A stretch of 64,000 bases of DNA from the IMG/VR virus record IMGVR_UViG_3300032050_000072, positions 1-64,000 of that record; one strand, 5' to 3'. The first letter of the stretch is position 1; each line of letters begins with the position of its first letter. The notes under the pieces are model-generated. The model had not been told where the DNA came from. It was given only the letters and a program-made list of their open reading frames with translations, and did no database searches. Origin of the DNA: a virus. Shown in pieces: positions 1 through 64,000 of the stretch. The translations under genes and the position numbers were made by a program.

Positions 1-1192
1 TATCCAACAGGTCGCGCATCGCGCCACTCGGCTTGCGCGTCTCGACTCCCATATCGTCGAAGAATTTCTTCGTGGTCTTGTCGAGTCGTGCCACGTCGGT
101 CATCAGCGACCGCAGTCCAGTGCCAGCCGTGCTGCCGTCGAGCCCCTTGTTCTGCATGGCCTGCATCAGAGCGATCAGCCGCTCCATCGACATGCCGCTC
201 ATCGTCGCAATCGGCCCGACGTATTTCAGGCCCTCGCCGATGCCAAGAATGTCGGTTTTGGCGGTCGTCGCGGCCTTTGCCAAAACGTCCATCAAGTGAC
301 CCATTTTGTCGGCTGGAACTTCCAGTCCGTACAAAGCCTGGGCGGTAATCTTGGCTGAATCGCTCACACTCACATTGCCAGCGGCGGCAAGGTCAAGCAC
401 GGCTGGCATTGCCTTCATGATGTCCGACGCCTTGACGCCAGCACGGGCAAGCTCCTCCATGCCTCCAGCCGCATCCCTGGCGGTGTAGACCGTCTCCGCA
501 CCGAGCTTTTGAGCCAGGGCCTCCATGTCCTTCATGACCCGCTCAAGCTCTTGCGTGTCCGTCACGCGACCAGAGACGAGAGCTTTGACTCGCGACATGC
601 CTTGCTCGAACGTCGCCGCCAATCGGGTTGAGTCAGCAGCGCCGACAGCCGCCGCCGTCGAAGCGACCGTGCTCACCCCGCGAATCGTCTCCGTGGCTCG
701 CTGCATCCCGGCTTGCAGACTTGCACCAAGTCCGCGTGCGGCATTAGACAGCCTCGTGATCGCGGCTTCGGCTTGCTGCGAAGATTGAACGACAAGTCGC
801 GTTTGTTGCACCATCGGCTGAGCGAATTGAGTATTCGCCCGCATTTGCGCAAGCTCACGATTTAGCCCTTGCGACTGCGTGGTCATCGCGCGGGTGTAGT
901 TCGCCGCCTGTGCGAGCGGCCCGCCGAGCCCGCCGATATCCGAGCCCACCGCGCGAATCGAGCCACGGCTCCGATCCATGACCTGAACCATGCGGTCGAT
1001 GCCAGCCGCCGATTGCGTGATCCTGTTGGTGGCAGAGCTTAGCCGACCGGCAGCGGTATCAATCGACGAAAAGACGCCATCGACCGACTTGCGAAAGTTT
1101 CCAAGCGACCGCTGAGCGTCAGCCAGCCCCTTGTCCCATTTCTTCGCGTCGATCGACAAAATGCCTTTGAGGACATCAAAGTCAATGCTCAT
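1..1192 (-). CDS. Phage tail tape measure protein, N-terminal part (cut by window edge)
   Basis: From the ATG at 1192 the minus frame is open to the window edge, about 397 codons. The first ~190 residues are Gln/Ala-rich and look helical. Then comes the conserved core of TP901-type tape measure proteins, with FEQGMSRVKALV, LGAETVYTARDAAGGMEEL, a PAVLDLAAAGN segment and LGIGEGLKYVGPIA. Such proteins set tail length, fill the tail tube and help DNA delivery. The gene follows the tail assembly chaperone pair, which is the usual siphovirus order. A G-rich ribosome site (GAGGGG) lies just upstream, and a CGCAAC-type inverted repeat lies between it and the preceding stop. The C-terminal part is outside the window. 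Confidence 0.9.
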   Translation of the reverse strand, partial: MSIDFDVLKGILSIDAKKWDKGLADAQRSLGNFRKSVDGVFSSIDTAAGRLSSATNRITQSAAGIDRMVQVMDRSRGSIRAVGSDIGGLGGPLAQAANYTRAMTTQSQGLNRELAQMRANTQFAQPMVQQTRLVVQSSQQAEAAITRLSNAARGLGASLQAGMQRATETIRGVSTVASTAAAVGAADSTRLAATFEQGMSRVKALVSGRVTDTQELERVMKDMEALAQKLGAETVYTARDAAGGMEELARAGVKASDIMKAMPAVLDLAAAGNVSVSDSAKITAQALYGLEVPADKMGHLMDVLAKAATTAKTDILGIGEGLKYVGPIATMSGMSMERLIALMQAMQNKGLDGSTAGTGLRSLMTDVARLDKTTKKFFDDMGVETRKPSGAMRDLLD

Positions 1193-1210
1193 CGCTGCCC
1201 CTCCGTGTCA

Positions 1211-1224
1211 CGCAACAAGTTGCG
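1211..1224. repeat. Dispersed inverted repeat CGCAAC-N2-GTTGCG, copy 1
   Basis: Exact copy in the gap between the stop of the 1227-1631 gene and the ribosome site of the tape measure gene. The minus-strand flank TAGTC-site-TGA is shared with the copy at 54775. Confidence 0.85.
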
Positions 1225-1226
1225 GA

Positions 1227-1631
1227 CTAGACTGTCGTTTCGTCGTATCGGTTCGGATGATCGCTCTGCTCGACGACCACCGTCACGTCCCAAATATCGC
1301 GGCTGATTCGCGTCGCCTCGGGCGGCTCCACAAACGAGCATATGACCTCGCGATAGTTCGAGTCGCCCTTGGGCTGGTAGCGATAGATAAAGTCGTTCGC
1401 CAACCCGCCAATCGCCTCGAAGAAGGTCACAAAGGCGTTCATTTCCGAATCGCTCAGCGACTCGAATTTACGAGTCACCTGATAGCGAGTCGGCGCGTGC
1501 TTGACGGCGTAGAGAGAGTTCGCCGAAGTGCGATGCACGCTCTGGGCGAGTAGCGGCTTGACCGCCGCGCCGCCCGCAGGCCACGGCATATTGAGAGTCG
1601 TCACGCCCGCTTTCTTGAATTGCACGCCCAT
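1227..1631 (-). CDS. Hypothetical tail-region protein
   Basis: 134 residues. I do not recognise a family. The protein is soluble-looking, with a mixed composition and a central segment FESLSDSEMNAFVTFFEAIGG followed by a beta-rich stretch; no signal peptide or membrane segment is visible. It sits between the tail assembly chaperone frameshift gene and the tape measure gene, so a tail role is likely from position only. The stop TAG is followed within two bases by a copy of the dispersed inverted repeat. Confidence 0.6.
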   Translation of the reverse strand: MGVQFKKAGVTTLNMPWPAGGAAVKPLLAQSVHRTSANSLYAVKHAPTRYQVTRKFESLSDSEMNAFVTFFEAIGGLANDFIYRYQPKGDSNYREVICSFVEPPEATRISRDIWDVTVVVEQSDHPNRYDETTV

Positions 1632-1646
1632 CAGCCCGCCCCCAAG

Positions 1647-2150
1647 CTAGCGCCCAAGGACTTTGCTGATCGGCTTGGTGCCATCTGCTTGGCACAGCAT
1701 CCCAGCCGCCTTGAGCGATTCGTAAACCTCGTCACGCTCCTTGTCGCAGTCGGCGATCGCTCGCTGAGTCTGCGGATCGAGGGTCTGCTCCCACTCGATC
1801 ACTGTCCCCGGCCCGCTGGTCATCAGGTTGATTCTGGCTAAGATCGCGTCGCGAGTCTTGTCGTCATAGTGCGGAAAGCATGTCGCAATCCGCATGTCCT
1901 CAATCCGCTCCCAGCGACGACGGCAAGCCATCATCGCGTAGTGTAGAGCCGCCACCAAAGGCAGGTCGAGAATGTCACTGTGCGACCAGTGATACTCGCC
2001 TGCGATTGGCTCGACGACATCAAGGCTCCAAGTGTTGTACGGCAGCGTTCGGCTGCCGACATTTACTCGGCTTCGCCGCTCGCTTGCTTGGTCGTTTCGG
2101 ATCGACGGCCTGCGGCGTCCATAAGGCCCCCAATCCGACCAATAAAACCC
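1647..2150 (-). CDS. Tail assembly chaperone, -1 frameshift extension (gpGT-like second part)
   Basis: This frame has no start codon near its conserved beginning but stays open upstream, without stops, to a GGGTTTT heptamer at 2144-2150 inside the preceding gene. A -1 slip there joins the first ~169 residues of the 2063-2650 gene to this frame. The extension contains LPYNTWSLDVVEPIAGEYHW and a helical SDILDLPLVAALHYAMMACRR region, and ends at the TAG at 1647. The layout is that of lambda G/GT: a short and a frameshifted long tail chaperone immediately before the tape measure. The frameshift is inferred from the reading frames; efficiency cannot be judged. A weaker alternative is internal initiation at a GTG/TTG near 1955. 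Confidence 0.65.
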   Translation of the reverse strand, partial: GFYWSDWGPYGRRRPSIRNDQASERRSRVNVGSRTLPYNTWSLDVVEPIAGEYHWSHSDILDLPLVAALHYAMMACRRRWERIEDMRIATCFPHYDDKTRDAILARINLMTSGPGTVIEWEQTLDPQTQRAIADCDKERDEVYESLKAAGMLCQADGTKPISKVLGR

Positions 2151-2650
2151 ACGACGGCCTCCACGGTTTCATGGACCCCCGTGAGTTCAAGAACCTCGGC
2201 GATAATCGCCAGCGCATCGGTGATGCTCAAGGCCGAGATTTCGGCAGGCTTGAGATTCGTGCAGCCGCCGATCAGAGCTTCGATCGCGCCGTCCGAACTG
2301 ACCACCAAGTCGACGATCGCCTCGGTGCGAGCCGAGTTCGACTCGGAGATCATCCGCTTCTGCTCGACGCTCAAGTTGGCGTAAGCCTCTTGAATCAGAG
2401 CCGCTTTGACCTCTTCGCTCGGTGCGGCATTGATCGCCGCCCGCTGTTCCGGGGTAACAAAATCGCCAAGCACCAGTCCAGCCGGGATGCTCTTGATCCC
2501 AGCCTTGGTGATCGCACCCACCACTCTGAACGTGGTGCCAAGCGATAGGCCGCGAACCGACACGCTCGCGCCGTCCTTGGTCACGATTTCCGAAACCCGC
2601 TTGATAGGGGCATCCACCGGCACTTGCCGTGGATCGACTGCCGTTGTCAT
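2063..2650 (-). CDS. Tail assembly chaperone (gpG-like)
   Basis: 195 residues, starting at ATG 2650 with GGGAG seven bases upstream. The protein is mostly helical, with an N-terminal beta-like part (SVSVRGLSLGTTFRVVG) and a C-terminal helical part rich in Ala, Glu and Ile. It has the size, position (after tail tube, before tape measure) and -1 frame overlap expected of the short tail assembly chaperone. A slippery GGGTTTT is read here as GGT-TTT near codon 168. Family assignment rests on gene order and the frameshift rather than on a diagnostic motif. Confidence 0.65.
   Translation of the reverse strand: MTTAVDPRQVPVDAPIKRVSEIVTKDGASVSVRGLSLGTTFRVVGAITKAGIKSIPAGLVLGDFVTPEQRAAINAAPSEEVKAALIQEAYANLSVEQKRMISESNSARTEAIVDLVVSSDGAIEALIGGCTNLKPAEISALSITDALAIIAEVLELTGVHETVEAVVGFIGRIGGLMDAAGRRSETTKQASGEAE
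2144..2150 (-). other. Putative -1 programmed frameshift slippery site GGGTTTT
   Basis: The minus strand reads G-GGT-TTT in the zero frame of the tail chaperone, an exact X-XXY-YYZ heptamer. After a -1 slip the reading continues without stops to 1647, giving a fusion of roughly 335 residues. Confidence 0.6.
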
Positions 2651-2673
2651 AAAAAACTCCCGCGAACTTTAAG

Positions 2674-2711
2674 AGCCGCGCGGGTGACGTTCGCAAGCCA
2701 CCCGCGCGGTT
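2674..2711 (-). terminator. Strong GC hairpin between tail tube and tail chaperone genes
   Basis: An 11-bp perfect stem, CCGCGCGGGTG/CACCCGCGCGG, with a 12-base loop lies between the tail tube stop and the ribosome site of the chaperone gene. On the minus strand it is followed by CTCTTAAAG rather than a clear U-run. It could lower downstream transcription, stabilise the tail tube mRNA, or both. Confidence 0.45.
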
Positions 2712-2736
2712 GCCCCGATCTAACAGGCTGACATCG

Positions 2737-3258
2737 TTAGCTCGTCGCCACGCCGATCTTGCCGATCAACTGGCCGTCGCTCTTGCTCTCGTCGATCAGC
2801 ATCTTGAAGGTCGCTTCAAAGACGCGATCGTTGCCGACCGAGCCGAACTGAACTTCACCCACGTCCGACACGACCGCCTTGTAGAACGTCACGTCGTCGA
2901 CCGTGCCCGAGCCGTCGAGCGGGTGCAGCACCAGCGCACCGGCCAGCGAACTGCCCTTAGTGCCCGGCAGCTTGCCGATACCCCAGCAGCTTGAACTGAT
3001 CGAGCTACCGAACTGGTAGACCGTCTGCACAACCTGCATCGTCTTCTCGGCGAACTTCGCCTTGCAGTCGACCTGATCGCCTTGGTAGATCAAGTCGGCC
3101 AGATGCTCGCCGTACTCGTCCACCTTGCGCTCGCGAAGCTGCGGCTTGACGCCGAACGTCACGCCACCCATCGTGTGACCGCAGGCGACCGATTTGTACG
3201 TCACCTTGCACGGCCCGGTTTCAATTTTACTGAGATCACCACCAACTTGGCTTGCCAT
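2737..3258 (-). CDS. Tail tube (major tail) protein, copy A
   Basis: 173 residues with the composition of a phage tail tube protein: beta-rich and without membrane segments. It contains GPCKVTYKSVACGHTMGG, a KVDEYGEH segment, LHPLDGSGTVDDVTFYKAVV and VFEATFKMLID. The position directly before the tail chaperone genes is that of the major tail protein. A close paralogue lies at 5272-5859; about three quarters of the first ~80 aligned residues are identical (counted by eye). This copy has no N-terminal extension and starts MASQVGGDLS. Which copy forms the tube, and whether the other caps it or is a minor variant, cannot be told from sequence. Confidence 0.7.
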   Translation of the reverse strand: MASQVGGDLSKIETGPCKVTYKSVACGHTMGGVTFGVKPQLRERKVDEYGEHLADLIYQGDQVDCKAKFAEKTMQVVQTVYQFGSSISSSCWGIGKLPGTKGSSLAGALVLHPLDGSGTVDDVTFYKAVVSDVGEVQFGSVGNDRVFEATFKMLIDESKSDGQLIGKIGVATS

Positions 3259-3330
3259 GATTTTGCCCCTTTTAGATCGGATGAATTGCCCTTGTCAGCG
3301 CAGACAGGGAAGACGCCGCCGATCAATCAA

Positions 3331-3768
3331 CTAGCTCTGCTTTCGCAATGCCGTGAACCGCCACTCGCTCTGCCACTGGATCACCGCATTGCCCGTTGTG
3401 TCCTGTCGAGCGTTCCATGCTATTTTGCGCCAGCCGACCTCCCGGCGTAGTCGCGTGATCCTCCACTCGGAGCTATCCATGCCGCCGCCGTGACACAGGT
3501 CGCCCAGCCCCAAGTCGACCGACAGCTTGAGGTCTTCGAGTTGATCCTCGTCGCTGCCAAACAAGTCGACCGTGATTTTGTAGTCGCGATAGAGCCAACT
3601 TTCGGCGTCGGTCGGACCCGGCGATTCGTTGAAGTGCCAGCACAGCAGCGGAAAGCCCTGGTGGTCTTCGGGCGTGCCCTGGAATACTCTGCCGCCCAAT
3701 GCTGAGATTCCAGACAGGCCCGCCATTGCCGTCTGGATCGCCTCAATCGGTTTCGTTGCCGTGCTCAT
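3331..3768 (-). CDS. Tail terminator-like / minor tail protein
   Basis: 145 residues with a helical N-terminus (IEAIQTAMAGLSGISALGGR) followed by strands with FPLLCWHFNES and YKITVDLFGSDEDQL. Size, pattern and location between HK97 gp10-like and tail tube genes match small tail terminator proteins (DUF3168-like), which close the tail tube before joining the head. The call rests on gene order plus a loose fold resemblance. Confidence 0.5.
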   Translation of the reverse strand: MSTATKPIEAIQTAMAGLSGISALGGRVFQGTPEDHQGFPLLCWHFNESPGPTDAESWLYRDYKITVDLFGSDEDQLEDLKLSVDLGLGDLCHGGGMDSSEWRITRLRREVGWRKIAWNARQDTTGNAVIQWQSEWRFTALRKQS

Positions 3769-3778
3769 AGACAGCCCC

Positions 3779-4039
3779 TTAGCTCATGCCCACTTTGCGC
3801 TTCCACCCATCGCCATCGTCGTCTTCTTCGGCTTCATCCGGTGGCATATCGAACTCGCCACCGTAGTCTTCGTCGTGGTAGTGGTGATAGACCTTGCTCA
3901 CCTGCTTGGTCGCCGCCTCTTGCCGCCTGCACACGACAGCCATCGCAGCGCCGAAGAATACGCCGGTCGCAAAGCAGCAAGCCGCGACAGCAGCGACACC
4001 AACCCCAAACAATCCGACCGTAATCGCCGTCGTCGTCAC
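3779..4039 (-). CDS. Small membrane protein with acidic tail
   Basis: 86 residues. Residues ~5-37 form one long hydrophobic segment (AITVGLFGVGVAAVAACCF onward), probably a membrane helix, followed by a charged C-terminus very rich in Asp and Glu and a short His/Tyr patch (YHHYHDEDY). It overlaps the preceding gene by four bases (ATGA), so the two are co-translated. Function unknown; a holin-like or virion membrane role is possible but not shown. Confidence 0.5.
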   Translation of the reverse strand: MTTTAITVGLFGVGVAAVAACCFATGVFFGAAMAVVCRRQEAATKQVSKVYHHYHDEDYGGEFDMPPDEAEEDDDGDGWKRKVGMS

Positions 4040-4353
4040 AGCAAAGCCTCCTCGGTTGCCTCTGGATTTTGCTCTACGTCTTTGAGCTTCATGTCGGCTC
4101 GGTGCAGCATCGCGTGAACGGCTTCATAATCCTCTGGCCGATGCAGCAAGATCAGCCGACCCCACTTTTCGTCGTCGGCGTAAATCAGTACCTTGCCGCG
4201 TGGCACATTCAGCCGCTCTCTGACCGCCAAGTCGATCGGAATCGAGCCGCGTCGGATGCAGAAGTGCTCGGCGACTCGTTCGATATCGCCGACCAGATTC
4301 ATGATCGAAACCTCGGCCACTTCGACCTCGCGGTCCTTCTTTCGCTTGCCCAT
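4036..4353 (-). CDS. Hypothetical protein in tail-completion gene block
   Basis: 105 residues, basic at the N-terminus (MGKRKKDRE) and acidic at the C-terminus. A central VRERLNVPRGKVLIYADDE segment and the phrase RLILLHRPEDYEAV suggest a small alpha/beta domain. It lies between the HK97 gp10-like gene and the small membrane protein and overlaps the latter by four bases. No recognised family. Confidence 0.5.
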   Translation of the reverse strand: MGKRKKDREVEVAEVSIMNLVGDIERVAEHFCIRRGSIPIDLAVRERLNVPRGKVLIYADDEKWGRLILLHRPEDYEAVHAMLHRADMKLKDVEQNPEATEEALL

Positions 4354-4380
4354 CGACTTTCCTTACTGCCCGCCGACTGA

Positions 4381-4872
4381 CTATGTTCTTGCCACCACCG
4401 CAGCGATATCGTTCGGGATTCGTCGGACTCGCTGCATCACAAATTGCCTGATCGTGTCGAATGACCCACGGAACGGCGGCATCAATTCGTCTTCGCTATG
4501 CGTGCCGCCGTGATTACCTGCGGCCCCCATGCTCTTGCGAACCCACTCGGTAATCAGCGGATCGCCGGGAAGCCAGCCAATCACTTGGCCGCCCGCGACA
4601 TAGGGGCTACCGAACTCAAGATGAGCCACGTAGTCGATATCGCTGCCAACCGCAGCAATCAGGCTAGCAGGCGAAGCGAGAACGGCGTGGACCTGCCGCT
4701 TGGCGTCACCTGTGTCGACCGGCATCCGGCGCTTGACCTGCTTCATCCAGACGGTCGCGATCTCGTTGAGGCAATCGGCCAGAGCCCGATGGACTCGCTC
4801 GGTGATCTGCCTGAGCCTACGCTCGGCAGCGCGATCGACAGCGGCGTCGAATTGACACTTGATCTGAAACAT
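4381..4872 (-). CDS. HK97 gp10-like tail completion protein
   Basis: 163 residues with the hallmark of the HK97 gp10 family: a helical N-terminus, then RMPVDTGDAKRQVHA, a beta stretch, and YVAHLEFGSPY. Members act at the head-tail interface. The gene follows a head-closure-like gene and precedes the tail-terminator-like gene, the usual neighbourhood. Its ATG lies 13 bases after a copy of the dispersed inverted repeat, and the likely ribosome site GAGGG lies between them. Confidence 0.75.
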   Translation of the reverse strand: MFQIKCQFDAAVDRAAERRLRQITERVHRALADCLNEIATVWMKQVKRRMPVDTGDAKRQVHAVLASPASLIAAVGSDIDYVAHLEFGSPYVAGGQVIGWLPGDPLITEWVRKSMGAAGNHGGTHSEDELMPPFRGSFDTIRQFVMQRVRRIPNDIAAVVART

Positions 4873-4884
4873 GATCGACCCTCA

Positions 4885-4898
4885 CGCAACAAGTTGCG
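4885..4898. repeat. Dispersed inverted repeat CGCAAC-N2-GTTGCG, copy 2
   Basis: Exact copy in the 28-base gap between the 4901-5272 stop and the HK97 gp10-like start. It abuts the downstream gene's ribosome site, so a bound protein could affect expression there. Confidence 0.85.
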
Positions 4899-4900
4899 GG

Positions 4901-5272
4901 CTAAGTTGCCGACCTGCGAAGAAACGCCACCTTGAGTTTGCGGGCATTGGCCGGATCGCGCGTCGAGATCACCAGCCAGCTTGTCGATGATCCAGTCTCG
5001 TCGGTGATCGTCAGCCGATCGCCCAGTCCGTCCGACTGCGAAGCTCCCGGCCTGATATCGGTCCCAGCCGGAAAATAAGCCATCGCGTCGAACTCGATAT
5101 CCGTGCCGTATTCCTTGGTCGACTTGCGCGCGTCGCGCGGATGCAAGGCGCAGGCCACCGCCGACATGCCATTCACAGCCGCCAGCGTCGCCTTGCGAAC
5201 ACCCGTTGCCGACTGCGAGACGGTCGGACGAGAAACAGCCGCCGTGAAGTTCATCCTGCGGAGAGCGGGCAT
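4901..5272 (-). CDS. Head closure-like small protein (tentative)
   Basis: 123 residues. The C-terminal half has a small beta-barrel look, with IEFDAMAYFPAGTDIRPG, DRLTITDETG and SWLVISTRDPANARKLKVAF. Phage head-closure proteins (SPP1 gp16 type) are similar in size and commonly carry this kind of phrase about a measured reference frame, and the gene sits between a tail tube paralogue and HK97 gp10. Start and preceding stop overlap as TAATG, so it is translationally coupled. The assignment is tentative. Confidence 0.45.
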   Translation of the reverse strand: MPALRRMNFTAAVSRPTVSQSATGVRKATLAAVNGMSAVACALHPRDARKSTKEYGTDIEFDAMAYFPAGTDIRPGASQSDGLGDRLTITDETGSSTSWLVISTRDPANARKLKVAFLRRSAT

Positions 5273-5859
5273 TAGACACCCACCTTGCCGAGCAACTGCC
5301 CGTCAGCCTTGGTTGCATCCGTCACGCACTTGAACGTGCAGTCGAAAACCCGATCGGCAGTCACGCTGCCGAACTGAACTTCGCCAATGTCACTGACCGT
5401 GGCCTTGAAGAATGTCACGTCGTCGCGCGTGCCATCGCCGTCGAGCGGATGCAGCACAAGCTCGCCGCCAACCGTGCCGCCCTTGGCCCCAGGTCCGTAG
5501 CCAACGTGCAGCGTCTCGGTCACGCGGTTGCCGAACTGGTAGACCGCTTGCACGACCGCCATTGTCTTCTCGGCGAATCGGCACTTGACCTCGGCCATGT
5601 CGCCGACATAGATCAAGTCGACGCCGTGCTCGCCGTACTCGTCGACCTTGCGGTCCCGCAATTGCGGCTTGATCGACATACTGACGCCGCCCATCGTGTG
5701 ACCGCAGGCCACGGAGCGATACGTCACCTTGCACGGCCCAGACTCGATTCGAGACAAGTCGCCGCCGACTTGCGACAGTGAGCTAGGCGTAGAGACTCCC
5801 ACGAGGTCGGCAACGAATGTCCGCCTGCTGCGAATCACCGGAATCATCGCTGCCAGCAT
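5272..5859 (-). CDS. Tail tube-like protein, copy B (paralogue)
   Basis: 195 residues, paralogous to the 2737-3258 product across its length (GPCKVTYRSVACGHTMGG, KVDEYGEH, LHPLDGDGTRDDVTFFKA). It differs in a ~28-residue N-terminal extension rich in Arg and Val and in several hydrophobic replacements. Start ATG 5859 has GGAGG eight bases upstream. Being located before the head-closure and HK97 gp10 genes, it may be a head-proximal or minor tail-tube variant. The pair is evidence of duplication and divergence within the tail module. Confidence 0.65.
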   Translation of the reverse strand: MLAAMIPVIRSRRTFVADLVGVSTPSSLSQVGGDLSRIESGPCKVTYRSVACGHTMGGVSMSIKPQLRDRKVDEYGEHGVDLIYVGDMAEVKCRFAEKTMAVVQAVYQFGNRVTETLHVGYGPGAKGGTVGGELVLHPLDGDGTRDDVTFFKATVSDIGEVQFGSVTADRVFDCTFKCVTDATKADGQLLGKVGV

Positions 5860-5861
5860 GT

Positions 5862-6926
5862 TTAGACCTCCACATCGCGAGTAATCACCGCTCGGTCAGT
5901 GCAGGCATTGCCATCAATCGTCGCCGCGACATGCACCACCACGGCATCGCCCAACGAGATCAGGCTCGTCGCTTCGTTGTACTTGTAGACGCCCGCGATC
6001 ACGCTCGTCATGTTCGAGGTTGTGATGAGGTCGGCACCGGCTCGCGTGTAGACTCGGATCGTCGGGGTGCCCGAGATACCACTCGTGACAGGCGACCCGT
6101 TCTTGAACCAGATCACCGTGTACTCGTCCTGGTCGTTGACCTCATCGCGCGTCAGCTTGATGTCGGCGTAGTAGATATCCGCCAACGTGTCGGTCTTGGC
6201 CTTGATCGCAGCAATTTCGGTGTCGACATAATCGTCGATCGCATCGAGCTTGCTGTTGACTGTCGAGAACAAGGCTGCGATATCGCTGGCATCAGCCGGA
6301 TCGCTCGGCAGATTGTCCGTCTTCGCCTTGATCGCAGCCACTTCGGTGTCAATATAGGCCGCAATCGTCGCCAGTGTGGCCTCGGTCGCCGGGCTCGACG
6401 GAATGGTGTCAGTCTTGGCTTTGATCGCCGCGACCTCGGTGTCGATATAGCCCGCGATCGTGGTGATCCCAGACTGAGCGGTCGCCAGCGCCGAAGCGGT
6501 TGCCATGTTGGCCTGAATCTCAGTCACCGCATCGGCGTTCAATGACGCCGCCGTGATCGCATCCGTGTCGATCGCCTTAACCTGCGAGTCCATGTAGTCC
6601 GTGCCAGCGACCAGCGTGTCGTAGATCATTGCCGGAACGACCATGAAGTCAGCCCAGACAGGCAAGTGCGTTGCCGAATCGTGAACCAGAACCCGCAGCA
6701 CGCCGAGCGTCGCGGTGTCGGTCGCATCCAGATGCACGCGGTAATAGCCGCGCGCGTCATAGGCAATCGCGGTTGCTGAATTGCGGGCAGCCTGTGCGGC
6801 CCCGTCTTTGCTGACGTAGACCGTCATCGAGCCAGCCAGCCCAGCCTCGGCAGTCACGCCATCGGTCGCATCGAGAAACGGGCCAAGCAGAATGTAGCGA
6901 GCCGTCGATTGCTTCAAGAGTTTCAT
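5862..6926 (-). CDS. Fibre-like structural protein with YIDTEVAAIKAKTD repeats
   Basis: 354 residues. The N-terminal ~95 residues form a beta-rich domain typical of phage fibre attachment domains (LDATDGVTAEAGL, MTVYVSKDGA, GYYRVHLDATDTATLG). Residues ~110-250 are a long helical region with three copies of (Y)(I/V)DTE(V/I)AAIKAKTD, probably a trimeric coiled coil. The C-terminus is again beta-rich, with an Ig-like feel (GTPTIRVYTRAGADL). Lying between connector and tail genes, it could be a head or neck fibre as well as a tail fibre. Confidence 0.6.
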   Translation of the reverse strand: MKLLKQSTARYILLGPFLDATDGVTAEAGLAGSMTVYVSKDGAAQAARNSATAIAYDARGYYRVHLDATDTATLGVLRVLVHDSATHLPVWADFMVVPAMIYDTLVAGTDYMDSQVKAIDTDAITAASLNADAVTEIQANMATASALATAQSGITTIAGYIDTEVAAIKAKTDTIPSSPATEATLATIAAYIDTEVAAIKAKTDNLPSDPADASDIAALFSTVNSKLDAIDDYVDTEIAAIKAKTDTLADIYYADIKLTRDEVNDQDEYTVIWFKNGSPVTSGISGTPTIRVYTRAGADLITTSNMTSVIAGVYKYNEATSLISLGDAVVVHVAATIDGNACTDRAVITRDVEV

Positions 6927-6928
6927 GA

Positions 6929-7978
6929 TTAGCCTGCCCTCATGCGTTGATATGCTGCCTGGATTGCCGGAATTGAAACAGCCGTAGCATCGTCGTCTGT
7001 AATCGTAATCGTAACCTGTTGCGTGCCGTTTTCGGCTGGCGTTTGGCCGTAAGTGCTCGTGATGCTCGTGATTTCGACAATGATCGTTAGATCGCCTTCA
7101 CTCAAGGCGTTGTCGAGGGCCGTGATTTCGATCGAGCCTGACGTGATGCCAACTCCCCCATTAGCCCACATGCCCGGCATCACAATCGAGGTTGTGCTGA
7201 CCGAATAGTGCTCGTCCTGAACCGCCGTACCGCCAAACCCCAGGTTGACGGTTGTTTCGCCCCAGTCTGCATTGTCCTGGATGGCCGTCACGACGCTCAC
7301 GCCGCCATTTTCAGCAATGGTCAACGGGCTGCCAGATAGAGATACAGTCGCGGGAGCGCCATGCTGGAGCACGGTCACTGTAATCGAAATGAGCGTGCCG
7401 ACGCTCTCGCTATAGATCGAAAATGTGTCTTGGGGGGATAGTTCTCTGATGCCGATATACTCAACATCAAACACGCCTGCCGATGGACTTGTAACACTGA
7501 CGATCGTCGAGGCCGCAAGTGTATTGATCGCAGACGCGATCGCGGCCGCGCCTCCGCTCACGGCAATTGCTGCCGTATTCATGCCTCCAACCGCAGGCAT
7601 TATGAGAATAAACTCTCCCGTGTCGCCTGAGATCGTGATTCTATGAATCGCGTTTTGAGATTCAGAGCCGGTCTGAATCGACTCCACGCCAATCGAGCCA
7701 TCAATGGCTAGCGTGCTGTTGGCTGCCGTAAACGGCAATATATTGGTGTTCGATAGATCGTGAACAAACTCAACGGTGAAGCCGTCCGTAAAGTTTCCAG
7801 ATACCACAGATCGCCCGCCACCAATTCCAGGACAGCTATTGATCGAAGTTGCCAGGGCGGCGGCGTCGCCGTTGTACTGGTGATAGTCCGTAGCTGGCGA
7901 ACCGCCGCTGTCGTAGGCGGGCCTCCAGCTACCAGAAATAGGCACGCCGCTAAACGTGAATTTGATGATTTCATTCAT
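6929..7978 (-). CDS. Virion-surface protein with C-terminal Calx-beta-like domain
   Basis: 349 residues, beta-rich, low in Lys and rich in Ser, Thr, Gly and Ile, like a secreted or capsid-surface protein. Residues ~205-335 read as a Calx-beta domain: LTIAENGG, a tandem strand TVNLGFGGTA, HYSVSTTSIVM, GSIEITALDNALSEGD, then TITITDDD. Such domains bind Ca2+ and occur in adhesion proteins. The N-terminal ~200 residues have two similar halves (EFILIMPAVGGMNTAAI and related), perhaps repeats. It is adjacent to the fibre-like gene, suggesting a decoration or adhesion pair. No signal peptide is visible. Confidence 0.55.
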   Translation of the reverse strand: MNEIIKFTFSGVPISGSWRPAYDSGGSPATDYHQYNGDAAALATSINSCPGIGGGRSVVSGNFTDGFTVEFVHDLSNTNILPFTAANSTLAIDGSIGVESIQTGSESQNAIHRITISGDTGEFILIMPAVGGMNTAAIAVSGGAAAIASAINTLAASTIVSVTSPSAGVFDVEYIGIRELSPQDTFSIYSESVGTLISITVTVLQHGAPATVSLSGSPLTIAENGGVSVVTAIQDNADWGETTVNLGFGGTAVQDEHYSVSTTSIVMPGMWANGGVGITSGSIEITALDNALSEGDLTIIVEITSITSTYGQTPAENGTQQVTITITDDDATAVSIPAIQAAYQRMRAG

Positions 7979-8034
7979 GCGTCAACCACCACGATAGATC
8001 ACTGACCACTTGGATTGCATTGGCCGATAGGCAA

Positions 8035-8523
8035 CTACTCGGCTGCTGGCTCAGCGACCGGCTCGGTCGTCGGCTCTGGCTCACTCACCGGCTCAATCAC
8101 TGGCTCCGGCTCCGGCTCATTGTCAGCCGCCACGATCGCCGCCACCTGCTCGTCAATCTGCCGTTGAATGTCGGCCACGCTGGCGGTCATGGTGTTCACG
8201 TTCATTCCGGCCCCGGCAACGTCCTGCTTGTACATGCCGACTGCCTGCGTGTTATTCACGACTTCGGCCATCAATAAGCCCTCGGCGACTCCCAGTGCAG
8301 TCTTCTCGCCTTGCAGTTCGGCGATCTTGAGTTCGATCTCACGCTGCTTGGCGCGGTTGCCGTCGAGTGATTCACCGGACTTTGCCAGCGAGTTCTCCGT
8401 CTCGAACAGTCGCGACTCGGCCACCGCCAGCGCGGTCTTCGCTTCCTCAAGTTGCACCTTGGGGAACACGATCGAAGCCTCAAGTGCCGCCAAGTAATCT
8501 CGCATCGCCTGTGTCGCTGGCAT
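8035..8523 (-). CDS. Coiled-coil protein with Glu-Pro-rich tail
   Basis: 162 residues. Residues ~10-115 are heptad-like and strongly charged (LEEAKTALAVAESRLFETEN, QREIELKIAELQGEKTAL), predicting a long coiled coil. The last ~35 residues are an acidic Glu/Pro repeat (EPEPEPVIEPVSEPEP). Start ATG 8523 has AGGAG upstream. Located between the head-tail connector gene and the Calx-beta gene, it may bridge or fibre; function unknown. Confidence 0.5.
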   Translation of the reverse strand: MPATQAMRDYLAALEASIVFPKVQLEEAKTALAVAESRLFETENSLAKSGESLDGNRAKQREIELKIAELQGEKTALGVAEGLLMAEVVNNTQAVGMYKQDVAGAGMNVNTMTASVADIQRQIDEQVAAIVAADNEPEPEPVIEPVSEPEPTTEPVAEPAAE

Positions 8524-8535
8524 GATCTGCTCCTG

Positions 8536-9117
8536 TTAGCTGGAAACTCGATAGCGGTTTAGAATCGCTTCGGCCTGAGCGGGAATCCCGCCAGCCGTAA
8601 GCTCCTTTTGATAGTAGTCGTTCCGGTCGCCAAGGTCTTCTTGAGCGAGTTCGTTTTGGATTCCGCCACCCGCAAGCTGCTTGGCTCGCGTGTAGAGGTC
8701 GGCCACGATGATGTTCGCGGCGTGAACCACGTCCTTTGGCAGCGTCGCATAGCCCGCCGAGTAGACGACCTTAATGTTCCGCCTGCCCTCGGACCAGACG
8801 CCGGTCGTGTGAAAGATCAAGCCCGGCTCGGCGTCGAGATAATAGTCCTCGGCGTCCTCGTCGTTGTCTGGATCGAAATCCCAGCCAGCATCGACATTGA
8901 CCGACGTGACGCTAATCACCGGATAGTTCGCCAGCCGGATGAAGTCGCGGCCATTGCCGTCGAGGCGCTCGGTGTAACTGGTCGACTCCAGGCTTCGGCC
9001 CAAGAATCGCTTCACCATGTCGTCGGCATACAGAATCAGCGCAGCCAGCAGCGTGTCGTCGCCGCTGCCGGAGATTCCGATGTACTGCTTGACGTTCGTC
9101 GAGTTGGTCAGCGACAT
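8536..9117 (-). CDS. Head-tail connector protein (gp6-like)
   Basis: 193 residues with the pattern of phage connector (gp6/gp15-type) proteins: an N-terminal NVKQYIGISGSGDDTLLAAL helix pair, AADDMVKRFLGR-like phrase (read here ILYADDMVKRFLGRSL), a beta region (YTERLDGNGRDFIRLANYPV then VTSVNVD), and a C-terminal helix with DVVHAANIIVADLYTRAKQ. These form the ring below the portal. The start overlaps the end of the preceding gene by ten bases. Confidence 0.75.
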   Translation of the reverse strand: MSLTNSTNVKQYIGISGSGDDTLLAALILYADDMVKRFLGRSLESTSYTERLDGNGRDFIRLANYPVISVTSVNVDAGWDFDPDNDEDAEDYYLDAEPGLIFHTTGVWSEGRRNIKVVYSAGYATLPKDVVHAANIIVADLYTRAKQLAGGGIQNELAQEDLGDRNDYYQKELTAGGIPAQAEAILNRYRVSS

Positions 9118-9425
9118 AGAGCTTCAACGAGTTCGACGAACAGCCGAATCGTGTCCGGCGTCGTCTGGGTGTGGAAGGTCAGCGTGCGGCTCGTCCCCTG
9201 AGCCTGCTCGGGATAAGCCCGCAGGCTCTTGCCGAGCGACTTCGCCATTTCCTCTAGCTTGTGATTCGGGTACTTCAAAATCGCGAGCGTGATTTTCTCG
9301 GCCTGAGAAAGCTCAGCGGCCTCCGCAACTTGTTGCGTGCCCGAATCGACCTCACCGGAGAGCACTCTGCCCCTTGTGCTCTCACGGCGGGCCGGTGTTT
9401 TGGTCTTTTCCTGATCTTCGCTCAC
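9108..9425 (-). CDS. Hypothetical protein, GTG start
   Basis: About 105 residues when started at GTG 9425, which overlaps the TGA of the glycosyltransferase gene (GTGA). The longer upstream reading frame would run far into that gene and is unlikely. The N-terminus is polar (EDQEKTKTPARRESTRG), and the second half reads as a compact domain (ITLAILKYPNHKLEEMAKSL, then LTFHTQTTPDTIRLFVELVE). A copy of the dispersed inverted repeat is inside the coding sequence and encodes TQQVAE. Family unknown. Confidence 0.55.
   Translation of the reverse strand: MSEDQEKTKTPARRESTRGRVLSGEVDSGTQQVAEAAELSQAEKITLAILKYPNHKLEEMAKSLGKSLRAYPEQAQGTSRTLTFHTQTTPDTIRLFVELVEALCR
9324..9337. repeat. Dispersed inverted repeat, copy 3 (in CDS)
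   Basis: Exact copy inside the 9108-9425 gene, read there as TQQVAE. Confidence 0.85.
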
Positions 9426-10450
9426 GATATCGACTCCACGACCTCGATCAGTTTCCTGCCGCATTTTTCCCAGGTGAAGTGCTCGCGAATCCGCCGCGCC
9501 GCCTTGCGGCCCCTGGCTAGCGCTTGCTGCCAATCGCTCATCACCTTGCCCATCTGCAAAGCGAGATCGTAGGTATCTGGCGTCGCAAGCTGAGCCTGGA
9601 GTTGATAGCTCCGCTCAAGCGCTTCATCGACGCCGGTCCAACTCCAGTCTTCCCACTTGAGGTCGTACTTGATTGGATATCCTACAAGTTCATCTGGCGG
9701 GGCGAGGTCCAGCATTGCGGTCGCTGGCGTGTAGACGCATGGCAGGCCAGTTGCCATCGCTTCGCCGAGTGTGAGCCCAAAGCCTTCGCCGACGCTCGGA
9801 AACGCAAAGGCGTGCGAATGGGCGTAGATACCGGCCAACTCCGTGGCAGGCACTCGTCGCGAGTCGAAAATGATGTTCCCGATCCGCTTAATGCCCGGTG
9901 GCTGGTCGTGCTCGCCCTGCGGGAATGTGGTCTTGAGGTACAGTTCACAGTTGGGAGAATCGGCAAACGCCCGCCATGCCTCAAGCACATGCAGCGGACC
10001 CTTGCGGGCGTTCGGAGCCCCTAGCCACAGGAACCTGAATGGCCTGTGCTTCGGCCCGCCGTAGATCGGCCTCCGCTTGGCGTCATTGCGATCGACATAC
10101 CGGAACAGGTCGCTGTCGACCCCGAGCGGCACATGATAGATCGGCTTGCCCGGCAGCAGCTTGCGGAACGGTTCGACCAGAAAGCTCGCGGTTAGGCAAA
10201 CGGCGTCGGCCCGTTCGAGTATCCGAAAGCACTCAGGAAGCTGCGAAGCCTCCCAGGCCGCGTATGCGATATTTTTCTTTCCGGGCACAGGCTCAAACAT
10301 GTGCGGCGGCGTGACGTGAAAAGCCACGTCAGATGAAGCGTCCATCACAACCCCTAGTCGCTCGCACGCCTCTTTTGCTTTCGAGTTGTGTATCGAGTAC
10401 CCGTAGGAATTGCCCACGCCAAAATAATCAGTGACCCAGTGAAGCTTCAC
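9422..10450 (-). CDS. Glycosyltransferase, GT4-like (GT-B fold)
   Basis: About 342 residues from GTG 10450, which overlaps the HNH gene stop as GTGA. It reads as a GT-B glycosyltransferase: the N-terminal domain begins LHWVTDYFGVGNSYGYSI, a linker has HVPLGVDSDLF, the C-terminal domain opens with FRFLWLGAPNARKGPLHVLE, and the nucleotide-sugar site carries FPSVGEGFGLTLGEAMATG with the conserved GFG..EAMA. It probably transfers sugar to a phage component or to DNA bases. It belongs to a cassette with a second glycosyltransferase (11375-12178) and a small membrane protein, in the morphogenesis region. The acceptor is unknown. Confidence 0.85.
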   Translation of the reverse strand: MKLHWVTDYFGVGNSYGYSIHNSKAKEACERLGVVMDASSDVAFHVTPPHMFEPVPGKKNIAYAAWEASQLPECFRILERADAVCLTASFLVEPFRKLLPGKPIYHVPLGVDSDLFRYVDRNDAKRRPIYGGPKHRPFRFLWLGAPNARKGPLHVLEAWRAFADSPNCELYLKTTFPQGEHDQPPGIKRIGNIIFDSRRVPATELAGIYAHSHAFAFPSVGEGFGLTLGEAMATGLPCVYTPATAMLDLAPPDELVGYPIKYDLKWEDWSWTGVDEALERSYQLQAQLATPDTYDLALQMGKVMSDWQQALARGRKAARRIREHFTWEKCGRKLIEVVESIS

Positions 10451-10977
10451 GCTATAACCCTCCACGCCTTTCCGACCTTGATTCGCGACGCAATGCTCTT
10501 TGAGACACCAAGCCACCTGGATATGAAGTCAACGGACCCGTAGCCGCTATGCCTCAAGAAAAAACGCTTAATCAGTGCAGCCACTTCGTTGCTTATCGTT
10601 GCCTTGTGGTGCCGCTCGGCTCTCGGTATCGTTCCGTGCTTGACTCGATCGCGGTTGTTCTCGGCAATGGTGCCCCAGGCAAGATTCTCAAGCCTGTTGT
10701 CTTTCTGATTGCCATTCAAATGCCTGCACACCATGCCGACTGGCCTCGGGCCGACAAATGAACAGAGCACGAGCCGGTGAACGTAGGCGTGTTTTTCGAC
10801 GTACCGGCCATCTTGACGGCCACACAAAGTCACCTGCGGGTATCCACGGCAATCTGGAGAGCATGAAATCTCTCTGTCGCCATGAAAAACACGGCCTTCT
10901 TTTGTCACGAAGTAGCTAGAAAATCCAGCTATCTCGACGGCATCGCCTGCCTTGACTTGATCTTCTAGCAGCTTCAT
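10447..10977 (-). CDS. HNH homing endonuclease with NUMOD4-like N-terminus
   Basis: 176 residues. Residues ~14-55 resemble a NUMOD4 segment (AGFSSYFVTKEGRVFHG), residues ~65-120 are an HNH module (VHRLVLCSFVG, VCRHLNGNQKDNRLENLAWG with the N..NRLENL signature), and the C-terminus is a helix-turn-helix-like DNA-recognition part (VDFISRWLGVSKSIASRIKVG). Free-standing HNH genes of this kind are selfish mobile genes in phages. It is inserted between a membrane-protein gene and the glycosyltransferase, overlapping both by a few bases. Confidence 0.85.
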   Translation of the reverse strand: MKLLEDQVKAGDAVEIAGFSSYFVTKEGRVFHGDREISCSPDCRGYPQVTLCGRQDGRYVEKHAYVHRLVLCSFVGPRPVGMVCRHLNGNQKDNRLENLAWGTIAENNRDRVKHGTIPRAERHHKATISNEVAALIKRFFLRHSGYGSVDFISRWLGVSKSIASRIKVGKAWRVIA

Positions 10978-11378
10978 TTTGTGATATCCGTTCGCCCTTC
11001 GATGACTTCGACCCGCAGCGGCAAGATCGCCGTCCGATTGCGGTCCATCCAGTAGCCTTTGACCATAGCAATTCTCGAAACTCGAACCCCTTCGCGGACC
11101 TCGCGGCTCGACAGATCATGCAGCGTGAGGTACTTGCAGGTCATTTCGTAGACGCCGCCGCGCGGCTCGAAGAACCAGCCCGATATGCGGTGCCGTTCGT
11201 TCTCGCCCCAGGGCGTGTAGTGGTCGATCTCAACCGCGATCTCGCACGGCTCCTTGGTGATCGTCGCCGAGTCAGCGCCATCGACCATTCCGGTCAGCAG
11301 CATCGCGATGAAGACCGCGACTCCCCAGAGCAAAATCTCAACGACCGAACTCCAGATTGCCTTGGCTAGATCGCTCAT
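10974..11378 (-). CDS. Small single-pass membrane protein
   Basis: About 134 residues from ATG 11378, which overlaps the preceding TGA (ATGA). Residues ~8-28 are a clear membrane helix (SSVVEILLWGVAVFIAMLL); the rest is a soluble domain with HYTPWGENERHRISGWFFEP and a basic MVKGYWMDRNRTAIL stretch. It lies inside the glycosyltransferase cassette and may anchor or assist the modification. Family unknown. Confidence 0.55.
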   Translation of the reverse strand: MSDLAKAIWSSVVEILLWGVAVFIAMLLTGMVDGADSATITKEPCEIAVEIDHYTPWGENERHRISGWFFEPRGGVYEMTCKYLTLHDLSSREVREGVRVSRIAMVKGYWMDRNRTAILPLRVEVIEGRTDITK

Positions 11379-12178
11379 GGCCCCATGAACCTCCGGCCAA
11401 GATTCTCGGTAGCCCGCAGCTTCTCGGCCATCGCCTCTTGCTTGCCGCCGTGGTCGCCCGTGATCGTGCCTGCCGCCTTGACGGTCGAGCAAAGCACCTT
11501 GGGAATCCGCACGAAGCCTTCGCCGCCGTAGAGCTTTTCGATCCGCATGAACAGACCGTAGTCGCCGCCTGGGAACTCATTCGCCCCGACCTCGTTCTCT
11601 GGCCCGTGCCAGCGATAGCCGCCGACTGCCGAGTAAGCGATCGCCGGGAAGCATCGCACACCCTCGCCGGGGCACATCGCCGCCTTGAGCATCCACGGCT
11701 GATAGTCGGGCTTCTGATAGTGGCCTATGATCTCGCCGTCGCCATCCAGGTGGATACAGTCTCCATAGACAAACCCAGCCCCATCGACGATCGCCTGCCG
11801 CACCAGATCGAGCGTGTCGTGGGTCAGAAAGTCGTGGTCGTCAAGTTCGATGATCCAGCCGCCCGGTCGAGCCATCGAACAGCCCGCGTGCCGCGCCATG
11901 TTGACGGTCGACACCCGATTCCGCATGTAGTCGAGATTGATCTCCAAAATCGCGTCGGCGTGAACGAATTTGGCCGGGTCGCTTTCGTTCCGGTCGTCGT
12001 CAGAATCCCGCACGATGATCCAGCGATCATGCGGCCCAAGCTGATCGGCCAGCAATTCGGCTTGATGCTCCAGATCGCGCGGTCGGTTTCGGGTCGGCGT
12101 CACGATGTCGAGAAAGACATCGGCGACCGATTCGGGCTTGACGTAGCCGAGCGTGGTGAGGATTTGCGGCGGCTTCAT
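11375..12178 (-). CDS. Glycosyltransferase, GT2-like (GT-A fold)
   Basis: 267 residues with a GT-A nucleotide-sugar fold. The start is FLDIVTPTRNRPRDLEHQAE, the DXD-like metal site is IIELDDHDFLTHDT, and a downstream acceptor region has YGDCIHLDGDGEIIG and FPGGDYGLFMRIEKL. It overlaps the following membrane-protein gene by four bases and is near the second glycosyltransferase gene. Together they suggest a sugar added in two steps to virion proteins, DNA or a host surface molecule. Confidence 0.85.
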   Translation of the reverse strand: MKPPQILTTLGYVKPESVADVFLDIVTPTRNRPRDLEHQAELLADQLGPHDRWIIVRDSDDDRNESDPAKFVHADAILEINLDYMRNRVSTVNMARHAGCSMARPGGWIIELDDHDFLTHDTLDLVRQAIVDGAGFVYGDCIHLDGDGEIIGHYQKPDYQPWMLKAAMCPGEGVRCFPAIAYSAVGGYRWHGPENEVGANEFPGGDYGLFMRIEKLYGGEGFVRIPKVLCSTVKAAGTITGDHGGKQEAMAEKLRATENLGRRFMGP

Positions 12179-12181
12179 GCC

Positions 12182-12388
12182 TTAACCTCCGTAGACACCA
12201 GGACGATCGCCGGACGCCGCCATTGACGAATCACGACGCTCCAGCGGCACATCAGACGGCTCGCGAATCACCGTGCCAGCGCCGCAGGCATAGAGCGAGC
12301 GAGCGACCGGCTCGGGGACTTCGATGATCTCGCCGACCATTCGCATTTCGCCGTGGATGCAGGTCGGCCTGCTGAGAACTACGCGCAT
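12182..12388 (-). CDS. Small hypothetical protein
   Basis: About 68 residues if started at ATG 12388 (MRVVLSRPTC), which lies immediately after a terminator-like hairpin; a start at 12415 would lie within the hairpin. The core reads HGEMRMVGEIIEVPEPVARS, with a Cys-containing end, and the tail is polar. The compact beta-like pattern resembles small barrel proteins, but no family is assigned. Confidence 0.45.
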   Translation of the reverse strand: MRVVLSRPTCIHGEMRMVGEIIEVPEPVARSLYACGAGTVIREPSDVPLERRDSSMAASGDRPGVYGG

Positions 12389-12390
12389 TG

Positions 12391-12424
12391 AAAAGGCTCC
12401 CAAGTGAATGAACACATGGGAGCC
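12391..12424 (-). terminator. Terminator-like hairpin upstream of small gene
   Basis: GGCTCCCA and TGGGAGCC form an 8-bp stem with a 14-base loop. On the minus strand it is followed by TTTTC and then by the ATG at 12388. It could be a rho-independent terminator for the upstream genes or an attenuator in front of the small gene. Confidence 0.55.
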
Positions 12425-12457
12425 TAAACGATGCCGCAGATTCTTGCCTTGAGCGGA

Positions 12458-12817
12458 CTACGCCGGATTCTCGCAACTTGTTGCGGACGACTTGCCATCC
12501 AGGTAGAAGCCGACGCGGCTAGCCATCGCCTCGCTGGCGTCGTCGAACGGCTCGATGCCAAGATACGTCTTGAGCTTGCGATTTTCGTCGAGCACTTGCT
12601 TGCTTGATCGCAGTTCACGCTCAAGCTCGTCGATCCGCTTCGTCAGCTTCAAGACTGAATCGCGAGCCTCGTCACGCTCCTTGAAAGCGTCTTGAAGTCG
12701 AATCTCCAGCGATTCGATTCTAATTTTGGCGTATCCGCTGACACACGATGACTCTGGCATTGGTCGACCTTCGGCGGCGACTTCGATCACGCCGCCGAGC
12801 GTGGTTCGGTCAGACAT
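12458..12817 (-). CDS. Coiled-coil hypothetical protein
   Basis: 119 residues. The N-terminus GGVIEVAAEG resembles the beginning of the adjacent gene product (GGVVEVSAAS). Residues ~28-78 are a heptad-type coiled coil (ESLEIRLQDAFKERDEARD, LTKRIDELERELRSSKQ). The C-terminus ends in SSATSCENPA, encoded by a copy of the dispersed inverted repeat. It overlaps the preceding gene by eight bases. Function unknown. Confidence 0.5.
   Translation of the reverse strand: MSDRTTLGGVIEVAAEGRPMPESSCVSGYAKIRIESLEIRLQDAFKERDEARDSVLKLTKRIDELERELRSSKQVLDENRKLKTYLGIEPFDDASEAMASRVGFYLDGKSSATSCENPA
12472..12485. repeat. Dispersed inverted repeat, copy 4 (CDS 3' end)
   Basis: Exact copy at the end of the 12458-12817 gene, encoding ATSC-type residues near the C-terminus. 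Confidence 0.85.
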
Positions 12818-13568
12818 TTTCGACGACCTCCTTCTTATCCAGCTTGCTCAGTTGAATGTCAGCAAGCTCAACGGCTGCCCTGCTGGATTCGGCCAACGCT
12901 TTTCTGCGACTGGTTAGCTGCTGCATCGGCTTGTTCATCAACCGAAGTTGACGATGCCGACGAGCACTCTTTTGCCGAGTCCGTTCGAGCTTGGCGGTCA
13001 GATTTTCGATCTGCTCGTGCAGTTCGTTGACCTCGCGGACATGGACCTCGCTGGCCTCAGCCCAGCATCGCTGGAACTCAAGCATTGAGATCGCTGGCTG
13101 CGTGTCGACCTTGACGAGTTGCTTCGCGCGAATGACCGCGTGATGCTTGTGTTTTGTCTCGGCCAGCAATTGAAGATCGCTGGCTGGTACAGGCGACTTT
13201 TCGCCGCACAAGAACACCCGTTCCTCGGCATCGCCTGGAATCCAGCCGCAGGTCGAAACCTGGAACACCGCCCGATCGGACCTCCGAACGACCGTATCGC
13301 CGGACTTGAACGGAAGCTGCTTCTCCGAGCGCTCGACCCGCTTGGTGATCGTGCCGCACTTGATTCCATCGCCGAGATCGGCCACCGAGACTTCACAGTC
13401 GTCGCCGACCAGCGACTTGAGGAACTCCATAATCACGGCGTCCGACTCCTCGGGCTCACACGCCTGGACGTTCTTGATCGCCGCCTTGCAGCAGCCATCT
13501 TGACCACAGTCGACCGGCTCCTGACTCGCCGCCGAAACCTCGACCACTCCACCAATTTGCACGCTCAT
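12810..13568 (-). CDS. Hypothetical protein with barrel domain and coiled coil
   Basis: 252 residues from ATG 13568 (MSVQIGGVVEVS). Residues ~15-35 are Cys-rich (CGQDGCCKAAI). Residues ~75-135 resemble an SH3-like/KOW barrel (FKSGDTVVRRSDRAVFQV, GEKSPVPASDLQLL), as in the phage's other barrel-repeat proteins. Residues ~165-240 are a basic coiled coil. No enzymatic motif is visible. It overlaps the next gene by eight bases; the shared N-termini suggest related partners. Confidence 0.5.
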   Translation of the reverse strand: MSVQIGGVVEVSAASQEPVDCGQDGCCKAAIKNVQACEPEESDAVIMEFLKSLVGDDCEVSVADLGDGIKCGTITKRVERSEKQLPFKSGDTVVRRSDRAVFQVSTCGWIPGDAEERVFLCGEKSPVPASDLQLLAETKHKHHAVIRAKQLVKVDTQPAISMLEFQRCWAEASEVHVREVNELHEQIENLTAKLERTRQKSARRHRQLRLMNKPMQQLTSRRKALAESSRAAVELADIQLSKLDKKEVVENV

Positions 13569-13578
13569 GTTTGATCTC

Positions 13579-13914
13579 CTAAATCTCTTGGGCTTCCGCC
13601 ATTTCGTCGAAACTATCGTAAACCGGAGCCGCCATGTCGAGCTTCGTGTGATCGTAGGCTCGCAGACGCTCCATAACACGCATCAGATTGCTTGGCCTGC
13701 CGAGCTTCTCCAGCAGGATCAAGTGCCCAGCACACTGAACCTCGGCCTTGCCGCTCGCGCCGCCAGCCCGCGTCGTCTTGTGGCACGGGAAGCCGCCTTG
13801 GTCGAGCGATTGCTCAATCTCACGGACCCGCTCGCTGTTCAGGTACGGTCGAACGTCTGACCGGAACGGGCAGTTGCAGCACGGCGATTTCATGGCATAC
13901 GGATCGTGACTCAT
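13579..13914 (-). CDS. CxxCPFR-motif protein (DUF6283-like)
   Basis: 111 residues from ATG 13914, with GGAG upstream. The N-terminal CCNCPFRSDVRPYL, the central FPCHKTT and the AEVQCAGHLI segment match a family of small phage proteins recognised by a CPFR motif and conserved Cys/His residues, probably binding metal. Function is unknown for the family. A regulated-type promoter (13950-13978) and a dispersed inverted repeat lie immediately upstream. Confidence 0.6.
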   Translation of the reverse strand: MSHDPYAMKSPCCNCPFRSDVRPYLNSERVREIEQSLDQGGFPCHKTTRAGGASGKAEVQCAGHLILLEKLGRPSNLMRVMERLRAYDHTKLDMAAPVYDSFDEMAEAQEI

Positions 13915-13924
13915 GATTTTGCTC

Positions 13925-13938
13925 CGCAACTTGTTGCG
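13925..13938. repeat. Dispersed inverted repeat, copy 5 (5' leader)
   Basis: Exact copy between the promoter at 13950 and the start of the CPFR protein gene, i.e. in the transcribed leader. Confidence 0.85.
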
Positions 13939-13949
13939 TTGATCTATCT

Positions 13950-13978
13950 AGTATATCGTCCCGCTAGACGATTGTCAA
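13950..13978 (-). promoter_or_regulatory. Regulated sigma70-type promoter with GTCTA operator
   Basis: TTGACA (13973-13978), 17-base spacer containing GTCTAGCGGGACGA, and TATACT (13950-13955). It drives the CPFR protein gene. One of at least eleven promoters with the same spacer motif. Confidence 0.8.
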
Positions 13979-13985
13979 TAACAAA

Positions 13986-14288
13986 TTACCGCCTTTCCAG
14001 CCGTCGCTTGATCGCCGTCACGGCCTGCTCCAGAAATTGCATACGCTCGCTTGGCTCAAACGCCCCGTCGCCCGTCGCTTCCTCGGAGTAAAAAATCGTC
14101 TCGACGCCGCAGCACGGATGGTCGACTCGGAACTCCCCATGCCGCAGCCGCAGGTAGCCGACCTGCACGCCATCGGGACCAAGGGCGTCGTACTGCTCGG
14201 GACAGGCCGGGCAGGTCATCGCCAGCTTGATGCCGTCGATCGTGATCTCTTCCGGCCCGAAGTTGTCGGGGTCGAATGGGTCGCTCAT
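13986..14288 (-). CDS. Hypothetical protein with CPAC motif
   Basis: 100 residues from ATG 14288. The N-terminus is acidic, followed by MTCPACPEQYDALG and HPCCGVETIFYSEEAT, with paired Cys that may bind metal. The C-terminus is a basic helix (EQAVTAIKRRLERR). It overlaps the upstream gene by four bases (ATGA). The next promoter lies just downstream of its stop, so it ends an operon. Family unknown. Confidence 0.5.
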   Translation of the reverse strand: MSDPFDPDNFGPEEITIDGIKLAMTCPACPEQYDALGPDGVQVGYLRLRHGEFRVDHPCCGVETIFYSEEATGDGAFEPSERMQFLEQAVTAIKRRLERR

Positions 14289-14518
14289 GGGTTTTGCTCC
14301 TGATATTGTCGCTTGGCGATGTCGAGCGCCGTCTCCATCTGCAACTGCGACGGAGCCAGATCGGCACAGTAGAATCCCGGCACGCCGAACAGATCGCGCG
14401 GCTCGTGGATCGCCATGATCTCCGGTCGTTCGGGAATCATGGCGAAGATACGATCTGTCAGATCGGCGGTCACTGACCGATGCGGATACTTGGCGGCTGA
14501 TTTTGGTGGCGTCGGCAT
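14285..14518 (-). CDS. Small hypothetical protein
   Basis: 77 residues, with a basic N-terminus (PPKSAAKYPHR), a centre EPRDLFGVPGFYCADLA, and a C-terminal helix QMETALDIAKRQYQEQ. It overlaps the next gene by ATGA. No recognised family; it belongs to a row of small co-transcribed genes between the capsid and connector blocks. Confidence 0.45.
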   Translation of the reverse strand: MPTPPKSAAKYPHRSVTADLTDRIFAMIPERPEIMAIHEPRDLFGVPGFYCADLAPSQLQMETALDIAKRQYQEQNP

Positions 14519-14520
14519 GG

Positions 14521-14778
14521 CTAGAGTCCTCGGATCGTGGTGGAAACAAATTTCACGCCGCTTTGCCCTCGGTCGACCTTGCCCGTTCTCGTGTCCCTGA
14601 CGCCGACGACTCGGCTGAACTTCTGCTTGATCTCGTCGACCGTGTAGCGGCGGAAGCCGCCTCGCTCAAAGACGCCGGTTGTCATGCGGATATCTTCGAT
14701 CATTTTGTCGTCCATCGGCTCGTAGATGAACTCGCGAAACTCGGGCGGAATCCAGCCTGCTGGCTCATCGAAGTTCAT
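14521..14778 (-). CDS. Small hypothetical protein
   Basis: About 85 residues from ATG 14778 (MNFDEPAGWIPPEF), with a short aromatic-rich start, then RRYTVDEIKQKFSRVVGVRD and a beta-like end. The longer in-frame start at 14802 overlaps the previous gene. Unknown function; co-directional with its neighbours. Confidence 0.45.
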   Translation of the reverse strand: MNFDEPAGWIPPEFREFIYEPMDDKMIEDIRMTTGVFERGGFRRYTVDEIKQKFSRVVGVRDTRTGKVDRGQSGVKFVSTTIRGL

Positions 14779-14789
14779 GGCTTGATCTC

Positions 14790-15104
14790 CTAGAGGCTGC
14801 AATACAGCCCGGTTTCACGCTCGAACAACTCGACCAATTGGTCACAATAAATGTCGCTGTGCTCGCTGATCGGCGTCAGCTTCAAGGCTCGATACTTGGC
14901 GAACTGCACCGTGTAGGTGTCGCACGGGTCCAGCGTGATCTTGACGCGGTTGCTGCCGTTCTTCGCCATGCCGGATCGCAGGCAGAAGCTCAGGCTGTTC
15001 TCGTCGCCGATGAAGTTCTTGGCTCCGGTCATGGCAATGAACTTGCCGCCGCCGAGTTGGGCCAGAATCGTCTTGGCTACCGTCATGTCAGTCGTCGCAC
15101 TCAT
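14790..15104 (-). CDS. Conserved phage hypothetical protein (GGxKFIAMTGAK type)
   Basis: 104 residues from ATG 15104. It has ILAQLGGGKFIAMTGAKNF, SLSFCLRSGMAKNGSNRVKI and YTVQFAKYRALKL, a pattern I recognise as a widespread small phage and plasmid protein of unknown function. The leader shows the ACCACC-type stretch and GATCAAGACC-ATG seen before several regulated small genes, but no promoter was found directly upstream, so it may be transcribed with 15222-15449. Confidence 0.6.
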   Translation of the reverse strand: MSATTDMTVAKTILAQLGGGKFIAMTGAKNFIGDENSLSFCLRSGMAKNGSNRVKITLDPCDTYTVQFAKYRALKLTPISEHSDIYCDQLVELFERETGLYCSL

Positions 15105-15221
15105 GGTCTTGATCTCGCGTTGGTGGTTGCTGAAAAGCAAGCGGCCCGGCGACCAGGGCTGTGACCGCGATCGAGTCGCATGTCGCGCCGGGTGAGAACA
15201 GGGACAACTTCCGCTTGTGGC

Positions 15222-15449
15222 TTAGGCGTCAATCAACTCGATCACGCCGCACTCTGGTTCGTTGCTGTGGCTAATCAGGGTACGCTCGACATCGTTGACC
15301 ATAATCGGCTCGTCGAGCTTGACATGGATCGAGTCACAGCCGCCGCCCCAGCTATAGAGGCAGATCGTGACTTCGCCGCTGAACGGCACGCCAAAGTAGG
15401 TGCCCTGAACGCGATCGCCGGTTTCGAGCAGTCGGGTGGTGGTTGACAT
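15222..15449 (-). CDS. Small hypothetical protein under regulated promoter
   Basis: 75 residues. It reads as a small beta barrel: LLETGDRVQGTYFGVPFSGE, VTICLYSWGGGCDSIHVKLD and VNDVERTLISH. The start is preceded by the shared leader ending GATCAAGATC-ATG and by a promoter at 15497-15525. Function unknown. Confidence 0.55.
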   Translation of the reverse strand: MSTTTRLLETGDRVQGTYFGVPFSGEVTICLYSWGGGCDSIHVKLDEPIMVNDVERTLISHSNEPECGVIELIDA

Positions 15450-15496
15450 GATCTTGATCTCGCTTGCGGTTGGTGGTGGTTGCTTTGTCTCTATCT

Positions 15497-15525
15497 AGTA
15501 TATCGCCGTGCTAGACCCAAGTCAA
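15497..15525 (-). promoter_or_regulatory. Regulated sigma70-type promoter with GTCTA operator
   Basis: TTGACT (15520-15525), 17-base spacer with GTCTAGCACGGCGA, and TATACT (15497-15502). Drives the 15222-15449 gene. Confidence 0.8.
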
Positions 15526-15545
15526 CAGTGAAACTGAAAATTATT

Positions 15546-15559
15546 CGCAACTTGTTGCG
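15546..15559. repeat. Dispersed inverted repeat, copy 6
   Basis: Exact copy two bases after the TAA stop of the 15562-15750 gene and upstream of the next promoter. Confidence 0.85.
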
Positions 15560-15561
15560 GG

Positions 15562-15750
15562 TTAGGCGAGAAGCCCGAGCAATCGCTCGCACTCAGCCAA
15601 TTGGGCTGCAAGCCACTCGCAACCAGCCAGTTCGTTTTCCTGGCAGCGTTGAAGCTCCAGCGAAAGCTCAGCGCCGCGAGCCAGCAAGCGTTGGCGGGCA
15701 TTGAGGTTGCGATTATTCAGAAGGCCCTGGCTCATTAGCAAGTTGGTCAT
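15562..15750 (-). CDS. Small hypothetical helical protein
   Basis: 62 residues, Leu/Glu/Ala-rich (LLARGAELSLELQRCQENEL, AQLAECERLLGLLA), predicted mostly helical. It is preceded by the promoter at 15795-15823 and a leader of ~45 bases. Function unknown; one of several tiny genes each under a regulated promoter. Confidence 0.5.
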   Translation of the reverse strand: MTNLLMSQGLLNNRNLNARQRLLARGAELSLELQRCQENELAGCEWLAAQLAECERLLGLLA

Positions 15751-15794
15751 GATCGTGCTTCCTGTTTTCGAGTTGTGGTTGATTAACTCTACTA

Positions 15795-15823
15795 AGTATA
15801 TCGTCCTGATAGACCCAAGTCAA
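15795..15823 (-). promoter_or_regulatory. Regulated sigma70-type promoter with GTCTA operator
   Basis: TTGACT (15818-15823), 17-base spacer with GTCTATCAGGACGA, and TATACT (15795-15800). It lies between the capsid terminator and the small gene 15562-15750. Confidence 0.8.
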
Positions 15824-15861
15824 CAGCCATTTTCAAAATAATCCAAAAAATGTCTCGGCGC

Positions 15862-15899
15862 AAAAAACAACCCCCGGCAGTTTCCCACCGGGGGTTGTT
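15862..15899 (-). terminator. Rho-independent terminator after the major capsid gene
   Basis: A 12-bp perfect stem, AACAACCCCCGG/CCGGGGGTTGTT, with a 10-base loop, followed on the minus strand by TTTT. It ends the head operon just after the capsid gene. Confidence 0.85.
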
Positions 15900-15936
15900 A
15901 TCTCGTTGTTGCCTAACTTGCCCCGCAGGGCGTCGA

Positions 15937-17220
15937 CTAGACCAAGCTGGTCACGCCCGCGAGAACTCGCGTGCGGGCCATTGGTTTAGTCACCGGAAGG
16001 ATGGGTTTTCCGTCGCACCTTTGCGTGAACTTGATCCACATTTGGTGAGCCGCGAACGAATCGCCGCCCTCCATCGTGGACTCGACCGCAAGCTGCTGCC
16101 GGTCGAACCAGCAGTAGTACCGGAGATCGCCGATGCCGAGGTAGTTGTTCGGCAAGCTCGCCTCGATCGAGTACGGCACACCCAAGATCGTGCTGACACG
16201 ACCCGTGAGAGCACCGCCGTTGATCGGCACACCGCCGTCGACGAAGATCGGCAAGCCGTTGCCGTCGACCACCTGCATCAACGCCGCCAGCACGTTCTGA
16301 TTCATCGTCCAGCGGAACGATGGCGAACTGTGGTAGCGAATGTCGACCGAGTGCTTGAGCTTGACGATGTTGGCATACGTCAGGCTCGTGATCGTGACAT
16401 TCGTGATGCCGCTGGCCGAGTACAAGCCAGTCGGTCGGCCCGTGCCGCTACCGATCGCGATCACCTTGTCGTTCTCGCGAGCGATCGCCTCTTGGAACAA
16501 CTCAACCACCGTCGTCACGATGTCCGGGTTGGCGTCGCTGACGATTTCTCGACTCAGCTTGACCATCGCGTTCATGCGCTTGACGGTGTAAGTGTTCTGC
16601 CCGAACGTCACCGACGAGCTATTGTCGGTCATCGCCGAGCCTTCGGTGTCGCCCCAGGTCACACTCGCGTTGGTGCCGACCGCAGGCATTTCACCCGAGT
16701 CACCAGCCACCGGAATCCGACGCACGAACTGGAACAACTGCGAAATCTTCGGGATGTCGCGGGTGATCTCAGGGATGAAGCCCGGAGGAATCAGGTAGCC
16801 GCCGTCAGCATTGGTCGTGCTCAAGGCACGAACCAAGCCAGGATCGGCATCCGAGCCCAACTGCTCGCCCACCGGCACCTTGAAGATCGCTTGGCGGAAG
16901 AACGCATTGAGAGCCGCCCGGCGTTGGCCGCGTTGCTCGCCCGGCAGTTCGTTCCACGGCGTCCGGTCCATCACGTCATGCGTCTTGAGGCCGCGCGTCG
17001 CCGCTTCGATCTCAGGGAAACGCAGGTAGCGTCGGTCGGTCTTGTCCGCACCGGCTTCCTTCATGTGCTTCTGGAACATATCGGCCATCGCGCGAGCGAC
17101 GGTATCGCCCACAATCGCCTCAACCGAAGCCTTGAGAGCAGCCGGATCGGTTGCTCGCAAGTTTTGCTCTTGTTCGTCCTTGGTTGGCTCGGTCTTGCCC
17201 GGCCAGTCGCCCTTACTCAT
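15937..17220 (-). CDS. Major capsid protein (HK97 fold)
   Basis: 427 residues. The N-terminal ~110 residues are a charged helical region, probably a scaffold-like delta domain removed by the protease. From ~125 it reads as an HK97-type capsid protein: TTNADGGYLIPPGFIPEI, a run of strands with SVTWGDTEGSA, TVKRMNAMVKLSREIVSDA, VIAIGSGTGRPTGL, and WTMNQNVLAALMQ. It follows the protease gene, and a strong terminator follows it, as expected for the most abundant head protein. A G-rich ribosome site (AGGGG) precedes the ATG. Confidence 0.9.
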   Translation of the reverse strand: MSKGDWPGKTEPTKDEQEQNLRATDPAALKASVEAIVGDTVARAMADMFQKHMKEAGADKTDRRYLRFPEIEAATRGLKTHDVMDRTPWNELPGEQRGQRRAALNAFFRQAIFKVPVGEQLGSDADPGLVRALSTTNADGGYLIPPGFIPEITRDIPKISQLFQFVRRIPVAGDSGEMPAVGTNASVTWGDTEGSAMTDNSSSVTFGQNTYTVKRMNAMVKLSREIVSDANPDIVTTVVELFQEAIARENDKVIAIGSGTGRPTGLYSASGITNVTITSLTYANIVKLKHSVDIRYHSSPSFRWTMNQNVLAALMQVVDGNGLPIFVDGGVPINGGALTGRVSTILGVPYSIEASLPNNYLGIGDLRYYCWFDRQQLAVESTMEGGDSFAAHQMWIKFTQRCDGKPILPVTKPMARTRVLAGVTSLV

Positions 17221-17298
17221 GGTTCTGCCCCTTATCGGATGGTTAGAAAATTTGGGAATTGCCCATTCCCGTCTTCATGCTCTTGGCAGAGCTTGCGG

Positions 17299-19107
17299 TT
17301 AGCCGAGCTTTCGCTCGAACTTCACCACACCCGTCTTGCTGCGAGTCAGCGATTCACTTCCGTTGGCATCGCCATCCGAGCCGCCGTCACGGGTATCCCC
17401 GCCGCCGTCGCTTTTCGTCGTGCTTTCGGTCGTTTGCGCTTCGTCGCTGGCAATCAAGTCTCGTAACTCGCCCGCGACCCCGCTCAGGTCACGGATGTAT
17501 TGTTTCATGGTCTTCGAGAGCGATTCGAGCGAGTCGGCCAGCGAGGTAATCGCCGATTTCGTCGCCTTGCTGAACTTCGCTCCCGCCCTGACTTCTTTCA
17601 GGGTTTCGATGATCTGCCGCTGATCGCGGTCGACCTTGGCGAGTAGCTGCTCGTCGCGACTGAGCTTGACGGCAGTCCTGCGGCCCCAGGTCGTCGGATC
17701 AGGCACCCGCGTGTAGGCGCTGGGCTTGACCATCTTGGTGATCGTGCGGTCGTCGATGCGGACGAACTCGCCATACGACTCACCTTCATGCACGATATGG
17801 CGACTGAAAATCCAGGCGTAGTCCGACTCGTCGATCAGTGCGATGCGGCCCTCCAGGGCCAAGTCCGTGGCTTGGTCGCCACTCTTGGCTCCCGCCTCGG
17901 GAACTTCCACACCGATCTCGCGGTAGTGCTCCGCAAGGTGGTCGTAGATCGCGTCGCATTGCTCGCCCGTGCAGTTGATCGCCTTGGTCAGCAAGCGGCC
18001 CATCGACGCCGCCACCGCAGGCCAACTCAACCGGCTGTCGGCGTGGTGGTGAATCATCATATTCCGCGTGTTCTCGCCCTTGGTCACAACCAGAGCCGCC
18101 ATCGCCTCGCGGGTCGCTTGGCTAGCGCTGTTGCACTCCTTCGCCAGCACGAACGGCTCATCCCATTCGATCTCCCAGGGGCACTCGATCTCTTCGCTGC
18201 GAGTCTCTTGCTCGGTCGTTTCCTTGGGGTCGAACAAGCCGACCTCCAATCCCTTGGCCTTCGACTCCCGCAAAAGCTCGACCGCTTCGGCAATCTCTTC
18301 GGCGCTGAACTCGCGCGTCGGCTGATCGTCGTTCGTCTTGTCGGCAGCCTTGGTCGTATCGCCCACCAGCGTCTCCGGCTCGGTCGGCTTGACCGTCTTC
18401 GGGTCGATGTCTTCGGCAATGCCCGTTGCCTCGCGGATCGCCACCGGCAGAGCCCCGCGTGCCACTTTTAGCTCTTGCAGGTGATCGCGAAGCTCGGTGA
18501 CCTTTGTTTCCGCCATTGCCCGGCTGAGCGCATCGGGATTGGCCGGAACACTCACCGCCGAAAGCTCCAGCAGTTCCCATTCGGTGTAGCGGAGCACTTC
18601 CTGCCCGTTGATCTTCTCGATCACGTAGCTCTTGGGGATGAACCCGACCGAGAAGCCTCGCAGGATTCGCTTGCGATAGAGCCGGTCGATCTCGGCCCCA
18701 AGCTCGCAATCAATGTCGAACTGCACCTTGACCACAATCTCAGTCGCCGACTTGGTGATCTCCGTCACCACACCAATCGGCCAATTGCCGATCATCGCGT
18801 CGAAGCCATGCTGCCACAGGACAACCGGATTCTCTTGGTACGCAGTCAGATCGACGCCATTCGGGTCGACGATGCTCTGATAGCGGTCGATCGAGTTGGT
18901 GTTGATGACCGCTTCGATCGGCCCCAGGTCAACCGGCGTCTCGTCCTCGCCCTCGCCATCCTTGACGGTCGCGTCACGCTTGGCCGAACGGACACTCGCC
19001 AGCGGGAAAAACGCCCGCAGCTTGCTCTTGTCCTCAACCGCCCGCTTGGCGATTTCAACTGGCGTGCCAGCAAGAATTCCGCCCTTTTCATCGAGAATCA
19101 TCGGCAT
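17299..19107 (-). CDS. Prohead maturation protease fused to HH-domain and scaffold-like tail
   Basis: 602 residues, about three times a simple HK97 protease. Residues ~60-200 are the S78-like protease: NTNSIDRYQSIVDPNGV, VVLWQHGFD with the catalytic His, ILRGFSVGFIPKS with the Ser, and LLELSAVSVPANPDAL. Residues ~320-420 contain a separate domain with MMIHHHADSRLSWPAVAA and YDHLAEHYREIG, known from other phage proteases as an HH-containing module. The C-terminal ~100 residues are helical and end in a low-complexity Asp/Gly/Ser stretch, compatible with scaffolding. It processes capsid precursors and possibly itself. Confidence 0.85.
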   Translation of the reverse strand: MPMILDEKGGILAGTPVEIAKRAVEDKSKLRAFFPLASVRSAKRDATVKDGEGEDETPVDLGPIEAVINTNSIDRYQSIVDPNGVDLTAYQENPVVLWQHGFDAMIGNWPIGVVTEITKSATEIVVKVQFDIDCELGAEIDRLYRKRILRGFSVGFIPKSYVIEKINGQEVLRYTEWELLELSAVSVPANPDALSRAMAETKVTELRDHLQELKVARGALPVAIREATGIAEDIDPKTVKPTEPETLVGDTTKAADKTNDDQPTREFSAEEIAEAVELLRESKAKGLEVGLFDPKETTEQETRSEEIECPWEIEWDEPFVLAKECNSASQATREAMAALVVTKGENTRNMMIHHHADSRLSWPAVAASMGRLLTKAINCTGEQCDAIYDHLAEHYREIGVEVPEAGAKSGDQATDLALEGRIALIDESDYAWIFSRHIVHEGESYGEFVRIDDRTITKMVKPSAYTRVPDPTTWGRRTAVKLSRDEQLLAKVDRDQRQIIETLKEVRAGAKFSKATKSAITSLADSLESLSKTMKQYIRDLSGVAGELRDLIASDEAQTTESTTKSDGGGDTRDGGSDGDANGSESLTRSKTGVVKFERKLG

Positions 19108-19124
19108 GATATAGCCCCTTGTTA

Positions 19125-21593
19125 CTAATTCGGAATTGCCACTGACACGCAGCGACAGTGAACGATGTTTCGCACGCTGCCGCGCGGATCGCCTGGGAAC
19201 CTCAGATATTCGCCACCCACAAAGAAGCTCTCATTTTGGCCGACCTCTTGGCCGTGCGCCGATCGGTGGGCGTCGCGGACGCGGTTGTCGAGTCGCGATA
19301 CCCACCGCTTGAGCTTCACCTTGTCTTTGTTCGCCTCGCGAACGTAGTTGGCACCGCCGTTGTAGGCTGCCGATGTTTCCGTCACCGCGATCGTGCGACT
19401 GCCGTGCTGCACCCGACTATCCATGACCTCATCGACAGCCTTCGCCAGCTTTTCGATCGTCGGCGTGTCGCCGGTCAGCACTCGCGCGAGCTTCTCGCTC
19501 AGTAGCAGCTTGGTCGTGGTCGTCACGGTGCTTTGCCAGAACGAACTAGCCTTTTCCTTGAGCCAGCCGGTAAAGCCCTTGGCCGCGCCGCCGAGTTCTT
19601 TGAGCCCCAGAGCCGCCGCCTGCATCAACGCACCTTTCTTGAGCGCGTCGAGAATCTTCGGCTTCATGCGGCCTTCCAGGTCGTCGCTCGCTTTGACCCA
19701 ATCGTCGAGCCGGTCGATCACTTCCTCTTGCAGCGTGCGGACCATCAAGATCGCAGCCCGCCCCTTGGCGATCTTCTCGGGCTCGATCTCACGACAGCAG
19801 CCCAAGCAGGCCGAGACGATTTCCTCGTCGACATTGCCGCACTCGTCAGCCCCAGTGCCGTCCGGGTACAGCCGCACTTGCGACTCGCCGATCGACATCA
19901 GGTACGACTCCAGCAAAATCGCGGTATCTTCGTGGTCGCCACCGGCCCCGCGTGACGCCGCCTCGGCATCGTTGGCTGGCAGATCAGGAAACGCCTTGGC
20001 GAGATTCGCCTTGATCCTCGTGGCCTGCTTCGAGAAATACTTCCGCAGCGTCGGCACGGTCGACGAAACCAGACCATCCAGGTCCGACTCAACCGATCGC
20101 GTGATCGTGGCAATCGCCCGCTCGTCTTCCACGCAACTTGTTGCGGGCAGCTTTTCGTTGCAGCAGGTCGACCGCTGCCCGGCTTCGATATCACCGGACA
20201 GCGGCCTCCCTGTCTGCGCTGACTTGGCAACCGGCACCGCGTCGGCATTGCTGCCGTCGATAGGCGGCTGGTTTTGATCGACTTGGTTCTGGTCTATTGG
20301 AGCCGCCGGATCGCCCTGTGGAGCCGCCGCTGGCTTCATTTGGAGTTCATATAGCCAGCGCGGAACGTCGCCCCACGGCACCTTGGGCTCGCCTCGCTTC
20401 TCGCGGATTTCATTGACCGTCAGGATGCCCGTCAAGGCATCGCGGTTTTCGAGTTGGTTGTCGAGAGCCCGCTCGGCGGGGACCGGATTATCGAACTCGA
20501 CGCACAGGTCGTCGCCGAACTCGATCGCCAGCGACTTGTTGATCTTCTCTTGAATCTGCACCAGCCTCGGCCAGATCGTCTCCATTGCGAAGACGCGCTC
20601 TTGGCTCGCGGTGTTGCTGTTGTTGGCGTTCTCGACCACACCGGCCAGCAATGGCGGCACGCCGAAGATGCCCAGGATTTCGTCGCGCGTGAACGCCGCC
20701 GAATCTTTGAACGCCATTTCGCCCCAGGCCCGCTGCGAAGCGATCGGCTTCACACCGCCATAGAGCAGCACCGGCATCCCGGCCTTGTTCACGCCCGTAT
20801 GCCGCTCGATCAAGTTCGCCATCATCCTCTTCCAGCCCGGCTCGTCGAGCATCGAGTCGGTCGAGAAATAAAGGCTCGACAGGATATCCTGATCGAACGC
20901 CTTTAGCTGTGCCCGCTTGATCGAATCGTTGGCCGACTTCGCCTCGGCAGCCGCCGCCAGCGTCCCCCAGCCCCAGAAGCGATCGCGCGGATTGTCGTGC
21001 TTGATATGCACGATGTCGGCCCGTGGAATCTGGATCGCCTCGCCTCGGCCCGCCAGAAACTCGTAGCCCCAGAGAACCTCGCCGTCCGTGTGCAGCGGCC
21101 TGACGTACTGCGACGGCAGCACCCAAAGCTCGACCACCTTGCCTCGCCGGTCGCGAACCTTGAGCCAGATGGCATTGCCGGTCAACTCCAAGAACATCAC
21201 CGTCTGCGACCAGAACTCGCTCTTGGTGTCGAGCGGGTTTGGGTTTTCGATCAGACGAACGAGTTCGTTCTTCGGGTCGGTGATCTCAACCGGCTTGTCG
21301 CCGTTACGGTTCATGCGGTAGACCCGCATTGGCACTCGCGCGACGCCATTGCGGATTCGATTGACCGCGACGAAGACCCAGCCGGTCATCGACTGGACTT
21401 GCTGTGCCACCGACAGGCCGTTTTGGGCCTTGGTGGTATTCTGGAACCCAAACGCCAGCCGCAGCCGCTCGTTCAAGGCTTCCATATCGGCAGCCCGTTG
21501 AATGAACTGCTGATTGGCGATCGGCGCGCAGAACTCCGCGCCAGGATAATCGCTTGCCTGCCCGTCCGTTCGGATTGTGATTTCGGTGCTCAA
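19125..21593 (-). CDS. Portal protein fused to Mu F-like minor head protein
   Basis: 822 residues from a TTG start at 21593 with a G-rich ribosome site. Residues ~30-430 are an HK97-type portal: ALNERLRLAFGF, AVNRIRNGVARVPMRVY, YEFLAGRGEAIQIP, ILGIFGVPPLLAGVVENANN. A Pro/Gln linker follows (~435-470). The last ~110 residues are a Phage_Mu_F head-morphogenesis domain: RTIAVTETSAAYNGGANYV, RWVSRLDNRVRDAHRSAHG, and NIVHCRCVSV. A Cys-rich stretch near 470-500 (CCNEKLPATSC) includes a dispersed inverted repeat. Portal and MuF are normally separate genes; here they are one reading frame with no stop. Confidence 0.85.
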   Translation of the reverse strand: MSTEITIRTDGQASDYPGAEFCAPIANQQFIQRAADMEALNERLRLAFGFQNTTKAQNGLSVAQQVQSMTGWVFVAVNRIRNGVARVPMRVYRMNRNGDKPVEITDPKNELVRLIENPNPLDTKSEFWSQTVMFLELTGNAIWLKVRDRRGKVVELWVLPSQYVRPLHTDGEVLWGYEFLAGRGEAIQIPRADIVHIKHDNPRDRFWGWGTLAAAAEAKSANDSIKRAQLKAFDQDILSSLYFSTDSMLDEPGWKRMMANLIERHTGVNKAGMPVLLYGGVKPIASQRAWGEMAFKDSAAFTRDEILGIFGVPPLLAGVVENANNSNTASQERVFAMETIWPRLVQIQEKINKSLAIEFGDDLCVEFDNPVPAERALDNQLENRDALTGILTVNEIREKRGEPKVPWGDVPRWLYELQMKPAAAPQGDPAAPIDQNQVDQNQPPIDGSNADAVPVAKSAQTGRPLSGDIEAGQRSTCCNEKLPATSCVEDERAIATITRSVESDLDGLVSSTVPTLRKYFSKQATRIKANLAKAFPDLPANDAEAASRGAGGDHEDTAILLESYLMSIGESQVRLYPDGTGADECGNVDEEIVSACLGCCREIEPEKIAKGRAAILMVRTLQEEVIDRLDDWVKASDDLEGRMKPKILDALKKGALMQAAALGLKELGGAAKGFTGWLKEKASSFWQSTVTTTTKLLLSEKLARVLTGDTPTIEKLAKAVDEVMDSRVQHGSRTIAVTETSAAYNGGANYVREANKDKVKLKRWVSRLDNRVRDAHRSAHGQEVGQNESFFVGGEYLRFPGDPRGSVRNIVHCRCVSVAIPN
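20132..20145. repeat. Dispersed inverted repeat, copy 7 (in CDS)
   Basis: Exact copy inside the portal-MuF gene, in the linker region, encoding LPATSC. Confidence 0.85.
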
Positions 21594-21669
21594 GGTTTAA
21601 CCCCTTTGCACCGTCCCAGGTCTGCCTTGGCGGGCAGGTTGTATTTCGAGGTTCGGACAGCTTCGGTCT

Positions 21670-21719
21670 ATTTGCTTAATTCAACCGGGCCACTCTCGAA
21701 CGACTTGTCGTAAGCAAAT
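21670..21719. other. Inverted repeat ATTTGCTTA / TAAGCAAAT in tRNA-portal spacer
   Basis: Nine-base perfect arms separated by 32 bases, between tRNA-Trp and the portal start. It could form a hairpin at the tRNA transcript's 3' end. Apart from this I see nothing recognisable in 21594-21757. Confidence 0.35.
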
Positions 21720-21757
21720 GCCGCAGTCGTCGCGAGCCTTTCGGCACGAACCTCAAG

Positions 21758-21830
21758 CATCCACCCAGGGAATCGAACCCCGCCACTCGCTTTTGGAGAG
21801 CAAGTCGCCAGCCTTGGTACATTGGCGGAT
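21758..21830 (-). tRNA. tRNA-Trp (CCA)
   Basis: Acceptor ATCCGCC pairs with GGGTGGAT-type 3' strand (one G-U); anticodon loop CTCCAAA gives CCA; T-arm contains GGTTCGATTCC. 73 bases; no encoded CCA end. It is last in the cluster. The 156-base spacer upstream of it (21831-21986) holds nothing I recognise. Confidence 0.85.
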
Positions 21831-21986
21831 ATAGATCGCTGATCGGCGTTTGCGCTCGTACGTTTTCCAACGGCGGAATCCTTGTTTCGCGGGCGGCATT
21901 TCGCTCTAGCCTATAGCCTTGGCGACGTTCCGCTCGCACCCGGTTTGACGCCCGGTTTTCCGTTTATTCACCAATCAACGATCAAA

Positions 21987-22058
21987 AGCCAGCGGAGGGA
22001 CTTGAACCCCCGACCCGCTGTTTACAAAACAGCCGCTCTGCCACTGAGCTACGCGGGC
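21987..22058 (-). tRNA. tRNA-Thr (TGT)
   Basis: Acceptor GCCCGCG pairs with CGCTGGC with one mismatch; D-arm AGCTCAGTGGCAGAGC is standard; anticodon loop TTTGTAA gives UGU; T-arm GGTTCAAGTCC. 72 bases. Confidence 0.85.
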
Positions 22059-22067
22059 AATTTCAGG

Positions 22068-22157
22068 CGGAAGCGGTAGGACTCGAACCCACAAGCCGAT
22101 CTTTCGATTCGGCCACCTGTTTTCAGGACAGGCCCCTCATCCAGCCGGATCACTTCC
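22068..22157 (-). tRNA. tRNA-Ser (TGA)
   Basis: 90 bases with a long variable arm (GGCCGAATCGAAAGATCGG), which marks a class II tRNA. Acceptor GGAAGTG pairs with CGCTTCC; anticodon loop CCTGAAA gives UGA; T-arm GGTTCGAGTCC. Confidence 0.88.
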
Positions 22158-22164
22158 GTATCAG

Positions 22165-22235
22165 TGGACCGTCGCAGAATCGAACTGCGATCTCCCGGTT
22201 GCAGGCCGGGCGTCTTCCCGTTTGACCAACAGCCC
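22165..22235 (-). tRNA. tRNA-Ala (TGC)-like, unusual anticodon loop
   Basis: 71 bases. The best fold has acceptor GGGCTGT/ACGGTCC with a G3-U70 pair and A73, the alanine identity elements. The anticodon stem is CCCGG/CCGGG with loop CCTGCAA, giving UGC but with C at position 33 instead of U. Reading the loop one base over gives GCA (Cys) but breaks the stem. T-arm CGCAG-TTCGATT-CTGCG. Confidence 0.65.
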
Positions 22236-22242
22236 ATTATCA

Positions 22243-22316
22243 GAGTCGCGGGTGGGACTCGAACCCACGGCATCTAGTTTGGAAGACTAGCGTTCTGCCG
22301 CTGAACTACCACGACT
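22243..22316 (-). tRNA. tRNA-Gly (TCC)
   Basis: 74 bases. Acceptor AGTCGTG pairs with CGCGACT; anticodon stem CTAGT/ACTAG with loop CTTCCAA gives UCC; T-arm GGTTCGAGTCC. The 143-base spacer upstream (22317-22459) shows no further tRNA that I can fold. Confidence 0.87.
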
Positions 22317-22459
22317 TGTGCGCTGCACGGCGATCACATACGCGATCTTTAAGCGGATCAGCCCTAGTGGCAGGTCGACAACTGACTGAGGCTTGAGAAT
22401 CCTTGTCGCCAGCGAGCAAGCTCGCGGACGCTGCGGCTAGTGCCGCGTCACCGTGCAAG

Positions 22460-22533
22460 TGTCAGGGGTGGGACTTGAACCCACGATCTCCAGCTTATGA
22501 GGCTGGCGAGATAGCCGACTTCTCTACCCTGGC
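22460..22533 (-). tRNA. tRNA-Met (CAT)
   Basis: 74 bases. Acceptor GCCAGGG/CCCTGAC with one mismatch; D-stem GAGA/TCTC; anticodon stem CCAGC/GCTGG with loop CTCATAA gives CAU; T-arm GTGGG-TTCAAGT-CCCAC. It is the first gene of the cluster, next to the promoter. CAU could also belong to a lysidine-modified Ile tRNA. Confidence 0.85.
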
Positions 22534-22543
22534 ATTGACTTCT

Positions 22544-22571
22544 ATCTTATGGCTATACCGAAATCGGTCAA
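22544..22571 (-). promoter_or_regulatory. Probable promoter of the tRNA cluster
   Basis: TTGACC (22566-22571), 16-base spacer, TAAGAT (22544-22549), ending 11 bases before tRNA-Met. It lacks the GTCTA spacer motif of the regulated promoters. Confidence 0.55.
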
Positions 22572-22592
22572 GGGTTTTCGAGCCTCGATGCC

Positions 22593-22606
22593 CGCAACTT
22601 GTTGCG
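22593..22606. repeat. Dispersed inverted repeat, copy 8
   Basis: Exact copy between the terminator of the 22661-23896 gene and the tRNA promoter. Confidence 0.85.
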
Positions 22607-22610
22607 GATA

Positions 22611-22640
22611 AAAACCCCGGCCAGCACGAACTGGCCGGGG
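22611..22640 (-). terminator. Rho-independent terminator after 22661-23896 gene
   Basis: A 10-bp stem, CCCCGGCCAG/CTGGCCGGGG, with a 6-base loop, followed on the minus strand by TTTTTA. Confidence 0.85.
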
Positions 22641-22660
22641 TCGCCAAGAACCTGAGACGG

Positions 22661-23896
22661 TTAGGACCGTCCCACTAATGATCGCTTGATCGCCTCCCGT
22701 AGCGTAGTCCGCAGCGGCACCTTGATCTCGGGCGGCACCGTCTTCAAAAATCCTCGCGGCAAATTATCGACCAGAACCTCACTCCACTTGCCGCTTGCCG
22801 CGAGCCCGAGAATCTGCGGAGCGTGATGCCGACCCTCGCCAGCGTCGTACTTGCTGACCTCGATACTGCCGTCGCATCGAATCACCGCGCTGACCGTGAA
22901 GTCCTCGGACCATTCGACGAACTTTAGCTCATTACTCCAGGCATTGACATCGAACCTCCTGAAATTGATCGCCGGATGGTTCGGCTTGGGCTGGAACGCA
23001 ACCTCACGCCAGTGCCCAGGTGTCGCGGTGATCGCCTCAAGCTCCGCGATCGTCCACGGTGGCTTGCTGCCCGTTGCTTCGTAGAAAGCCTCGTTCGTTA
23101 CGTCGCCGCTAGCATCGACAAACCAAACGCGACCACTCACGGAGTCGGTATCGAGAAACTGGAACTTGGCACCTTTCGTCTCGAATCGCCGCACCTTGCT
23201 GAACGGCTTGATGACGTACGGAATCCAGACGCCACGCCCCACATGCTTGTCGATCGTGCGAACGTCCCAGCTATCGACGCCTTCGGTGGGCTTGCCGTCG
23301 TGGCCGATCGCCACCGGAAACAGGCTGTCGCTCAACTGCTCAACGTAGTGGACCCGGCTCCAGATGCCCGTGAAATTATTGTACTTGTCGCCGTAGCCGA
23401 CTCCAGAGAGTTCGCCGTTAAAGCTCTGAAAATAGATCGCCCGCTTCGGATAATGGTCGGCCTGCGGAGCGACCGCATTGGCGTGGTCGGCGGCGTAGAT
23501 GACTTTCGAGTGTTCACCGAACGTGTCGCGGTAAATCCTGTGGTTCGTCTGGTCGTTCCCGTGCCAGTCTTCGTTGATTCTGAAATCGACGGTGCCGTCC
23601 GGGTTGATCCGGTCGATGCACTTAACGCCGCCAAAATCACGCTCGGCAAACAAGAACGGGTGATGATCGAAGACCTCGACAAAATCGCCTTGCACGACCG
23701 AACAGCAGACCGTAAACGATCTTAAGGTCGATTGGAGACTACTGTCGTCAAAGTAGTGAGCCAGCCCGCCATGCTCGACGGCTTGTTCTTTGCTCTCGAT
23801 CTGCCAGTAGAAGTTGCCGCGACGGTTTGGGTCGGTTGGCACGAATCGGCGTGGATATCGCCGCTCCTCGTTCAAAATATCCAGCACCTTGCTCAT
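22661..23896 (-). CDS. Large hypothetical protein with C-terminal TLR tail
   Basis: 411 residues, soluble, aromatic-rich and slightly acidic, with many single-domain-like strands (TVDFRINEDWHGNDQTNHR, GVWIPYVIKPFSKVRRFE). I recognise no enzyme family. The last ~18 residues, PLRTTLREAIKRSLVGRS, match a short tail (TLR[D/E]-x-[I/V]-[R/K]-x2-L) found on the three barrel-repeat proteins at 24962-27578. The shared tail suggests a common partner or destination, for example the virion. The gene ends at a strong terminator. Confidence 0.55.
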   Translation of the reverse strand: MSKVLDILNEERRYPRRFVPTDPNRRGNFYWQIESKEQAVEHGGLAHYFDDSSLQSTLRSFTVCCSVVQGDFVEVFDHHPFLFAERDFGGVKCIDRINPDGTVDFRINEDWHGNDQTNHRIYRDTFGEHSKVIYAADHANAVAPQADHYPKRAIYFQSFNGELSGVGYGDKYNNFTGIWSRVHYVEQLSDSLFPVAIGHDGKPTEGVDSWDVRTIDKHVGRGVWIPYVIKPFSKVRRFETKGAKFQFLDTDSVSGRVWFVDASGDVTNEAFYEATGSKPPWTIAELEAITATPGHWREVAFQPKPNHPAINFRRFDVNAWSNELKFVEWSEDFTVSAVIRCDGSIEVSKYDAGEGRHHAPQILGLAASGKWSEVLVDNLPRGFLKTVPPEIKVPLRTTLREAIKRSLVGRS

Positions 23897-23973
23897 GACA
23901 TTCGCTCCAAAAGACAGCCACGGCGGCGACGCTCGCTAGCACCTGCCGCCGTGGCACACCACCACAGTGCTCC

Positions 23974-24618
23974 CTAGCTAAACTGCTCGTAGATATCCCG
24001 GCAGATCGACTCCCATTCGCTGAAATGGGCTTGCTCCTCCTCATTCAGCGGCTCTTTGTTCGCGGCTTTCGTGGCGGCACGCTCACCGATCTCGAAGACA
24101 TGCTTCCAGTCTTGGCCCTTCTCGGCGGCGATCTGACGCAGCCGCTCGCGGCCCAGCATCCGGCATCGCATCATCGAAATGCCTTCACCGGCCTTGACGA
24201 TGCTCAGACTGGATCGCATCATTTCGCCGACGCTCTTGCGGATCGTCAACAGCATCGCCAGTGCCGACTCCAGAAGTACCCGGCTTTCGCCGTCGCTCGA
24301 TGCCTTGTCGATCAGCATCGGCTCGACCCGAGCCAAGTCGCGGTCGCACTCCTCTTTGCTGTCGTAATTGAGCGGCATGTCGTCGGTGCATTGCGTGAAC
24401 CGGACTGCCGACTTCATCAGCATGACGGCCAGCGTCATCATCGTGCTGCCGACCTCGGCCTTGCTGCACATGCCATCGGCGGATTCCCGCTCGATGTCCA
24501 TCAGCGTCTCTTCGTACATCGCGAACGCCTCGTCGGCGATTGCGGCGATCGTCTTCGGCGCTGCAATCACAGCCTCGACCAACTCAACATCCTTGACTTC
24601 CTTCGCTGCGGCAACCAT
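23974..24618 (-). CDS. Hypothetical helical protein
   Basis: 214 residues, start ATG 24618 with GAGGAG upstream. It is almost entirely helical by pattern, Met-, Ala- and Glu-rich (MYEETLMDIERESADG, TMMTLAVMLMKSAVRF, LESALAMLLTIRKSVGEMM). The C-terminus is acidic and aromatic. No family is recognised; it is co-directional with the barrel-protein genes. Confidence 0.5.
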   Translation of the reverse strand: MVAAAKEVKDVELVEAVIAAPKTIAAIADEAFAMYEETLMDIERESADGMCSKAEVGSTMMTLAVMLMKSAVRFTQCTDDMPLNYDSKEECDRDLARVEPMLIDKASSDGESRVLLESALAMLLTIRKSVGEMMRSSLSIVKAGEGISMMRCRMLGRERLRQIAAEKGQDWKHVFEIGERAATKAANKEPLNEEEQAHFSEWESICRDIYEQFS

Positions 24619-24651
24619 TGCTTGTTCTCCTCGAACTGTGGGGTGGAAAAT

Positions 24652-24864
24652 TTAACCGAACACGACCAGCCAGCCTCGAAAGCTCTCGATCATTGAAGCC
24701 CGCACCTTCAAGTGCGTGATCTCGGCCAGTGCGGCAGCCGCCCGACGCTTGCAGGCATCGCCGAACACCGAACCGCCGAACTTGATGTAACCATCGTTCG
24801 CATTGATCGAACCGCCGAACCGCTTGGCGATCAGCTTGACTTGCTCTAGAACTTGCTGGCTCAT
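24652..24864 (-). CDS. Small hypothetical protein under regulated promoter
   Basis: 70 residues from ATG 24864. It reads as VLEQVKLIAKRFGGSINAND, YIKFGGSVFGDACKRRAAAA, and an amphipathic end. A conserved leader (ACCA-rich, GATCAAGATC-ATG) and the promoter at 24909-24937 precede it. Function unknown. Confidence 0.55.
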   Translation of the reverse strand: MSQQVLEQVKLIAKRFGGSINANDGYIKFGGSVFGDACKRRAAAALAEITHLKVRASMIESFRGWLVVFG

Positions 24865-24908
24865 GATCTTGATCTCGCTTGACTGGTGGTTATCGTGTTG
24901 GCTCCCTA

Positions 24909-24937
24909 AGTATATCGTCACGCTAGACCAATGTCAA
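24909..24937 (-). promoter_or_regulatory. Regulated sigma70-type promoter with GTCTA operator
   Basis: TTGACA (24932-24937), 17-base spacer with GTCTAGCGTGACGA, and TATACT (24909-24914). Drives the 24652-24864 gene. Confidence 0.8.
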
Positions 24938-24961
24938 TAAGAAAAATCAGCCATTTGAAAA

Positions 24962-25564
24962 TTATCCGCAACTTGTTGCGGGCAAGGATCGCAACAGGCT
25001 CGCGCGAACGGCATCACGAAGCGTCGGCTTGATTTCCACGGGCAACTCGACGGGCGGCTCGATCTCCACGGGCGTCGCGTTCACGACCGGCTCAAACCGC
25101 CAGCAGAACGGCCTGACCAGATTGCCCTTGCGATTGATAATGCAGAGCGACGGGAAGTGATTCCGATCGTTATCCAGTACACTCTTGTCGAGTGACTTCT
25201 GGAAGTCTTCGCCGAGACGAACGAACTCGAACTCGTCGCCATTCTCGCCATAGCAGCGATCGCGATCTGTCTCTATCAGCCGCATCTTGTCGCCCGGCTT
25301 GAGCCCGTCGACCCAGCGCAGGTCTTCCGGCAGCGAGTGCAGCTTGTTCGTGTGGAACAGCGGCTCGAAGAACGATATGAAGTCTGCGAGCCAAGCCGAC
25401 CATGCCGTTCCGCGTAGCGTGAAGAGAATCGTATCTTTCCCGTGACACAAATCGCGTCCGGTGACTGTCTCGATATCACCGGGCTGGCAGTCTAACAGAT
25501 TCTTGATGCAGCGAATCTTGTCGCCGACCTGCAAGCGGTAGACCCAAGTTGGTATCGCGGTCAT
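24962..25564 (-). CDS. Barrel-repeat protein with TLR tail (two units)
   Basis: 200 residues. Two SH3-like/KOW barrel units can be seen, one beginning LQVGDKIRCIKNLLDCQPGD and one beginning LKPGDKMRLIETDRDRCYG; both finish with a (C/A)WRFEP- or FFEP-like phrase. A Pro/Glu linker precedes the C-terminal tail PTLRDAVRASLLRS. The last residues LPATSCG are encoded by a dispersed inverted repeat. It overlaps the next upstream gene as ATGA, forming an operon of three such proteins. Function unknown. Confidence 0.6.
   Translation of the reverse strand: MTAIPTWVYRLQVGDKIRCIKNLLDCQPGDIETVTGRDLCHGKDTILFTLRGTAWSAWLADFISFFEPLFHTNKLHSLPEDLRWVDGLKPGDKMRLIETDRDRCYGENGDEFEFVRLGEDFQKSLDKSVLDNDRNHFPSLCIINRKGNLVRPFCWRFEPVVNATPVEIEPPVELPVEIKPTLRDAVRASLLRSLPATSCG
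24967..24980. repeat. Dispersed inverted repeat, copy 9 (CDS 3' end)
   Basis: Exact copy within the last codons of the 24962-25564 gene, encoding PATSC. Confidence 0.85.
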
Positions 25565-26358
25565 GATTCGGTTCCTTGTAGCAGATTGCGTCGGATCGCG
25601 TCGCGGAGCGTGAGCTTTGGCTCCGGTGGCGGCTCGACGCAGGGCTTGTATCTCCAGGCACAGCCATCGAGCGACTGCCGCCGCTTGCCGTCGAGATCAT
25701 TGCAGTACAGGTAGCAGTTCTTGCCATCGCCAGCCTGATCGTTGTCATCGCTCATGTAGACCGCGATCGTCCCCGGCTTGGTATTCCTCGAAAACGGCTC
25801 GACGATCACCAGCTTGTCGCCCGGCTTGATCGTGTTGAGCCATTCCAGCCCCGGCAGCGGCTTCTCGAACCGCTTCGCCGCAGGCGTCGGAACATCGGGC
25901 TTCGGCGGATCGACCGGCTCGTAAAGGTATTCAAGCAAGCTCGTGCTCACGCCGAACATGCCACGCTCGTTCTTGATCGACAAGCCTCCAGAATCGGCTT
26001 TGACAACCTCAACTGTCTCGCCGCGCTGATAGCTCGCGTGCTGCGGCTCATCAACCAGCACCCGCAGTTTGTCGCCGCTCTTGACGCTTGCAATCCAGGC
26101 CGCACGCTGATCTTCGGGAATTTTCTTGCACCAGCGGTGGTCGTACTGGGCTGGCTGGAAATGCTCGGCAGCAGAACGGCACTCGAAAACCCAAGCCTGA
26201 CCCGCATCGGCACCTGGGCAACCCGTCCAGAATATGTCGTCTTCGATCAGGCCGATCGTGACGATATCGCCAGCTTTAATCGGAGCACAATTCGGATCGT
26301 CGACTAGCACGACCAGCTTCATGCCGCAGTAGATATGCTTGACCCAGCCTGGATTCAT
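25561..26358 (-). CDS. Barrel-repeat protein with TLR tail (three units)
   Basis: 265 residues. Three barrel units start at CGMKLVVLVDDPNCAPIKAG, VKSGDKLRVLVDEPQHASYQ and IKPGDKLVIVEPFSRNTKPG; each has a second turn giving the strand pattern of an SH3-like domain. A Pro-rich linker leads to the tail LTLRDAIRRNLLQG. Cys and Trp are frequent. It overlaps both neighbours by four bases. The family is modular and has two, three or five units in the three genes. No known family is assigned. Confidence 0.6.
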   Translation of the reverse strand: MNPGWVKHIYCGMKLVVLVDDPNCAPIKAGDIVTIGLIEDDIFWTGCPGADAGQAWVFECRSAAEHFQPAQYDHRWCKKIPEDQRAAWIASVKSGDKLRVLVDEPQHASYQRGETVEVVKADSGGLSIKNERGMFGVSTSLLEYLYEPVDPPKPDVPTPAAKRFEKPLPGLEWLNTIKPGDKLVIVEPFSRNTKPGTIAVYMSDDNDQAGDGKNCYLYCNDLDGKRRQSLDGCAWRYKPCVEPPPEPKLTLRDAIRRNLLQGTES

Positions 26359-27578
26359 TGGATGGCTCCCGCTAGACGTTGACGAACAAGTTCCCTGAGC
26401 GTCGGCGCGGTCGGCTTCTGCTTGGCCCGCTGCACCATCGGCTTAAACCACTTCACGAACCGGCCAGCCAGCACCGTGCCGTATTTCGTGCGAACCTTGA
26501 TCTGAATCTTCGAGGCGTCGTTCTGAGTCTCGCTGTTTAGGCCCGCGATAATCGCCCGTCGTTTGGCTGGCGGTTCGACAAACTCGACGAACTCAACCTC
26601 GCCCGCATAGCCCTTGTCTTCGGTGTCGTACCACAGCCGGTCGCCCGGCTTGATGTCTTGCAGCCATGCGTACTCCTGCGGAATGTCTTCTAGACCGTCT
26701 TCGCGATACGCGATCTCTTCGAGCAATTCACCGGCTCTAGGCAACAGCCAATGCCACACGCCTCCGTTGCCATAAGCCTCTTTGCCGTCGACGCCGGTGG
26801 TCTTGAATTCGCATCCGCTAAATTCGACTACTCGCACTTTGGAGCCAATCGGCAGAAGATCGCTATGGATGCCTTGGCTGCTCACATCGCCCGTCACTTT
26901 GAGCCACATGCCGACCTTGACCCGCTGATGCCACGGCTCGTCTTTGACGAGTTCGACGTTCCAAAGGAACTCCTTGTTGAACGACCAGTATCCCGGCTTT
27001 TCAACATGAACCGACCATTTCTGCTCTGAAAAAACATCACTAACGACCGCAATGTCGCCAGCTTTTAAGTTCGGCGGTGCATCTGGAAGTATATTCTCAC
27101 GATCGAACCCGGCCCGCACCAGGAGCTTGTCGCCGACCTTGATCTCCTCGGCGGTCGGGTGCTGCCAGTGATCTACCGGGCAGAACCATTTTTCGAGCGA
27201 AGCCATCGGCCAACTGTATAAATGGCCTTTCGCGGTGATGCTTCCGCTGCCGACGGTATCGACCTCGATCTCGCCCGTCGCTGATATCGTACCGGCGCTC
27301 AGCGGCTTATCGACCAAAGCCATCAGCTTGTCGCCTGGCTTGAGTCGCTCCTTCCAGTCGTCCTTGACGTTCGCCAGCGGCTCGAAGCGGCTCGCGAAAT
27401 AACACTGGTCTTTGTGGATTTTGCCGATCTTCAAGGCTTGGCAGACCGGCTGGATGCCACCCTCCTTATTGACCATCGCCACGCGCGTGATCGTGCCTGC
27501 CGGAATCTTGCTATCAGGGAAGCCGTTGCAGGTCAGGTATTGGGAAACGCGAACTAGATCGCCGGGTTTGAGTGACAT
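26355..27578 (-). CDS. Barrel-repeat protein with TLR tail (about five units)
   Basis: 407 residues from ATG 27578 (MSLKPGDLVRVSQ), five bases after the previous TAA. Units start at LKPGDLVRVSQYL, LKPGDKLMALVDKPLSAG, IKVGDKLLVRAGF, VKVGMWLKVTGDV and IKPGDRLWYDTEDKGYAG. The tail is PTLRELVRQRLAG. The repeat phrase (I/L/V)K(P/V/S)GD(K/L/R) followed by a hydrophobic strand is the family signature. These proteins sit between the terminase and portal genes, a position where virion-associated or packaging accessory proteins often lie. No catalytic motif is visible. Confidence 0.6.
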   Translation of the reverse strand: MSLKPGDLVRVSQYLTCNGFPDSKIPAGTITRVAMVNKEGGIQPVCQALKIGKIHKDQCYFASRFEPLANVKDDWKERLKPGDKLMALVDKPLSAGTISATGEIEVDTVGSGSITAKGHLYSWPMASLEKWFCPVDHWQHPTAEEIKVGDKLLVRAGFDRENILPDAPPNLKAGDIAVVSDVFSEQKWSVHVEKPGYWSFNKEFLWNVELVKDEPWHQRVKVGMWLKVTGDVSSQGIHSDLLPIGSKVRVVEFSGCEFKTTGVDGKEAYGNGGVWHWLLPRAGELLEEIAYREDGLEDIPQEYAWLQDIKPGDRLWYDTEDKGYAGEVEFVEFVEPPAKRRAIIAGLNSETQNDASKIQIKVRTKYGTVLAGRFVKWFKPMVQRAKQKPTAPTLRELVRQRLAGAIQ

Positions 27579-27580
27579 GA

Positions 27581-27931
27581 TTATGCTCCCTGGACCTTGC
27601 CACCCCAGTAGCGAGAGATCACTCCCACCAATCCGGCAGCCAAGTCGTTCGTGTAGTGGTCTTGATTGCGTGTCATCACGTATAGGCAGTTGTCGGACGG
27701 CCAAACCTCGATCCAGCGTTCACCGGCTTCGTCCATGACCTCTTGGATCGACTTGCCGCTCGGGCTCAGCCGCTTGAATGGGCAAGACGGTTTGCCGTGC
27801 AGACTGACGATCCAGCGGTCACGATCCCAGTGGACGGTCCCGGCTTCACCGAAGTAGTCTCGCAGCAGTAGCGCAATGTCTTCGTTCTTCGGTTTCACCC
27901 TCGGCCAGTCGATGATTCGATCGCAGGACAT
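27581..27931 (-). CDS. Hypothetical protein
   Basis: 116 residues from ATG 27931. Mixed alpha/beta, with VKPKNEDIALLLRDYFGEAG, RWIVSLHGKPSCPFKRL, WIEVWPSDNCLYVMTRNQ and a small-residue end. No recognised family. It is first in the operon of three barrel-repeat proteins, and its leader contains a dispersed inverted repeat. Confidence 0.5.
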   Translation of the reverse strand: MSCDRIIDWPRVKPKNEDIALLLRDYFGEAGTVHWDRDRWIVSLHGKPSCPFKRLSPSGKSIQEVMDEAGERWIEVWPSDNCLYVMTRNQDHYTNDLAAGLVGVISRYWGGKVQGA

Positions 27932-27941
27932 TTTCGATCTC

Positions 27942-27955
27942 CGCAACTTGTTGCG
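27942..27955. repeat. Dispersed inverted repeat, copy 10 (5' leader)
   Basis: Exact copy 10 bases upstream of the 27581-27931 start, in the short gap after the 27976-28134 stop. It overlaps or abuts the GGAG ribosome site. Confidence 0.85.
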
Positions 27956-27975
27956 TGTTTGGTGGTGGTTGTTGA

Positions 27976-28134
27976 TTATCGGCGGCTTTCGAGTTCCAGC
28001 CGAGCCGCCTCGCGACGCTCCTCGCGGCTGTCGAGAGCCATCATCGCCCGCAATTGAGCATCGCTCTTTTGGCTCAGCGAGAGTTCAAGGGTTTCTTGAG
28101 TGCGATCGCCGAGTGCTAGGTGTCGTGCGGTCAT
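27976..28134 (-). CDS. Small charged protein under regulated promoter
   Basis: 52 residues from ATG 28134. Polar and helical, with LGDRTQETLELSLSQKSD and MALDSREERREAARLELESR. The promoter at 28182-28210 precedes it. Function unknown; no signal or membrane segment. Confidence 0.5.
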   Translation of the reverse strand: MTARHLALGDRTQETLELSLSQKSDAQLRAMMALDSREERREAARLELESRR

Positions 28135-28181
28135 GGTCGTGTTTCCTTGTGTTCGGTGGTGGTTGTCATCTGACGCTATTA

Positions 28182-28210
28182 AATATATCGTCAAGATAGA
28201 CCTATGTCAA
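28182..28210 (-). promoter_or_regulatory. Regulated sigma70-type promoter with GTCTA operator
   Basis: TTGACA (28205-28210), spacer with GTCTATCTTGACGA, TATATT (28182-28187). Its spacer is identical to that of the promoter at 28589. Confidence 0.8.
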
Positions 28211-28258
28211 CAGTCGTTTTCAAATAAATCCGAAAATTCTCTGATTTCCGATCGCCCA

Positions 28259-28540
28259 CTAGGTCAAGGCTGTGATGTTAATTTCGGTAACTTCGACGCC
28301 CAATTCGATGGCACGAGCGATGCTGGCGGAGATCGCCAAGCGACGGGCCTCCGGGTAGCCACTGGCCGGAACGAACAGCGGCTCGGCTTCGGTGAACAGG
28401 TCGCCGTGGTGATCGCCAACGTAAGCCTCGACCGAAAAGGCGTAGACGCCGTGGCCGCTCGGCTTCTTGCCGTGGGTCGCTTCGTACTCGTCCGTGAAGA
28501 AAGCGATGGCAGGCTTGGCGGTTTTGGTGGTGGCGGCCAT
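28259..28540 (-). CDS. Small hypothetical protein under regulated promoter
   Basis: 93 residues. It contains IAFFTDEYEATHGKKPSGHG, VYAFSVEAYVGDHHGDLF, a helical RRLAISASIARAIE and a short beta end. A promoter at 28589-28617 precedes it. Size and pattern resemble small phage regulators, but no family is assigned. Confidence 0.5.
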   Translation of the reverse strand: MAATTKTAKPAIAFFTDEYEATHGKKPSGHGVYAFSVEAYVGDHHGDLFTEAEPLFVPASGYPEARRLAISASIARAIELGVEVTEINITALT

Positions 28541-28588
28541 GATTGCGATTCCTTGTTTTTGGTGGTGGTTGTCGTTCTGACGATAGTG

Positions 28589-28617
28589 AATATATCGTCA
28601 AGATAGACCTATGTCAA
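28589..28617 (-). promoter_or_regulatory. Regulated sigma70-type promoter with GTCTA operator
   Basis: TTGACA (28612-28617), spacer with GTCTATCTTGACGA, TATATT (28589-28594). It sits just after the terminase large subunit gene and drives 28259-28540. Confidence 0.8.
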
Positions 28618-28647
28618 CAACAAAAATATGAAAAATCGAAAAAATCC

Positions 28648-28661
28648 CGCAACAAGTTGCG
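28648..28661. repeat. Dispersed inverted repeat, copy 11
   Basis: Exact copy three bases after the TAG stop of the terminase large subunit gene. Confidence 0.85.
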
Positions 28662-28664
28662 TGG

Positions 28665-30182
28665 CTATTTGAGCAAGTCGCTCATTTTCGGCAGGTCGCC
28701 AGCGCCAAGCGAAAGAACGCCCGGCTCGCGCGTTTCACGGCTCTCAAGATAGGCCCCTGCGTAAGCCACGACATCGACCTGATCGTCATGCGATCCGCGC
28801 GGGAATTGCAGCAGTTCAGCCTCGAAGTCCGACAGCCACGCCGCACCCGATCGGTGGAATACCTTGTGCGATGCGTACCGCGTCAGAACCGCCTCGGATC
28901 GCGTGATCTTATCTCTGGACGCTTTGAGCGCCCGGAACGGCGTGCCGCGAACCTCGCCCGCCTGGATCAAGCCGATACCGGCACCCGTGTCTTCGATCGC
29001 CTGGAATGACAACTGCGGATAGAGCCGCCGCTGGGCAATCATCATCGCATACTGGTCGGGAATCGCCACCCGCTCGCGCCGCATATCGTAGACGAGCAGG
29101 TCGTGGTCGGGTGTTCGTAGAAACGTGCCGACGACCGTGAAGTCGTTTTCCTTGCCGGTCTTCTGGGCCGTGTCGCAGGTCTGGAACCAAGTGCATCGGC
29201 TGGCTTCGTATCGCCTTGAACCGGCATCATCATCGACCACGACGAACTCGACGCCATCGACAAACTCGATTGTGAAGTAGCGGAAGTCCTCCAGCCGGTA
29301 GATCGAGCCGGTCAGCGGGTTTGGTCGCTGCTGCAATTGGCCTGGCGCGTCGAAGCTGAGCCTGATCTTCGACTGATCGACCTTGGCCCTCGGATAAGCC
29401 TGCTCCCAGAGTAGTTCGCCATCGGTCGTGCGCGGATCGGTCCATCCGAGCGATGTCGGCTCCATGCGGTTCGGCTCGAACTCCATAGGCAGAATGATCT
29501 TCTCGTAGCCGCCCTGCCGAATAACGTGACCAGCCAGATCGTCTTCGTGGAGCCGCTGCATGACGATCAACCGCCGCACGCCACGGATTTCACCACGCAT
29601 CGAGATCGTGCCATCCCACCACTCGCGAACTCGCTGCCGCTTGAGCGGCGACCGTGAATCTTCGGCCTTGATCGGATCGTCGCAGATCACAAAGTCGGGA
29701 TGCTCGCCCGTACCGCGACCGCCAATGCTCGTCGCCAATCGCCAGCCGCCATCCGTGTTCTGAAAGCGGGTTTCCTTGTTCTGGTTTCTCAACAGCCGCC
29801 CGAACCGTTCACAGTACCAGTCGCTCTCGATCACGCTGCGGCAGTTATTCGACGCCTTGGTCGACAAGTCCTGAGCATAGCTCGCCACCAGAAACCTTGC
29901 AGACGGCCACCACGTCCAGACCCAGGCCGGAAACAGAATCGAGCAGAGTAGCGTCTTGGTTGTTCCTGGCGGCTGGTTGATGAGCAGGTTGCCAATCTTG
30001 CCGCGAGCCATCGCCTCCAGGTGATCGCAGATCGCCTCGATGTGCCAATTGTCCATGTAGGTCGAATCTTCGACCTGATTCCAGGCCAACTGCACGAAGT
30101 CATAGAAACGACCGCAGCGACGCCGCGACTCGGCAATGACATCACCACGACCCGGCACAAGCGAGCTACGCATTTTCGCCAC
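28665..30182 (-). CDS. Terminase large subunit
   Basis: 505 residues. The ATPase half has NQPPGTTKTLLCSI as Walker A-like, VASYAQDLSTKASNNCR, and the Walker B-like HPDFVICDDPIKAEDSRSP with DD; RLIVMQRLHEDDLAGHV follows. The nuclease half has CTWFQTCDTAQKTGKENDF with the first Asp, AIEDTGAGIGLIQ and FPRGSHDDQVDVVAYA with the terminal acidic pair. It overlaps the small terminase gene. It drives DNA packaging through the portal and cuts concatemers. Confidence 0.92.
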   Translation of the reverse strand: MAKMRSSLVPGRGDVIAESRRRCGRFYDFVQLAWNQVEDSTYMDNWHIEAICDHLEAMARGKIGNLLINQPPGTTKTLLCSILFPAWVWTWWPSARFLVASYAQDLSTKASNNCRSVIESDWYCERFGRLLRNQNKETRFQNTDGGWRLATSIGGRGTGEHPDFVICDDPIKAEDSRSPLKRQRVREWWDGTISMRGEIRGVRRLIVMQRLHEDDLAGHVIRQGGYEKIILPMEFEPNRMEPTSLGWTDPRTTDGELLWEQAYPRAKVDQSKIRLSFDAPGQLQQRPNPLTGSIYRLEDFRYFTIEFVDGVEFVVVDDDAGSRRYEASRCTWFQTCDTAQKTGKENDFTVVGTFLRTPDHDLLVYDMRRERVAIPDQYAMMIAQRRLYPQLSFQAIEDTGAGIGLIQAGEVRGTPFRALKASRDKITRSEAVLTRYASHKVFHRSGAAWLSDFEAELLQFPRGSHDDQVDVVAYAGAYLESRETREPGVLSLGAGDLPKMSDLLK

Positions 30183-30648
30183 CAGCCGTAGGAATCGCTT
30201 GCCCGCCGTACTCGCGCGAGAGCTTGTCGAGCAATGCTAGCTCTTGATTGCTCAGCTTGCTCAAGTCGATCTGTGCCGGTGGCGGCTCGGGCGGCTTCTG
30301 CGTGACCTCGACCTTGCTCTTGCGGCCCCAGCGATCCGGGTGCTTGCGTTCGAGATAGGTCATGCAAGCCTGCCAGCTTTCCTCCATGTGCTGATTGAGC
30401 TTGGCGACGACTCGAACCTCGGCCTGAGCCTCGGCGTCTTTAACGGCTTGATGAAACTTTCCGTAGACGCTATTCGGCTTTTGCTCGCCGCGCGTCAGCC
30501 AGCGGCTTAGCGTTTCAGCCGGAATCCCGGCGAACTTCGCCGCCACGCAGAGGTAGTTCCCGGCGAGAATAGCCGAGACAATCCTGCTCTGAATCGCTGC
30601 TGTGAGTTTCGTCGGCGCGCCGCCCGGCCCGCCTTTGTAGTTTGCCAT
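30166..30648 (-). CDS. Terminase small subunit-like protein
   Basis: About 160 residues from ATG 30648 with GAGGG upstream. The N-terminus GPGGAPTKLT and the HTH-like YLCVAAKFAGIPAETLSRWL recall phage small terminase DNA-binding domains; a helical AEAQAEVRVVAKLNQHME and TYLERKHPDRWGRK follow, a phrase common in this family. The gene overlaps the large subunit by 17 bases. Confidence 0.8.
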   Translation of the reverse strand: MANYKGGPGGAPTKLTAAIQSRIVSAILAGNYLCVAAKFAGIPAETLSRWLTRGEQKPNSVYGKFHQAVKDAEAQAEVRVVAKLNQHMEESWQACMTYLERKHPDRWGRKSKVEVTQKPPEPPPAQIDLSKLSNQELALLDKLSREYGGQAIPTAGGENA

Positions 30649-30693
30649 AATGCCCTCTTTGATTGTGCTGCCACGCACGAATACAACAGCTAT

Positions 30694-31365
30694 CTAGCCT
30701 TCGATCAGCCAGCCAGCGAAATCGCCAAACCTGAAAACCTCAACGGCGTGCTCGCCGAGAACCTTCGGGTCAATTGGCCTCTGGACGCCAATGAGTGAAA
30801 TCTCTTTTGCGAGAACCTCATTGGCTGGAACACCTGATGCGATCTTGCCAGCCAGCGTAAGCCTAGAAAGAACCAGCGACGGATAGCCGCCAGTTGGGTT
30901 GCAGCGATCAAATACCACGATCACGCCGCCCTTTCGGCAGCGGCATCGCAGCTTGTCCATGAGATCGCGACGCTTGTCGACCGGCACGAACATCAGCGAC
31001 AGGAATAAGATCGCGACATCAAACGACTGATAATCAAACTTCTCGGCCTGGGCACAAACAAACTCGCCTGGGCCCTCGTATTTAGCCCGCATCGCCTCCG
31101 AGTTGTCTACGCCAACCAGCTTAGCGCCGCGGTCTTCGAGAGTGCCAGCGATCGCCTTGCCGATATTGCCGGTCGAGCAACCGATGTCGTAGACCAAGCC
31201 GCCGTCAGGGATATAGTGCCTTGCCACATGCGACACGACTCCGGTCGTCAAGTCATACCACGGCAACTGCTCGCGAACATGCCTGTCGAACCCGCTAGCG
31301 ATATCTGCTGTCTTGAATGTCCAGTTCCTTGGAATATCGAACCCGACTGCCCCTGCGGTTTCCAT
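30694..31365 (-). CDS. Class I SAM-dependent methyltransferase
   Basis: About 223 residues from ATG 31365. The SAM-binding motif is LVYDIGCSTGNIGKAI, followed by KLVGVDNSEAMRAKYEG with the acidic ribose ligand, and FDVAILFLSLMFVP as post-motif. It resembles small-molecule or tRNA (CmoA-like) methyltransferases rather than DNA methylases: no catalytic Cys or N4/N6 motif is seen. It is the last gene of the cluster before the terminase genes. The substrate is unknown. Confidence 0.7.
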   Translation of the reverse strand: METAGAVGFDIPRNWTFKTADIASGFDRHVREQLPWYDLTTGVVSHVARHYIPDGGLVYDIGCSTGNIGKAIAGTLEDRGAKLVGVDNSEAMRAKYEGPGEFVCAQAEKFDYQSFDVAILFLSLMFVPVDKRRDLMDKLRCRCRKGGVIVVFDRCNPTGGYPSLVLSRLTLAGKIASGVPANEVLAKEISLIGVQRPIDPKVLGEHAVEVFRFGDFAGWLIEG

Positions 31366-31366
31366 G

Positions 31367-32734
31367 TCAGTCCTCCGGTAAGTAGCCAAACCTCTTGCGA
31401 AGCTCGGAGTTATAGAATTTCGTCGGTGAAGCAATTCGCCTTGCGATCTCGTCGGCGACGCCACTGGCTCCTTGAAATGTGTCTTTTGGTCGATTGATGA
31501 TCCACTTCGGCAAGATCGACTCTGCCGCCAGCTTGAGCAGTTTCTTGCCAGGAGGCGACTCCGACTTGGTTAATTGCACAGCCGACTCAACAAGCCTCTG
31601 CTCCATGAACGGCAGCCTGCACTCGACTCCGCCAGCCATGAACGCCTTATTGCACCTGACGAAGTTTCCGCGAGACATTTTGGCTAACTGCTCAAGCCTA
31701 AGCCGGATCACGCCGTCGTCGGTTTCGCGGCTGGCTTGGATGCAGAAGTTTCCGTATCCGCCAAACAACTCATCGGCGGCCTCGCCTGACAGGCAAGCCT
31801 TAAACCCCTCTGCTGCAATCCTTTTCGCAAGCGGAACGCACAGCACGGCGATCTCTATCTGAGCCTTGGATGGAATCTCGATCGACTCCATCGCTTCGGC
31901 AATCCCGCGATCAGTTATTCCGACAGGAACTTCAAACAGCTTTACCCCAAGGTCACTACACAAGCGTCTAGCACACAGCAAGTCATTAGAACGCTGATCG
32001 AAGCTCGCCGTAAAGGCTACGACCTCGCGACCAGTTTCAACAGCAAGGCCAAGGATTATGCTGCTATCAAGGCCGCCTGAAATTAAGCAGCAGACGGGAG
32101 CGTCGGCGCTAAGTCTCTTTGCAACACCGTCGCGAAGACGACCAAGCACATCGCCATGAGTACACCGTTCCACGCTGGGCATTGAGTACCACTTGCGCCA
32201 CTCGCCTGTCGTTAAATTGAAAGCGAATCCTGCTGGAACAGATATCGCCTTGACGCCAGCCGGAAACGCCTTTCTTTCCGATGCCCACAGATACCCACCG
32301 TTATGCTTTGCCACATAAACTGGAACCTTGCCGAACGAATCTCGCACTAGCCAGCTATCGCCTTTAGATGGAGTCCACGCGAACGCAAACATGCCGTCGA
32401 GCATCGGCAAGCAATCCATGCCGTGCCTACCGAGCATTGCCGCCAAGACTTCCGTGTCCCCTGTTGTCGCAAACTTCTCACCAGATTCGGCTAGCATCAG
32501 CTTTAGCTCGCGGTGATTCCAGATTTCGCCATTGAACGTCAGCGTCGACCCATTTCGCACGAACGGCTGAGACGAAAGCTCGGATAGATCAACCAGCGAC
32601 AGCCGGACATGGCCATGCACGAAACCGCCATGATTCCTGACGCCGATCCCATCTGGTCCGCGATGCTTGATTTTCTCAAGCATTAAATGCACAGACGACT
32701 CAAGCCCGTTCGTCGCGCCAGCAATTCCGCACAC
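31367..32734 (-). CDS. Asparagine synthase-like glutamine amidotransferase
   Basis: About 455 residues when started at GTG 32734, so that the mature protein begins with Cys2 (CGIAGATNG), the nucleophile of the class II amidotransferase domain. The N-terminal half has KHRGPDGIG, LTFNGEIWNHRELK and TTGDTEVLAAML; the C-terminal half has the ATP-pyrophosphatase P-loop VCCLISGGLDSSIILGLA and CLSGEAADELFGGYG. The standard reaction forms Asn or another amide from Gln. In this phage it lies between a C5-cytosine methyltransferase and a SAM methyltransferase, so a role in making a modified base is possible. Confidence 0.85.
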   Translation of the reverse strand: MCGIAGATNGLESSVHLMLEKIKHRGPDGIGVRNHGGFVHGHVRLSLVDLSELSSQPFVRNGSTLTFNGEIWNHRELKLMLAESGEKFATTGDTEVLAAMLGRHGMDCLPMLDGMFAFAWTPSKGDSWLVRDSFGKVPVYVAKHNGGYLWASERKAFPAGVKAISVPAGFAFNLTTGEWRKWYSMPSVERCTHGDVLGRLRDGVAKRLSADAPVCCLISGGLDSSIILGLAVETGREVVAFTASFDQRSNDLLCARRLCSDLGVKLFEVPVGITDRGIAEAMESIEIPSKAQIEIAVLCVPLAKRIAAEGFKACLSGEAADELFGGYGNFCIQASRETDDGVIRLRLEQLAKMSRGNFVRCNKAFMAGGVECRLPFMEQRLVESAVQLTKSESPPGKKLLKLAAESILPKWIINRPKDTFQGASGVADEIARRIASPTKFYNSELRKRFGYLPED

Positions 32735-32738
32735 AAAC

Positions 32739-34061
32739 CTACCCCTGTTTGATCTTCGACAAAATCTGATCTCGAATCGCCGCTGCCACATGCGACATCA
32801 TTACCGGAGGCACGGCACGCCCGAGCCGCTCCCATTGCTGGGCGTAGCTACCAGCTAGAATGAAGTCATCTGGAAATCCGCAGATGCGACGAAGCTCTGC
32901 AATCGAGAACTTGCGACGCTCGGTTGGATGTGTCACGCCAGCAATTGAACCAGCGCCGCCAGCGGCAGTAATTGTTGGGCATGGTCCGTCTTGATCTGGC
33001 CGAACAAGCTGAAAGTATTTTTCAGACTGACCTCCAGGGCCGATATTGTCCCACTCCTTGCCGATCGCGAAGCGACTGATATCAGCTTCCTTCTCAATGA
33101 AAAGCTGAGGCTTCGTGGTGACGCATGGCGACGGACGATCAGTGACTTCGCCGTGGCTAAAGCTAGGGTCGGGCGATCCGGTGTCGTGAACCGCCTTCAA
33201 CTTAAATCCAGCGGTGGCCTCAACGACAGTTTGATGCTTGCCTTTTCCATTCATGCCGTGAGCCATAACGGTTGGCGAAGGATCGTCGGCGCTGTGCTGA
33301 CTGACACCAAAGCCGGACCTCGCACCAGTGTCGGGGTTGATGCCGGACTCGACGCTATTGATCCACGGAAGCGCGTCGCGAATCGAATAGCGATATGGCA
33401 ACGGCTTCGGGTGAACCGGGTCAAGTCCGAGGTCGTTTCTAACGCCGACGAAGATCGTCCGCTGCCTCGCCTGCGGAACCCCGAGCCACTGTGCGTCAAG
33501 CACCTTGCACGACACGCGATAGCCGCACGACTTGAGCTTGGCGAGGATTTCTAGAAAGTACCCCTTGGCCGTGCCTTTGACCAATCCAGATACATTTTCA
33601 GCCACAAACGTCTTTGGCTGCAAGCCTTCGAGTAGCCGGGCGAACTCAAAGAACAGGTCGTCGGTTCGCTGCGCCTTGTCGCTATACTTCTTGACCTTGC
33701 CCCAGCCCTTTTCTCGCTTGCCAGCCGTCGAGAAAGACGCGCATGGCGGCGAACCGTCGAGCAGATCAAGTTCGCCTTGCCGGAGCCCTGTGGCATCAAG
33801 GATTTCACTGGCCTTGACGAGCCTTATATCACGACCATCAAGAATCGTCGTTGCCGACTTATTGGCGGCATAGCTTTCACGCGCTGAGTCGATAAACTCA
33901 GAAGCCCAGACCACCTTGAACCCAGCCATGCGGTAGCCCAGTGAAGACCCGCCGCAGCCAGAGAATGTAGAAGCAACCTTAAAGCCATTCCAAGGCAGGC
34001 CAGCGATTTCAGCCATCGAAGGCACACGGTACGGTGGCTTGTTATCACTTGCCATTTTCAT
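32739..34061 (-). CDS. DNA (cytosine-5) methyltransferase
   Basis: 440 residues with the C5-MTase motifs in order: motif I FSGCGGSSLGYRMAGF, motif IV LDGSPPCASFSTAG with the catalytic Cys, ENVSGLVKG (VI), LDAQWLGVPQARQRTIFVG (VIII), and RLGRAVPPVMMSHVAAAI (IX-X). The region between VIII and IX (~230-330) should be the target-recognition domain. It methylates C5 of cytosine in a specific sequence, protecting phage DNA from host nucleases or acting in a modification pathway with its neighbours. No cognate restriction enzyme is adjacent. Confidence 0.9.
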   Translation of the reverse strand: MKMASDNKPPYRVPSMAEIAGLPWNGFKVASTFSGCGGSSLGYRMAGFKVVWASEFIDSARESYAANKSATTILDGRDIRLVKASEILDATGLRQGELDLLDGSPPCASFSTAGKREKGWGKVKKYSDKAQRTDDLFFEFARLLEGLQPKTFVAENVSGLVKGTAKGYFLEILAKLKSCGYRVSCKVLDAQWLGVPQARQRTIFVGVRNDLGLDPVHPKPLPYRYSIRDALPWINSVESGINPDTGARSGFGVSQHSADDPSPTVMAHGMNGKGKHQTVVEATAGFKLKAVHDTGSPDPSFSHGEVTDRPSPCVTTKPQLFIEKEADISRFAIGKEWDNIGPGGQSEKYFQLVRPDQDGPCPTITAAGGAGSIAGVTHPTERRKFSIAELRRICGFPDDFILAGSYAQQWERLGRAVPPVMMSHVAAAIRDQILSKIKQG

Positions 34062-34085
34062 TGCTCCATCAAATCAATGTATTGC

Positions 34086-34616
34086 TCAACTAGACTTTCC
34101 ACTCCACGAGTAGCCGCACTTCGGGCAGCGATGGTCTGTGTTGATCGACTCGTCGACCTCTGGAAAATCAACAGGCGACTCGCTGAGTGGCTCCATTGCT
34201 GGAATGGCACCGGCCTTCTCGGCCAAGCTCGTCACGAGTTGCTGCAAACTCTCGTCACTAAACTGGACACTATCGAGCAACTGGGTCAAAGCACCGGCGT
34301 CGGAATCGGCCATCGCGCCAATTGGGTCCATCGTGGCCAGCAGTTTGTTGGCCTCAAATTCGTCGACATCGAGAATCAAAACAGGCACAAGCTCGTCGGC
34401 CCTCGACATGACATCGGCACGCAGGTGTCCGTCAATAATTTCAAGACGACCATCAATCTCACGGGCAATGACGGCGGAAGCCATTCCGATTTCGCCAATC
34501 GCGGCAACCAATGCTTCGCGCTGCCTGATTCCGTGCCTGCGCCAGTTCTTGTCATTTTCGACAAGATCACAAGCTGGAACCATCCTGAGTTCTTTGACTC
34601 GATTTTTAATCGACAT
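34086..34616 (-). CDS. ParB/Srx-fold nuclease-like protein with zinc ribbon
   Basis: 176 residues. The N-terminal ~85 residues resemble the ParB N-terminal domain: NRVKELRMVPACDLVEND, then AREIDGRLEIIDGHLRADVM with the DGHxR motif of the CTP/phosphate-binding box. The C-terminus ends in a zinc-ribbon-like HRCPKCGYSWSG. Such proteins lie near phage DNA methylases and may be NTP-dependent regulators or nucleases. It is the first of three ParB-like proteins in the window and sits beside the C5-methyltransferase. Confidence 0.65.
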   Translation of the reverse strand: MSIKNRVKELRMVPACDLVENDKNWRRHGIRQREALVAAIGEIGMASAVIAREIDGRLEIIDGHLRADVMSRADELVPVLILDVDEFEANKLLATMDPIGAMADSDAGALTQLLDSVQFSDESLQQLVTSLAEKAGAIPAMEPLSESPVDFPEVDESINTDHRCPKCGYSWSGKSS

Positions 34617-34619
34617 AGG

Positions 34620-34898
34620 CTACTCCGGTTTCTTCGGCTGATACCCGCAGCGGATCGCCGCATCGCGCAGCGCCCAGCGGATCGTCTCAGCGTCGTGAAC
34701 GAATCCCATGAAACTTTTTATCTGCTCGATCTGCTCGAACGTGTCCTTGGTGACACGGACATTGACCTGCGTAAGATAGTTGCCAACCGGAGGTCGGCCC
34801 ATTGGTTTCTTCTCGCGGGCAGCTTTCGGTGCAACGTCGGACTTGGCAGCACGCTTTGGCATGGCGGTTTTCCTCTTGATTGTGTTTTGATTCACCAT
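34620..34898 (-). CDS. Ribbon-helix-helix DNA-binding protein (candidate regulator)
   Basis: About 92 residues from ATG 34898 (GGAGG eight bases upstream); an in-frame ATG at 34862 also has an AGAGGA site. The N-terminus is basic (KRAAKSDVAPKAAREKK). Residues ~45-85 have the RHH pattern VNVRVTKDTFEQIEQIKSF then helix DAETIRWALRDAAIRC. The leader carries GTCTATC three times, two of them around the promoter, so autoregulation is likely. The same half-site lies in eleven other promoters, making this the best visible candidate for the regulon's repressor or activator. This is inferred from sequence alone. Confidence 0.65.
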   Translation of the reverse strand: MVNQNTIKRKTAMPKRAAKSDVAPKAAREKKPMGRPPVGNYLTQVNVRVTKDTFEQIEQIKSFMGFVHDAETIRWALRDAAIRCGYQPKKPE

Positions 34899-34951
34899 TG
34901 AACCGGCCTCCAAATCTTACGTGCAAACTGCTAGCAAAGCAATGTCATTTT

Positions 34952-34996
34952 GTCTATCTCGCCATTTCCTCCTAGATAGACCTCATTTAGTCTATC
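34952..34996. promoter_or_regulatory. Cluster of GTCTATC operator half-sites
   Basis: On the plus strand GTCTATC at 34952-34958, GATAGAC at 34975-34981 and GTCTATC at 34990-34996, forming two inverted pairs. The last overlaps the -10 of the RHH gene's promoter. The same heptamer is the most conserved part of the eleven regulated promoters. Confidence 0.65.
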
Positions 34997-35021
34997 ATAA
35001 AGATATTTCGATGCAAGTCAG
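34994..35021 (-). promoter_or_regulatory. Probable promoter of the RHH gene
   Basis: CTGACT (35016-35021), 16-base spacer, TATGAT (34994-34999). The -10 element is overlapped by an operator half-site; the -35 overlaps the end of the upstream coding sequence. Confidence 0.5.
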
Positions 35022-35563
35022 ACCACGCCGGTTTTGATCCCATCGCGGAATTTATTGATTCGATCCACCAGCGACGGCAGGCCGATCAGGTAGCTGCCGA
35101 GCCGAATGATCTCACGATTCGGCGAGTGCTCGTGCGGGCTCAGTAGCTTCATCGCCTCGTCGACCCCGTAGCGGATGGCCGCGATCACGACCGCCAGCGC
35201 CGAACTCCGGCTAATCCCCATGTGGCAGCAGACCAGCAATCGCCTGCGACCATCAGACCACTTGAGCGCGTGCTGCACTTGCTCCACGCGCGGAGCCCTC
35301 CAGTCGGCTTCGTCGCGTGAGACATCATCCATCGGCAGCCTGAGCGTCAGGCCATCGTTGCCGAAGACCGCAGCCGACAACTGCTTGACGAGTTGCCGCG
35401 TCTCTTCGCACGGTCGATCTGGATGGTGCATCGCCGTATCGTGACAGGCGATCGCGTCCCACGGGCCTTGCTGGCGGAAATCGTGACCCTCCAGTCCAGT
35501 CAGCGCCCGAGCGGCCACGGACATCGGCATGATTCTGATCTCGCTGCCGTCGTCGAAGATCAT
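35018..35563 (-). CDS. Cysteine-based phosphatase-like protein (tyrosine/dual-specificity type)
   Basis: 181 residues. The loop LLVCCHMGISRSSALAVVIA carries the C-X5-R signature of protein tyrosine and dual-specificity phosphatases (C-HMGIS-R), and an upstream LRLPMDDVSRDEADW could supply the general-acid Asp. It would hydrolyse a phosphate ester through a Cys-phosphate intermediate; the substrate (protein, nucleotide or RNA cap-like end) is unknown. It overlaps the upstream gene by ATGA. This function is rare in phages, so the reading needs a structural check. Confidence 0.6.
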   Translation of the reverse strand: MIFDDGSEIRIMPMSVAARALTGLEGHDFRQQGPWDAIACHDTAMHHPDRPCEETRQLVKQLSAAVFGNDGLTLRLPMDDVSRDEADWRAPRVEQVQHALKWSDGRRRLLVCCHMGISRSSALAVVIAAIRYGVDEAMKLLSPHEHSPNREIIRLGSYLIGLPSLVDRINKFRDGIKTGVV

Positions 35564-36171
35564 ACTCGCACCGCGACTTTCTTGCGACCACGCAACTTGT
35601 TGCGGGCAGTTTTCTTGCGAACCACGACAACCTTCCGCTTGGCGTTGAGCTTTACGCTGACCTCGCGGTGAACGCCTGACGACGGCTTGAAGTTGCCGTT
35701 ATTGGCAATGATGTTTCGCAGGATCGCCGCCATGACCTGACGATCTCTGTCGTCTCGATCCCAACCGTCGCGGTCGCTGACGATCTCATTCCACGGCTCA
35801 AAATCGCTCGCCGAAGTCATGTGGAATCGCTCGTAGACATCCTCGATTTCAAGCAGCAAGCTACGATTGAAAACGTCTGCGAGTTTGTCTCTGACTTCAA
35901 ATCCGCATGACGGAGCGACTTTGCCATCTGGGTAATTGATCCAGCCGGTGTCGAATCTTCGCAATCGACCAACCAGCAGCGACCCGATCGCGCAGACCTC
36001 GCAGCCATTCAGGTCGCGTTTACTGCGGACCTCGGAGCCGTTGTCAAACGAGCCGCAAACGTAGACATGCGCTGGCTCGATTTTTCCATGCTCCAACTGC
36101 CACAGTGCGTCAGCGGCAATGTCGACAGCCATACGGTTCTTGCCTTTACGGCACTTGAATACTCGCTTCAT
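35560..36171 (-). CDS. Hypothetical protein with basic C-terminal tail
   Basis: 203 residues. Starts MKRVFKCRKGKNRMAVDIAA; a second segment has Cys pairs (NGCEVCAIGSLLVG), and the last ~40 residues are strongly basic (KRKVVVVRKKTARNKLRGRK), likely binding nucleic acid. The dispersed inverted repeat encodes part of that tail. It shares the ARNKLRGKK-like ending with the next gene. Family unknown. Confidence 0.5.
   Translation of the reverse strand: MKRVFKCRKGKNRMAVDIAADALWQLEHGKIEPAHVYVCGSFDNGSEVRSKRDLNGCEVCAIGSLLVGRLRRFDTGWINYPDGKVAPSCGFEVRDKLADVFNRSLLLEIEDVYERFHMTSASDFEPWNEIVSDRDGWDRDDRDRQVMAAILRNIIANNGNFKPSSGVHREVSVKLNAKRKVVVVRKKTARNKLRGRKKVAVRV
35591..35604. repeat. Dispersed inverted repeat, copy 12 (in CDS)
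   Basis: Exact copy in the basic tail of the 35560-36171 gene, encoding ARNKLRG. Confidence 0.85.
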
Positions 36172-36683
36172 GCTCGTTGTCCTCCTCGTTTTTTGCCACG
36201 CAACTTGTTGCGGGCTGGCTTTTCGGAACTGGGAAATTTCGCGGTCGGATTCTCAATCAGCGTCGCTAGCCATTCGCCGATGAACTCGGCGGCGTCATCC
36301 GGGTGGGCGGTGTCGAATCTTGCCTTGTAGCGATCCTCGACGACGCTTGAGTTGTTCGTTCTCAGCAACTCGACCTCCAGCCAAGTCGCACTCACCGGAT
36401 CGGTCGAATTGTCAGTGCCGCTCGACGCACGAACACGAAGCTCGCCCTGCCGCCACGGAATCATCACATCAAACACCGCGACACCCGCGATCACCTTGGC
36501 CGGGCATGGCTCGTGCCGGTTGATATCAGGGCGAATCTCGAAGATCGGAGCAAGCTCGGCCTCGACCTCTCGCAGTACATTGATGGCTCGCGCCATCTTG
36601 ACCTTAGCCAGCGATTCGATCTGATCTTTCTGCCACTTGATCTCGTCTGTCTTGCGGCTGAAAGCAGCCAGTGCTCGACTCAT
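36168..36683 (-). CDS. Hypothetical protein with basic C-terminal tail
   Basis: 171 residues from ATG 36683. A helical N-terminus (KWQKDQIESLAKVKMARAI) is followed by a beta region (AKVIAGVAVFDVMIPWRQGE, SATWLEVELLRTNN). The tail ends KPARNKLRGKKRGGQRA, the same ending type as the downstream gene product, encoded by another inverted repeat copy. Overlaps both neighbours by four bases. Unknown function; the repeated tail hints at a shared partner or a mobile 3' end. Confidence 0.5.
   Translation of the reverse strand: MSRALAAFSRKTDEIKWQKDQIESLAKVKMARAINVLREVEAELAPIFEIRPDINRHEPCPAKVIAGVAVFDVMIPWRQGELRVRASSGTDNSTDPVSATWLEVELLRTNNSSVVEDRYKARFDTAHPDDAAEFIGEWLATLIENPTAKFPSSEKPARNKLRGKKRGGQRA
36199..36212. 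repeat. Dispersed inverted repeat, copy 13 (CDS 3' end)
   Basis: Exact copy near the end of the 36168-36683 gene, encoding ARNKLRG. Confidence 0.85.
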
Positions 36684-37258
36684 GGTTGACCTCCCGGTGA
36701 CTTTCTGGATTCTTCGATCGTGCGAATCAACTCGAACGCTTCGTGGTCGGTCAGTTCGGCCCTGTGACCTTTGCCCGGCAGTCCCTTGACCTTGATCTTG
36801 TGCCGCCGAAAGCCGTTGTAGATACCCGAGCACTCGATGCCGTAATAGGCAGCGATCTGGCGCGGAATCGCACCCGACTCGCACGCCTCACGGGCAATGT
36901 CGAGATCGTACTTCCAGGTACAGTCTCGGCAGGTTTCGGCCTTGCGGCACTTGGTCTTGCCGCACCGGCAGCGGTCGTACATTTGCTTCTTCTGCGATTC
37001 GCGGCGCGTCTTTTGACGGCACTTCTTCGAGCAATGCGACAGGCTTCCCTGGCGGAACTTTCGGACAAATGCCTTGCCGCAGACAACGCACTCGCACCGC
37101 AGACCAATCAGCCCATCGGCGTGGTGAGCAATCAAGTGCTGGTGAATACATTGCCGCGAGACGCCGAATCGCTCGGCGATCTTGGTGATCGGCATCAACT
37201 CGACCAGCCTGAGCCTGACGGCCTCGGCTGGATCAACCTTCCTGGCATTGGCGACCAT
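36680..37258 (-). CDS. HTH plus Cys-cluster DNA-binding protein
   Basis: 192 residues. The N-terminus is a helix-turn-helix (LVELMPITKIAERFGVSRQC). The middle has CECVVCGKAFVRKF and HCSKKCRQKTRRE, then CRCGKTKCRKAETCRDC, so two or three metal-binding clusters. The C-terminus has a second HTH-like part (AREACESGAIPRQIAAYYGI). It resembles recruited transposase/recombinase-type or regulatory proteins; function is inferred only from these motifs. Confidence 0.55.
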   Translation of the reverse strand: MVANARKVDPAEAVRLRLVELMPITKIAERFGVSRQCIHQHLIAHHADGLIGLRCECVVCGKAFVRKFRQGSLSHCSKKCRQKTRRESQKKQMYDRCRCGKTKCRKAETCRDCTWKYDLDIAREACESGAIPRQIAAYYGIECSGIYNGFRRHKIKVKGLPGKGHRAELTDHEAFELIRTIEESRKSPGGQP

Positions 37259-37261
37259 TGA

Positions 37262-37666
37262 CTAACCCTCAATAGTGACGACGGCTCGATCTCGGACCAC
37301 GAGCCGATAGCCGTCTGGGTGTGGAATCTTGGCGTTCACCAGCCCGCCGATCGCTTCGACCACGCCGGGCCGCATGATGTCATCGACAACTGCCTGCAAG
37401 TCGATGCCCATCACGCGCTCGATGTATCGCAGGATCGCGTGCTCGGTGACGATCGGCCCGCCCTGCCGGACCTCTTCGATCTCGGCGTCAACCTCTTGCA
37501 GTTCGAGCCGCTTGGCTTCGATCTTCTTGTCCATCGCCTCGATCGCAGCCTTGATGCCTTCATAGTTGGCGTGCATGTCGTCGAGTTCCTTGACGATTTT
37601 GGTTCGCTTAACGTGCAAGCCTTTGAGCTTGTGGGCGGTTGGCTTCGGTTTTTCGACGGTACTCAT
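37262..37666 (-). CDS. Hypothetical protein with coiled coil and conserved C-terminal domain
   Basis: 134 residues from ATG 37666. Residues ~15-70 are a charged coiled coil (EAMDKKIEAKRLELQEVDAE). The C-terminal part VTEHAILRYIERVMGIDLQA is a motif I know from small phage proteins of unknown function, followed by a beta hairpin. The leader between tRNA-Arg and this gene carries a dispersed inverted repeat. Confidence 0.55.
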   Translation of the reverse strand: MSTVEKPKPTAHKLKGLHVKRTKIVKELDDMHANYEGIKAAIEAMDKKIEAKRLELQEVDAEIEEVRQGGPIVTEHAILRYIERVMGIDLQAVVDDIMRPGVVEAIGGLVNAKIPHPDGYRLVVRDRAVVTIEG

Positions 37667-37683
37667 TGGGCTCTCCATGTGTC

Positions 37684-37697
37684 CGCAACTTGTTGCG
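37684..37697. repeat. Dispersed inverted repeat, copy 14
   Basis: Exact copy between tRNA-Arg (3' end at 37706) and the start of the 37262-37666 gene. Confidence 0.85.
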
Positions 37698-37705
37698 TGG
37701 TTCAG

Positions 37706-37778
37706 CGACCCGAGCAGGATTCGGACCTGCGACCTGCGGTTTAGGAAACCGCCGCTCTATCCGCTGAGCTACCGAGTC
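37706..37778 (-). tRNA. tRNA-Arg (CCT)
   Basis: 73 bases. Acceptor GACTCGG pairs with TCGGGTC (two G-U); D-arm TAGCTCAGCGGATAGAGC; anticodon stem GCGGT/ACCGC with loop TTCCTAA gives CCU; T-arm GCAGG-TCCGAAT-CCTGC. It is isolated from the main tRNA cluster. Confidence 0.87.
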
Positions 37779-37896
37779 GAGTTTGGCTTGGGGCTTTTGT
37801 GCCGTTCGGACTATGACCTAAGCAAAGGACCGCTGTCGCGATCTGACCAGCCACCCACAGGCTTGAACCTATGAGCCGCTTACCAAGCCAAATTTC

Positions 37897-38364
37897 CTAG
37901 CGATCGAACAGCCGTTGCGGAGCTTGGCCCTCTTCGGCTTGCCTTGGCTTGGGTCGGTTGTTCGCGCGCAGGTATTCAACCGTGTCACGGAGTTCAGTCG
38001 GAACCGAGACGCCAAGATCATCAGCGACCTTACTGAGCACATCAAATAAGCCGACAATCGCCGACCAACCTGGGCTCATGTGACTACGACCTCCAGGCTT
38101 GCGAACCGCAAACGGAGAGCCGCCGCTCTTGGTCTTCCGCCGCGACTTGATCTCGACTCCGACGATCTCGCCAGCCTGACAGATCGAAGAGAATCCAACC
38201 GAGAACCCGAGCGACTGCACGGCAAGTGCAGTAATCACTTCGCGCTCCAGCGATCCGCTTCGCAGCTTGTCGGCATTTTGCTCGACCCAATCTTCAAGCT
38301 GACGAGCCTGCTTGCGCGTCAGCGTCCTCGCCTTGTTTCTGGCTCCGAGAATTTCAGCACTCAC
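37897..38364 (-). CDS. Hypothetical basic protein
   Basis: 155 residues. A helical start (ARTLTRKQARQLEDWVEQNA) is followed by ITALAVQSLGFSVGFSSICQ, reading like a helix-turn-helix, and a basic KSRRKTKSGGSPFAVRKPGG loop. Probably nucleic-acid binding, from the charge only. Its start overlaps the MazG-like gene end as ATGA. Confidence 0.45.
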   Translation of the reverse strand: MSAEILGARNKARTLTRKQARQLEDWVEQNADKLRSGSLEREVITALAVQSLGFSVGFSSICQAGEIVGVEIKSRRKTKSGGSPFAVRKPGGRSHMSPGWSAIVGLFDVLSKVADDLGVSVPTELRDTVEYLRANNRPKPRQAEEGQAPQRLFDR

Positions 38365-39428
38365 GATTGACCTCCTTCAAGTGCGACCCGCTCACTGGCG
38401 AGATCGCGGTCATTGGCTTTGGCGGCAGAAAATGCGCTGCCGTATCGCTTCTTGAGCTTGGCGACGTTCCGCTCGATCACCGTCTCGCGTTCGACGCCGA
38501 GAATCTTGCGGCACATGCCCATGTAGAACTCGATCTGCCCGAGCACGCCCGCCGCCTTATCGACGCTGATCGGTCGAGCGTAGAACAGATTCTTCTTGAC
38601 CAGATCGAGCAGTTCGCTCGTCTCGATCACCAGATTGCCGAGAGCGTTTTCGTAGGCATCCATTACCGCAGCCGGATCGCTCGGCGGATCGACGACTTTG
38701 TAGAACGAGAACATCGCCGCCCCGGCCACGATCTCGACGCGCGTCATGCCGATCGCCTGCCGCGCCAAGCTGGCGTAGAACTCCAGGTCGCCGAGTTCTT
38801 CGATGGCATTGATGCGGTCGAAGTTGACCGGATCAGGAACGCTCGCCCCGTGCAGCATTTCGCCAACCTCAGTCGACAGGCCCAGAGCCGCGTGCATTAG
38901 GTCGCCGGTTTTGCCGATCGACTCCATGAAGTCAAAGCCGTCGCCGAGCCCCACGAAGTCCTCGATGGACTCGCCAGGATTCGTGCCCAGGCGTGCCAGG
39001 ATTGCACCGTACGACGGTCGGCTGGTGAGTTGGGATACGAACTGGTCGTAGTCGGCATCGCCGCCTAGTGGGCCTGTGGCTGCGTCTGGTGCGTGTTCGG
39101 TATTTTGCTCGGTCATGTTCTCCAAGTCCTTTCGGTCAACAGGGTTATCGAGTTCGTTTTGTTCGGTGTTCGGTTCGGGTTTCGCATCGAACGAACAGCC
39201 GAACAGTTCGGTCAGCAGCTCGGTCGCCGCCTTGGTCATCGCGTAGCGGCGGGCCTCGAATTGTTTCTTCCGCAGGTAGTTGACCCGCTTCGCCATCACG
39301 TTCACGAGGTCGATCGCCTCGCCGCTGGTCGCCACCGCGATCGGCGGGGTTTCCATCGCGAGCATGGCTTCGACAAATGCCTGGGCCAGCCGATCTTGCG
39401 ACAAGCCCAGGCAGGTTTCTGGAATCAT
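38361..39428 (-). CDS. MazG-like nucleotide pyrophosphohydrolase, possibly two domains
   Basis: 355 residues. Residues ~165-250 have an all-alpha NTP pyrophosphohydrolase pattern: HAALGLSTEVGEMLHGA and AIEELGDLEFYASLARQA, the E..E and EELGD metal-binding motifs. Residues ~255-345 repeat it more weakly (LVIETSELLDLVKKNLFYA, LGQIEFYMGMCRKILG). The N-terminal ~130 residues look like a helical adapter. MazG enzymes remove the beta-gamma pyrophosphate from NTPs and clean the pool. In phages they may alter (p)ppGpp or modified dNTP levels. Confidence 0.65.
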   Translation of the reverse strand: MIPETCLGLSQDRLAQAFVEAMLAMETPPIAVATSGEAIDLVNVMAKRVNYLRKKQFEARRYAMTKAATELLTELFGCSFDAKPEPNTEQNELDNPVDRKDLENMTEQNTEHAPDAATGPLGGDADYDQFVSQLTSRPSYGAILARLGTNPGESIEDFVGLGDGFDFMESIGKTGDLMHAALGLSTEVGEMLHGASVPDPVNFDRINAIEELGDLEFYASLARQAIGMTRVEIVAGAAMFSFYKVVDPPSDPAAVMDAYENALGNLVIETSELLDLVKKNLFYARPISVDKAAGVLGQIEFYMGMCRKILGVERETVIERNVAKLKKRYGSAFSAAKANDRDLASERVALEGGQS

Positions 39429-39431
39429 TGT

Positions 39432-40298
39432 CTAGCACTCCACGAGATTCGCTTCACCGACCGCGAGCGGAATCAACTTGCGGATCGCTTCGAGCGCCGT
39501 CTTGCGGTTCCAGCAATCCTCCACCATGATCGCGTTGGCATTGGCGATGTGGTGGATGAACGCCTTGCTGCCACGATGCTGGCCGAGCCCGTACTCCGGC
39601 GTGCGACCCTCGCAGACATTGACCAGCGAGAACAGAACGCTTCGGAAGAACCAACCGCTGATGCCGTTAATCAGGCTCGTAATATCGAGACGGTCGTTGT
39701 GCCGCTTGAGCCGCACGCCCATGAACAGACCGAAGCCGTCTCTAAACGCACCCGAAAGCGAACAGCAGGCCCAGAGTTCAACGCGGTAGCCAGCACGCTC
39801 CAGCACCTTGGCAGCCGAGACGGCGGCAACTCCCCGCCAGATCAAGGCTTCGTGGTCGATGTTGCAGTTTCCGCCTACGTCGACACAGATCGTTACGACG
39901 TTCGGCCCATTGCCCGAGCGGCGCTTGCTGGTTCGCCAGAACGGCGCTCCAGTGCGAAAGCGATCGAAGTTGAAATCGTCGCCATCGTCTTCGCTCCAGA
40001 CACCCGTGCGGCGGCGGCTCTTGGGGGTCGGCAGTTGCTCGGCCTGAATGTCCGACTGCATCTTGTCGAATAGTTCAATGCCGTGCTGCCACTCGCTTAG
40101 CACCGCTTCACCAAGGGCGTCGTAGCTGGCAAGTTCACGGCCCCGAAATTCGGCTTCGTTGTCCGTGAACTTCAACTCGAACTTGCCGGTCTTGCCGCAG
40201 TTCGTGAACTCGCGGCCCCACTCGTAGGCTTCGATCGTGCCCCCGTCGCAGATCACAACACACTCTTTGGCTTTCGCATCTTGTTCGTAACTTCGCAT
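39432..40298 (-). CDS. VWA-like partner of the MoxR-type ATPase
   Basis: 288 residues. Residues ~130-270 resemble a von Willebrand A-like domain: VVTICVDVGGNCNID takes the place of the MIDAS strand but lacks DxSxS, and WRGVAAVSAAKVLERAGYRV is typical of VWA helices in MoxR-linked proteins. The N-terminal part contains GREFTNCGKTGKFELKF and a basic linker. It has its own regulated promoter and lies directly after the AAA+ gene. Together the pair would form a chaperone- or remodelling-type machine. Its target is unknown. Confidence 0.6.
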   Translation of the reverse strand: MRSYEQDAKAKECVVICDGGTIEAYEWGREFTNCGKTGKFELKFTDNEAEFRGRELASYDALGEAVLSEWQHGIELFDKMQSDIQAEQLPTPKSRRRTGVWSEDDGDDFNFDRFRTGAPFWRTSKRRSGNGPNVVTICVDVGGNCNIDHEALIWRGVAAVSAAKVLERAGYRVELWACCSLSGAFRDGFGLFMGVRLKRHNDRLDITSLINGISGWFFRSVLFSLVNVCEGRTPEYGLGQHRGSKAFIHHIANANAIMVEDCWNRKTALEAIRKLIPLAVGEANLVEC

Positions 40299-40348
40299 GA
40301 TCTTGATCTCGTTTTGGTGGTGGTGGTGGTTGTCGTGTTGACTCTGTA

Positions 40349-40377
40349 AGTATATCGGCAGGATAGACCAAAGTCAA
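40349..40377 (-). promoter_or_regulatory. Regulated sigma70-type promoter with GTCTA operator
   Basis: TTGACT (40372-40377), spacer with GTCTATCCTGCCGA, TATACT (40349-40354). Drives the VWA-like gene; the leader shows the shared ACCACC stretch. Confidence 0.8.
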
Positions 40378-40403
40378 TTAGAAAATCGTCGGTTTCTGAA
40401 AAT

Positions 40404-40446
40404 AAAAACCAGCCGGGTGCCGCACCCAAGGGACGCGACACCCGGC
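40404..40446 (-). terminator. Rho-independent terminator after the AAA+ gene
   Basis: GCCGGGTG/CACCCGGC stem with an imperfect inner part, followed on the minus strand by TGGTTTTTATTTT. It separates the AAA+ gene from the VWA-like gene's promoter. Confidence 0.75.
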
Positions 40447-40456
40447 CCACCAAAGA

Positions 40457-41710
40457 TTAGACGCCAGCCTTGGCTTTCTTGGCCTCATCCTCCGGCCAGC
40501 CCGCGAAGATCGCATCGTCGATGTCGGTCATCGTGAAGCCGCCGTTGGTCAGCATGTCGTAGGCCGAGATCATCGTGCGGGTCGACATGATCCGCTCGAA
40601 GCGGTGCTTGCGAATCGCAGCCCGGTAGCCCCACAGCTTCTCGCGGAGCTTCTTGTTCGGGCAGACATGCTCCTCAAGGGCGGTGTCGTAGTCCATCGGC
40701 ACTTGGCCGATCACGAAGCGATCAAGGAACGCGCCGTCGAGTTCGGTGCGACCGACGTATTGACGATCGGCACCGCGACCGAACGTATTGGCGGCGGCGA
40801 TGAAGATGAAGTCAGCGTGACGCTGGATCACTTCGCCACCGTTACGCTCGACCGACAGCAAGCCGTTCGCCAGGGCCGAGTTGATAATCAGCAGCACGTT
40901 CGGGTCAGCCGCGTCGCACTCGTCGGCCAGGAACACCCCGCCGTTCTCGAAGCACTTCACGAACTGCGTAATCTGATAGCAATCCTGGCCGGTATGGATG
41001 TTCGGCACATTGCGACCGACTAGCTTGCTTTCGGTGACGCCACCGGCCAGCGAGATCATGCCGAACGGCAAGCCGAGAGCCCGAGCGATCTGAGCCGCCA
41101 AGTGCGACTTGCCGCAACCAGCCGGACCCGGCAGGAAAATGTTCTGGCGACGAGCCGCCAGCTTGACGATCTTGTCGAACGCCGGGTGGTAGATTTCGTT
41201 CTCCAGCTTGACGGCTTCACCGCCCTTGGGCTGAATCTTGATCGTACGCGGCAGACGAGCCTCCTCGATCCGCTGCTTGACGTAAGCCGCCATTTCGAGC
41301 GAGCTTTGTTCGAGCTTGCTGGTCACAACCTTGGCGACCGCACCAGCCAGTGACGAGATCGTGCTGTCGATCGTGCCGCTCAGCTTGTCGGCCAATTCGC
41401 CGCCAACTTCCAGCTTGATCTTCTCGACCGCACCGGCGATGTATTTATCAACGACTTCCGAGTCAAACACAGGGCTTTCGGCCCCTTGTTGTACGGAACC
41501 GTGCTGCTCGCATTGGCCTTCAACTTGGGTGCATCCGTAGTGGACATTCCAGACGCTACCATTGAAACGAACCCGCTCCACTCGATCACCCTTGTTGATT
41601 TTGCAGCCGCAGCGAACGCACTTCGGTCGGCTGAATTTAGCGAGGAAAATTGGGTTGCCAACTTCATCAAATCCTTCTGGCTTGTCGGTCTTTACGGTAA
41701 CTGGTGTCAT
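40457..41710 (-). CDS. MoxR/CbbQ-type AAA+ ATPase with N-terminal zinc finger
   Basis: 417 residues. The N-terminal ~60 residues contain CVRCGCKINKGDRV and NVHYGCTQ, likely a zinc ribbon. A helical linker follows. The AAA+ core has FLPGPAGCGKSHLAAQIARA (Walker A), FENGGVFLADECDAADPNVL (Walker B), IFIAAANTFGRGAD (sensor 1) and a LDGAFLDRFVIGQVP turn, all as in MoxR-type ATPases. It starts from a regulated promoter and ends at a terminator, followed by the VWA-like gene. MoxR proteins remodel partner complexes through their VWA partners. Confidence 0.85.
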   Translation of the reverse strand: MTPVTVKTDKPEGFDEVGNPIFLAKFSRPKCVRCGCKINKGDRVERVRFNGSVWNVHYGCTQVEGQCEQHGSVQQGAESPVFDSEVVDKYIAGAVEKIKLEVGGELADKLSGTIDSTISSLAGAVAKVVTSKLEQSSLEMAAYVKQRIEEARLPRTIKIQPKGGEAVKLENEIYHPAFDKIVKLAARRQNIFLPGPAGCGKSHLAAQIARALGLPFGMISLAGGVTESKLVGRNVPNIHTGQDCYQITQFVKCFENGGVFLADECDAADPNVLLIINSALANGLLSVERNGGEVIQRHADFIFIAAANTFGRGADRQYVGRTELDGAFLDRFVIGQVPMDYDTALEEHVCPNKKLREKLWGYRAAIRKHRFERIMSTRTMISAYDMLTNGGFTMTDIDDAIFAGWPEDEAKKAKAGV

Positions 41711-41777
41711 GATCTTGATCTCCTTGGGGTTGCTGTCGAAAGCGTTTGGTTGTTTGGTGGTTGCTTTCGATGGTTTT

Positions 41778-41806
41778 AATATATCGTAACGCTAGACGAT
41801 TGTCAA
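41778..41806 (-). promoter_or_regulatory. Regulated sigma70-type promoter with GTCTA operator
   Basis: TTGACA (41801-41806), spacer with GTCTAGCGTTACGA, TATATT (41778-41783). Drives the AAA+ gene; the leader is ~65 bases. Confidence 0.8.
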
Positions 41807-41826
41807 CAGGAAAAGTTCAGAAAAAT

Positions 41827-42051
41827 TTAGACGCGATCGGCCTGATAGGCGGCGAAACCGTGATCGAAGCCGAACAGCCAGGTCGACTTCTCTTCGCCTT
41901 CCAGCCAAGCCGGGCAGTAGGCTTCGGCGTGCGGGTTCGACCAGTCAGCCGAATAGCCAGCATCGAAACCTTGATTGTGCAGTTCGCGACGACGCTCATC
42001 GGTCATCGTCGAGGGGAGGCCGAACATGGCGTCGAGTTGTTGCTGGGTCAT
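41827..42051 (-). CDS. Small hypothetical protein under regulated promoter
   Basis: 74 residues. Polar and aromatic-rich (MFGLPSTMTDERRRELHNQG, FDAGYSADWSNPHAEAYCPA, TWLFGFDHGFAAYQAD). Leader with GATCAAGATC-ATG and a promoter at 42099-42127. Function unknown. The Gly-Phe-Asp-x-Gly repeats are a pattern seen in small phage proteins. Confidence 0.55.
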   Translation of the reverse strand: MTQQQLDAMFGLPSTMTDERRRELHNQGFDAGYSADWSNPHAEAYCPAWLEGEEKSTWLFGFDHGFAAYQADRV

Positions 42052-42098
42052 GATCTTGATCTCGCGTGTTTGGTGGTAGTTGCTGATTGACTCTACAA

Positions 42099-42127
42099 AG
42101 TATATCGTCCCGATAGACCTAAGTCAA
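42099..42127 (-). promoter_or_regulatory. Regulated sigma70-type promoter with GTCTA operator
   Basis: TTGACT (42122-42127), spacer with GTCTATCGGGACGA, TATACT (42099-42104). Contains a perfect TATCG-N3-CGATA inverted repeat. Confidence 0.82.
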
Positions 42128-42163
42128 TCATGTTTTCCGAAAAAATCTGGAAAATAATCGGCC

Positions 42164-42177
42164 CGCAACAAGTTGCG
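42164..42177. repeat. Dispersed inverted repeat, copy 15
   Basis: Exact copy a few bases after the stop of the small 42185-42355 gene. Confidence 0.85.
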
Positions 42178-42184
42178 TGGCAGC

Positions 42185-42355
42185 CTAGCGTTTTCGCCAT
42201 TCGGCCAGCGATCGCACGATAGATGCGACCGGAATCCCGATCGCCAGTGCGAGCAAAGAATAGGCCCCGAGCTTGATCGCGAACACCAAGTCTGGAACCA
42301 ACCGCAGATAATCCCAGAGCAGCCGCAGGCCCTCACGATCGCCAATGTCGTTCAC
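42185..42355 (-). CDS. Tiny membrane protein
   Basis: 56 residues from GTG 42355. The membrane segment is AIKLGAYSLLALAIGIPVAS, after a charged start (NDIGDREGLRLLWDYLRL), and the C-terminus is basic (RSLAEWRKR). It is too short for routine gene calling. It follows directly after the 44-residue membrane protein gene and may belong to the lysis group. Coding is supported by a start near the preceding stop and by a consistent membrane pattern. Confidence 0.5.
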   Translation of the reverse strand: MNDIGDREGLRLLWDYLRLVPDLVFAIKLGAYSLLALAIGIPVASIVRSLAEWRKR

Positions 42356-42358
42356 GGC

Positions 42359-42493
42359 TTACCAGCCTCCGGCCCAGAAAGTTCGCAGCCATTGCCACGC
42401 AGGCACCTTAAACAGACCGCCGTACGTCAAGCCATCCATGACCACGACTGCGGCAGCCACCAGCAACAAAACGATCGCCCGCCATCGCCTCAT
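42359..42493 (-). CDS. Tiny membrane protein
   Basis: 44 residues from ATG 42493, overlapping the upstream TGA (ATGA). Starts MRRWRAIVLLLVAAAVVVMD, so a basic N-terminus and one membrane helix; the rest is aromatic (WQWLRTFWAGGW). Likely part of the lysis or envelope-active group. Identified from translational coupling and hydrophobic pattern. Confidence 0.5.
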   Translation of the reverse strand: MRRWRAIVLLLVAAAVVVMDGLTYGGLFKVPAWQWLRTFWAGGW

Positions 42494-42795
42494 GGTGCAT
42501 CACCAACCTTGCCGCCGATCCAGTTCGGTTTGTCGCCTAGCGGCTTAGGCTTGATCGGCTCGCGAGTTTCGCCATTCCAGACTTCGACATCAAAGCCCTT
42601 GCTGGTGAGCCGCACCATCACGGCGCTATCGTCCGCTTCGATGTAGGTGGTCTTCGCGGTGATCTGCTTGACCGTCACCGGCCCGACAATCGGCGGAAAC
42701 AGCTTCGCAACGACATAGACCGAGCCACAGGCGATCGCCGCCACAACGACAATCGTCTTGATCGCGAACTTGAAAAAATCGTCGCCGCCCATCAT
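42490..42795 (-). CDS. Membrane-anchored small protein
   Basis: About 101 residues from ATG 42795 (GAGGGG upstream). One hydrophobic segment (AIKTIVVVAAIACGSVYVVA) lies near the N-terminus, followed by a periplasmic-side beta region (VTVKQITAKTTYIEADDSAV, FDVEVWNGETREP). It overlaps the preceding small gene as ATGA. Function unknown. Confidence 0.5.
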   Translation of the reverse strand: MMGGDDFFKFAIKTIVVVAAIACGSVYVVAKLFPPIVGPVTVKQITAKTTYIEADDSAVMVRLTSKGFDVEVWNGETREPIKPKPLGDKPNWIGGKVGDAP

Positions 42796-42953
42796 CGACC
42801 CCTCTTCGCCGCAAGGCGAAACAAAGCGAGCGAGCACATGACCAGCCCGATCGCGACCCACATATTGACCTGACGAAATGCCGCCAGTTCACTCGCCGCC
42901 TTCTCGATGGCCGCGATCACTCGCTCGACGTTTTGAGCCCAGTCGGCCTGCAT
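42792..42953 (-). CDS. Tiny membrane protein
   Basis: 53 residues from ATG 42953. A helical start (ADWAQNVERVIAAIEKAASE) is followed by one membrane helix (NMWVAIGLVMCSLALFRLA) and a basic tail. It overlaps the next gene by ATGA, so coding is likely. The pattern fits holin-like or spanin-type proteins, but one membrane segment alone is not diagnostic. Confidence 0.5.
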   Translation of the reverse strand: MQADWAQNVERVIAAIEKAASELAAFRQVNMWVAIGLVMCSLALFRLAAKRGR

Positions 42954-42955
42954 GA

Positions 42956-43447
42956 CTATGATCCGAATTGGTTTTCTTGCTGCACTCGATCCTTGCCCAT
43001 CGCCCGCAGTAGATCGCCCAGGTGCTTGTCCCAGGCTTCAATCGTTTTCTGCTGCCGCTCGTCGGCCTTCTTCTCGATCGTCTCAAGGTGGGTGCGAAAC
43101 TCGGCCCGCTCCGCTTTTGACTCGGCGATGAAGTCAGCCCGCGCTGATGCGTGACCGGCTTCGGCTTTCTGAATCACCGCCTCGTAGCTTGTCGCGATCT
43201 TCTCGATATGCGACGGAATCACGACATAGCCAGCCCAGACCAAGCTGGCAATCACGACCAGTGCGAACTTGACCGTCTGCGGCAGTTCCTTGAAGAAATC
43301 AATGCCCGCCGAGATCAAGGCCCCGACCCACGTCTGCCCCCAGACCACCGTCTGCGGCTGTGGCTGCGATTGACTCGGCGCAGACGGGTAGCTTGTCGGC
43401 TTCGGAGCCGGAGCTTGCGGCGTCGGTGTAGAGTCGGCCCAGGACAT
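42956..43447 (-). CDS. Proline-rich membrane protein with coiled coil
   Basis: 163 residues. The first ~35 are Pro/Gln/Ser-rich (TPQAPAPKPTSYPSAPSQSQ). A membrane segment at ~60-80 (VKFALVVIASLVWAGYVVIP) follows, then a long charged coiled coil (AEAGHASARADFIAESKAER, THLETIEKKADERQQKTIEA). A cytoplasmic proline-rich end plus periplasmic coiled coil could form an envelope-spanning protein such as a spanin. The function is a guess. Confidence 0.5.
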   Translation of the reverse strand: MSWADSTPTPQAPAPKPTSYPSAPSQSQPQPQTVVWGQTWVGALISAGIDFFKELPQTVKFALVVIASLVWAGYVVIPSHIEKIATSYEAVIQKAEAGHASARADFIAESKAERAEFRTHLETIEKKADERQQKTIEAWDKHLGDLLRAMGKDRVQQENQFGS

Positions 43448-43460
43448 ATTCGAGCCCTCG

Positions 43461-43589
43461 CTATTTGGCTGGCAGGTTTTGATGCACGGCGATCACACCA
43501 GCGGCCAGCGGTCGATGATCGGCATCGGCCTTTGGCTTGGCGGTGCAGCCCATGGAAAGCAGCAGCAGAATCACAATCGCGGTCTTCAT
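43461..43589 (-). CDS. Tiny lipoprotein (Rz1-like candidate)
   Basis: 42 residues from ATG 43589. The start MKTAIVILLLLSMGCTAK has a short signal and a lipobox-like S-M-G-C ending in Cys15. The mature part is small and polar. Adjacent genes are membrane proteins, so an outer-membrane spanin subunit (Rz1-like) is plausible. Too short for routine gene calling; supported by the signal and by the near-gap-free gene order. Confidence 0.5.
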   Translation of the reverse strand: MKTAIVILLLLSMGCTAKPKADADHRPLAAGVIAVHQNLPAK

Positions 43590-43592
43590 GGT

Positions 43593-44663
43593 TTATCCGT
43601 AGGCGTTGGAGATTTCCGGCAGCGACTTGCGCGGCCAGCCGTTCGCACCACTCAAGGCGATCAGCGACCGCCGTGAGACATCCTCCCACCGCGCCCAGAA
43701 CGAGCCGAGCGGAATGTCGAAGTTGGTGCCCATGACTCGACGCGGCCCGCTGTTCCAGTTCGGCCCCCACGAGTTCAAGATCAGCACCAAGCCGCGTGTG
43801 CGGTAGTGCGTCTTGACGATATCGCGGTCGTCAGCGCCGATCGCCGCCATCGCGTGTGCCCAGCTTCCCTGCTGCCGGGAGACGCCATTCTCGTCGCGCT
43901 GATTCGAGAAGCCCTCTCCACCACAGGTCGAGATACCGTAGCCGTTCGCCAGCATGTCGCGAACCGCCTCGAAGCTATTCAATTGCGTCGCGGTGCGAAT
44001 CAGGTGCAGACGACCGACTTCGGTGATCTTGTCCGGGGGTGGCGACGATCCCCATTTGCCAGCGGTGCCGCCGCTATATCGCGACAGATCGAAGCCCAGG
44101 TCGGCATAGTTCTGCCGAATCCACATCGCCGCCTCTTTGCGGACGACTTGTGCCGCCTCTTCGCATTGCCAGCCATCGCCGCCGTGCCGTCGATACCAGT
44201 AGATTGCCTCACTCGAAAACACGCCGTCGAGCAAGCCAGCCTGCGGAACTTCGGGGGCGACTTCGACCTTGCCCGTGACCTCATCGGCCCGGCCCGAAGC
44301 GATATCGCAAGCACAGGTGAACAGCACCGCATTGCGCGTGTCATGAGAAACGCAGTCACCCCGAGTTTGGGGGGATGCAGGCCAGCAGCCTGGAAAGACC
44401 CGTTCGTTGACGTGCCGCCATGTCGCGACCAATTGACCGGCAGCGCTATCGGCTAAGCCGTAGGCATGGCAAGCCTGCTCGCCGTCCGTCCAGCCACCTT
44501 CGGCGCGGATTGAGTCCCACAGGCTCGCAGCGGCTTCGTCGTCGTGATAACAGCCGGCGAAACCGGCGTTATACATTTTGACGACATCATCCGGCTCCCA
44601 CTCTTGCAGGTCGCTATGCTTCGGCCAGAACTGCATCCCAGCCGGAATTTTCTTTGCCCCCAT
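43593..44663 (-). CDS. Papain-like (C1 family) cysteine protease-like protein
   Basis: 356 residues. The catalytic pattern is QTRGDCVSHDTRNAV with Cys in the place of the papain active site, SWAHAMAAIGA with the His, and LILNSWGPNWNSGP, the classic NSWG motif after the Asn. The beginning has MQFWPKHSDLQEWEPDDVV. There is no signal peptide; an active protease may act on the host or on virion proteins. It lies among membrane and secreted proteins. Papain-like proteases are unusual in phages, so the role is open. Confidence 0.7.
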   Translation of the reverse strand: MGAKKIPAGMQFWPKHSDLQEWEPDDVVKMYNAGFAGCYHDDEAAASLWDSIRAEGGWTDGEQACHAYGLADSAAGQLVATWRHVNERVFPGCWPASPQTRGDCVSHDTRNAVLFTCACDIASGRADEVTGKVEVAPEVPQAGLLDGVFSSEAIYWYRRHGGDGWQCEEAAQVVRKEAAMWIRQNYADLGFDLSRYSGGTAGKWGSSPPPDKITEVGRLHLIRTATQLNSFEAVRDMLANGYGISTCGGEGFSNQRDENGVSRQQGSWAHAMAAIGADDRDIVKTHYRTRGLVLILNSWGPNWNSGPRRVMGTNFDIPLGSFWARWEDVSRRSLIALSGANGWPRKSLPEISNAYG

Positions 44664-44678
44664 CGCTTGCCCCTTGTG

Positions 44679-45155
44679 CTAATTGATCTCCGCGAGCGCC
44701 GCCACGAACTCGATCAGCTTGTCGACGTTCGCCTTGTCGCCTTCCTTGCCGAAGACATCGACGAACGACTTCTCGACCGCTGGCCCATAGCCGTCGACTC
44801 GCTTGCCAAGCCCACGGGCGCTGGCATCGAGGTTGATGTATTGGTTGATCGCGTCCTTCGCTCGGGCGACATCGGGAATCTGCTGCTTGTTGGCAACCAA
44901 CACTGATCCGAACTGCGACCAACCGATTGCAATCGCCCGCACGGCCTCGCGATCATTCGCCGCCGCACAGAGCGACTTCACGCCAGCCACCGCGTCACGC
45001 ATTTCGCGCGACGGAGCCGGGAGAATTAGCGGCGACGGGTTTGGCGACGGACTTGGAGCGATATCAGGAAGCGGCAGCTTTACGCCGTTCCAGTGCAGCA
45101 GCAAGACAGCCGCTCCGACCCACAAAATCCAGCGACGATCATGCCCCTGATTCAC
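44679..45155 (-). CDS. Signal-anchored hypothetical protein
   Basis: 158 residues. The N-terminal segment WILWVGAAVLLLHWNGVKLP is a membrane anchor; a Pro/Ser-rich linker (PSPSPNPSPLILPAPS) and a helical domain (DAVAGVKSLCAAANDREAVR, VDKLIEFVAALAEIN) follow. It overlaps the upstream gene by ATGA. Function unknown; position suggests lysis or envelope activity. Confidence 0.5.
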   Translation of the reverse strand: MNQGHDRRWILWVGAAVLLLHWNGVKLPLPDIAPSPSPNPSPLILPAPSREMRDAVAGVKSLCAAANDREAVRAIAIGWSQFGSVLVANKQQIPDVARAKDAINQYINLDASARGLGKRVDGYGPAVEKSFVDVFGKEGDKANVDKLIEFVAALAEIN

Positions 45156-45424
45156 GGCGTCGGCTCCTTCTTCATTTCCTTCACAACAGCCGCCGCCACA
45201 ATCGCGGCAAGCTCTGCCGGGCTCGGCTGCGGCACGGGCGGAACACTCGGCCCGGCGTCGTAGAAAAATCCCTTGATGAAATTCACGGCGGCATCGACAT
45301 AGCCGAACACGATCGCTCGCGACTTCGGAAAGATCGACACCAACAAGAACACCGCCGCCAGCGCAGCGGTCACGACTGAAAATGGGTTCGACGAATCGAA
45401 ATGCCCGTATGCCCCCAGGTCCAC
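45152..45424 (-). CDS. Small membrane protein, GTG start
   Basis: 90 residues from GTG 45424. One membrane segment (FSVVTAALAAVFLLVSIFP), perhaps a second amphipathic one (IVFGYVDAAVNFIKGFF), and a Pro-rich C-terminus (GPSVPPVPQPSPAEL). Overlaps the next gene by ATGA. A holin-like role is possible from size and position; no family motif is seen. Confidence 0.5.
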   Translation of the reverse strand: MDLGAYGHFDSSNPFSVVTAALAAVFLLVSIFPKSRAIVFGYVDAAVNFIKGFFYDAGPSVPPVPQPSPAELAAIVAAAVVKEMKKEPTP

Positions 45425-45445
45425 GAGATCACCCCCTCTCGGTTG

Positions 45446-46354
45446 TTAAGGCTTGAGCCACAGGGCTAGATCGCCCGCGCTCATAAAGCCGGTTGCCGTT
45501 TTGACCGCCTTGCTGCGGCCAATGCCACGAACGCCAGGATCAAGAATCATCGTTGTCGGACAAACCCGCACGCGATAGCGATCGAACGCAGCGTGATCCT
45601 CTTGCGAGTCCAAGTAGACGAACTTGTACTTTTGCAGAGCCGCCTTGGCTGGCTCCTTGTCGAGTTCGGCCTTGAGTTTGCGACACGGCTCGCAGCCGAC
45701 CATGCCGAATATCGCCAGCACTTTCTTGCCGTCCTGCTTGGCCTCGGCCAGAGCGGCGTCGAGCTTGTTATTGCCCCGAGCTTCCGGTTCGCGGTAGGAA
45801 ATACGGCGGCACGACTGGCAACCCGACTGAACCTTGCTGGCTCGATTCGGACACGACTCGCACTGGCAGTCGCCGCACTTACACGGCCCGCCACTGAGCA
45901 AGCAAGTCACCCGCTGCGGCGTAATCGCCTCGCGATGGCACTCACTGCTCCAGCTTCCGTCAGCCTGCTGGCGGTAGATCACGAGCTTTTCGCCTTCGCC
46001 CCATTGCTCGTCGAGTTCCTTGCGGTACTTGCTCAGCACGCTCACTAGCACGGCCCTGTCGGCAGCCGGATGCAGCGTGTTGTCGCTCACCAGCACGGCC
46101 AGCGGCGTCTTGTCGGCCAGGGCCTTGTCGTAGGCAATCTTGTAATCGTCGACCGGCTCACGCTCGAAAGAACTATCAGGCGGCAGGCCGACATCGACAG
46201 CCACCGCAAGCTCATCGGCGCGCGACTCGAACACAGCCACGACCGGCTTCGACTCCGCAACAAGTTGCGTGACGGCTGGCTTGGCCTGGAGCGAGAACGA
46301 ATTGAAAACGCAAACGACGATCGCCGTCAGCAGCGAGAACTTTCCCGAGTTCAT
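45446..46354 (-). CDS. Secreted thioredoxin-fold protein with Cys-rich insert
   Basis: 302 residues. The start MNSGKFSLLTAIVVCVFNSF is a signal peptide. Residues ~145-190 are very Cys-rich (CLLSGGPCKCGDCQCESC, CQSCRRISYREP). Residues ~205-295 are thioredoxin-like: VLAIFGMVGCEPCRKLKAEL has a C-x-x-C, VRVCPTTMILDPG has the cis-Pro. It would act on disulfides in the periplasm or outer compartment. A dispersed inverted repeat is inside the coding sequence. It overlaps the previous gene as ATGA. Confidence 0.65.
   Translation of the reverse strand: MNSGKFSLLTAIVVCVFNSFSLQAKPAVTQLVAESKPVVAVFESRADELAVAVDVGLPPDSSFEREPVDDYKIAYDKALADKTPLAVLVSDNTLHPAADRAVLVSVLSKYRKELDEQWGEGEKLVIYRQQADGSWSSECHREAITPQRVTCLLSGGPCKCGDCQCESCPNRASKVQSGCQSCRRISYREPEARGNNKLDAALAEAKQDGKKVLAIFGMVGCEPCRKLKAELDKEPAKAALQKYKFVYLDSQEDHAAFDRYRVRVCPTTMILDPGVRGIGRSKAVKTATGFMSAGDLALWLKP
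46256..46269. repeat. Dispersed inverted repeat, copy 16 (in CDS)
   Basis: Exact copy near the start of the thioredoxin-like gene, encoding VTQLVAE. Confidence 0.85.
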
Positions 46355-46713
46355 TGTCCGGCCTCTTTGTTTTGGAATCGCTTGAAGACTTGATAGGCCG
46401 ACTCGGTGATATGCGGAATCGCCGCCACAATGATCGGATCAAGCATCCACATCGGCAGCCACCATGCGACATAGAGTGACGGTCGCAGCGCCGCATACAG
46501 AGCCAGAATCGCTTTGTCGACCAGGGCCTTCTTGTCGGCACCGCTCATGCCCGCCAGCTTGCTCGCGGCTTCGACCGCTACACTCGCCGCTTCGTTGATC
46601 GTCGCCAGGATTTCGCCCAGCGTGAAGCCGCCTTCGGCCCGCTTCAAAGCGTTCTCGTAGACCGGCACTAGCAACGGGAATTGCGAGATCACATTGGGAA
46701 TCGAGTCAGGCAT
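46351..46713 (-). CDS. Hypothetical protein with hydrophobic C-terminal part (holin-like candidate)
   Basis: 120 residues from ATG 46713. The first half is a soluble helical part (PNVISQFPLLVPVYENALKR, LGEILATINEAASVAVEAAS); the second has AWWLPMWMLDPIIVAAIP, a membrane-type stretch. It overlaps the thioredoxin-like gene as ATGA. A holin-type function is possible but has no direct support. Confidence 0.45.
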   Translation of the reverse strand: MPDSIPNVISQFPLLVPVYENALKRAEGGFTLGEILATINEAASVAVEAASKLAGMSGADKKALVDKAILALYAALRPSLYVAWWLPMWMLDPIIVAAIPHITESAYQVFKRFQNKEAGQ

Positions 46714-46739
46714 AGAGCACCGTCTTGGTGATGGTGGAA

Positions 46740-46782
46740 TCGCGGCGTCGGTGTCGGCGTGGCAACTGCACCGACGCCGCGA
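46740..46782. other. Large perfect hairpin between regulator and lysis-type genes
   Basis: TCGCGGCGTCGGTG and its complement form 14 perfect pairs with a 15-base loop. Neither strand has a clear U-run after it, so it may be a transcriptional pause, mRNA end protection or a weak terminator. The rest of the 134-base gap (46714-46847) has nothing else I recognise. Confidence 0.5.
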
Positions 46783-46847
46783 CTTATGGCTAGTTGCCAT
46801 GCTGGCGAATACCTTGACGAATGTCCAGATCAAGACCACGCCGAATG

Positions 46848-47264
46848 TCAACATTCTCGCCCGCCGAGCACGCAGCCGTAGCACATTTGCTCGTTCGCGG
46901 TCGATGGATGGGCGCGGTTGCCGCAGCCAGGGCACTTGATCCAGCGGAACTCGTCGAACGGCGGCGACGGCGGAACGTCTTCGTCCTCGTCGATCTCACT
47001 CAGGCACTTGACGCGCATCTCGATCGGCCCGCCCGCGTCAACTCGCTGCTCACCCGTGCAAATGCGATTGACCTGCCTCGGATTGAGGTCAAAGATATCG
47101 CCAAGCTCCTTGTAGCTCGGCTTGGTCGGCAAGGTGATTCTGAGCGTTCTGAGCAGCCTGATCTGGGCATTGCTCAGCTTGGCCTTGCCGTTGGTTTCTC
47201 CGGTGCGCGCGTACGATGAAACACGCCTAGCACCTAGATGCTCCGTCTTCTTCGTCCCGACCAT
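46848..47264 (-). CDS. HTH and zinc-ribbon regulator-like protein
   Basis: 138 residues. Residues ~30-70 form an HTH (AQIRLLRTLRITLPTKPSYK, ELGDIFDLNPRQVNRICTGE), and the C-terminus has a zinc ribbon (WIKCPGCGNRAHPSTAN, CYGCVLGGREC). A GGAGG site precedes the ATG at 47264. Its position before the secreted-protein block suggests late-gene control. This is inference from domain type and place. Confidence 0.55.
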   Translation of the reverse strand: MVGTKKTEHLGARRVSSYARTGETNGKAKLSNAQIRLLRTLRITLPTKPSYKELGDIFDLNPRQVNRICTGEQRVDAGGPIEMRVKCLSEIDEDEDVPPSPPFDEFRWIKCPGCGNRAHPSTANEQMCYGCVLGGREC

Positions 47265-47300
47265 CCTTGACCTCCGACTGCCACGCCGAAGGTTTCTTGA

Positions 47301-47798
47301 CTACCTAGCCGCCAAGCTCCTAGCGACCGCCACTCTGCGGGCATATTCCGCCAGCAAAATCGCGTCCGCGCGTCCGTCGTGTTTTTTCAGCCGCAGCCAT
47401 TCGGCTGAGTTCGGAAACAGCAGCTTCGCGGTTTTGATCGAAGTCTCTTTGTCAGTGTGATGAACCCTCCCAAGGATGCACTTCTTCCAGACCTCGACCT
47501 TGACCACCTGCGGGTCGATGCCGATCATCGTCAGCCCGAGCTTCCAGAATCCCTTGTTCTCGCCGAACGTGAACGCTCCTCGCCTGCCGTCGTGCGAGTA
47601 GGTGCCGACATCCTCGATCACCGCTTCGAGGTAGGCGTAGCGGCTGCCGATGCCGGTCAGAATCCTTGCGAGCTTCTCCAGGTCCGGCTGCTTGCCGTCG
47701 AGCGGGAAGTCGTGAATCTCAAGCACCGCCCGCTTGTTGACGACTGCGATCGCGCCGTACTTCCCTGGATCGACACCGGCATAGACATATTCGCTCAT
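47301..47798 (-). CDS. RuvC-like Holliday junction resolvase
   Basis: About 165 residues from ATG 47798. Starts YVYAGVDPGKYGAIAVVN with the first catalytic Asp, has EAVIEDVGTYSHDGRRGAF with the Glu, and HDGRADAILLAEYARR with the final D-x-x-D. The same architecture is seen in phage RuvC-type resolvases that process branched DNA before packaging. It overlaps the HNH gene as ATGA. Confidence 0.8.
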   Translation of the reverse strand: MSEYVYAGVDPGKYGAIAVVNKRAVLEIHDFPLDGKQPDLEKLARILTGIGSRYAYLEAVIEDVGTYSHDGRRGAFTFGENKGFWKLGLTMIGIDPQVVKVEVWKKCILGRVHHTDKETSIKTAKLLFPNSAEWLRLKKHDGRADAILLAEYARRVAVARSLAAR

Positions 47799-48229
47799 GC
47801 CAAGTCCCTCCAGTCGACCATTGGCTTGTGGGAATATCGCTCGGCCTGAAAGACATCCGGCAGCCCAAGCAGCGGCGGGAGTTCGCGGTGGTAGATTGCC
47901 GCCATCTTCTCGGGCTCCCATTCGTGCGGATCGGCGACGAACTTCAACCAGAGCGTATGGCCCAGCGAAAGCTTCGGCAGCACGACTCCGCGTTCACGAA
48001 TCGTCTCGCCCTCGGCCAGCCGGTGACAGCGTTCGCACAGCCGCAGTAGATTCCAAGGCTCGTCGCAGCGGTGCCGCGAGCGCTTGATAATGTGGTGAAC
48101 CTGAATCCCCGGCCACCGATCCCGCTCGGCCTTGCGGTGGTCGATCCAGCAGCAAGCACATCGCGGCGACAGGCCCGCCCAGAGCTTCATGGATTCGCCA
48201 GCGGTGAGGTCGCCCTCGGTTTCGATCAT
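47795..48229 (-). CDS. HNH endonuclease
   Basis: 144 residues from ATG 48229. The HNH core is CACCWIDHRKAERDRWPGIQ then VHHIIKRSRHRCDEPWNLL and RLCERCHRLAEGE, with two Cys pairs around the catalytic His-His. The C-terminal half is a separate helical domain (HTLWLKFVADPHEWEPEKM). It sits between the GNAT and RuvC-like genes, so a replication/recombination nuclease is more likely than a selfish element. Overlaps both neighbours by four bases. Confidence 0.7.
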   Translation of the reverse strand: MIETEGDLTAGESMKLWAGLSPRCACCWIDHRKAERDRWPGIQVHHIIKRSRHRCDEPWNLLRLCERCHRLAEGETIRERGVVLPKLSLGHTLWLKFVADPHEWEPEKMAAIYHRELPPLLGLPDVFQAERYSHKPMVDWRDLA

Positions 48230-48732
48230 GTTCCGCCCTCGGCCACGATGAACTCGAACTCGATCGCGTCTTGGTCGATCCCCTGATAGCAGGTCTTGTC
48301 GATCTTCACCGCCCAGAATCCCATGCGACGCAGAAACAACTGGGCATCGAGACACGACTCCGGCACGATCGTCACGATTCGCTCGGCGTTGTCGAGAATC
48401 GCGCGAAACTTGACTTCGCGGATCAACAACTCGCCGACTCGATTGCGACGGTCTTCGGGCAGCACGGCGAACCGCAGCAAGCAGACATCGCCTTTCGACT
48501 GAGCACACAAGGCAAACCCGGCCACGTTTCGCTCGATCGCGCGCCCTAGGTGATCGACCGCGAAGCCGTAGACTCGCGGCGTCTCGAAGACGCTTTTCAT
48601 TTCCTTGCGAGACAGGGCACAGCCGGTCGGCATCGTGGCCCGCTCGATCGCCTGCACCTGTGTGAGATCGGTGTCGTACAGCTTCCGCGCGGCATACTTC
48701 GGGAAGTTGCCGACGATGAGTTCTCCAGGCAT
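48226..48732 (-). CDS. GNAT-family acetyltransferase
   Basis: About 168 residues from ATG 48732. The N-terminus is mixed; residues ~85-135 carry the GNAT acetyl-CoA motif (LLRFAVLPEDRRNRVGELL) with the R-x-x-x-G-like pyrophosphate loop, followed by RIVTIVPESCLDAQLFLRRM and GFWAVKIDKTCYQG. Such enzymes acetylate small molecules or proteins. It sits between HNH and primase genes; its substrate is unknown. Confidence 0.7.
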   Translation of the reverse strand: MPGELIVGNFPKYAARKLYDTDLTQVQAIERATMPTGCALSRKEMKSVFETPRVYGFAVDHLGRAIERNVAGFALCAQSKGDVCLLRFAVLPEDRRNRVGELLIREVKFRAILDNAERIVTIVPESCLDAQLFLRRMGFWAVKIDKTCYQGIDQDAIEFEFIVAEGGT

Positions 48733-48742
48733 GGCTCGCCCC

Positions 48743-49813
48743 TTAGCCGATAGCATTGGTGAGCCGCTCCCATAGCTCGTGGACAATTCCCCGCACTAGG
48801 TAGCGGCGATCCTCGTCGTCCAGGTTTTGCTTGGCTTCGATCAGCTTGGCAGCGCGAATGATATCGTCGCCCATGAACTCAAAGCGATCCCGCCCACACT
48901 CAGGCCCGCAGACATCCTTGCCAGATTCGGACACGCAACAAGTTGCGGGCTCAGACTCCGGTGCCGCCTCGACCACTTCCTTTGGCTTTTCGACTGCCTT
49001 CTCTGGTACAGGATACAGGGTGTCGGTTGCTTTCACCAAGTCGGTTAGCTCCTCGCGGGTGTGACCGGCAGCGATCCAATCACTGACATCACCTTTCGGT
49101 GGCAGGCCCGGCAGCCGCACGATCTTGATCGACGACGCCTTACCGACCAGTGACTCGACAATATCGCGGGCGTGTTGCTCGCCGACTGAGTAGCCGAGCT
49201 TTTCGTCGACCGGATCGTTATCGGGCAACACGACCACATGACAGCCCTTGAGAAAATCCGAGTAGCCAGCGTTCCATTTGCCAGCACCCATCGGGTTACA
49301 GGTCGCCACCAGCCCGAGCCCGACCAGCGTCTCGACATCCTTCTCGCCTTCGGGCACGAACACCACTCGCTTCTTGGCGTTAGCGATCAACTCCGGCAGC
49401 CGGTAAAGCACCCGACGACACTCACCCAGACCCCAGACCCAGCCGTCGCCTTCCGGTCGGCGCTGGCGAAACTGCTTGCCCTCTAGCCGCACGACTTGGT
49501 ACAGCAGCTTGTGCTCTTCGTCGCGGTAGTCGTATGTCTTCTCGATGTTACTGCTCATCACCGTCCTCCTTCTCGGTTTCTGACTGTCAAAAAAATCGCT
49601 CGCCTTGAGTCCAATCGCCTGAATCACCTGCTGGAACGAACACCCTCGATGGCAGCGCATTAGCAGGCGGTTATTCTTGACCGCGATCGACAAGCTCGCG
49701 TTATGCTTGCCATCGGTTTCGTGGGCCGGGCAATGGGCCTCCCACCCCCAGCGACGTTCGCGGCACTTGTGCAGCTTCTCGAATACGCCAGAGAACTGCG
49801 GCGGATAATTCAC
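48743..49813 (-). CDS. DNA primase (CHC2 zinc finger and TOPRIM)
   Basis: About 356 residues from GTG 49813, which overlaps the methyltransferase stop as GTGA. Residues ~15-60 form the zinc-binding part (AHCPAHETDGKHNASLSIAV, CHRGCSFQQVIQAIGL). Residues ~140-230 are a TOPRIM domain: VVFVPEGEKDVETLVGLGL with the Glu, GAGKWNAGYSDFLKGCHVVV and LPDNDPVDEKLGYSVGEQHA. It primes phage replication; a helicase domain is not fused. A dispersed inverted repeat occurs within the C-terminal part. Confidence 0.8.
   Translation of the reverse strand: MNYPPQFSGVFEKLHKCRERRWGWEAHCPAHETDGKHNASLSIAVKNNRLLMRCHRGCSFQQVIQAIGLKASDFFDSQKPRRRTVMSSNIEKTYDYRDEEHKLLYQVVRLEGKQFRQRRPEGDGWVWGLGECRRVLYRLPELIANAKKRVVFVPEGEKDVETLVGLGLVATCNPMGAGKWNAGYSDFLKGCHVVVLPDNDPVDEKLGYSVGEQHARDIVESLVGKASSIKIVRLPGLPPKGDVSDWIAAGHTREELTDLVKATDTLYPVPEKAVEKPKEVVEAAPESEPATCCVSESGKDVCGPECGRDRFEFMGDDIIRAAKLIEAKQNLDDEDRRYLVRGIVHELWERLTNAIG
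48934..48947. repeat. Dispersed inverted repeat, copy 17 (in CDS)
   Basis: Exact copy in the primase gene, encoding ATCCVSE. Confidence 0.85.
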
Positions 49814-50556
49814 GCGGCAAACTCCTCTCGCATCTTCTGGCAATAGAGCGGGCTCTTGTCGATCAGCACGCAATGCCGACCAATTCTGCGGCATACCCGG
49901 CCTGTGGTTCCGGTGCCAGCAAACGGATCGACGACCAGATCGCCGGGCTGCGTGCAACTCAGAACGCACCGCTCGACCAAGCCCTCGTTGAGTTGGGTCT
50001 TGTGCCAGCTTCGGCGTTGCTTGCTGTTGCCTGTCACGCGCGGGAAGTCAAAGACATCGCCCGGCACCCGGCCACGCGGATCAGCCCGCTTGTCGCCGTT
50101 GAGTTGCCGCCAGCTTGGCACGCGAATGTTGTCGGCCAGCGTCTTGATCTTTGGGTCGCGGATTCGCCAGAGCGGTCGATGGTTGTTGCCGAAGTCGTGG
50201 TGATTGTGCTGACCAAAGGTGAACGTCTGCACCATCGGCGTGACCCATTCTCGGTCGTACATTTTGAAAAGACTGCTCGCAAACCCGAGCACCCATCGCG
50301 AGTTGAACGACAGCCAGAGCGTTTCGCATCGCACCGAAGCCACACCGACGAACTCGATCAACCAGTCGAGATACTCGCCATCGCTCATATTGTCTTCGTG
50401 GTTGTCGTACTCCAGGCCGATGTTGTCCGGTGGATCGGCAAAGATGCACTTGATCGGCGGCAGGCCCGCTGCTCTACGTCCGCTCGCCACGGAGCCCACA
50501 AGCTCGATCGCATCGCCACAAAGCACGGTGGGCGTTAAGGTCGCGGTGATGGTCAT
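49810..50556 (-). CDS. DNA methyltransferase, N6-adenine/N4-cytosine type
   Basis: 248 residues. The catalytic motif is CIFADPPDNIGLEYDNHEDN, with DPPD instead of the common DPPY; the SAM-binding motif is VVDPFAGTGTTGRVCR near the C-terminus. An internal region with HKTQLNEGLVERCVLSC precedes it, as in N6_N4 methylases (beta group arrangement, IV before I). It probably methylates the phage DNA against host restriction. No cognate restriction gene is adjacent. It overlaps the primase gene as GTGA. Confidence 0.8.
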   Translation of the reverse strand: MTITATLTPTVLCGDAIELVGSVASGRRAAGLPPIKCIFADPPDNIGLEYDNHEDNMSDGEYLDWLIEFVGVASVRCETLWLSFNSRWVLGFASSLFKMYDREWVTPMVQTFTFGQHNHHDFGNNHRPLWRIRDPKIKTLADNIRVPSWRQLNGDKRADPRGRVPGDVFDFPRVTGNSKQRRSWHKTQLNEGLVERCVLSCTQPGDLVVDPFAGTGTTGRVCRRIGRHCVLIDKSPLYCQKMREEFAA

Positions 50557-50558
50557 GT

Positions 50559-50852
50559 CTATCGCTCCAGTAGTTTGAACGTCTTGACCTCTTCAAAGCC
50601 GCGACCATCATCGGTGTGCAGCTTGCGGCAGTTCCTCGTCTCCGACTCAATCGCCTGCTCGCGCTGCTTCGCGGTGTGATACCATCGCGTATAGCTGAAC
50701 GGCTTGCCGGTGGACCATGTTGCCCGCAGCTTGAACGTCAATGTGACCTCGACCCCAAATCGTCGCCTGCCGTCACGCCTGCTATCTCGTTTGAGTCCCC
50801 TCGCCGGATCATCACCACCGCGAACTTGACTTCGCTTCTTCGTTGGTTTCAT
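50559..50852 (-). CDS. Small basic hypothetical protein
   Basis: About 97 residues from ATG 50852 with AGGA upstream; an earlier start at 50960 would run through a region without support. Very basic and polar (KKRSQVRGGDDPARGLKRDS), with a beta/helix core (FGVEVTLTFKLRATWSTGKP, YHTAKQREQAIESE). Possibly nucleic-acid binding by charge. It is adjacent to the N6/N4 methyltransferase gene. Confidence 0.5.
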   Translation of the reverse strand: MKPTKKRSQVRGGDDPARGLKRDSRRDGRRRFGVEVTLTFKLRATWSTGKPFSYTRWYHTAKQREQAIESETRNCRKLHTDDGRGFEEVKTFKLLER

Positions 50853-51189
50853 GGGCTTCGTCCTGCGTGATTCCAGTTTCCAGTTGGATGGGAGCGTAGT
50901 GCGGCCTTGGACGGAGGCCCGAAGGTCGCATTGAAGCGATACCTTTGCCGGGCTAGCCAAACCTCTTTGCCGATTTCAGGTCTGGTCTATGGATCGGTCA
51001 CTCGTACGTCGGCGATTTCAACCAACTCAGCCAGCCCATGTGTCGATCGGCTAACCAAATCGAAGGTAAGGCGCGCTACAGCGAAACCCTTCGACGAATC
51101 CGTCCCTTTTGTGACTCAGCTTTATCGGGCTTCCGCCGCTGCTGGTACTGAGTCCGTTGAACCATTTGCCATCTGGGGCTAGTCGTCAA
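50853..51189 (-). other. Stretch without a convincing gene; degraded frame and tiny basic ORF
   Basis: No long minus-strand gene is open here. One minus frame is coding-like (EIGKEVWLARQRYRF, THGLAELVEIADVRVTD) but has several in-frame stops, as in a decayed gene. A 29-codon frame at 51076-51165 starts MVQRTQYQQRRKPDKAES and is basic, but lacks a clear ribosome site. The plus strand is open for 91 codons at 50907-51182 without a ribosome site. Confidence 0.3.
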
Positions 51190-51241
51190 TGATGGCAACG
51201 GGAGTCGAACCCGCCAGCGCTCCCAAGCGAGCGTCGCCACC
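51190..51241 (-). pseudogene. tRNA-Pro-like element without D-arm
   Basis: Acceptor GGTGGCG pairs with TGCCATC (two G-U), the T-arm reads GCGGG-TTCGACT-CCCGT, and an anticodon-type hairpin has CGC-TTGGGA-GCG, i.e. tRNA-Pro UGG with one base missing from the loop. The D-arm is absent; total ~52 bases. Likely a remnant or a tRNA-mimic; not a standard tRNA. Confidence 0.45.
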
Positions 51242-51244
51242 AGC

Positions 51245-51258
51245 CGCAACAAGTTGCG
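51245..51258. repeat. Dispersed inverted repeat, copy 18
   Basis: Exact copy two bases after the TAG stop of the 51261-51554 gene, immediately before the tRNA-like element. Confidence 0.85.
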
Positions 51259-51260
51259 GA

Positions 51261-51554
51261 CTAAAAATTTGCCGCAGTCTCATTCTCGACGACTGCACTT
51301 GCCGCCTCGAATGGCAGTTCCTTCTGACCATCCAACGGCTCCACTCGCGGCACGCCGTCAACCATTCGCTCGACGGCTTCTAGCACCGCCGTGATTGCCT
51401 GCGAAGCCTCCGATGCGTCTTCGCCGATCTGGTCAACGTCGTACATGGCACCGCCGATCGCCGACAGTATTTCCCTGGCTCGGAGGAGAACGTCGACATC
51501 CCGCTTGCCGAGCTTGAGTCGCGGCTTCCTTCCACCGCCAATTAGAATCTGCAT
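51261..51554 (-). CDS. Small hypothetical protein
   Basis: About 97 residues from ATG 51554, with GGAG upstream. The start MQILIGGGRKPRLKLGKRDV is short and basic; the rest is helical and acidic (DQIGEDASEASQAITAVLEA). The intergenic region before it has a GATAGAT-like sequence (near 51590) resembling a half-operator, but no clear promoter. Function unknown. Confidence 0.45.
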   Translation of the reverse strand: MQILIGGGRKPRLKLGKRDVDVLLRAREILSAIGGAMYDVDQIGEDASEASQAITAVLEAVERMVDGVPRVEPLDGQKELPFEAASAVVENETAANF

Positions 51555-51612
51555 GATAAATGCTCCAGTGAATTGAGTCACATCAATCTATCACAACGAT
51601 ACACGTAAGACG

Positions 51613-53013
51613 CTAAGCGTCAACGGATAATTTGCGAAGATTCTGATTTAGGTGCGGCCATTCGTGGTAGCTGTGAATGGAGGCGAAGACGCCCCAGCAA
51701 GCGTGACCCAAATGGTCTTCGCTTCGGTCGCCGCCGAGCCACAAGAACAGGTGCCGAATCGCGTGATTGAGTAAGTCGCTGACAGGAAATCCACGTAACC
51801 AATTATGGTCACTATATTTGTCGGCTCCTTCCTTGTAGACCGCCGCCAATCGCTCCATGCCACGGAACGGCAGCCCGTCACCACAGAACTCGCCGCCTTC
51901 AATCTCGTTGATCGCATCGAGCAGGCAGTATGCCGCACGCTCTAGCTGGCCCGAATCCCATTGACCATAAGACGCCAGTAGCATTGCGTCGCACGCCGTC
52001 TCGACAAGCTCGCTCGCTTTCTTGGCGACATCGACGAAACGCCGTTGGTGCTTGCGGATTTCACGCAAGGCGACCGGCGTGATGAGATCAAATCGCACGC
52101 CATCGGCGTCCGTGCTGCGCGTGGCTCCGGTTTCGTGCGTGCGACGGTCGGCCTCTGGCTTTGGCGATGTTTCGATCGTTCCAGATTGGCACGGCTCACC
52201 CGGTATTCCGCTGAGAGTCTCGAACTCGCGAGTATCCAGACGGCCTTCCCATGAATCGACAGCCACACCTGGACCGATCACCGCGACAGCGTGAGCCCAG
52301 CCGCTCGCCTCCGCAACTTGTTGCGGTGTCATGTCGACCGGCTTTAGCTGCGGCTTGATGGCGGCACTGAGTTCGCAGAAGACCTCCAGAAATAACTGCT
52401 CGGCGTCTTCCCACTCCAGACATTGCAGCGGCTCCCAGCCGCCAGCGAGCAGATCGCTCGTGCCGTTCCAGGCCCACGTTTCGCCACGGTCGGCCATGAT
52501 GCACTTCGACTCGTAGCGAGTCACATCGTTGTCGGCCTGCTTGACGAAGCCAGCCACTTGAACATTGTCGGTCAACTCGCCGACTCCGGTGTGCTCGTCA
52601 ATCAACCGCTGCACCTTGCGGTCGAGTTCATCCAAGAACCGATAGCAATCTGGGAATCGCCTCTGGAGCATACGCTTGCGCGGTCGAATCATGTCTTGGT
52701 TGTAGGCTTCGTGGCCGTCGTGCATCAAAGCGAGCATCGCGATCCCATTGAGCGGAACCTCGCCACTGATGCCAGCCGACTTGGCAATCTCGACCGCCCG
52801 CTTGCTGACCAGCACGCTATGCTGGGCATTGGAATAGAACACCTGGCAAGCCCCGTTGTAGCGACAGGTCAAGGCTAGAGCGTGAGCAATGTGCTCGATA
52901 TCCACATCGTCGATCGTCATCTTGGTCGGCGTCACGAGCGGACCTTTGTAGGTCACTGTGCCACCGTCTTCGCTCACCAAGCCGTCAATCGTTTCATCTG
53001 CTTTGCGAATCAT
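51613..53013 (-). CDS. HD-domain phosphohydrolase fused to dATP/dGTP diphosphohydrolase-like domain
   Basis: 466 residues. The N-terminal ~200 residues form an HD hydrolase like YfbR/DatZ-type dNTPases: DIEHIAHALALTCRYNG, YSNAQHSVLVSKRAVEI and ALMHDGHEAYNQDMIRPRK with the H...HD...D pattern. The C-terminal ~130 residues match the dATP/dGTP diphosphohydrolase family (DUF5664, MazZ-like): GVRFDLITPVALREI, AAVYKEGADKYSDHNWLRG and HAIRHLFLWLGGDRSEDHLG. In Z-genome phages the two activities occur as separate proteins and remove dATP/dGTP. PurZ is not in this window. The fusion suggests dNTP pool control. Confidence 0.7.
   Translation of the reverse strand: MIRKADETIDGLVSEDGGTVTYKGPLVTPTKMTIDDVDIEHIAHALALTCRYNGACQVFYSNAQHSVLVSKRAVEIAKSAGISGEVPLNGIAMLALMHDGHEAYNQDMIRPRKRMLQRRFPDCYRFLDELDRKVQRLIDEHTGVGELTDNVQVAGFVKQADNDVTRYESKCIMADRGETWAWNGTSDLLAGGWEPLQCLEWEDAEQLFLEVFCELSAAIKPQLKPVDMTPQQVAEASGWAHAVAVIGPGVAVDSWEGRLDTREFETLSGIPGEPCQSGTIETSPKPEADRRTHETGATRSTDADGVRFDLITPVALREIRKHQRRFVDVAKKASELVETACDAMLLASYGQWDSGQLERAAYCLLDAINEIEGGEFCGDGLPFRGMERLAAVYKEGADKYSDHNWLRGFPVSDLLNHAIRHLFLWLGGDRSEDHLGHACWGVFASIHSYHEWPHLNQNLRKLSVDA
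52312..52325. repeat. Dispersed inverted repeat, copy 19 (in CDS)
   Basis: Exact copy in the linker between the HD and C-terminal domains, encoding PQQVAE. Confidence 0.85.
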
Positions 53014-53027
53014 AATAACCTCGCGAG

Positions 53028-54689
53028 TTATGTTGCCGTCGCCGACACTCGGCGACTAATCCTAGGATTGATCTCGTCCGTGATCCGCTTTGCCGCCTCG
53101 GCCTTGGTGACATTGGTGTCGTAGCCGTAGGCAGCGAGCAGCTTGGCTTGCTGCGCGGTGCATAGACCAGCCGACTGACGGCGTTTTAGCTCGTCGATCA
53201 GCTTGGTTGCTTTGTGGAGCGAAAGCGTCTCGGGATTGCGGACCCCGTTGCTTCGCAGGTAGGCTCGCTGCCTTTCGGTCGATGGCTTGCCGCGCAAGTA
53301 GCCCGGCTCGCGGCCTGCCCGAATGTCGAACAGGTCAAACGGACTGACATCGCGAACGAAGTAGCTGGCCTGGGCGATCAGCTTGGCCCGCTCCTCGCGG
53401 CGACGTTCCGCCATTTGCTCCTCGACCCACTTCATCGCCTCAAGTACATCGGTGTCGACGCCCTTGGCGGCACGCTCGCGAATTTTCTTCTCGGCTTCTT
53501 CGACGATCTCGTCGGAGTATTTGCCGCCGAGAACATCGCTGGCGTGAATCAGCTTGTGCCTACCCGAGTTGCCGACGAAATCCACGATCACGCAGTCCGG
53601 CTTGCTTGAGCGAGCGATCGCCGCTCTGCGAGCATCGGCGCTGTCGTGGTGGTCGTCGATTCGAGCTTCGGGCAGCGGTCGTGTGCCTCGGCCAGCAATC
53701 TGGGCATACAGGCTGCGGCTCTTGGTTGGTCGAGCCATGATGATATTGCGGACGTTCGGCAGATCGGTCCCCTCGGTCAGCACGGCACAGTTGACGATCA
53801 CCTGAATCCGGCCATCCTTGAACTGCCGCAGATAATGTCGCCGCTTTTCCTTCTCGGTTTCGCCGTCGATCGCAACTGCCATGCCTTGTCGATGACGGTT
53901 GAAAATGTCAGCCATCTGGTGAGCGTGCGAAACACCAGCCGCAAAGACCAGCGTCGGCTGGTCGCCTATCAATTCGATCGACGGCGACACGACCTTGTGC
54001 AGCATTGACTCTTCGGTCATCACCGCTTCAAGCTCGGCAGCATTAAGATCGCCACCAGTCGTCTTGACTCGCGACAGGTCTAGATCACCAACCGTCACCA
54101 ATCGCTGCCGCACCGGCACCAGCCAGCCGCCCTCGATTGCATCTTGAACGCCGAACTCAAACGCCACTGAATCGAACGTCTCGCCGAGCGCCATTTCGTC
54201 GGCCCGATCCGGCGTTGCAGTGATCCCGAAAATCTTGAGGCTTGGATTCTGCGTGAAGTGCCGAACGATACTCATGTAGCTCTTAGCACACCCCGCTGCG
54301 TGATGGGCTTCGTCTATGATAAGAAGCCCATAGTCCGCTGGATCGTGTTTCATCAACCTGCGACTTTGGCAAAGCGACTGCACGCTCGCGACAATCCCCG
54401 GCGAACGAAACATGCCACCGCCACTTGCCGCGCTATACTCTGCCATTTCAACCTCAAAGCTCGCCCCGCTCATTTCGTCGAGACGTTGCTTACTCTGCAT
54501 CACGAGTTCTTCGCGGTGAGCAATCATGCAGACCCGACCACGATTCAGCGCAAGCCATTTTCTGACGATCTCTCCTGCTATTGCGGTCTTGCCAGTTCCG
54601 GTCGCGCTGACTGCAAGTGTAGAACGCTGCGTTTCGAACTCGCGAAACACGCTCTCAATACATTCTGTTTGATAGGGGCGTATCTTCAT
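53028..54689 (-). CDS. SF2 DEAD/DEAH-box helicase
   Basis: 553 residues. Motifs in order: PYQTECIESVFREF (Q-like), TLAVSATGTGKTAIAGEIVR (I), MIAHREELVMQSK (Ia), LLIIDEAHHAAG (II, DEAH), IFGITATPDRAD (III), VIVNCAVLTEGTDLPNVRNI (V) and YAQIAGRGTRPLPEA (VI). The C-terminus carries a helical substrate domain. It resembles phage/prophage UvsW/Res-type helicases for replication fork or recombination intermediates. A terminator-type hairpin is upstream of its start. Confidence 0.88.
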   Translation of the reverse strand: MKIRPYQTECIESVFREFETQRSTLAVSATGTGKTAIAGEIVRKWLALNRGRVCMIAHREELVMQSKQRLDEMSGASFEVEMAEYSAASGGGMFRSPGIVASVQSLCQSRRLMKHDPADYGLLIIDEAHHAAGCAKSYMSIVRHFTQNPSLKIFGITATPDRADEMALGETFDSVAFEFGVQDAIEGGWLVPVRQRLVTVGDLDLSRVKTTGGDLNAAELEAVMTEESMLHKVVSPSIELIGDQPTLVFAAGVSHAHQMADIFNRHRQGMAVAIDGETEKEKRRHYLRQFKDGRIQVIVNCAVLTEGTDLPNVRNIIMARPTKSRSLYAQIAGRGTRPLPEARIDDHHDSADARRAAIARSSKPDCVIVDFVGNSGRHKLIHASDVLGGKYSDEIVEEAEKKIRERAAKGVDTDVLEAMKWVEEQMAERRREERAKLIAQASYFVRDVSPFDLFDIRAGREPGYLRGKPSTERQRAYLRSNGVRNPETLSLHKATKLIDELKRRQSAGLCTAQQAKLLAAYGYDTNVTKAEAAKRITDEINPRISRRVSATAT

Positions 54690-54710
54690 CGCGTCACCTG
54701 AGTGGAATAA

Positions 54711-54760
54711 ATAACCCGGCTTGAGCTACCGGGCGGGAGCGATTCGGGAGGAGCGAATCG
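54711..54760 (-). terminator. Terminator-like hairpins upstream of the helicase gene
   Basis: Two short stems, CGATTCG/CGAATCG (54740-54760) and CCCGG/CCGGG (54715-54733); on the minus strand the second is followed by TTATTTATT. They could reduce read-through from the ParB-like gene. Confidence 0.5.
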
Positions 54761-54774
54761 ACAAGCGTGGATCA

Positions 54775-54788
54775 CGCAACTTGTTGCG
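54775..54788. repeat. Dispersed inverted repeat, copy 20
   Basis: Exact copy two bases after the TAG stop of the ParB-like gene, followed by the terminator-like hairpins. The TAGTC flank matches copy 1. Confidence 0.85.
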
Positions 54789-54790
54789 GA

Positions 54791-55744
54791 CTAGAACGCG
54801 GCTGCCGGATTCGACCAGCGTTCGCGATCCTCTTCGCTGGCGAGATCGAACACGCCACGCGGAATCCAGCCCATGCCACGGCATTGATTGCAGCAGTCGC
54901 CGTTGCAATGCGGGCAGACGGTGTACGGTGCCATCGTCTTGAGTTCTTTCTCAAGGCTCTTGCTCGCGGCGTTCATTTCCGGCAAAGCTCGCTCCAGGTA
55001 AGCACCGGCAGCGGTATCGCAGAGAACCTTCACTCGCTTGCGGAAATCACGCTGCAAGGCACACAGAGCGTCGAACTCTTTGAGCATGTCCCAGCACTCG
55101 CGCAAGTCGGCTGGAATTTCGTGGCCGAGTTCGTCGGTCGTGATCTCGTCCTGCTCGTCTTCATCGGGAACGCCCGGCGCGTCGTCGCTTTCCTTGCCGC
55201 CCATCAAGTCATCGCCAAGCTCGTCGATGATCGTTCGCAGCTTCACATCGCCGTTGACGACTTTCTTGAACAGGTCCGGCCTTTCGACTCGCAGCTTGTC
55301 AGCGAATCGCAGGTAGCGGCGATTGGTGCCGATCTGCTTGGCGAGATCGTCAAGCTCCTCGTCAACCGGCTTCGGCTTCGGCGTTGGTTCCCCTGGCTTG
55401 GCTGGTTTTGCTTCCTTCTCGGCAGCGTCACGCAGTCGTCGCTGAATTGACATCGCTTGGCAAGCCACGGCAGCGCGCTGACTGCTCGATAGATGCCTGC
55501 GGCTAGCGTTGAGCGACATCACGAACGACACGATCTGATCTTCGGTCCCGGTGTATTCTTGAGTTGGGCACTCGATCCCAAGCTCCTGGCAGCAAATGAA
55601 ACGGTGCCTGCCGTCGATGACCTGATCCTTCCAGACCCAGACCGGAATCCGCACGCCGTTCTGGCGAATGTCTTCGAGCATGGCCCGCTTTTCGTCGGGG
55701 TCCATTTCTGGGAATAGCGTGCAAACCTCATGAAACTTCAACAT
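54791..55744 (-). CDS. ParB-like protein with C-terminal zinc finger
   Basis: 317 residues. The N-terminal ~90 residues are ParB-like: DPDEKRAMLEDIRQNGVRIP, VWKDQVIDGRHRFICCQELG (DGRHR), then SLNASRRHLSSSQRAAVACQ as the helix-turn-helix part of ParB. The C-terminal end has a DnaJ-like zinc finger, CPHCNGDCCNQCRGMGW. It sits among recombination genes; a role in DNA binding or regulation is likely. Whether it recognises the dispersed CGCAAC repeats cannot be told. Confidence 0.7.
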   Translation of the reverse strand: MLKFHEVCTLFPEMDPDEKRAMLEDIRQNGVRIPVWVWKDQVIDGRHRFICCQELGIECPTQEYTGTEDQIVSFVMSLNASRRHLSSSQRAAVACQAMSIQRRLRDAAEKEAKPAKPGEPTPKPKPVDEELDDLAKQIGTNRRYLRFADKLRVERPDLFKKVVNGDVKLRTIIDELGDDLMGGKESDDAPGVPDEDEQDEITTDELGHEIPADLRECWDMLKEFDALCALQRDFRKRVKVLCDTAAGAYLERALPEMNAASKSLEKELKTMAPYTVCPHCNGDCCNQCRGMGWIPRGVFDLASEEDRERWSNPAAAF

Positions 55745-55764
55745 AAAGACTCCTCCAAAAAAAA

Positions 55765-56583
55765 TTACTTGCCTGCGTTCAATTCCACCGAACGCACTGA
55801 GATCATTTCGCCTAATTGTTCCAACTCTGGCCCTGAGAAGCCGTAGGTGGACTTCGCAAACTCATTGCCAAGCTGAGCCAGCTTCGCCAGATCGGCAGCC
55901 CTGGCGATCGCCGCCTCGGCCCGCTTGAGTAGCATTTGCTTGTTGCTCTTGGCTTGATCGGCGCTCTGCGGCCTCGCCGGATTCGACATTGCCTGGGTGG
56001 CATTGCGTCGGCCAGCACCAGCAGCGCCCGCTGGCCTGCGGTCGGACGGCTTTCGCTCCGGCACGCGGTCGTCGTGGTCGCTGTCGTCCATGTCGCCCTC
56101 TTCGACCGGGATGCACAGCCCGAGCGTCATGGCATACTTGTAGGCAACGCTGTGGGCCTTGTTCGCCGCCTTGTCGCCGTTGTGATCGCAGGCCGAACCG
56201 AACGCCTCGAAGCTGACATTCGATCCGTCTGGCGCGTAGAGCGTGACCCGCAGGTGAATCTTGGCGAAGATTACCCAGCGGAACTTGGCTTTCAGACGCA
56301 GCCATTCATCCAGCTTTGCCAGTCGAGGGTCTTCGGTCGCCACAAGGTCTTCGGTCGCGGAGACGATCGCAGTCGAGAGTGTGATGCCGCACTTGGTCAG
56401 CGCCGGACCCACGGCATTGAGAATGTCGTCGATCCCTCGGAAGCGATAACCCTGGCTGTCGTTTTTCTTGGCTTTGACGATCGCGCCGATCTCGGCCCGC
56501 ACCATCGGAACCAGCCGGAAGATTTCAGGCCCGCAACTTGTTGCCGCTGGCTCCGGCGTCTCTTCTGCATTTTCACGGATCAC
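55765..56583 (-). CDS. ERF-family single-strand annealing protein
   Basis: 272 residues from GTG 56583, overlapping the nuclease gene's stop (GTGA). ERF signatures are YRFRGIDDILNAVGPALTKC, a beta region (WVIFAKIHLRVTLYAPDG), and GSACDHNGDKAANKAHSVAY followed by YAMTLGLCIPVEEGDMDD. The C-terminus is a variable Pro/Ser-rich linker and helix. It anneals single strands in phage recombination, with the adjacent nuclease as partner. A degenerate inverted repeat copy lies at the start. Confidence 0.85.
   Translation of the reverse strand: MIRENAEETPEPAATSCGPEIFRLVPMVRAEIGAIVKAKKNDSQGYRFRGIDDILNAVGPALTKCGITLSTAIVSATEDLVATEDPRLAKLDEWLRLKAKFRWVIFAKIHLRVTLYAPDGSNVSFEAFGSACDHNGDKAANKAHSVAYKYAMTLGLCIPVEEGDMDDSDHDDRVPERKPSDRRPAGAAGAGRRNATQAMSNPARPQSADQAKSNKQMLLKRAEAAIARAADLAKLAQLGNEFAKSTYGFSGPELEQLGEMISVRSVELNAGK
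56532..56545. repeat. Dispersed inverted repeat, copy 21 (one mismatch)
   Basis: CGCAAC-TT-GTTGCC: the last base differs from consensus. It is near the start of the ERF gene, encoding AATSCG. Confidence 0.75.
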
Positions 56584-57479
56584 GATTCGATCTCCTGTTG
56601 TTCGGTTGCTTCGCCGCTGTAGCCGAGAACCTCAATCTCGATCACTCCGCGATCGGTTTCGCTCGGCCACGGATATTTGTCGAAGTTCGGCTGGCCTTTG
56701 AGTTGTGCGATCTCGTCGACGATGGCCCGCATTTCGACTGACGCCTCAAGCATCGTCTTCGGACCCAGCCGATAGACCGCCGTATCGTGCGGCCATTGAT
56801 TGCCGACGACCAAAAAATAAAAGCCTTGCAGGTAATCCTCGGGCATCCCGAACGCGAGATTCCTGCCCTCGCAGTACAGTGCCGCCGACAGGTCGTAACG
56901 GAACTGCCGCACAGCCCGCCGAAAGCCAGCCGGACTTGGATCGGCAAGGCACTTGATATCGAGCACCGTGCCGATGATGCCGTCGTCGATCACGCGATCG
57001 AACCGGCACTTGAGCGGCAGGCCGCAGACCGGCTCGGTCCAGAACAGCGAAAGCTCATTGGCTCCCTGCTGTTGAAGTAGCCGCCCGGCCTCCTCGTGAT
57101 CCCACAGCGAGTTCGCCATGATCTCGATCCGCTCCAGGTCTTTCTCTTCGATCGCAACCTGATGCGGCTGGAGCTTGTCGGCAAACTCGCGGAACGCCTT
57201 GCTAGCCGATCCATGCGAACAGACCTGAACTATCGACCCGAACTCACTCGGCTCCAGCACCGCAGCGTGAACCGCCGTGCCGATATTCGCCGAGTAGCCG
57301 ATTTTCTTAGACTCGCGATCTTTCTTGATCCGGTAGTGCCAGTATTCTTTCGGGCTCTTGGCGAACAGCTTGAGCGTCGAACTGCTGTCGTGCTCCGTGC
57401 CGTGGTACTCGTGATTCGGCATCGCCTCAATCACTTCCAAGGCACCGACCGCTCGAATTGTGTCAGCTATGTTTTGCAT
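56580..57479 (-). CDS. RecE/Exo8-like PD-(D/E)XK exonuclease
   Basis: 299 residues. It resembles the exodeoxyribonuclease VIII-like family: SSSTLKLFAKSPKEYWHYRI, IGTAVHAAVLEPSEFGSI, a catalytic CRFDRVIDDGIIGTVLDIKC with the D..D-x-K pattern, and FRYDLSAALYCEGRN. It makes single-stranded ends for the ERF protein encoded next. The ATG lies seven bases from the -10 of its promoter, so the transcript is probably leaderless. The two genes overlap by GTGA. Confidence 0.85.
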   Translation of the reverse strand: MQNIADTIRAVGALEVIEAMPNHEYHGTEHDSSSTLKLFAKSPKEYWHYRIKKDRESKKIGYSANIGTAVHAAVLEPSEFGSIVQVCSHGSASKAFREFADKLQPHQVAIEEKDLERIEIMANSLWDHEEAGRLLQQQGANELSLFWTEPVCGLPLKCRFDRVIDDGIIGTVLDIKCLADPSPAGFRRAVRQFRYDLSAALYCEGRNLAFGMPEDYLQGFYFLVVGNQWPHDTAVYRLGPKTMLEASVEMRAIVDEIAQLKGQPNFDKYPWPSETDRGVIEIEVLGYSGEATEQQEIES

Positions 57480-57485
57480 ATCGTC

Positions 57486-57514
57486 ACTATATCACAGAGA
57501 TAGACCATTGTCAA
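57486..57514 (-). promoter_or_regulatory. Regulated promoter of the recombination operon (leaderless)
   Basis: TTGACA (57509-57514), spacer with GTCTATCTCTGTGA, TATAGT (57486-57491). The ATG at 57479 is where transcription should begin, so no room exists for a ribosome site. Confidence 0.75.
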
Positions 57515-57649
57515 CAGTTAAAAAATCGGTTTTGGTAAGGCAAATTATTTTGCGTCAGAATTATCGCCCGTTCTGGTGGTTTCCTGCTAGGTAGATTGCC
57601 TATAGAATGTCAGTAAATAGGGGCTTACTCCAGCCAGCAAAGGTGCCCT

Positions 57650-57997
57650 ATGGGTGAGTGGATGTCGTCGCGTGATATCGAATCGTCTTTTACGGAACCG
57701 CTGCTCAAGTTCGTCGGCTCAATCAATTCCATCTGCGATCGGATGCGTGACCGCCAAGCGCCTCCGATACTCCTAAATACCGCCCAGGCTCGCCGCTCAA
57801 TTCAGCACTTGTGCTTCGAGTTCTTGCACGAGCTTGAAGGCAAGAATCGGCAAGACGAACTCGGGATGCTTCGCCGCCGTGGTGCGTCCGACAAGCCCGA
57901 AGACGATGAGCCAAAGCCTTCGCGGCCCGGTCGCGGCAGCAAGAAACCGCAAGCCGCTCGCAAAGCCAAGCGACCACCGAAGCGAAAAGCGGCCTGA
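57650..57997 (+). CDS. Small hypothetical protein with basic tail (lysogeny module)
   Basis: 115 residues on the plus strand. A helical N-terminus (SRDIESSFTEPLLKFVGSIN, ARRSIQHLCFEFLHELEGK) is followed by an unstructured, very basic tail (SRPGRGSKKPQAARKAKRPP), likely nucleic-acid binding. It is upstream of the excisionase-like and integrase genes. I see no ribosome site better than AAGG and no clear promoter. Function unknown. Confidence 0.5.
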   Translation: MGEWMSSRDIESSFTEPLLKFVGSINSICDRMRDRQAPPILLNTAQARRSIQHLCFEFLHELEGKNRQDELGMLRRRGASDKPEDDEPKPSRPGRGSKKPQAARKAKRPPKRKAA

Positions 57998-58083
57998 CCG
58001 CCCATCTGGGTGATTGGTTTTTTCTCTGGCAGATTGCATGATATTCGCCAGAGGATTCGCCAACCCTGAATGGAGTAAATCTC

Positions 58084-58368
58084 ATGGTTTCCGCCGCCCC
58101 GAAAGGTCGCCGCCTCGGCTCAAAGAACAAGCCCAAGGACGTTTCACTCACGCGCGTCATCGCCGAGAACCGGGCATACGAACGCGACACGCTGCTATCA
58201 ATCACCGGCATCAGCCGCCAGCTATTCGAGCAAATGAGGCGCGACGGATTGCCCGCCACGAAGCTCGGCAAGAAGACCTGGATTCTCGGCAAATACTTTC
58301 TCGCCTGGATCGACAGCCAATGCACGACCACCGCGTCTACGTCGTCGAGCCAGCCGGACGAAAACTGA
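58084..58368 (+). CDS. Excisionase-like DNA-binding protein
   Basis: 94 residues. A basic start (APKGRRLGSKNKPKDVSL) is followed by a winged-helix-like part: RDTLLSITGISRQLFEQMRR, DGLPATKLGKKTWILGKYFL, AWIDSQ. This is the pattern of small phage Xis/MerR-type proteins that bend att DNA. It overlaps the integrase start by ~49 bases. The call rests on motif and place. Confidence 0.65.
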   Translation: MVSAAPKGRRLGSKNKPKDVSLTRVIAENRAYERDTLLSITGISRQLFEQMRRDGLPATKLGKKTWILGKYFLAWIDSQCTTTASTSSSQPDEN

Positions 58369-59516
58369 TCCTCAAGTGGTTTTGCCCGCACAAGCGTCGT
58401 TGGGTGACTCGCTCGACTCGCACGAATGATCGCAAAGAGGCGAACCGGCAGGCCCGCCAATTGCAGGCCGAGTTGATCGCCGGAACTTACACGACCGCAG
58501 GCGAAACGCCTTGGCCCGAGTTTCGTGCCGCCTATACCGAGTTCACCGTCAGCAGCGGCATGTCGCGCAATGGCAAGATCAAGGCCGAGTCGGTGCTCAA
58601 TGCGGTCGAGAACATCCTTAGACCGACCACGATCGGCGACGTAGCCAGCAAACCAGCCTTGCGAAAGTTCCGCAGCGACTTTGGCGCGACGATCTCGCCT
58701 AAGACCGGCAGCACACGCTCGCCGAACACGGTTCGCTCGGCCATGCGAACCCTGATGGCAGCCTTGCGATGGGCAGCCAATGAAGCTGACATGATCGACG
58801 AGGCTCCCAAGATCGGCAAGGTCGCGGTCGATTCGGTCGACCCGATGCGTGGCAGGCCATTGAGCGAAGCCGAACTGAAAATGATGCTGGATATCATCCC
58901 GTCCGTCGTCGGCCCATTGCGGGCAACTGAGTGGGCCAGAATCGTGAATGGGCTGGTTGCCAGTGGGCTCCGGCTCGGCGAAGCTCTCGACGCCCATTGG
59001 ACCGACGACGACCGCATCCGGCCCATTAAGACCGGCTCGTCCTGGCGACTGGTGATCCCGGCGTCGCAGCAGAAAAGCCGCCGCGATAACTCGATCCCGG
59101 TCACGCCACAGATGGCCGCGATCCTCGACGCCGAGACTGACCGCACCGGCTTCGTCTTCCGCGTGCTGAACGCCAAGCAGCAGCGACCGACACCCGACAC
59201 GGCCTGCCGCACCATTAGCGAGTTCGGCAGGCGCGCATCGGTCATCGTTAAAGCCAGCGCCTCGTCGCCGCAGTATGCCACGGCCCACGACCTGAGACGG
59301 ACCTGTGCCCAGCGGTTGCTGTCGGCGGGAGTTTCGCCCTTGACGGTCCAGCGGATCATGCGTCACAGTAGCCTCGCCGTCACGCTCGCCCACTACTCGC
59401 AGGCGGTCATCGAAGACGACGCCCGTGAGTTGGAGTCGAAACTTGGTCGCACTTTTGGTCGCACTCATACCACACCACCCGATAGCGAGTCAGATAAAAA
59501 TGCAGCAAGTGACTGA
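58320..59516 (+). CDS. Tyrosine recombinase / phage integrase
   Basis: 398 residues from ATG 58320, overlapping the Xis-like gene. The catalytic residues are visible: VASGLRLGEALDAHWTDD (Arg I), a K-rich strand near QQKSRRDNSIPVT, HDLRRTCAQRLLSAGVSP (H-x-x-R), RIMRHSSLAVTLAHYSQAV (His and nucleophile Tyr). The N-terminal ~150 residues hold the arm-binding and core-binding domains. The long open frame from 58014 is an upstream extension. A tRNA-Leu half-site and arm-type repeats flank its 3' end, giving an att region. Confidence 0.9.
   Translation: MHDHRVYVVEPAGRKLILKWFCPHKRRWVTRSTRTNDRKEANRQARQLQAELIAGTYTTAGETPWPEFRAAYTEFTVSSGMSRNGKIKAESVLNAVENILRPTTIGDVASKPALRKFRSDFGATISPKTGSTRSPNTVRSAMRTLMAALRWAANEADMIDEAPKIGKVAVDSVDPMRGRPLSEAELKMMLDIIPSVVGPLRATEWARIVNGLVASGLRLGEALDAHWTDDDRIRPIKTGSSWRLVIPASQQKSRRDNSIPVTPQMAAILDAETDRTGFVFRVLNAKQQRPTPDTACRTISEFGRRASVIVKASASSPQYATAHDLRRTCAQRLLSAGVSPLTVQRIMRHSSLAVTLAHYSQAVIEDDARELESKLGRTFGRTHTTPPDSESDKNAASD
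59442..59467 (+). repeat. Arm-type direct repeat left of att core (inside integrase 3' end)
   Basis: TTGGTCGCACT occurs twice (59443-59453 and 59455-59465) in the last codons of the integrase gene. The same pair recurs on the other side of the core at 59692-59716. Likely integrase arm-binding sites. Confidence 0.55.
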
Positions 59517-59540
59517 AAAATAACGACTTACGACAACTTG

Positions 59541-59582
59541 GCCCAGTGGCGGAATAGGCAGACGCAAAGGACTTAAAATCCA
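59541..59582 (+). other. Attachment site core candidate: 5' half of tRNA-Leu (TAA)
   Basis: The run begins GCCCAGTGGCGGAATAGGCA and continues through the anticodon region ACTTAAAATCC, i.e. the 5' acceptor, D-arm and anticodon loop of a tRNA-Leu(UAA). The variable arm, T-arm and 3' acceptor do not follow. It lies 24 bases after the integrase stop, so it is probably attP identity with a host tRNA-Leu gene. Confidence 0.65.
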
Positions 59583-59691
59583 ACGGCCTATCTTGATGCT
59601 ATACTGATCTTCGGCAGATCGCTAGAACGCCTTGGTTTTAACTGGCAGAATCATCGGCAGATTCCAATGCTTTTGCCAGTTGATTGCAGTT

Positions 59692-59716
59692 CTTGGTCGC
59701 ACTTCTTGTCGCACTC
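59692..59716 (+). repeat. Arm-type direct repeat right of att core
   Basis: TTGGTCGCACT at 59693-59703 and CTTGTCGCACT at 59705-59715, in the same orientation as the left pair. The bases between (59583-59691) contain a short GATCT-TCGGC-AGATC hairpin but no gene. Confidence 0.55.
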
Positions 59717-59718
59717 AA

Positions 59719-59928
59719 TCAGTCACCGCACCTGCACGCCGCAGGCATCTTGCCGCACTCTTCGCACGGCTTAACATCGTCTTCGACGCACTCGCAAACG
59801 CCAGCCCGCTTGTCGCAGAGCCAGCAGATCAAGCCGGAGCCAAGACAGTCGATACATCGACCACCGGACTCGTAGCGGCCCTTGCCGTTGCACCAGATGC
59901 AAGGTCGGCGGATCATGATTGTGGTCAT
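59719..59928 (-). CDS. Small Cys-rich zinc-finger protein
   Basis: 69 residues from ATG 59928. Four Cys pairs are visible (CIWCNGKGRY, CIDCLGSGLICWLC, CEECGKMPAACRCGD), with a DnaJ-type C-x-x-C-x-G-x-G motif. It overlaps the glycosyltransferase gene by ATGA. Probably binds zinc; partner unknown. Confidence 0.55.
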   Translation of the reverse strand: MTTIMIRRPCIWCNGKGRYESGGRCIDCLGSGLICWLCDKRAGVCECVEDDVKPCEECGKMPAACRCGD

Positions 59929-60638
59929 TTGCGAACCTCGTGCCAGTGATCCCTGTGCGTAGCCGGGTCCAAAATGCCGTCCAGCGGATCGCCGACCCAC
60001 AGGCGGCAATGCTGATGCTCGGCGTGCCACTCCGGCCCAGGGCAGTACGTGCCGCCATCGGCTCCGATATTCTGGGCGCGGCTCAAGACCGGATAGACCT
60101 GATAGCGGTCGCCACGAATGTGCTTGTTGACTCCGATATCCCACGGGTGATAGCCCCAGTTCTTCTTCATTTCGACGAAGCGATCCTCCCAGGTGCCCCA
60201 GCCCCAGGGCGAGAACCATTGGTCGCGGCCCAATTCCTTGAACATGCCGCGATGGTGTCGATCGGTGCGGTTGTTCCAGGCCGTCACCGTGAAGACTTCG
60301 CGGTCGTCGCGGTAGGCGTTGTTCATCCAGGTGAACATTTCCAGGGCGTCTTCGCCGAGCAGCACATCGTCCTCGACATGTACGACGAACGAGCCGTGAT
60401 CGAACCCGAGCGACAAGGCTTGCAGCGTGTTCTCGCCGCAGCCGAGCTTCTGGCGATTCTCGACCAGTACCACATCGCAGGGAATCGTCTCGATCGCCGC
60501 GATGATCTCGCCCTTGAACTCACTCGGCTCGATGCAGGCGATCAGTGTGGAATTGCCGATGCCACGAACCTTCGCCAGTGCGGCAGCCCATTTTCGCGTG
60601 TAGACCGGACGGTTGAATTGGCAGGTTGTCAGTATCAT
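59925..60638 (-). CDS. Glycosyltransferase-like protein (GT-A fold)
   Basis: 237 residues. The N-terminal half reads VRGIGNSTLIACIEPSEFKG and DVVLVENRQKLGCGENTLQA; the metal-binding motif is FVVHVEDDVLLGEDALEMFT with EDD; then VFTVTAWNN and FSPWGWGTWEDRF, the phrase typical of GT-A acceptors. It resembles eukaryotic-type GnT/WcaA-like transferases. It is the third glycosyltransferase-like gene of the phage and is overlapped by the small Cys-rich gene. Confidence 0.7.
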   Translation of the reverse strand: MILTTCQFNRPVYTRKWAAALAKVRGIGNSTLIACIEPSEFKGEIIAAIETIPCDVVLVENRQKLGCGENTLQALSLGFDHGSFVVHVEDDVLLGEDALEMFTWMNNAYRDDREVFTVTAWNNRTDRHHRGMFKELGRDQWFSPWGWGTWEDRFVEMKKNWGYHPWDIGVNKHIRGDRYQVYPVLSRAQNIGADGGTYCPGPEWHAEHQHCRLWVGDPLDGILDPATHRDHWHEVRK

Positions 60639-60654
60639 TTCTCGCGCCTATACT
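60626..60654 (+). promoter_or_regulatory. Sigma70-type promoter for small plus-strand gene
   Basis: TTGTCA (60626-60631), 17-base spacer, TATACT (60649-60654). It points toward the 60696-60905 gene, divergent from the glycosyltransferase gene, and overlaps its start codon. The GTCTA motif is absent. Confidence 0.6.
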
Positions 60655-60695
60655 TTGGTGAATGTCAATCTATTCGCCACCTGGAGTCAATCAGC

Positions 60696-60905
60696 GTGCA
60701 ACCAGCACAAATGTCTCGCTTCTGCAAAGTCTGCGACCGAAAGACGCTGCACACTGAGGAACAACGCGGCTGCGGACACCTGATCTTTGCTCTCGTGCTC
60801 GCGATCCCGACCGCAGGCTTGTCGCTGCTCTGGCTGGCGGTGATCGGCTTTGTGCCGACCGTCAAGCGATGCCAAACCTGCGGAACCGGACGAATCCGAA
60901 TCTGA
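60696..60905 (+). CDS. Small zinc-ribbon membrane protein (plus strand)
   Basis: 69 residues from GTG 60696 with GGAG upstream (an inner ATG at 60711 is possible). FCKVCDRKTLHTEEQRGCGH is a zinc-ribbon half, HLIFALVLAIPTAGLSLLWL one membrane segment, and RCQTCGTGRI the second Cys pair. This is the only plus-strand gene outside the integrase module; the consensus promoter upstream argues it is real. Family unknown. Confidence 0.6.
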   Translation: MQPAQMSRFCKVCDRKTLHTEEQRGCGHLIFALVLAIPTAGLSLLWLAVIGFVPTVKRCQTCGTGRIRI

Positions 60906-60991
60906 AAATATGACCAGTGCCGCTCTCGCGGAAACGGCACCGGCCCCTGCGGTAGATGGTAGTTGCAATGCCGCAGGCCAATTGCAAGCTC

Positions 60992-61005
60992 CGCAACTTG
61001 TTGCG
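60992..61005. repeat. Dispersed inverted repeat, copy 22
   Basis: Exact copy directly after the TAA stop of the SSB gene. 60906-60991 between the genes holds nothing else I recognise. Confidence 0.85.
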
Positions 61006-61425
61006 TTAAAACGGAATGTCTTCGCCGCCGCCGTGATCTTCACCGGCACCGGCTGGTGCTGGCTCACGCTGCGGAGCGCCGCCGCCTTCACGCTTCGACC
61101 CGACCATCTGCATCCGGTCGCCGATCACCTTGAGCTTCTGCCGACGCTGACCGCTTTCGCGGTCGGTCCATTGCTCCAGCTTGAGCTTGCCCTCGATCAA
61201 AACCGACGAACCTTTCTTGAGGTACTCGGCAGCGACCTCGGCTTGACGCTCGAACAACGTGACATCGACGAACGTCGTCTCGTCGACCCATTGACCGCTC
61301 GCGTCTTTGCGGCGATCGTTTACCGCGATCCCAAGATCGCAGACGGCCTTGCCTCCCGGCGTGTAGCGGAGTTCAATGTCCCGCGTCACGTTGCCCATCA
61401 GAATCACTCGATTGAAACTACTCAC
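61006..61425 (-). CDS. ssb: Single-stranded DNA-binding protein
   Basis: About 139 residues from GTG 61425 with AGGAG upstream. The OB-fold core is FNRVILMGNVTRDIELRYTP, DLGIAVNDR, VDVTLFERQAEVAAEYLKKG and VLIEGKLKLEQWT. The C-terminus has a Gly/Pro-rich linker and the acidic tip GGGEDIPF, the usual protein-interaction tail. It covers single strands in replication and recombination. The long in-frame extension to 61617 is not supported by a ribosome site. Confidence 0.92.
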   Translation of the reverse strand: MSSFNRVILMGNVTRDIELRYTPGGKAVCDLGIAVNDRRKDASGQWVDETTFVDVTLFERQAEVAAEYLKKGSSVLIEGKLKLEQWTDRESGQRRQKLKVIGDRMQMVGSKREGGGAPQREPAPAGAGEDHGGGEDIPF

Positions 61426-61435
61426 GTTCGATCTC

Positions 61436-62242
61436 CTACCTGTAGAACTTGCTTCGTAACGAACGCGGCACACTTGGCAAAGAGGCCACCAGAATGGCTC
61501 TGATGCCTTCCGCCATTGCAGCCGCACACTTGGAACCCCTGCCGTAAATTTCGATCGACTTGCGAATCCCCTTGGCCTGTGCCGTCTTGAGAATCCCGAC
61601 CACCCTCCTGTCGTCAACTCCTATGTCGATCGAACGAACCGAGAACTCAAAGATGGCCCTCAAAACCTCGCCAGAAATAAGCTCGCCTGGGCGAGTAATT
61701 TCAAGCATTGTGTCGACGGACTTCTTGGCATTTTCGATCCTGTCTTCGCGCTCAATCATCTTCTCGATCACTCTCCAGCAGCGAACGGTCTTGTACTGGC
61801 CGATCACGTTCCTGCCGTCACTAAAACGATACCCATGCGACAGAAACTTTTCTCGGATGTCGATCAAGGCTTGATTTCCAGCCGTGACCAAGTTTGTCGC
61901 CAATGAATTTGGCGTCCACGGGCTTCGCGTCGTTTCTATGCGGTACGCTTCGGCTGCACGGTCTGCTCTTGTTTCAATGTCAACCACATTGCAAGTCAGC
62001 GACTTGATGCACATCATTTCTGCGGCCATTCTCCTGGCCTTGCCATCAAGAACGACGTACATGCCATCTGGCCTTTTGGCAGCACTGATCGCGGTGTACT
62101 TTGCGTCGCACCACGAGAACGCAAGTGCCTCCGCACGCCATCCGTACTCGGCCTGTCTTCCAACTCCGTCTTCGACGATCAGCCGATCGAGAGGAACGCT
62201 CTCGATTCGAGGCATTGGGATTGCATCCACGCTAGGCTCCAT
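61436..62242 (-). CDS. ParB-like protein
   Basis: 268 residues. N-terminal ParB-like pattern: PRIESVPLDRLIVEDGVGRQ, then AAKRPDGMYVVLDGKARRMA with DGKARR in the place of DGxxR. The C-terminal half is helical (TAGNQALIDIREKFLSHGYR, VRCWRVIEKMIEREDRIENA). It overlaps the HTH gene by 11 bases and precedes ssb. One of three ParB-like proteins in the window; function unknown. Confidence 0.6.
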   Translation of the reverse strand: MEPSVDAIPMPRIESVPLDRLIVEDGVGRQAEYGWRAEALAFSWCDAKYTAISAAKRPDGMYVVLDGKARRMAAEMMCIKSLTCNVVDIETRADRAAEAYRIETTRSPWTPNSLATNLVTAGNQALIDIREKFLSHGYRFSDGRNVIGQYKTVRCWRVIEKMIEREDRIENAKKSVDTMLEITRPGELISGEVLRAIFEFSVRSIDIGVDDRRVVGILKTAQAKGIRKSIEIYGRGSKCAAAMAEGIRAILVASLPSVPRSLRSKFYR

Positions 62243-62450
62243 TCAAAAACGACTTCAACTCGATCCCCAAAAACTCGCACAGCCGCATGATCCGCTGGAC
62301 CTGCACCAGCGACTTGGTGTTGTTCTCGAACTCGTAGATCACGCTCGCTGGCACGCCGGTCTGCGAGCAAAGCTCGACTGCCGACAGGCCAGCCGCCTTG
62401 CGTCGCTTGCGGAGTTCGCTGCCGAGCGTGCTTTCTTCGATCTTGTTCAT
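62232..62450 (-). CDS. XRE-family helix-turn-helix regulator
   Basis: 72 residues. SELRKRRKAAGLSAVELCSQ, TGVPASVIYEFENNTKSL and VQRIMRLCEFLGIELKSFL form a single XRE domain. Cro/CI-like in size; no dimerisation or cleavage domain. It is a candidate early regulator, second to the RHH protein as reader of the GTCTA operator. It overlaps neighbours by a few bases. Confidence 0.75.
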   Translation of the reverse strand: MNKIEESTLGSELRKRRKAAGLSAVELCSQTGVPASVIYEFENNTKSLVQVQRIMRLCEFLGIELKSFLNGA

Positions 62451-62698
62451 GGCTGAACCTCCTCGGCGAAGATATGCCAGATCAGGCCATCGTTCGTGAC
62501 GGTCCCGATGTAATCGCCGCCTCTAAGCGGTCTTCCAGTCCAGATGCAATGAAACTTGTACCGCACCAGATTGTTGGTGGTGTCGACGATCGCCCAGACA
62601 CACGGAACGCCCTCAAGGTCTTTGCCGACGTTGACGAACTTCGCTCCGGCGTGAATATCGCAGTCGCGGTCGAGTCGATACTTGTAAACGGTTTGCAT
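62447..62698 (-). CDS. Small hypothetical protein
   Basis: 83 residues. Beta-rich with DRDCDIHAGAKFVNVGKDLE, VPCVWAIVDTTNNLVRYKFH and GRPLRGGDYIGTVTNDGLIW. It overlaps the HTH gene by ATGA. No family assigned; its type is common among small early phage genes. Confidence 0.5.
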   Translation of the reverse strand: MQTVYKYRLDRDCDIHAGAKFVNVGKDLEGVPCVWAIVDTTNNLVRYKFHCIWTGRPLRGGDYIGTVTNDGLIWHIFAEEVQP

Positions 62699-62701
62699 GG
62701 C

Positions 62702-62884
62702 TTACTCCGCTGCGATTGCCAAGCGACGATCGGCGACTTCGGCGCTGATCGCGTGACGGGTGAGGGTATTGAGCAGCACGGTCGTGTTGACGTAGAACGC
62801 ACCGCGAAAGCCAGTCTCGGCCAACTCGATGAGTTGCTCGGTGGTCATGTCGGCGAACGCGGCGATTTGTTGGGCTTGGGTCAT
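62702..62884 (-). CDS. Small hypothetical protein under regulated promoter
   Basis: 60 residues from ATG 62884. Helical (QAQQIAAFADMTTEQLIELA, VLLNTLTRHAISAEVADRRL). The leader shows GATCAAGATC-ATG and the ACCACC stretch, and a near-consensus promoter at 62933-62961 precedes it. It starts the early operon that includes the XRE regulator. Confidence 0.55.
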   Translation of the reverse strand: MTQAQQIAAFADMTTEQLIELAETGFRGAFYVNTTVLLNTLTRHAISAEVADRRLAIAAE

Positions 62885-62932
62885 GATCTTGATCTCACTG
62901 TGTTTGGTGGTGGTTGTCGTGTTGACTCTTAA

Positions 62933-62961
62933 AGTATATCGTCCCGATAGACAGTTGTCAA
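62933..62961 (-). promoter_or_regulatory. Regulated sigma70-type promoter with GTCTA operator
   Basis: TTGACA (62956-62961), spacer with GTCTATCGGGACGA, TATACT (62933-62938): the closest to consensus of the set. Drives 62702-62884 and probably 61436-62698. Confidence 0.85.
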
Positions 62962-62990
62962 CAAGTAAAACGGAAAAAATCGAAAAGATT

Positions 62991-63236
62991 TTACGCTCGA
63001 TGAACTGCCAGAATCTCGTCCAGGTCGTGCTCGACCGTCTCGCCATTTGCCAACCTGACGTAGACCGTATCGTCGCGACGACCCGCGAACATCCCGGTGA
63101 CACCGTGCTCGGCCAAGTGCGATCGAAAGCTATCCTCGGTCGGCTCGACGCCGCCCTGAAATTCAAACGGCAGGATCAGCAGCCGATCGCCGCGCTTGAG
63201 TTGGTCGATCTGCTGCATCAGTTGAACGGTCTTCAT
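62991..63236 (-). CDS. Small hypothetical protein
   Basis: 81 residues from ATG 63236 (overlapping the previous TGA). A short helical start (VQLMQQIDQLKRGDRLLILP) leads into a beta domain (FEFQGGVEPTEDSFRSHLAE, VTGMFAGRRDDTVYVRLANG). Unknown function, early region. Confidence 0.5.
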   Translation of the reverse strand: MKTVQLMQQIDQLKRGDRLLILPFEFQGGVEPTEDSFRSHLAEHGVTGMFAGRRDDTVYVRLANGETVEHDLDEILAVHRA

Positions 63237-63466
63237 TCTGGCGACCCCCAGATCAGTTCGTGGATTCGGTCGAGCAGCCGCCGAGCGATCCCACGGTATC
63301 GGCACATGAATTGAGATCGCTGCATTTCATAGACGATGTAGCCGTCAAAGAACGGCCTGTTGCTGCTGATATACTCGCCGGAATCGGTGATCGCCAAGAC
63401 CTTTACAACCGCTGGCATCCCGTCAATTCGAGCCCACCAGCGTTCGCCGACTTTTGGATCAAGCAT
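63233..63466 (-). CDS. Small hypothetical protein
   Basis: 77 residues from ATG 63466 with AGGAGG upstream. A barrel-like start MLDPKVGERWWARIDGMPAV is followed by VVKVLAITDSGEYISSNRPF and a basic helical end. No family assigned. Confidence 0.5.
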   Translation of the reverse strand: MLDPKVGERWWARIDGMPAVVKVLAITDSGEYISSNRPFFDGYIVYEMQRSQFMCRYRGIARRLLDRIHELIWGSPE

Positions 63467-63476
63467 CGCCAACCTC

Positions 63477-64000
63477 CTAGTTGAGACTCGGCTTCGACTT
63501 GGCCGAACGATCGACCGCATCGAGGCGAACCTGTTGCAACAGCTTCTCGATATCAGGCGACCTGCCGTGGAACGCCCAGGCACCATTGATCGCTAGCCAG
63601 TCACGATCGCCGTCCTTCTTTTCGTGCCGCATGGAAGCCGACCACATCGCGTGATCGTAGGCACTCAGCACGCTCACGGTCAGCAGTATGTCGTGGCCGA
63701 CTCGGACTACTTCGTCGATCTGGCCGTGGCCGATCTCGTCAGCGACTTCGTTGGCCTTTTGGCGAAGCTCGACTTCAAGCTCCTCCCGAGTCTCGGCGTC
63801 GGTCTTCAACTTCACGCCTACGGCCAGCGCCACGATGCCGACGTAATCGCAGCCGCCGAGAAGCATGGCCCGCACGCCTTGAATCAGGTACTTCTGATGC
63901 TCGTGAATCGACTCGCCTTTCGGAATCACCGCGACCTGAAAGCCGCAGTTGCCTTGCGGGTCGAACTTCGCGCCGATCAAGTGGCCGAATAGCTGTCCGT
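63477..64000 (-). CDS. Hypothetical protein (5' end beyond window)
   Basis: About 174 residues are visible, and the frame is open to the window edge (GQLFGHLIGAKFDPQGN), so the start is probably outside. Contains VAVIPKGESIHEHQKYLIQG, RAMLLGGCDYVGIVALAVGV, and a charged coiled region (TDAETREELEVELRQKANEV). No family recognised. Confidence 0.5.
   Translation of the reverse strand, partial: GQLFGHLIGAKFDPQGNCGFQVAVIPKGESIHEHQKYLIQGVRAMLLGGCDYVGIVALAVGVKLKTDAETREELEVELRQKANEVADEIGHGQIDEVVRVGHDILLTVSVLSAYDHAMWSASMRHEKKDGDRDWLAINGAWAFHGRSPDIEKLLQQVRLDAVDRSAKSKPSLN

Follow-up and report, generated by a model that had tools for sequence, protein, structure and literature searches.

The Phage Genome and Its Palindromic Sites

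The DNA analysed here (the window) is a 64,000-nt stretch of an 83,617-base viral record. The ends of this record overlap by about 258 bp, via independent contigs, and the genome is therefore complete and circular, with a length of about 83.4 kb. It belongs to a temperate siphovirus with a tyrosine integrase and a tRNA-Leu attP, nearly all genes of which lie on one strand, and the host is probably a planctomycete. A search of a phage collection with the window DNA gave no match, nor did a close prophage copy turn up in the genome contigs, which were scanned with the tRNA attP. The palindrome CGCAAC-(AA/TT)-GTTGCG, to which no strand is assigned, occurs in the window at the following positions (central dinucleotide given first).

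1211..1224, AA, 2 nt past the stop of 1227-1631(-)
4885..4898, AA, 2 nt past the stop of 4901-5254(-)
9324..9337, TT, within coding sequence
12472..12485, TT, coding, gene end 14 nt away; retained in the relative L088
13925..13938, TT, just downstream of promoter 13950-13978, start codon 10 nt further; retained in L088
15546..15559, TT, 2 nt past a stop codon, upstream of promoter 15497-15525
20132..20145, TT, within a portal-type gene, linker PATSC
22593..22606, TT, intergenic, behind a terminator-like hairpin-plus-T-run; in the relative L058 centre flipped, flanks identical
24967..24980, TT, final codons of 24962-25564(-), upstream of promoter 24909-24937
27942..27955, TT, start of 27581-27931(-) 10 nt further
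28648..28661, AA, 3 nt past the stop of the terminase large subunit, upstream of promoter 28589-28617
35591..35604, TT, coding, gene end 31 nt away
36199..36212, TT, coding, gene end 31 nt away
37684..37697, TT, intergenic, start codon 17 nt further
42164..42177, AA, intergenic, upstream of promoter 42099-42127
46256..46269, AA, within coding sequence
48934..48947, AA, within coding sequence
51245..51258, AA, 2 nt past a stop codon
52312..52325, TT, within coding sequence
54775..54788, TT, in the gap separating parB from helicase, 2 nt past the stop codon of the parB-like gene
56532..56545, TT, one mismatch, within an Erf-like gene
60992..61005, TT, immediately past the SSB stop codon

The genes that bear on the interpretation are given below.

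34086..34616, minus strand, third ParB-like protein (phrog_620), weaker candidate reader
53028..54527, minus strand, helicase (phrog_16), just downstream of parB, an order also found in the phages G447 and MW202545
54791..55744, minus strand, ParB-like protein, predicted fold of the ParB/Noc/KorB type, best candidate reader
61436..62230, minus strand, second ParB-like protein (phrog_1033), alternative candidate reader
62232..62450, minus strand, regulator of the Xre type, a candidate for repression at the separate promoter operators

All 22 coordinates of the initial annotation proved correct, 21 copies being exact and the one at 56532 carrying a single mismatch, and its division into 12 intergenic and 10 coding copies agrees with our own gene calls. 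Further copies at 65855, 67620, 69518, 75415 and 80573 bring the complete record to 26 exact ones and, with 56532, to 27, against 0 for a control pattern; in 100 dinucleotide shuffles of the window the motif appeared 0.11 times on average and at most twice. The recurrence is thus not expected by chance, in agreement with the initial annotation. The family is also sharply bounded. Copies with 0, 1, 2 and 3 mismatches number 26, 1, 2 and 5, compared to 0, 0, 1 and 10 in a Markov model, and such invariant arms with almost no near-misses are likewise the mark of the dispersed palindromes of Cluster O mycobacteriophages.

The spacer is always 2 bp, the centre exclusively AA or TT, and a symmetric flank preference extends the motif to an 18-bp footprint, YM-CGCAAC-WW-GTTGCG-KR. 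The two centres, which represent both orientations relative to a single coding strand, cluster weakly along the genome (p = 0.013). This weak clustering, together with the swapped centre of one site in L058, led us to reject a functional polarity of the AA/TT orientation; as the ±40 bp flanks of that site are unchanged, the flip indicates functional symmetry. The dimeric protein site postulated in the initial annotation is in keeping with the strict dyad, the symmetric footprint and this flip, and it is well supported by the sequence that the 27 copies form a single class of 18-bp sites, strict in sequence and symmetric in function, the putative target of a dimeric protein. Half-sites are scarce in the genome (10 seen vs. 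34 expected), an avoidance given no weight because it is not found in Firecracker, G447 or MW202545 and because the window phage also avoids many restriction-type hexamers.

Placement of the Sites

In the complete genome, 16 of the 27 sites lie wholly between genes, where 9.9% would be expected (p = 4e-10), and sites stand a median of 17.5 bp from a gene end, compared to an expected 159 bp. A stop codon often lies exactly 2 nt before the site, and coding copies often fall in apparent linkers or C-termini. The sites, present genome-wide both between and inside genes, are about 3 kb apart and more regularly spaced than random (CV 0.55, p = 0.0004). Some lie 21–37 bp upstream of promoters, the majority not near any promoter.

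Many dispersed sites near gene ends in a temperate phage recall the stoperators of Cluster A, an analogy already drawn in the initial annotation. Under this reading, a dimeric phage repressor bound at gene ends of the prophage would block stray transcription genome-wide. The integrase and attP, the gene layout on nearly one strand, and the intergenic majority of sites, many right past stop codons and several just upstream of promoters, speak for it. However, Cluster A stoperators lack symmetry, point along the direction of transcription and bind the repressor that also acts at the promoter operators (PMC9283540), whereas the window palindrome is symmetric, occurs in both orientations and has several copies deep within genes. 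The phage promoters carry a separate operator, GTCTATC-N5-GATATAC, which led us to reject the palindrome as the operator of the main promoters, and the reader and the promoter repressor would be two proteins. Moreover, the same kind of sites is found in Cluster O phages, which are not obviously temperate (PMC4351075). The analogy thus holds for the distribution but fails for asymmetry, orientation and the common reader, and stoperator-like silencing appears unlikely.

Host Genomes and Related Phages

The identical site was found in 8 exact copies in G447, an unrelated 58-kb phage whose terminase is only 25% identical. The occurrence of one 14-mer in two phages that are unrelated and differ in GC would suit a host-encoded DNA-organising or regulatory protein borrowed by the phage, yet among 392 Planctomycetota genomes 29 contained 1–3 motif copies, not above the reversed-pattern control, and no excess was detected in a Pirellulales genome that shares the attP tRNA. 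For a host that is probably a planctomycete, the result for the 392 genomes argues for a phage-encoded reader, and a host-encoded one is improbable. The general host repeat that the initial annotation had considered did not materialise in these genomes and was rejected.

In related phages, where the initial annotation had proposed to look for the motif, 8 of 8 compared sites were retained against diverging flanks. These relatives are 85–98% identical, and the retention has p ~6e-4 by our own arithmetic if the 14 bp evolved as the flanks do. No rearrangements were seen at the sites in the relatives; deletions join promoter repeats instead. Both observations weigh against landmarks of replication, recombination or packaging (multiple origins, resolvase or packaging sites) in place of a ParB platform. 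The position of the parB gene beside a helicase and an Erf/exonuclease module and the asymmetric central dinucleotide, reminiscent of serine-recombinase sites, are compatible with such landmarks, but the half-sites are short for a recombinase and dozens of origins are unlikely, so that we hold out little prospect for this explanation.

The lack of intermediate copies would be expected of a short mobile or repetitive sequence that multiplies as an entire unit, with no benefit to the phage. Nevertheless, this is very improbable given that every site compared has stayed intact while its flanks diverged, the spacing is even and the placement frame-compatible, the same 14 bp occurs in G447 without common flanks, and precise insertions were not seen in the compared relatives. 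RNA hairpins acting as terminators or processing signals are scarcely credible and were rejected because the arms, though able to pair and in a few copies followed by T-rich DNA, are invariant without covariation and copies stand in frame within genes, while the loop is only 2–4 nt and the T-rich tract also occurs upstream of promoters without the palindrome.

ParB-Like Proteins and the Sites of Other Phages

The protein encoded at 54791..55744 is predicted to adopt a ParB N-domain plus HTH fold, and its best 27 PDB matches are ParB, Spo0J, Noc or KorB (AlphaFold and Foldseek). Pfam ParB_N (PF02195) fails to detect these ParB-like proteins and is therefore unsuitable for base rates of ParB content. 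Compared directly, the window protein matches those of G447 and MW202545 weakly; it is linked to the helicase-adjacent ParB set via the mosaic members ctsTn925 (2.5e-18) and AP1 (1.4e-15), the latter matching the MW202545 ParB at 4.9e-24.

In G447, a helicase lies just downstream of the ParB gene, and the nearest annotated homolog of this ParB (43%) led to MW202545. A scan of MW202545 revealed a palindrome, TACTAGTC-W-GACTAGTA, with 8 exact copies and 0 with 1–4 mismatches. Two of its sites lie within parB, with the helicase next, and in the window phage site 54775 follows parB by 2 nt. The window sites are solitary; G447 and MW202545 also show close pairs. All four site-bearing phages or groups (the window phage, G447, MW202545 and Cluster O) encode ParB-like proteins, and parB stands just upstream of the helicase in the window phage and two of the others. 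The phrog_1033 ParB occurs in the window phage, G447 and Firecracker vs. 3 of ~29 control records (p = 0.004), a post hoc comparison of small numbers.

ParB is not a sufficient cause of the sites. One of six phages tested via ParB homology was positive; LE1, ctsTn925, AP1, G400, G401 and G402, which carry orthologs of the 54791 protein, and Adler, Kiko, MW202898, CHOED and MT835519, which carry ParB homologs, have no such sites, which are therefore no requirement for a ParB of this type. A sharp palindrome family is missing from 15 further phages that carry a ParB. Two candidate families were discarded: TTAACA-N2-TGTTAA in G413, the one control match, is confined to about 8 kb and represents an ordinary operator set, and CACGGCCGTG in G398 belongs to a dense ACGGCCGT repeat rather than to a sharp family.

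As for partition, no AAA_31 match indicative of ParA was found in the window phage, G447 or MW202545, which disfavours a classical system. Of the ParB/partition suggestion made in the initial annotation, the ParB part gains from the predicted fold and the parB-helicase order in two further phages, but classical partition does not.

Comparison with Known Systems

The precedent already known is the 17-bp repeat TGTTCGG-N3-CCGAACA of the Cluster O mycobacteriophages Corndog and Firecracker, reported in 2015 with no known function (PMC4351075); no later explanation was found in the literature searched. Common to both are invariant arms (about 34 copies in Cluster O; Firecracker mismatch classes 0/1/2/3 of 34/4/1/3), an asymmetric, A/T-rich centre that keeps to no strict orientation, sites both within and between genes, absence from the host and a phage-encoded ParB-like protein. 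The Cluster O repeats differ in arm sequence, a 3-bp centre, an unrelated host, phages that are not obviously temperate (PMC4351075), the missing half-site avoidance, and irregular spacing (CV 1.04 vs. 0.55) with a right end crowded with copies. The ParB proteins of the window phage and Cluster O gave no direct match, and, judged by sequence, the window sites appear to be neither the same sequence nor of the same descent as the Cluster O repeats.

Like parS in ParABS systems, the window sites are palindromes accompanied by a predicted ParB-fold protein, and in MW202545 two of the sites lie within the parB gene; the differences are the lack of a detected ParA and the dispersed rather than clustered sites. 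Noc of Bacillus, a paralog of ParB, recognises a 14-bp palindrome whose copies are scattered over the chromosome, and Noc structures are among the Foldseek matches of the window protein. However, Noc is chromosomal and membrane-associated, acting in nucleoid occlusion, whereas no sign of membrane binding was seen for the window protein. The KorB protein of the IncP plasmid RK2 is a ParB-family CTPase clamp which binds palindromic OB sites at various distances from promoters and exerts long-range silencing (PMC11790492). The predicted fold of the window protein resembles KorB in Foldseek, but OB is tied to promoters and KorA, while most window sites are not near promoters.

A Putative Orphan ParB System

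We consider it about an even chance that the sites are parS-like loading points for an orphan phage ParB that coats or compartmentalises the phage genome without ParA. The most likely candidate reader is the protein at 54791..55744, with that at 61436..62230 as the alternative; that it binds these sites, acts as a clamp and serves the purposes named below is inferred. In this scheme, a phage-encoded dimeric DNA-binding protein would read the 18-bp sites and, by analogy with ParB, Noc and KorB, load at each of them as a CTP-dependent clamp that then spreads. With sites about 3 kb apart, such clamps could coat or compartmentalise the whole circular genome, and the purpose may lie in silencing, in organising the DNA or in replication rather than in partition driven by ParA.

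What is new is the identical site in G447 and the invariant palindrome that MW202545, reached via ParB homology, has as its own. The window phage, which is temperate and comes from another lineage, shows a Cluster O-like signature, and together with G447, MW202545 and Cluster O it points to one class of readers, the phage ParB-like proteins. More tentatively, and with somewhat less than even confidence, these phages may belong to a recurrent, undescribed class, Cluster O included, in which an orphan ParB, often encoded beside the replicative helicase, would use dozens of invariant parS-like palindromes to clamp or compartmentalise the whole genome without ParA. If true, a class of orphan phage ParB systems would explain the 17-bp repeats of Cluster O, and the question of function is now reducible to simple binding and deletion experiments, also in a tractable Mycobacterium smegmatis phage.

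Distribution, Symmetry and Conservation of the Palindrome

The initial annotation reported 22 copies of a 14-bp inverted repeat, CGCAAC-(AA/TT)-GTTGCG, and all were recovered where it had placed them: 21 exact and one with a single mismatch. Recurrence on this scale is indeed beyond chance, as shuffled sequences gave a mean of 0.11, and the proposed check for an excess in the full genome returned 26 exact copies and the mismatched one in the 83,617-base record. The record ends overlap by ~258 bp, bridged by contigs L246 and L247, and the phage genome is therefore circular and complete at ~83.4 kb.

The spacer is always 2 bp, and the centre is always AA or TT. Sites with zero, one, two and three mismatches number 26, 1, 2 and 5, compared with 0, 0, 1 and 10 from a Markov model, and symmetric conservation of the flanks widens the site to 18 bp, YM-CGCAAC-WW-GTTGCG-KR. 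The palindrome is very probably the site of a dimeric protein.

The spacing between palindromes has a coefficient of variation of 0.55 (p = 0.0004). According to mechanical gene calls, 16 of the 27 palindromes in the whole genome are wholly intergenic, where 9.9% would be expected. Taken together, the palindromes sit a median of 17.5 bp from a gene end, compared with 159 bp expected. Genome-wide, eight copies start exactly 2 nt past a stop codon. The coding copies are translated in several frames, as first described, and fall in apparent linkers or C-termini (e.g., PATSCG, RNKLR, PQQVA).

All eight comparable sites are kept in partial relatives, whose overall identity is 85–98% and whose site flanks are 89–100% identical. 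Had the 14 bp evolved as their flanks did, all arms would have stayed unchanged with a probability of ~6e-4, by arithmetic from this comparison. The sole change is one centre, AA to TT, with 40 bp on each side identical; site polarity is thus not essential, and intrastrand template switching within the palindrome is a plausible cause of the flip. The sites form a strict, symmetric, selectively maintained, phage-specific and genome-wide class.

Relation to Promoter Repeats

The phage also carries ~16 repeated sigma-70-like promoters, TTGAC-N4-GTCTATC-N5-GATATACT, with an embedded inverted repeat, GTCTATC-N5-GATATAC, that looks like an immunity operator.

13950-13978, 15497-15525, 24909-24937, 40349-40377, 42099-42127, 62933-62961 and about ten more (window coordinates), nearly all − strand: promoter repeats
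62232-62450: Xre-type protein, candidate repressor

The CGCAAC palindrome lies 21–37 bp upstream of ~5 promoters and just downstream of two; since it is missing from the others, it was rejected as the promoter operator. Deletion junctions in the relatives L058 and L088 are promoter repeats, not palindromes; each joins two promoter copies, so that the gene cassettes between them were lost.

Host and Other Genome Features

59540-59582: 5′ half of tRNA-Leu(TAA), adjoining the tyrosine integrase gene, probable attP
21757-22533 and 37705-37778: seven tRNA genes (Trp, Thr, Ser, Ala, Gly, Met, Arg)

A Pirellulales MAG with similar GC contains the exact tRNA-Leu 36-mer, as do Lachnospiraceae and Anaerolineaceae, and Planctomycetota genomes hold relatives of the ParB-like protein; on these grounds the host is probably a planctomycete. 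The palindrome is not a general host repeat, a reading raised at the outset: it occurs at chance level in 392 Planctomycetota genomes and not at all in the Pirellulales genome sharing the 36-mer.

Six-bp palindromes are very strongly avoided genome-wide (GCCGGC 2 versus 119 expected, ATCGAT 0 versus 106), as are the type IIS-like hexamers GGTCTC, GAATGC, GCAGTG and CTGAAG, as expected for a phage confronted by many restriction systems.

Similar Sites in Unrelated Phages

In Cluster O mycobacteriophages, TGTTCGG-N3-CCGAACA is found 34 times, always with the same arms, with AAA/TTT centres and without clear orientation, inside and between genes, and it is absent from the host. These phages encode a ParB-like protein; the authors judged a role in transcriptional regulation improbable and did not commit to a function (PMC4351075). 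The mismatch distribution in Firecracker, a member of this cluster, is 34/4/1/3, sharp like that of our phage.

Among 50 viral contigs with at least one palindrome copy, counted over whole records, two stood out: G407, with six in 20.7 kb, and the related but fuller G447, with eight in 58.4 kb. G447 has a GC of 0.46, and its terminase is only 25% identical to that of the window. The top dispersed palindrome of this phage is CGCAAC-N2-GTTGCG, centred on AA, TT or AT. A helicase gene directly follows parB in G447, the order also seen in the window:

54791-55744, − strand: ParB-like protein
53028-54527: helicase

In a prediction test, six phages were picked solely by ParB homology to G447 or Firecracker. 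The strongest annotated ParB homolog (43% over 128 residues) belongs to MW202545, whose own palindrome, TACTAGTC-W-GACTAGTA, is present in eight exact copies, with no variants at one to four mismatches; the helicase is again the next gene after parB. No sharp palindrome family was found in the other five; a single success among six phages supports a ParB–site link suggestively, not decisively. Two MW202545 palindromes lie inside parB, encoding TSQTS twice in a linker, which adds weight to the link.

A uniform scan detected sharp families in the four positive phages, in none of 15 other ParB-bearing phages and in one of 26 control records, which are partly fragments. The control match (IMG/VR 3300025838_000048, 25491-33399) has five exact TTAACA-N2-TGTTAA within 8 kb, with the same 6-2-6 geometry; these are probably an operator set, and the match was rejected as a dispersed family because it is local. 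Another contig (IMG/VR 3300048589_000504) has the 8-bp palindrome ACGGCCGT 99 times in 70.6 kb (~2 expected), resembling a highly iterated palindrome and not sharp like our sites. Acidovorax phage AP1 (OM049504, 3273-3590) carries 12 tandem, iteron-like copies of CGCATCGCCGTA spaced 18 or 36 bp, as well as a helicase-adjacent ParB-like gene of the same kind as the window's. The site class recurs across unrelated phages with ParB-like proteins of their own.

ParB-like Proteins as Candidate Readers

Protein 54791-55744 is one of a mosaic group of ParB-like phage proteins, most of which are encoded directly upstream of a helicase. Its N-terminal half matches those of LE1 (3e-19), ctsTn925 (2.5e-18) and AP1 (1.4e-15), and C-terminal halves match between AP1 and MW202545 (4.9e-24) and between ctsTn925 and G447 (4e-10). 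The AlphaFold model has a mean pLDDT of 79.6 (~87 or more over residues 1–180), and its 27 best PDB matches are ParB, Spo0J, Noc and KorB. The ParB-like protein at 61436-62230 on the − strand (phrog_1033) is a second candidate reader. In a post hoc comparison, a phrog_1033 ParB is present in three of three independently found positives and in three of ~29 controls (p = 0.004). Three of the site-bearing phages were searched for ParA, and it was found in none.

The proposal that ParB-like proteins read the palindrome is favoured by the recurrence of such sites in unrelated phages encoding these proteins, but many ParB orthologs occur in phages lacking such sites, and we consider the chances of a ParB-family reader about even. 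Such a protein would bind the palindrome, load there as a CTP clamp and then spread; from evenly placed sites, this would coat the genome or divide it into compartments. The purpose may be silencing, as by KorB, DNA organisation, as by Noc, or a replication role, given the helicase neighbour, each with lower confidence than the ParB-family reader itself.
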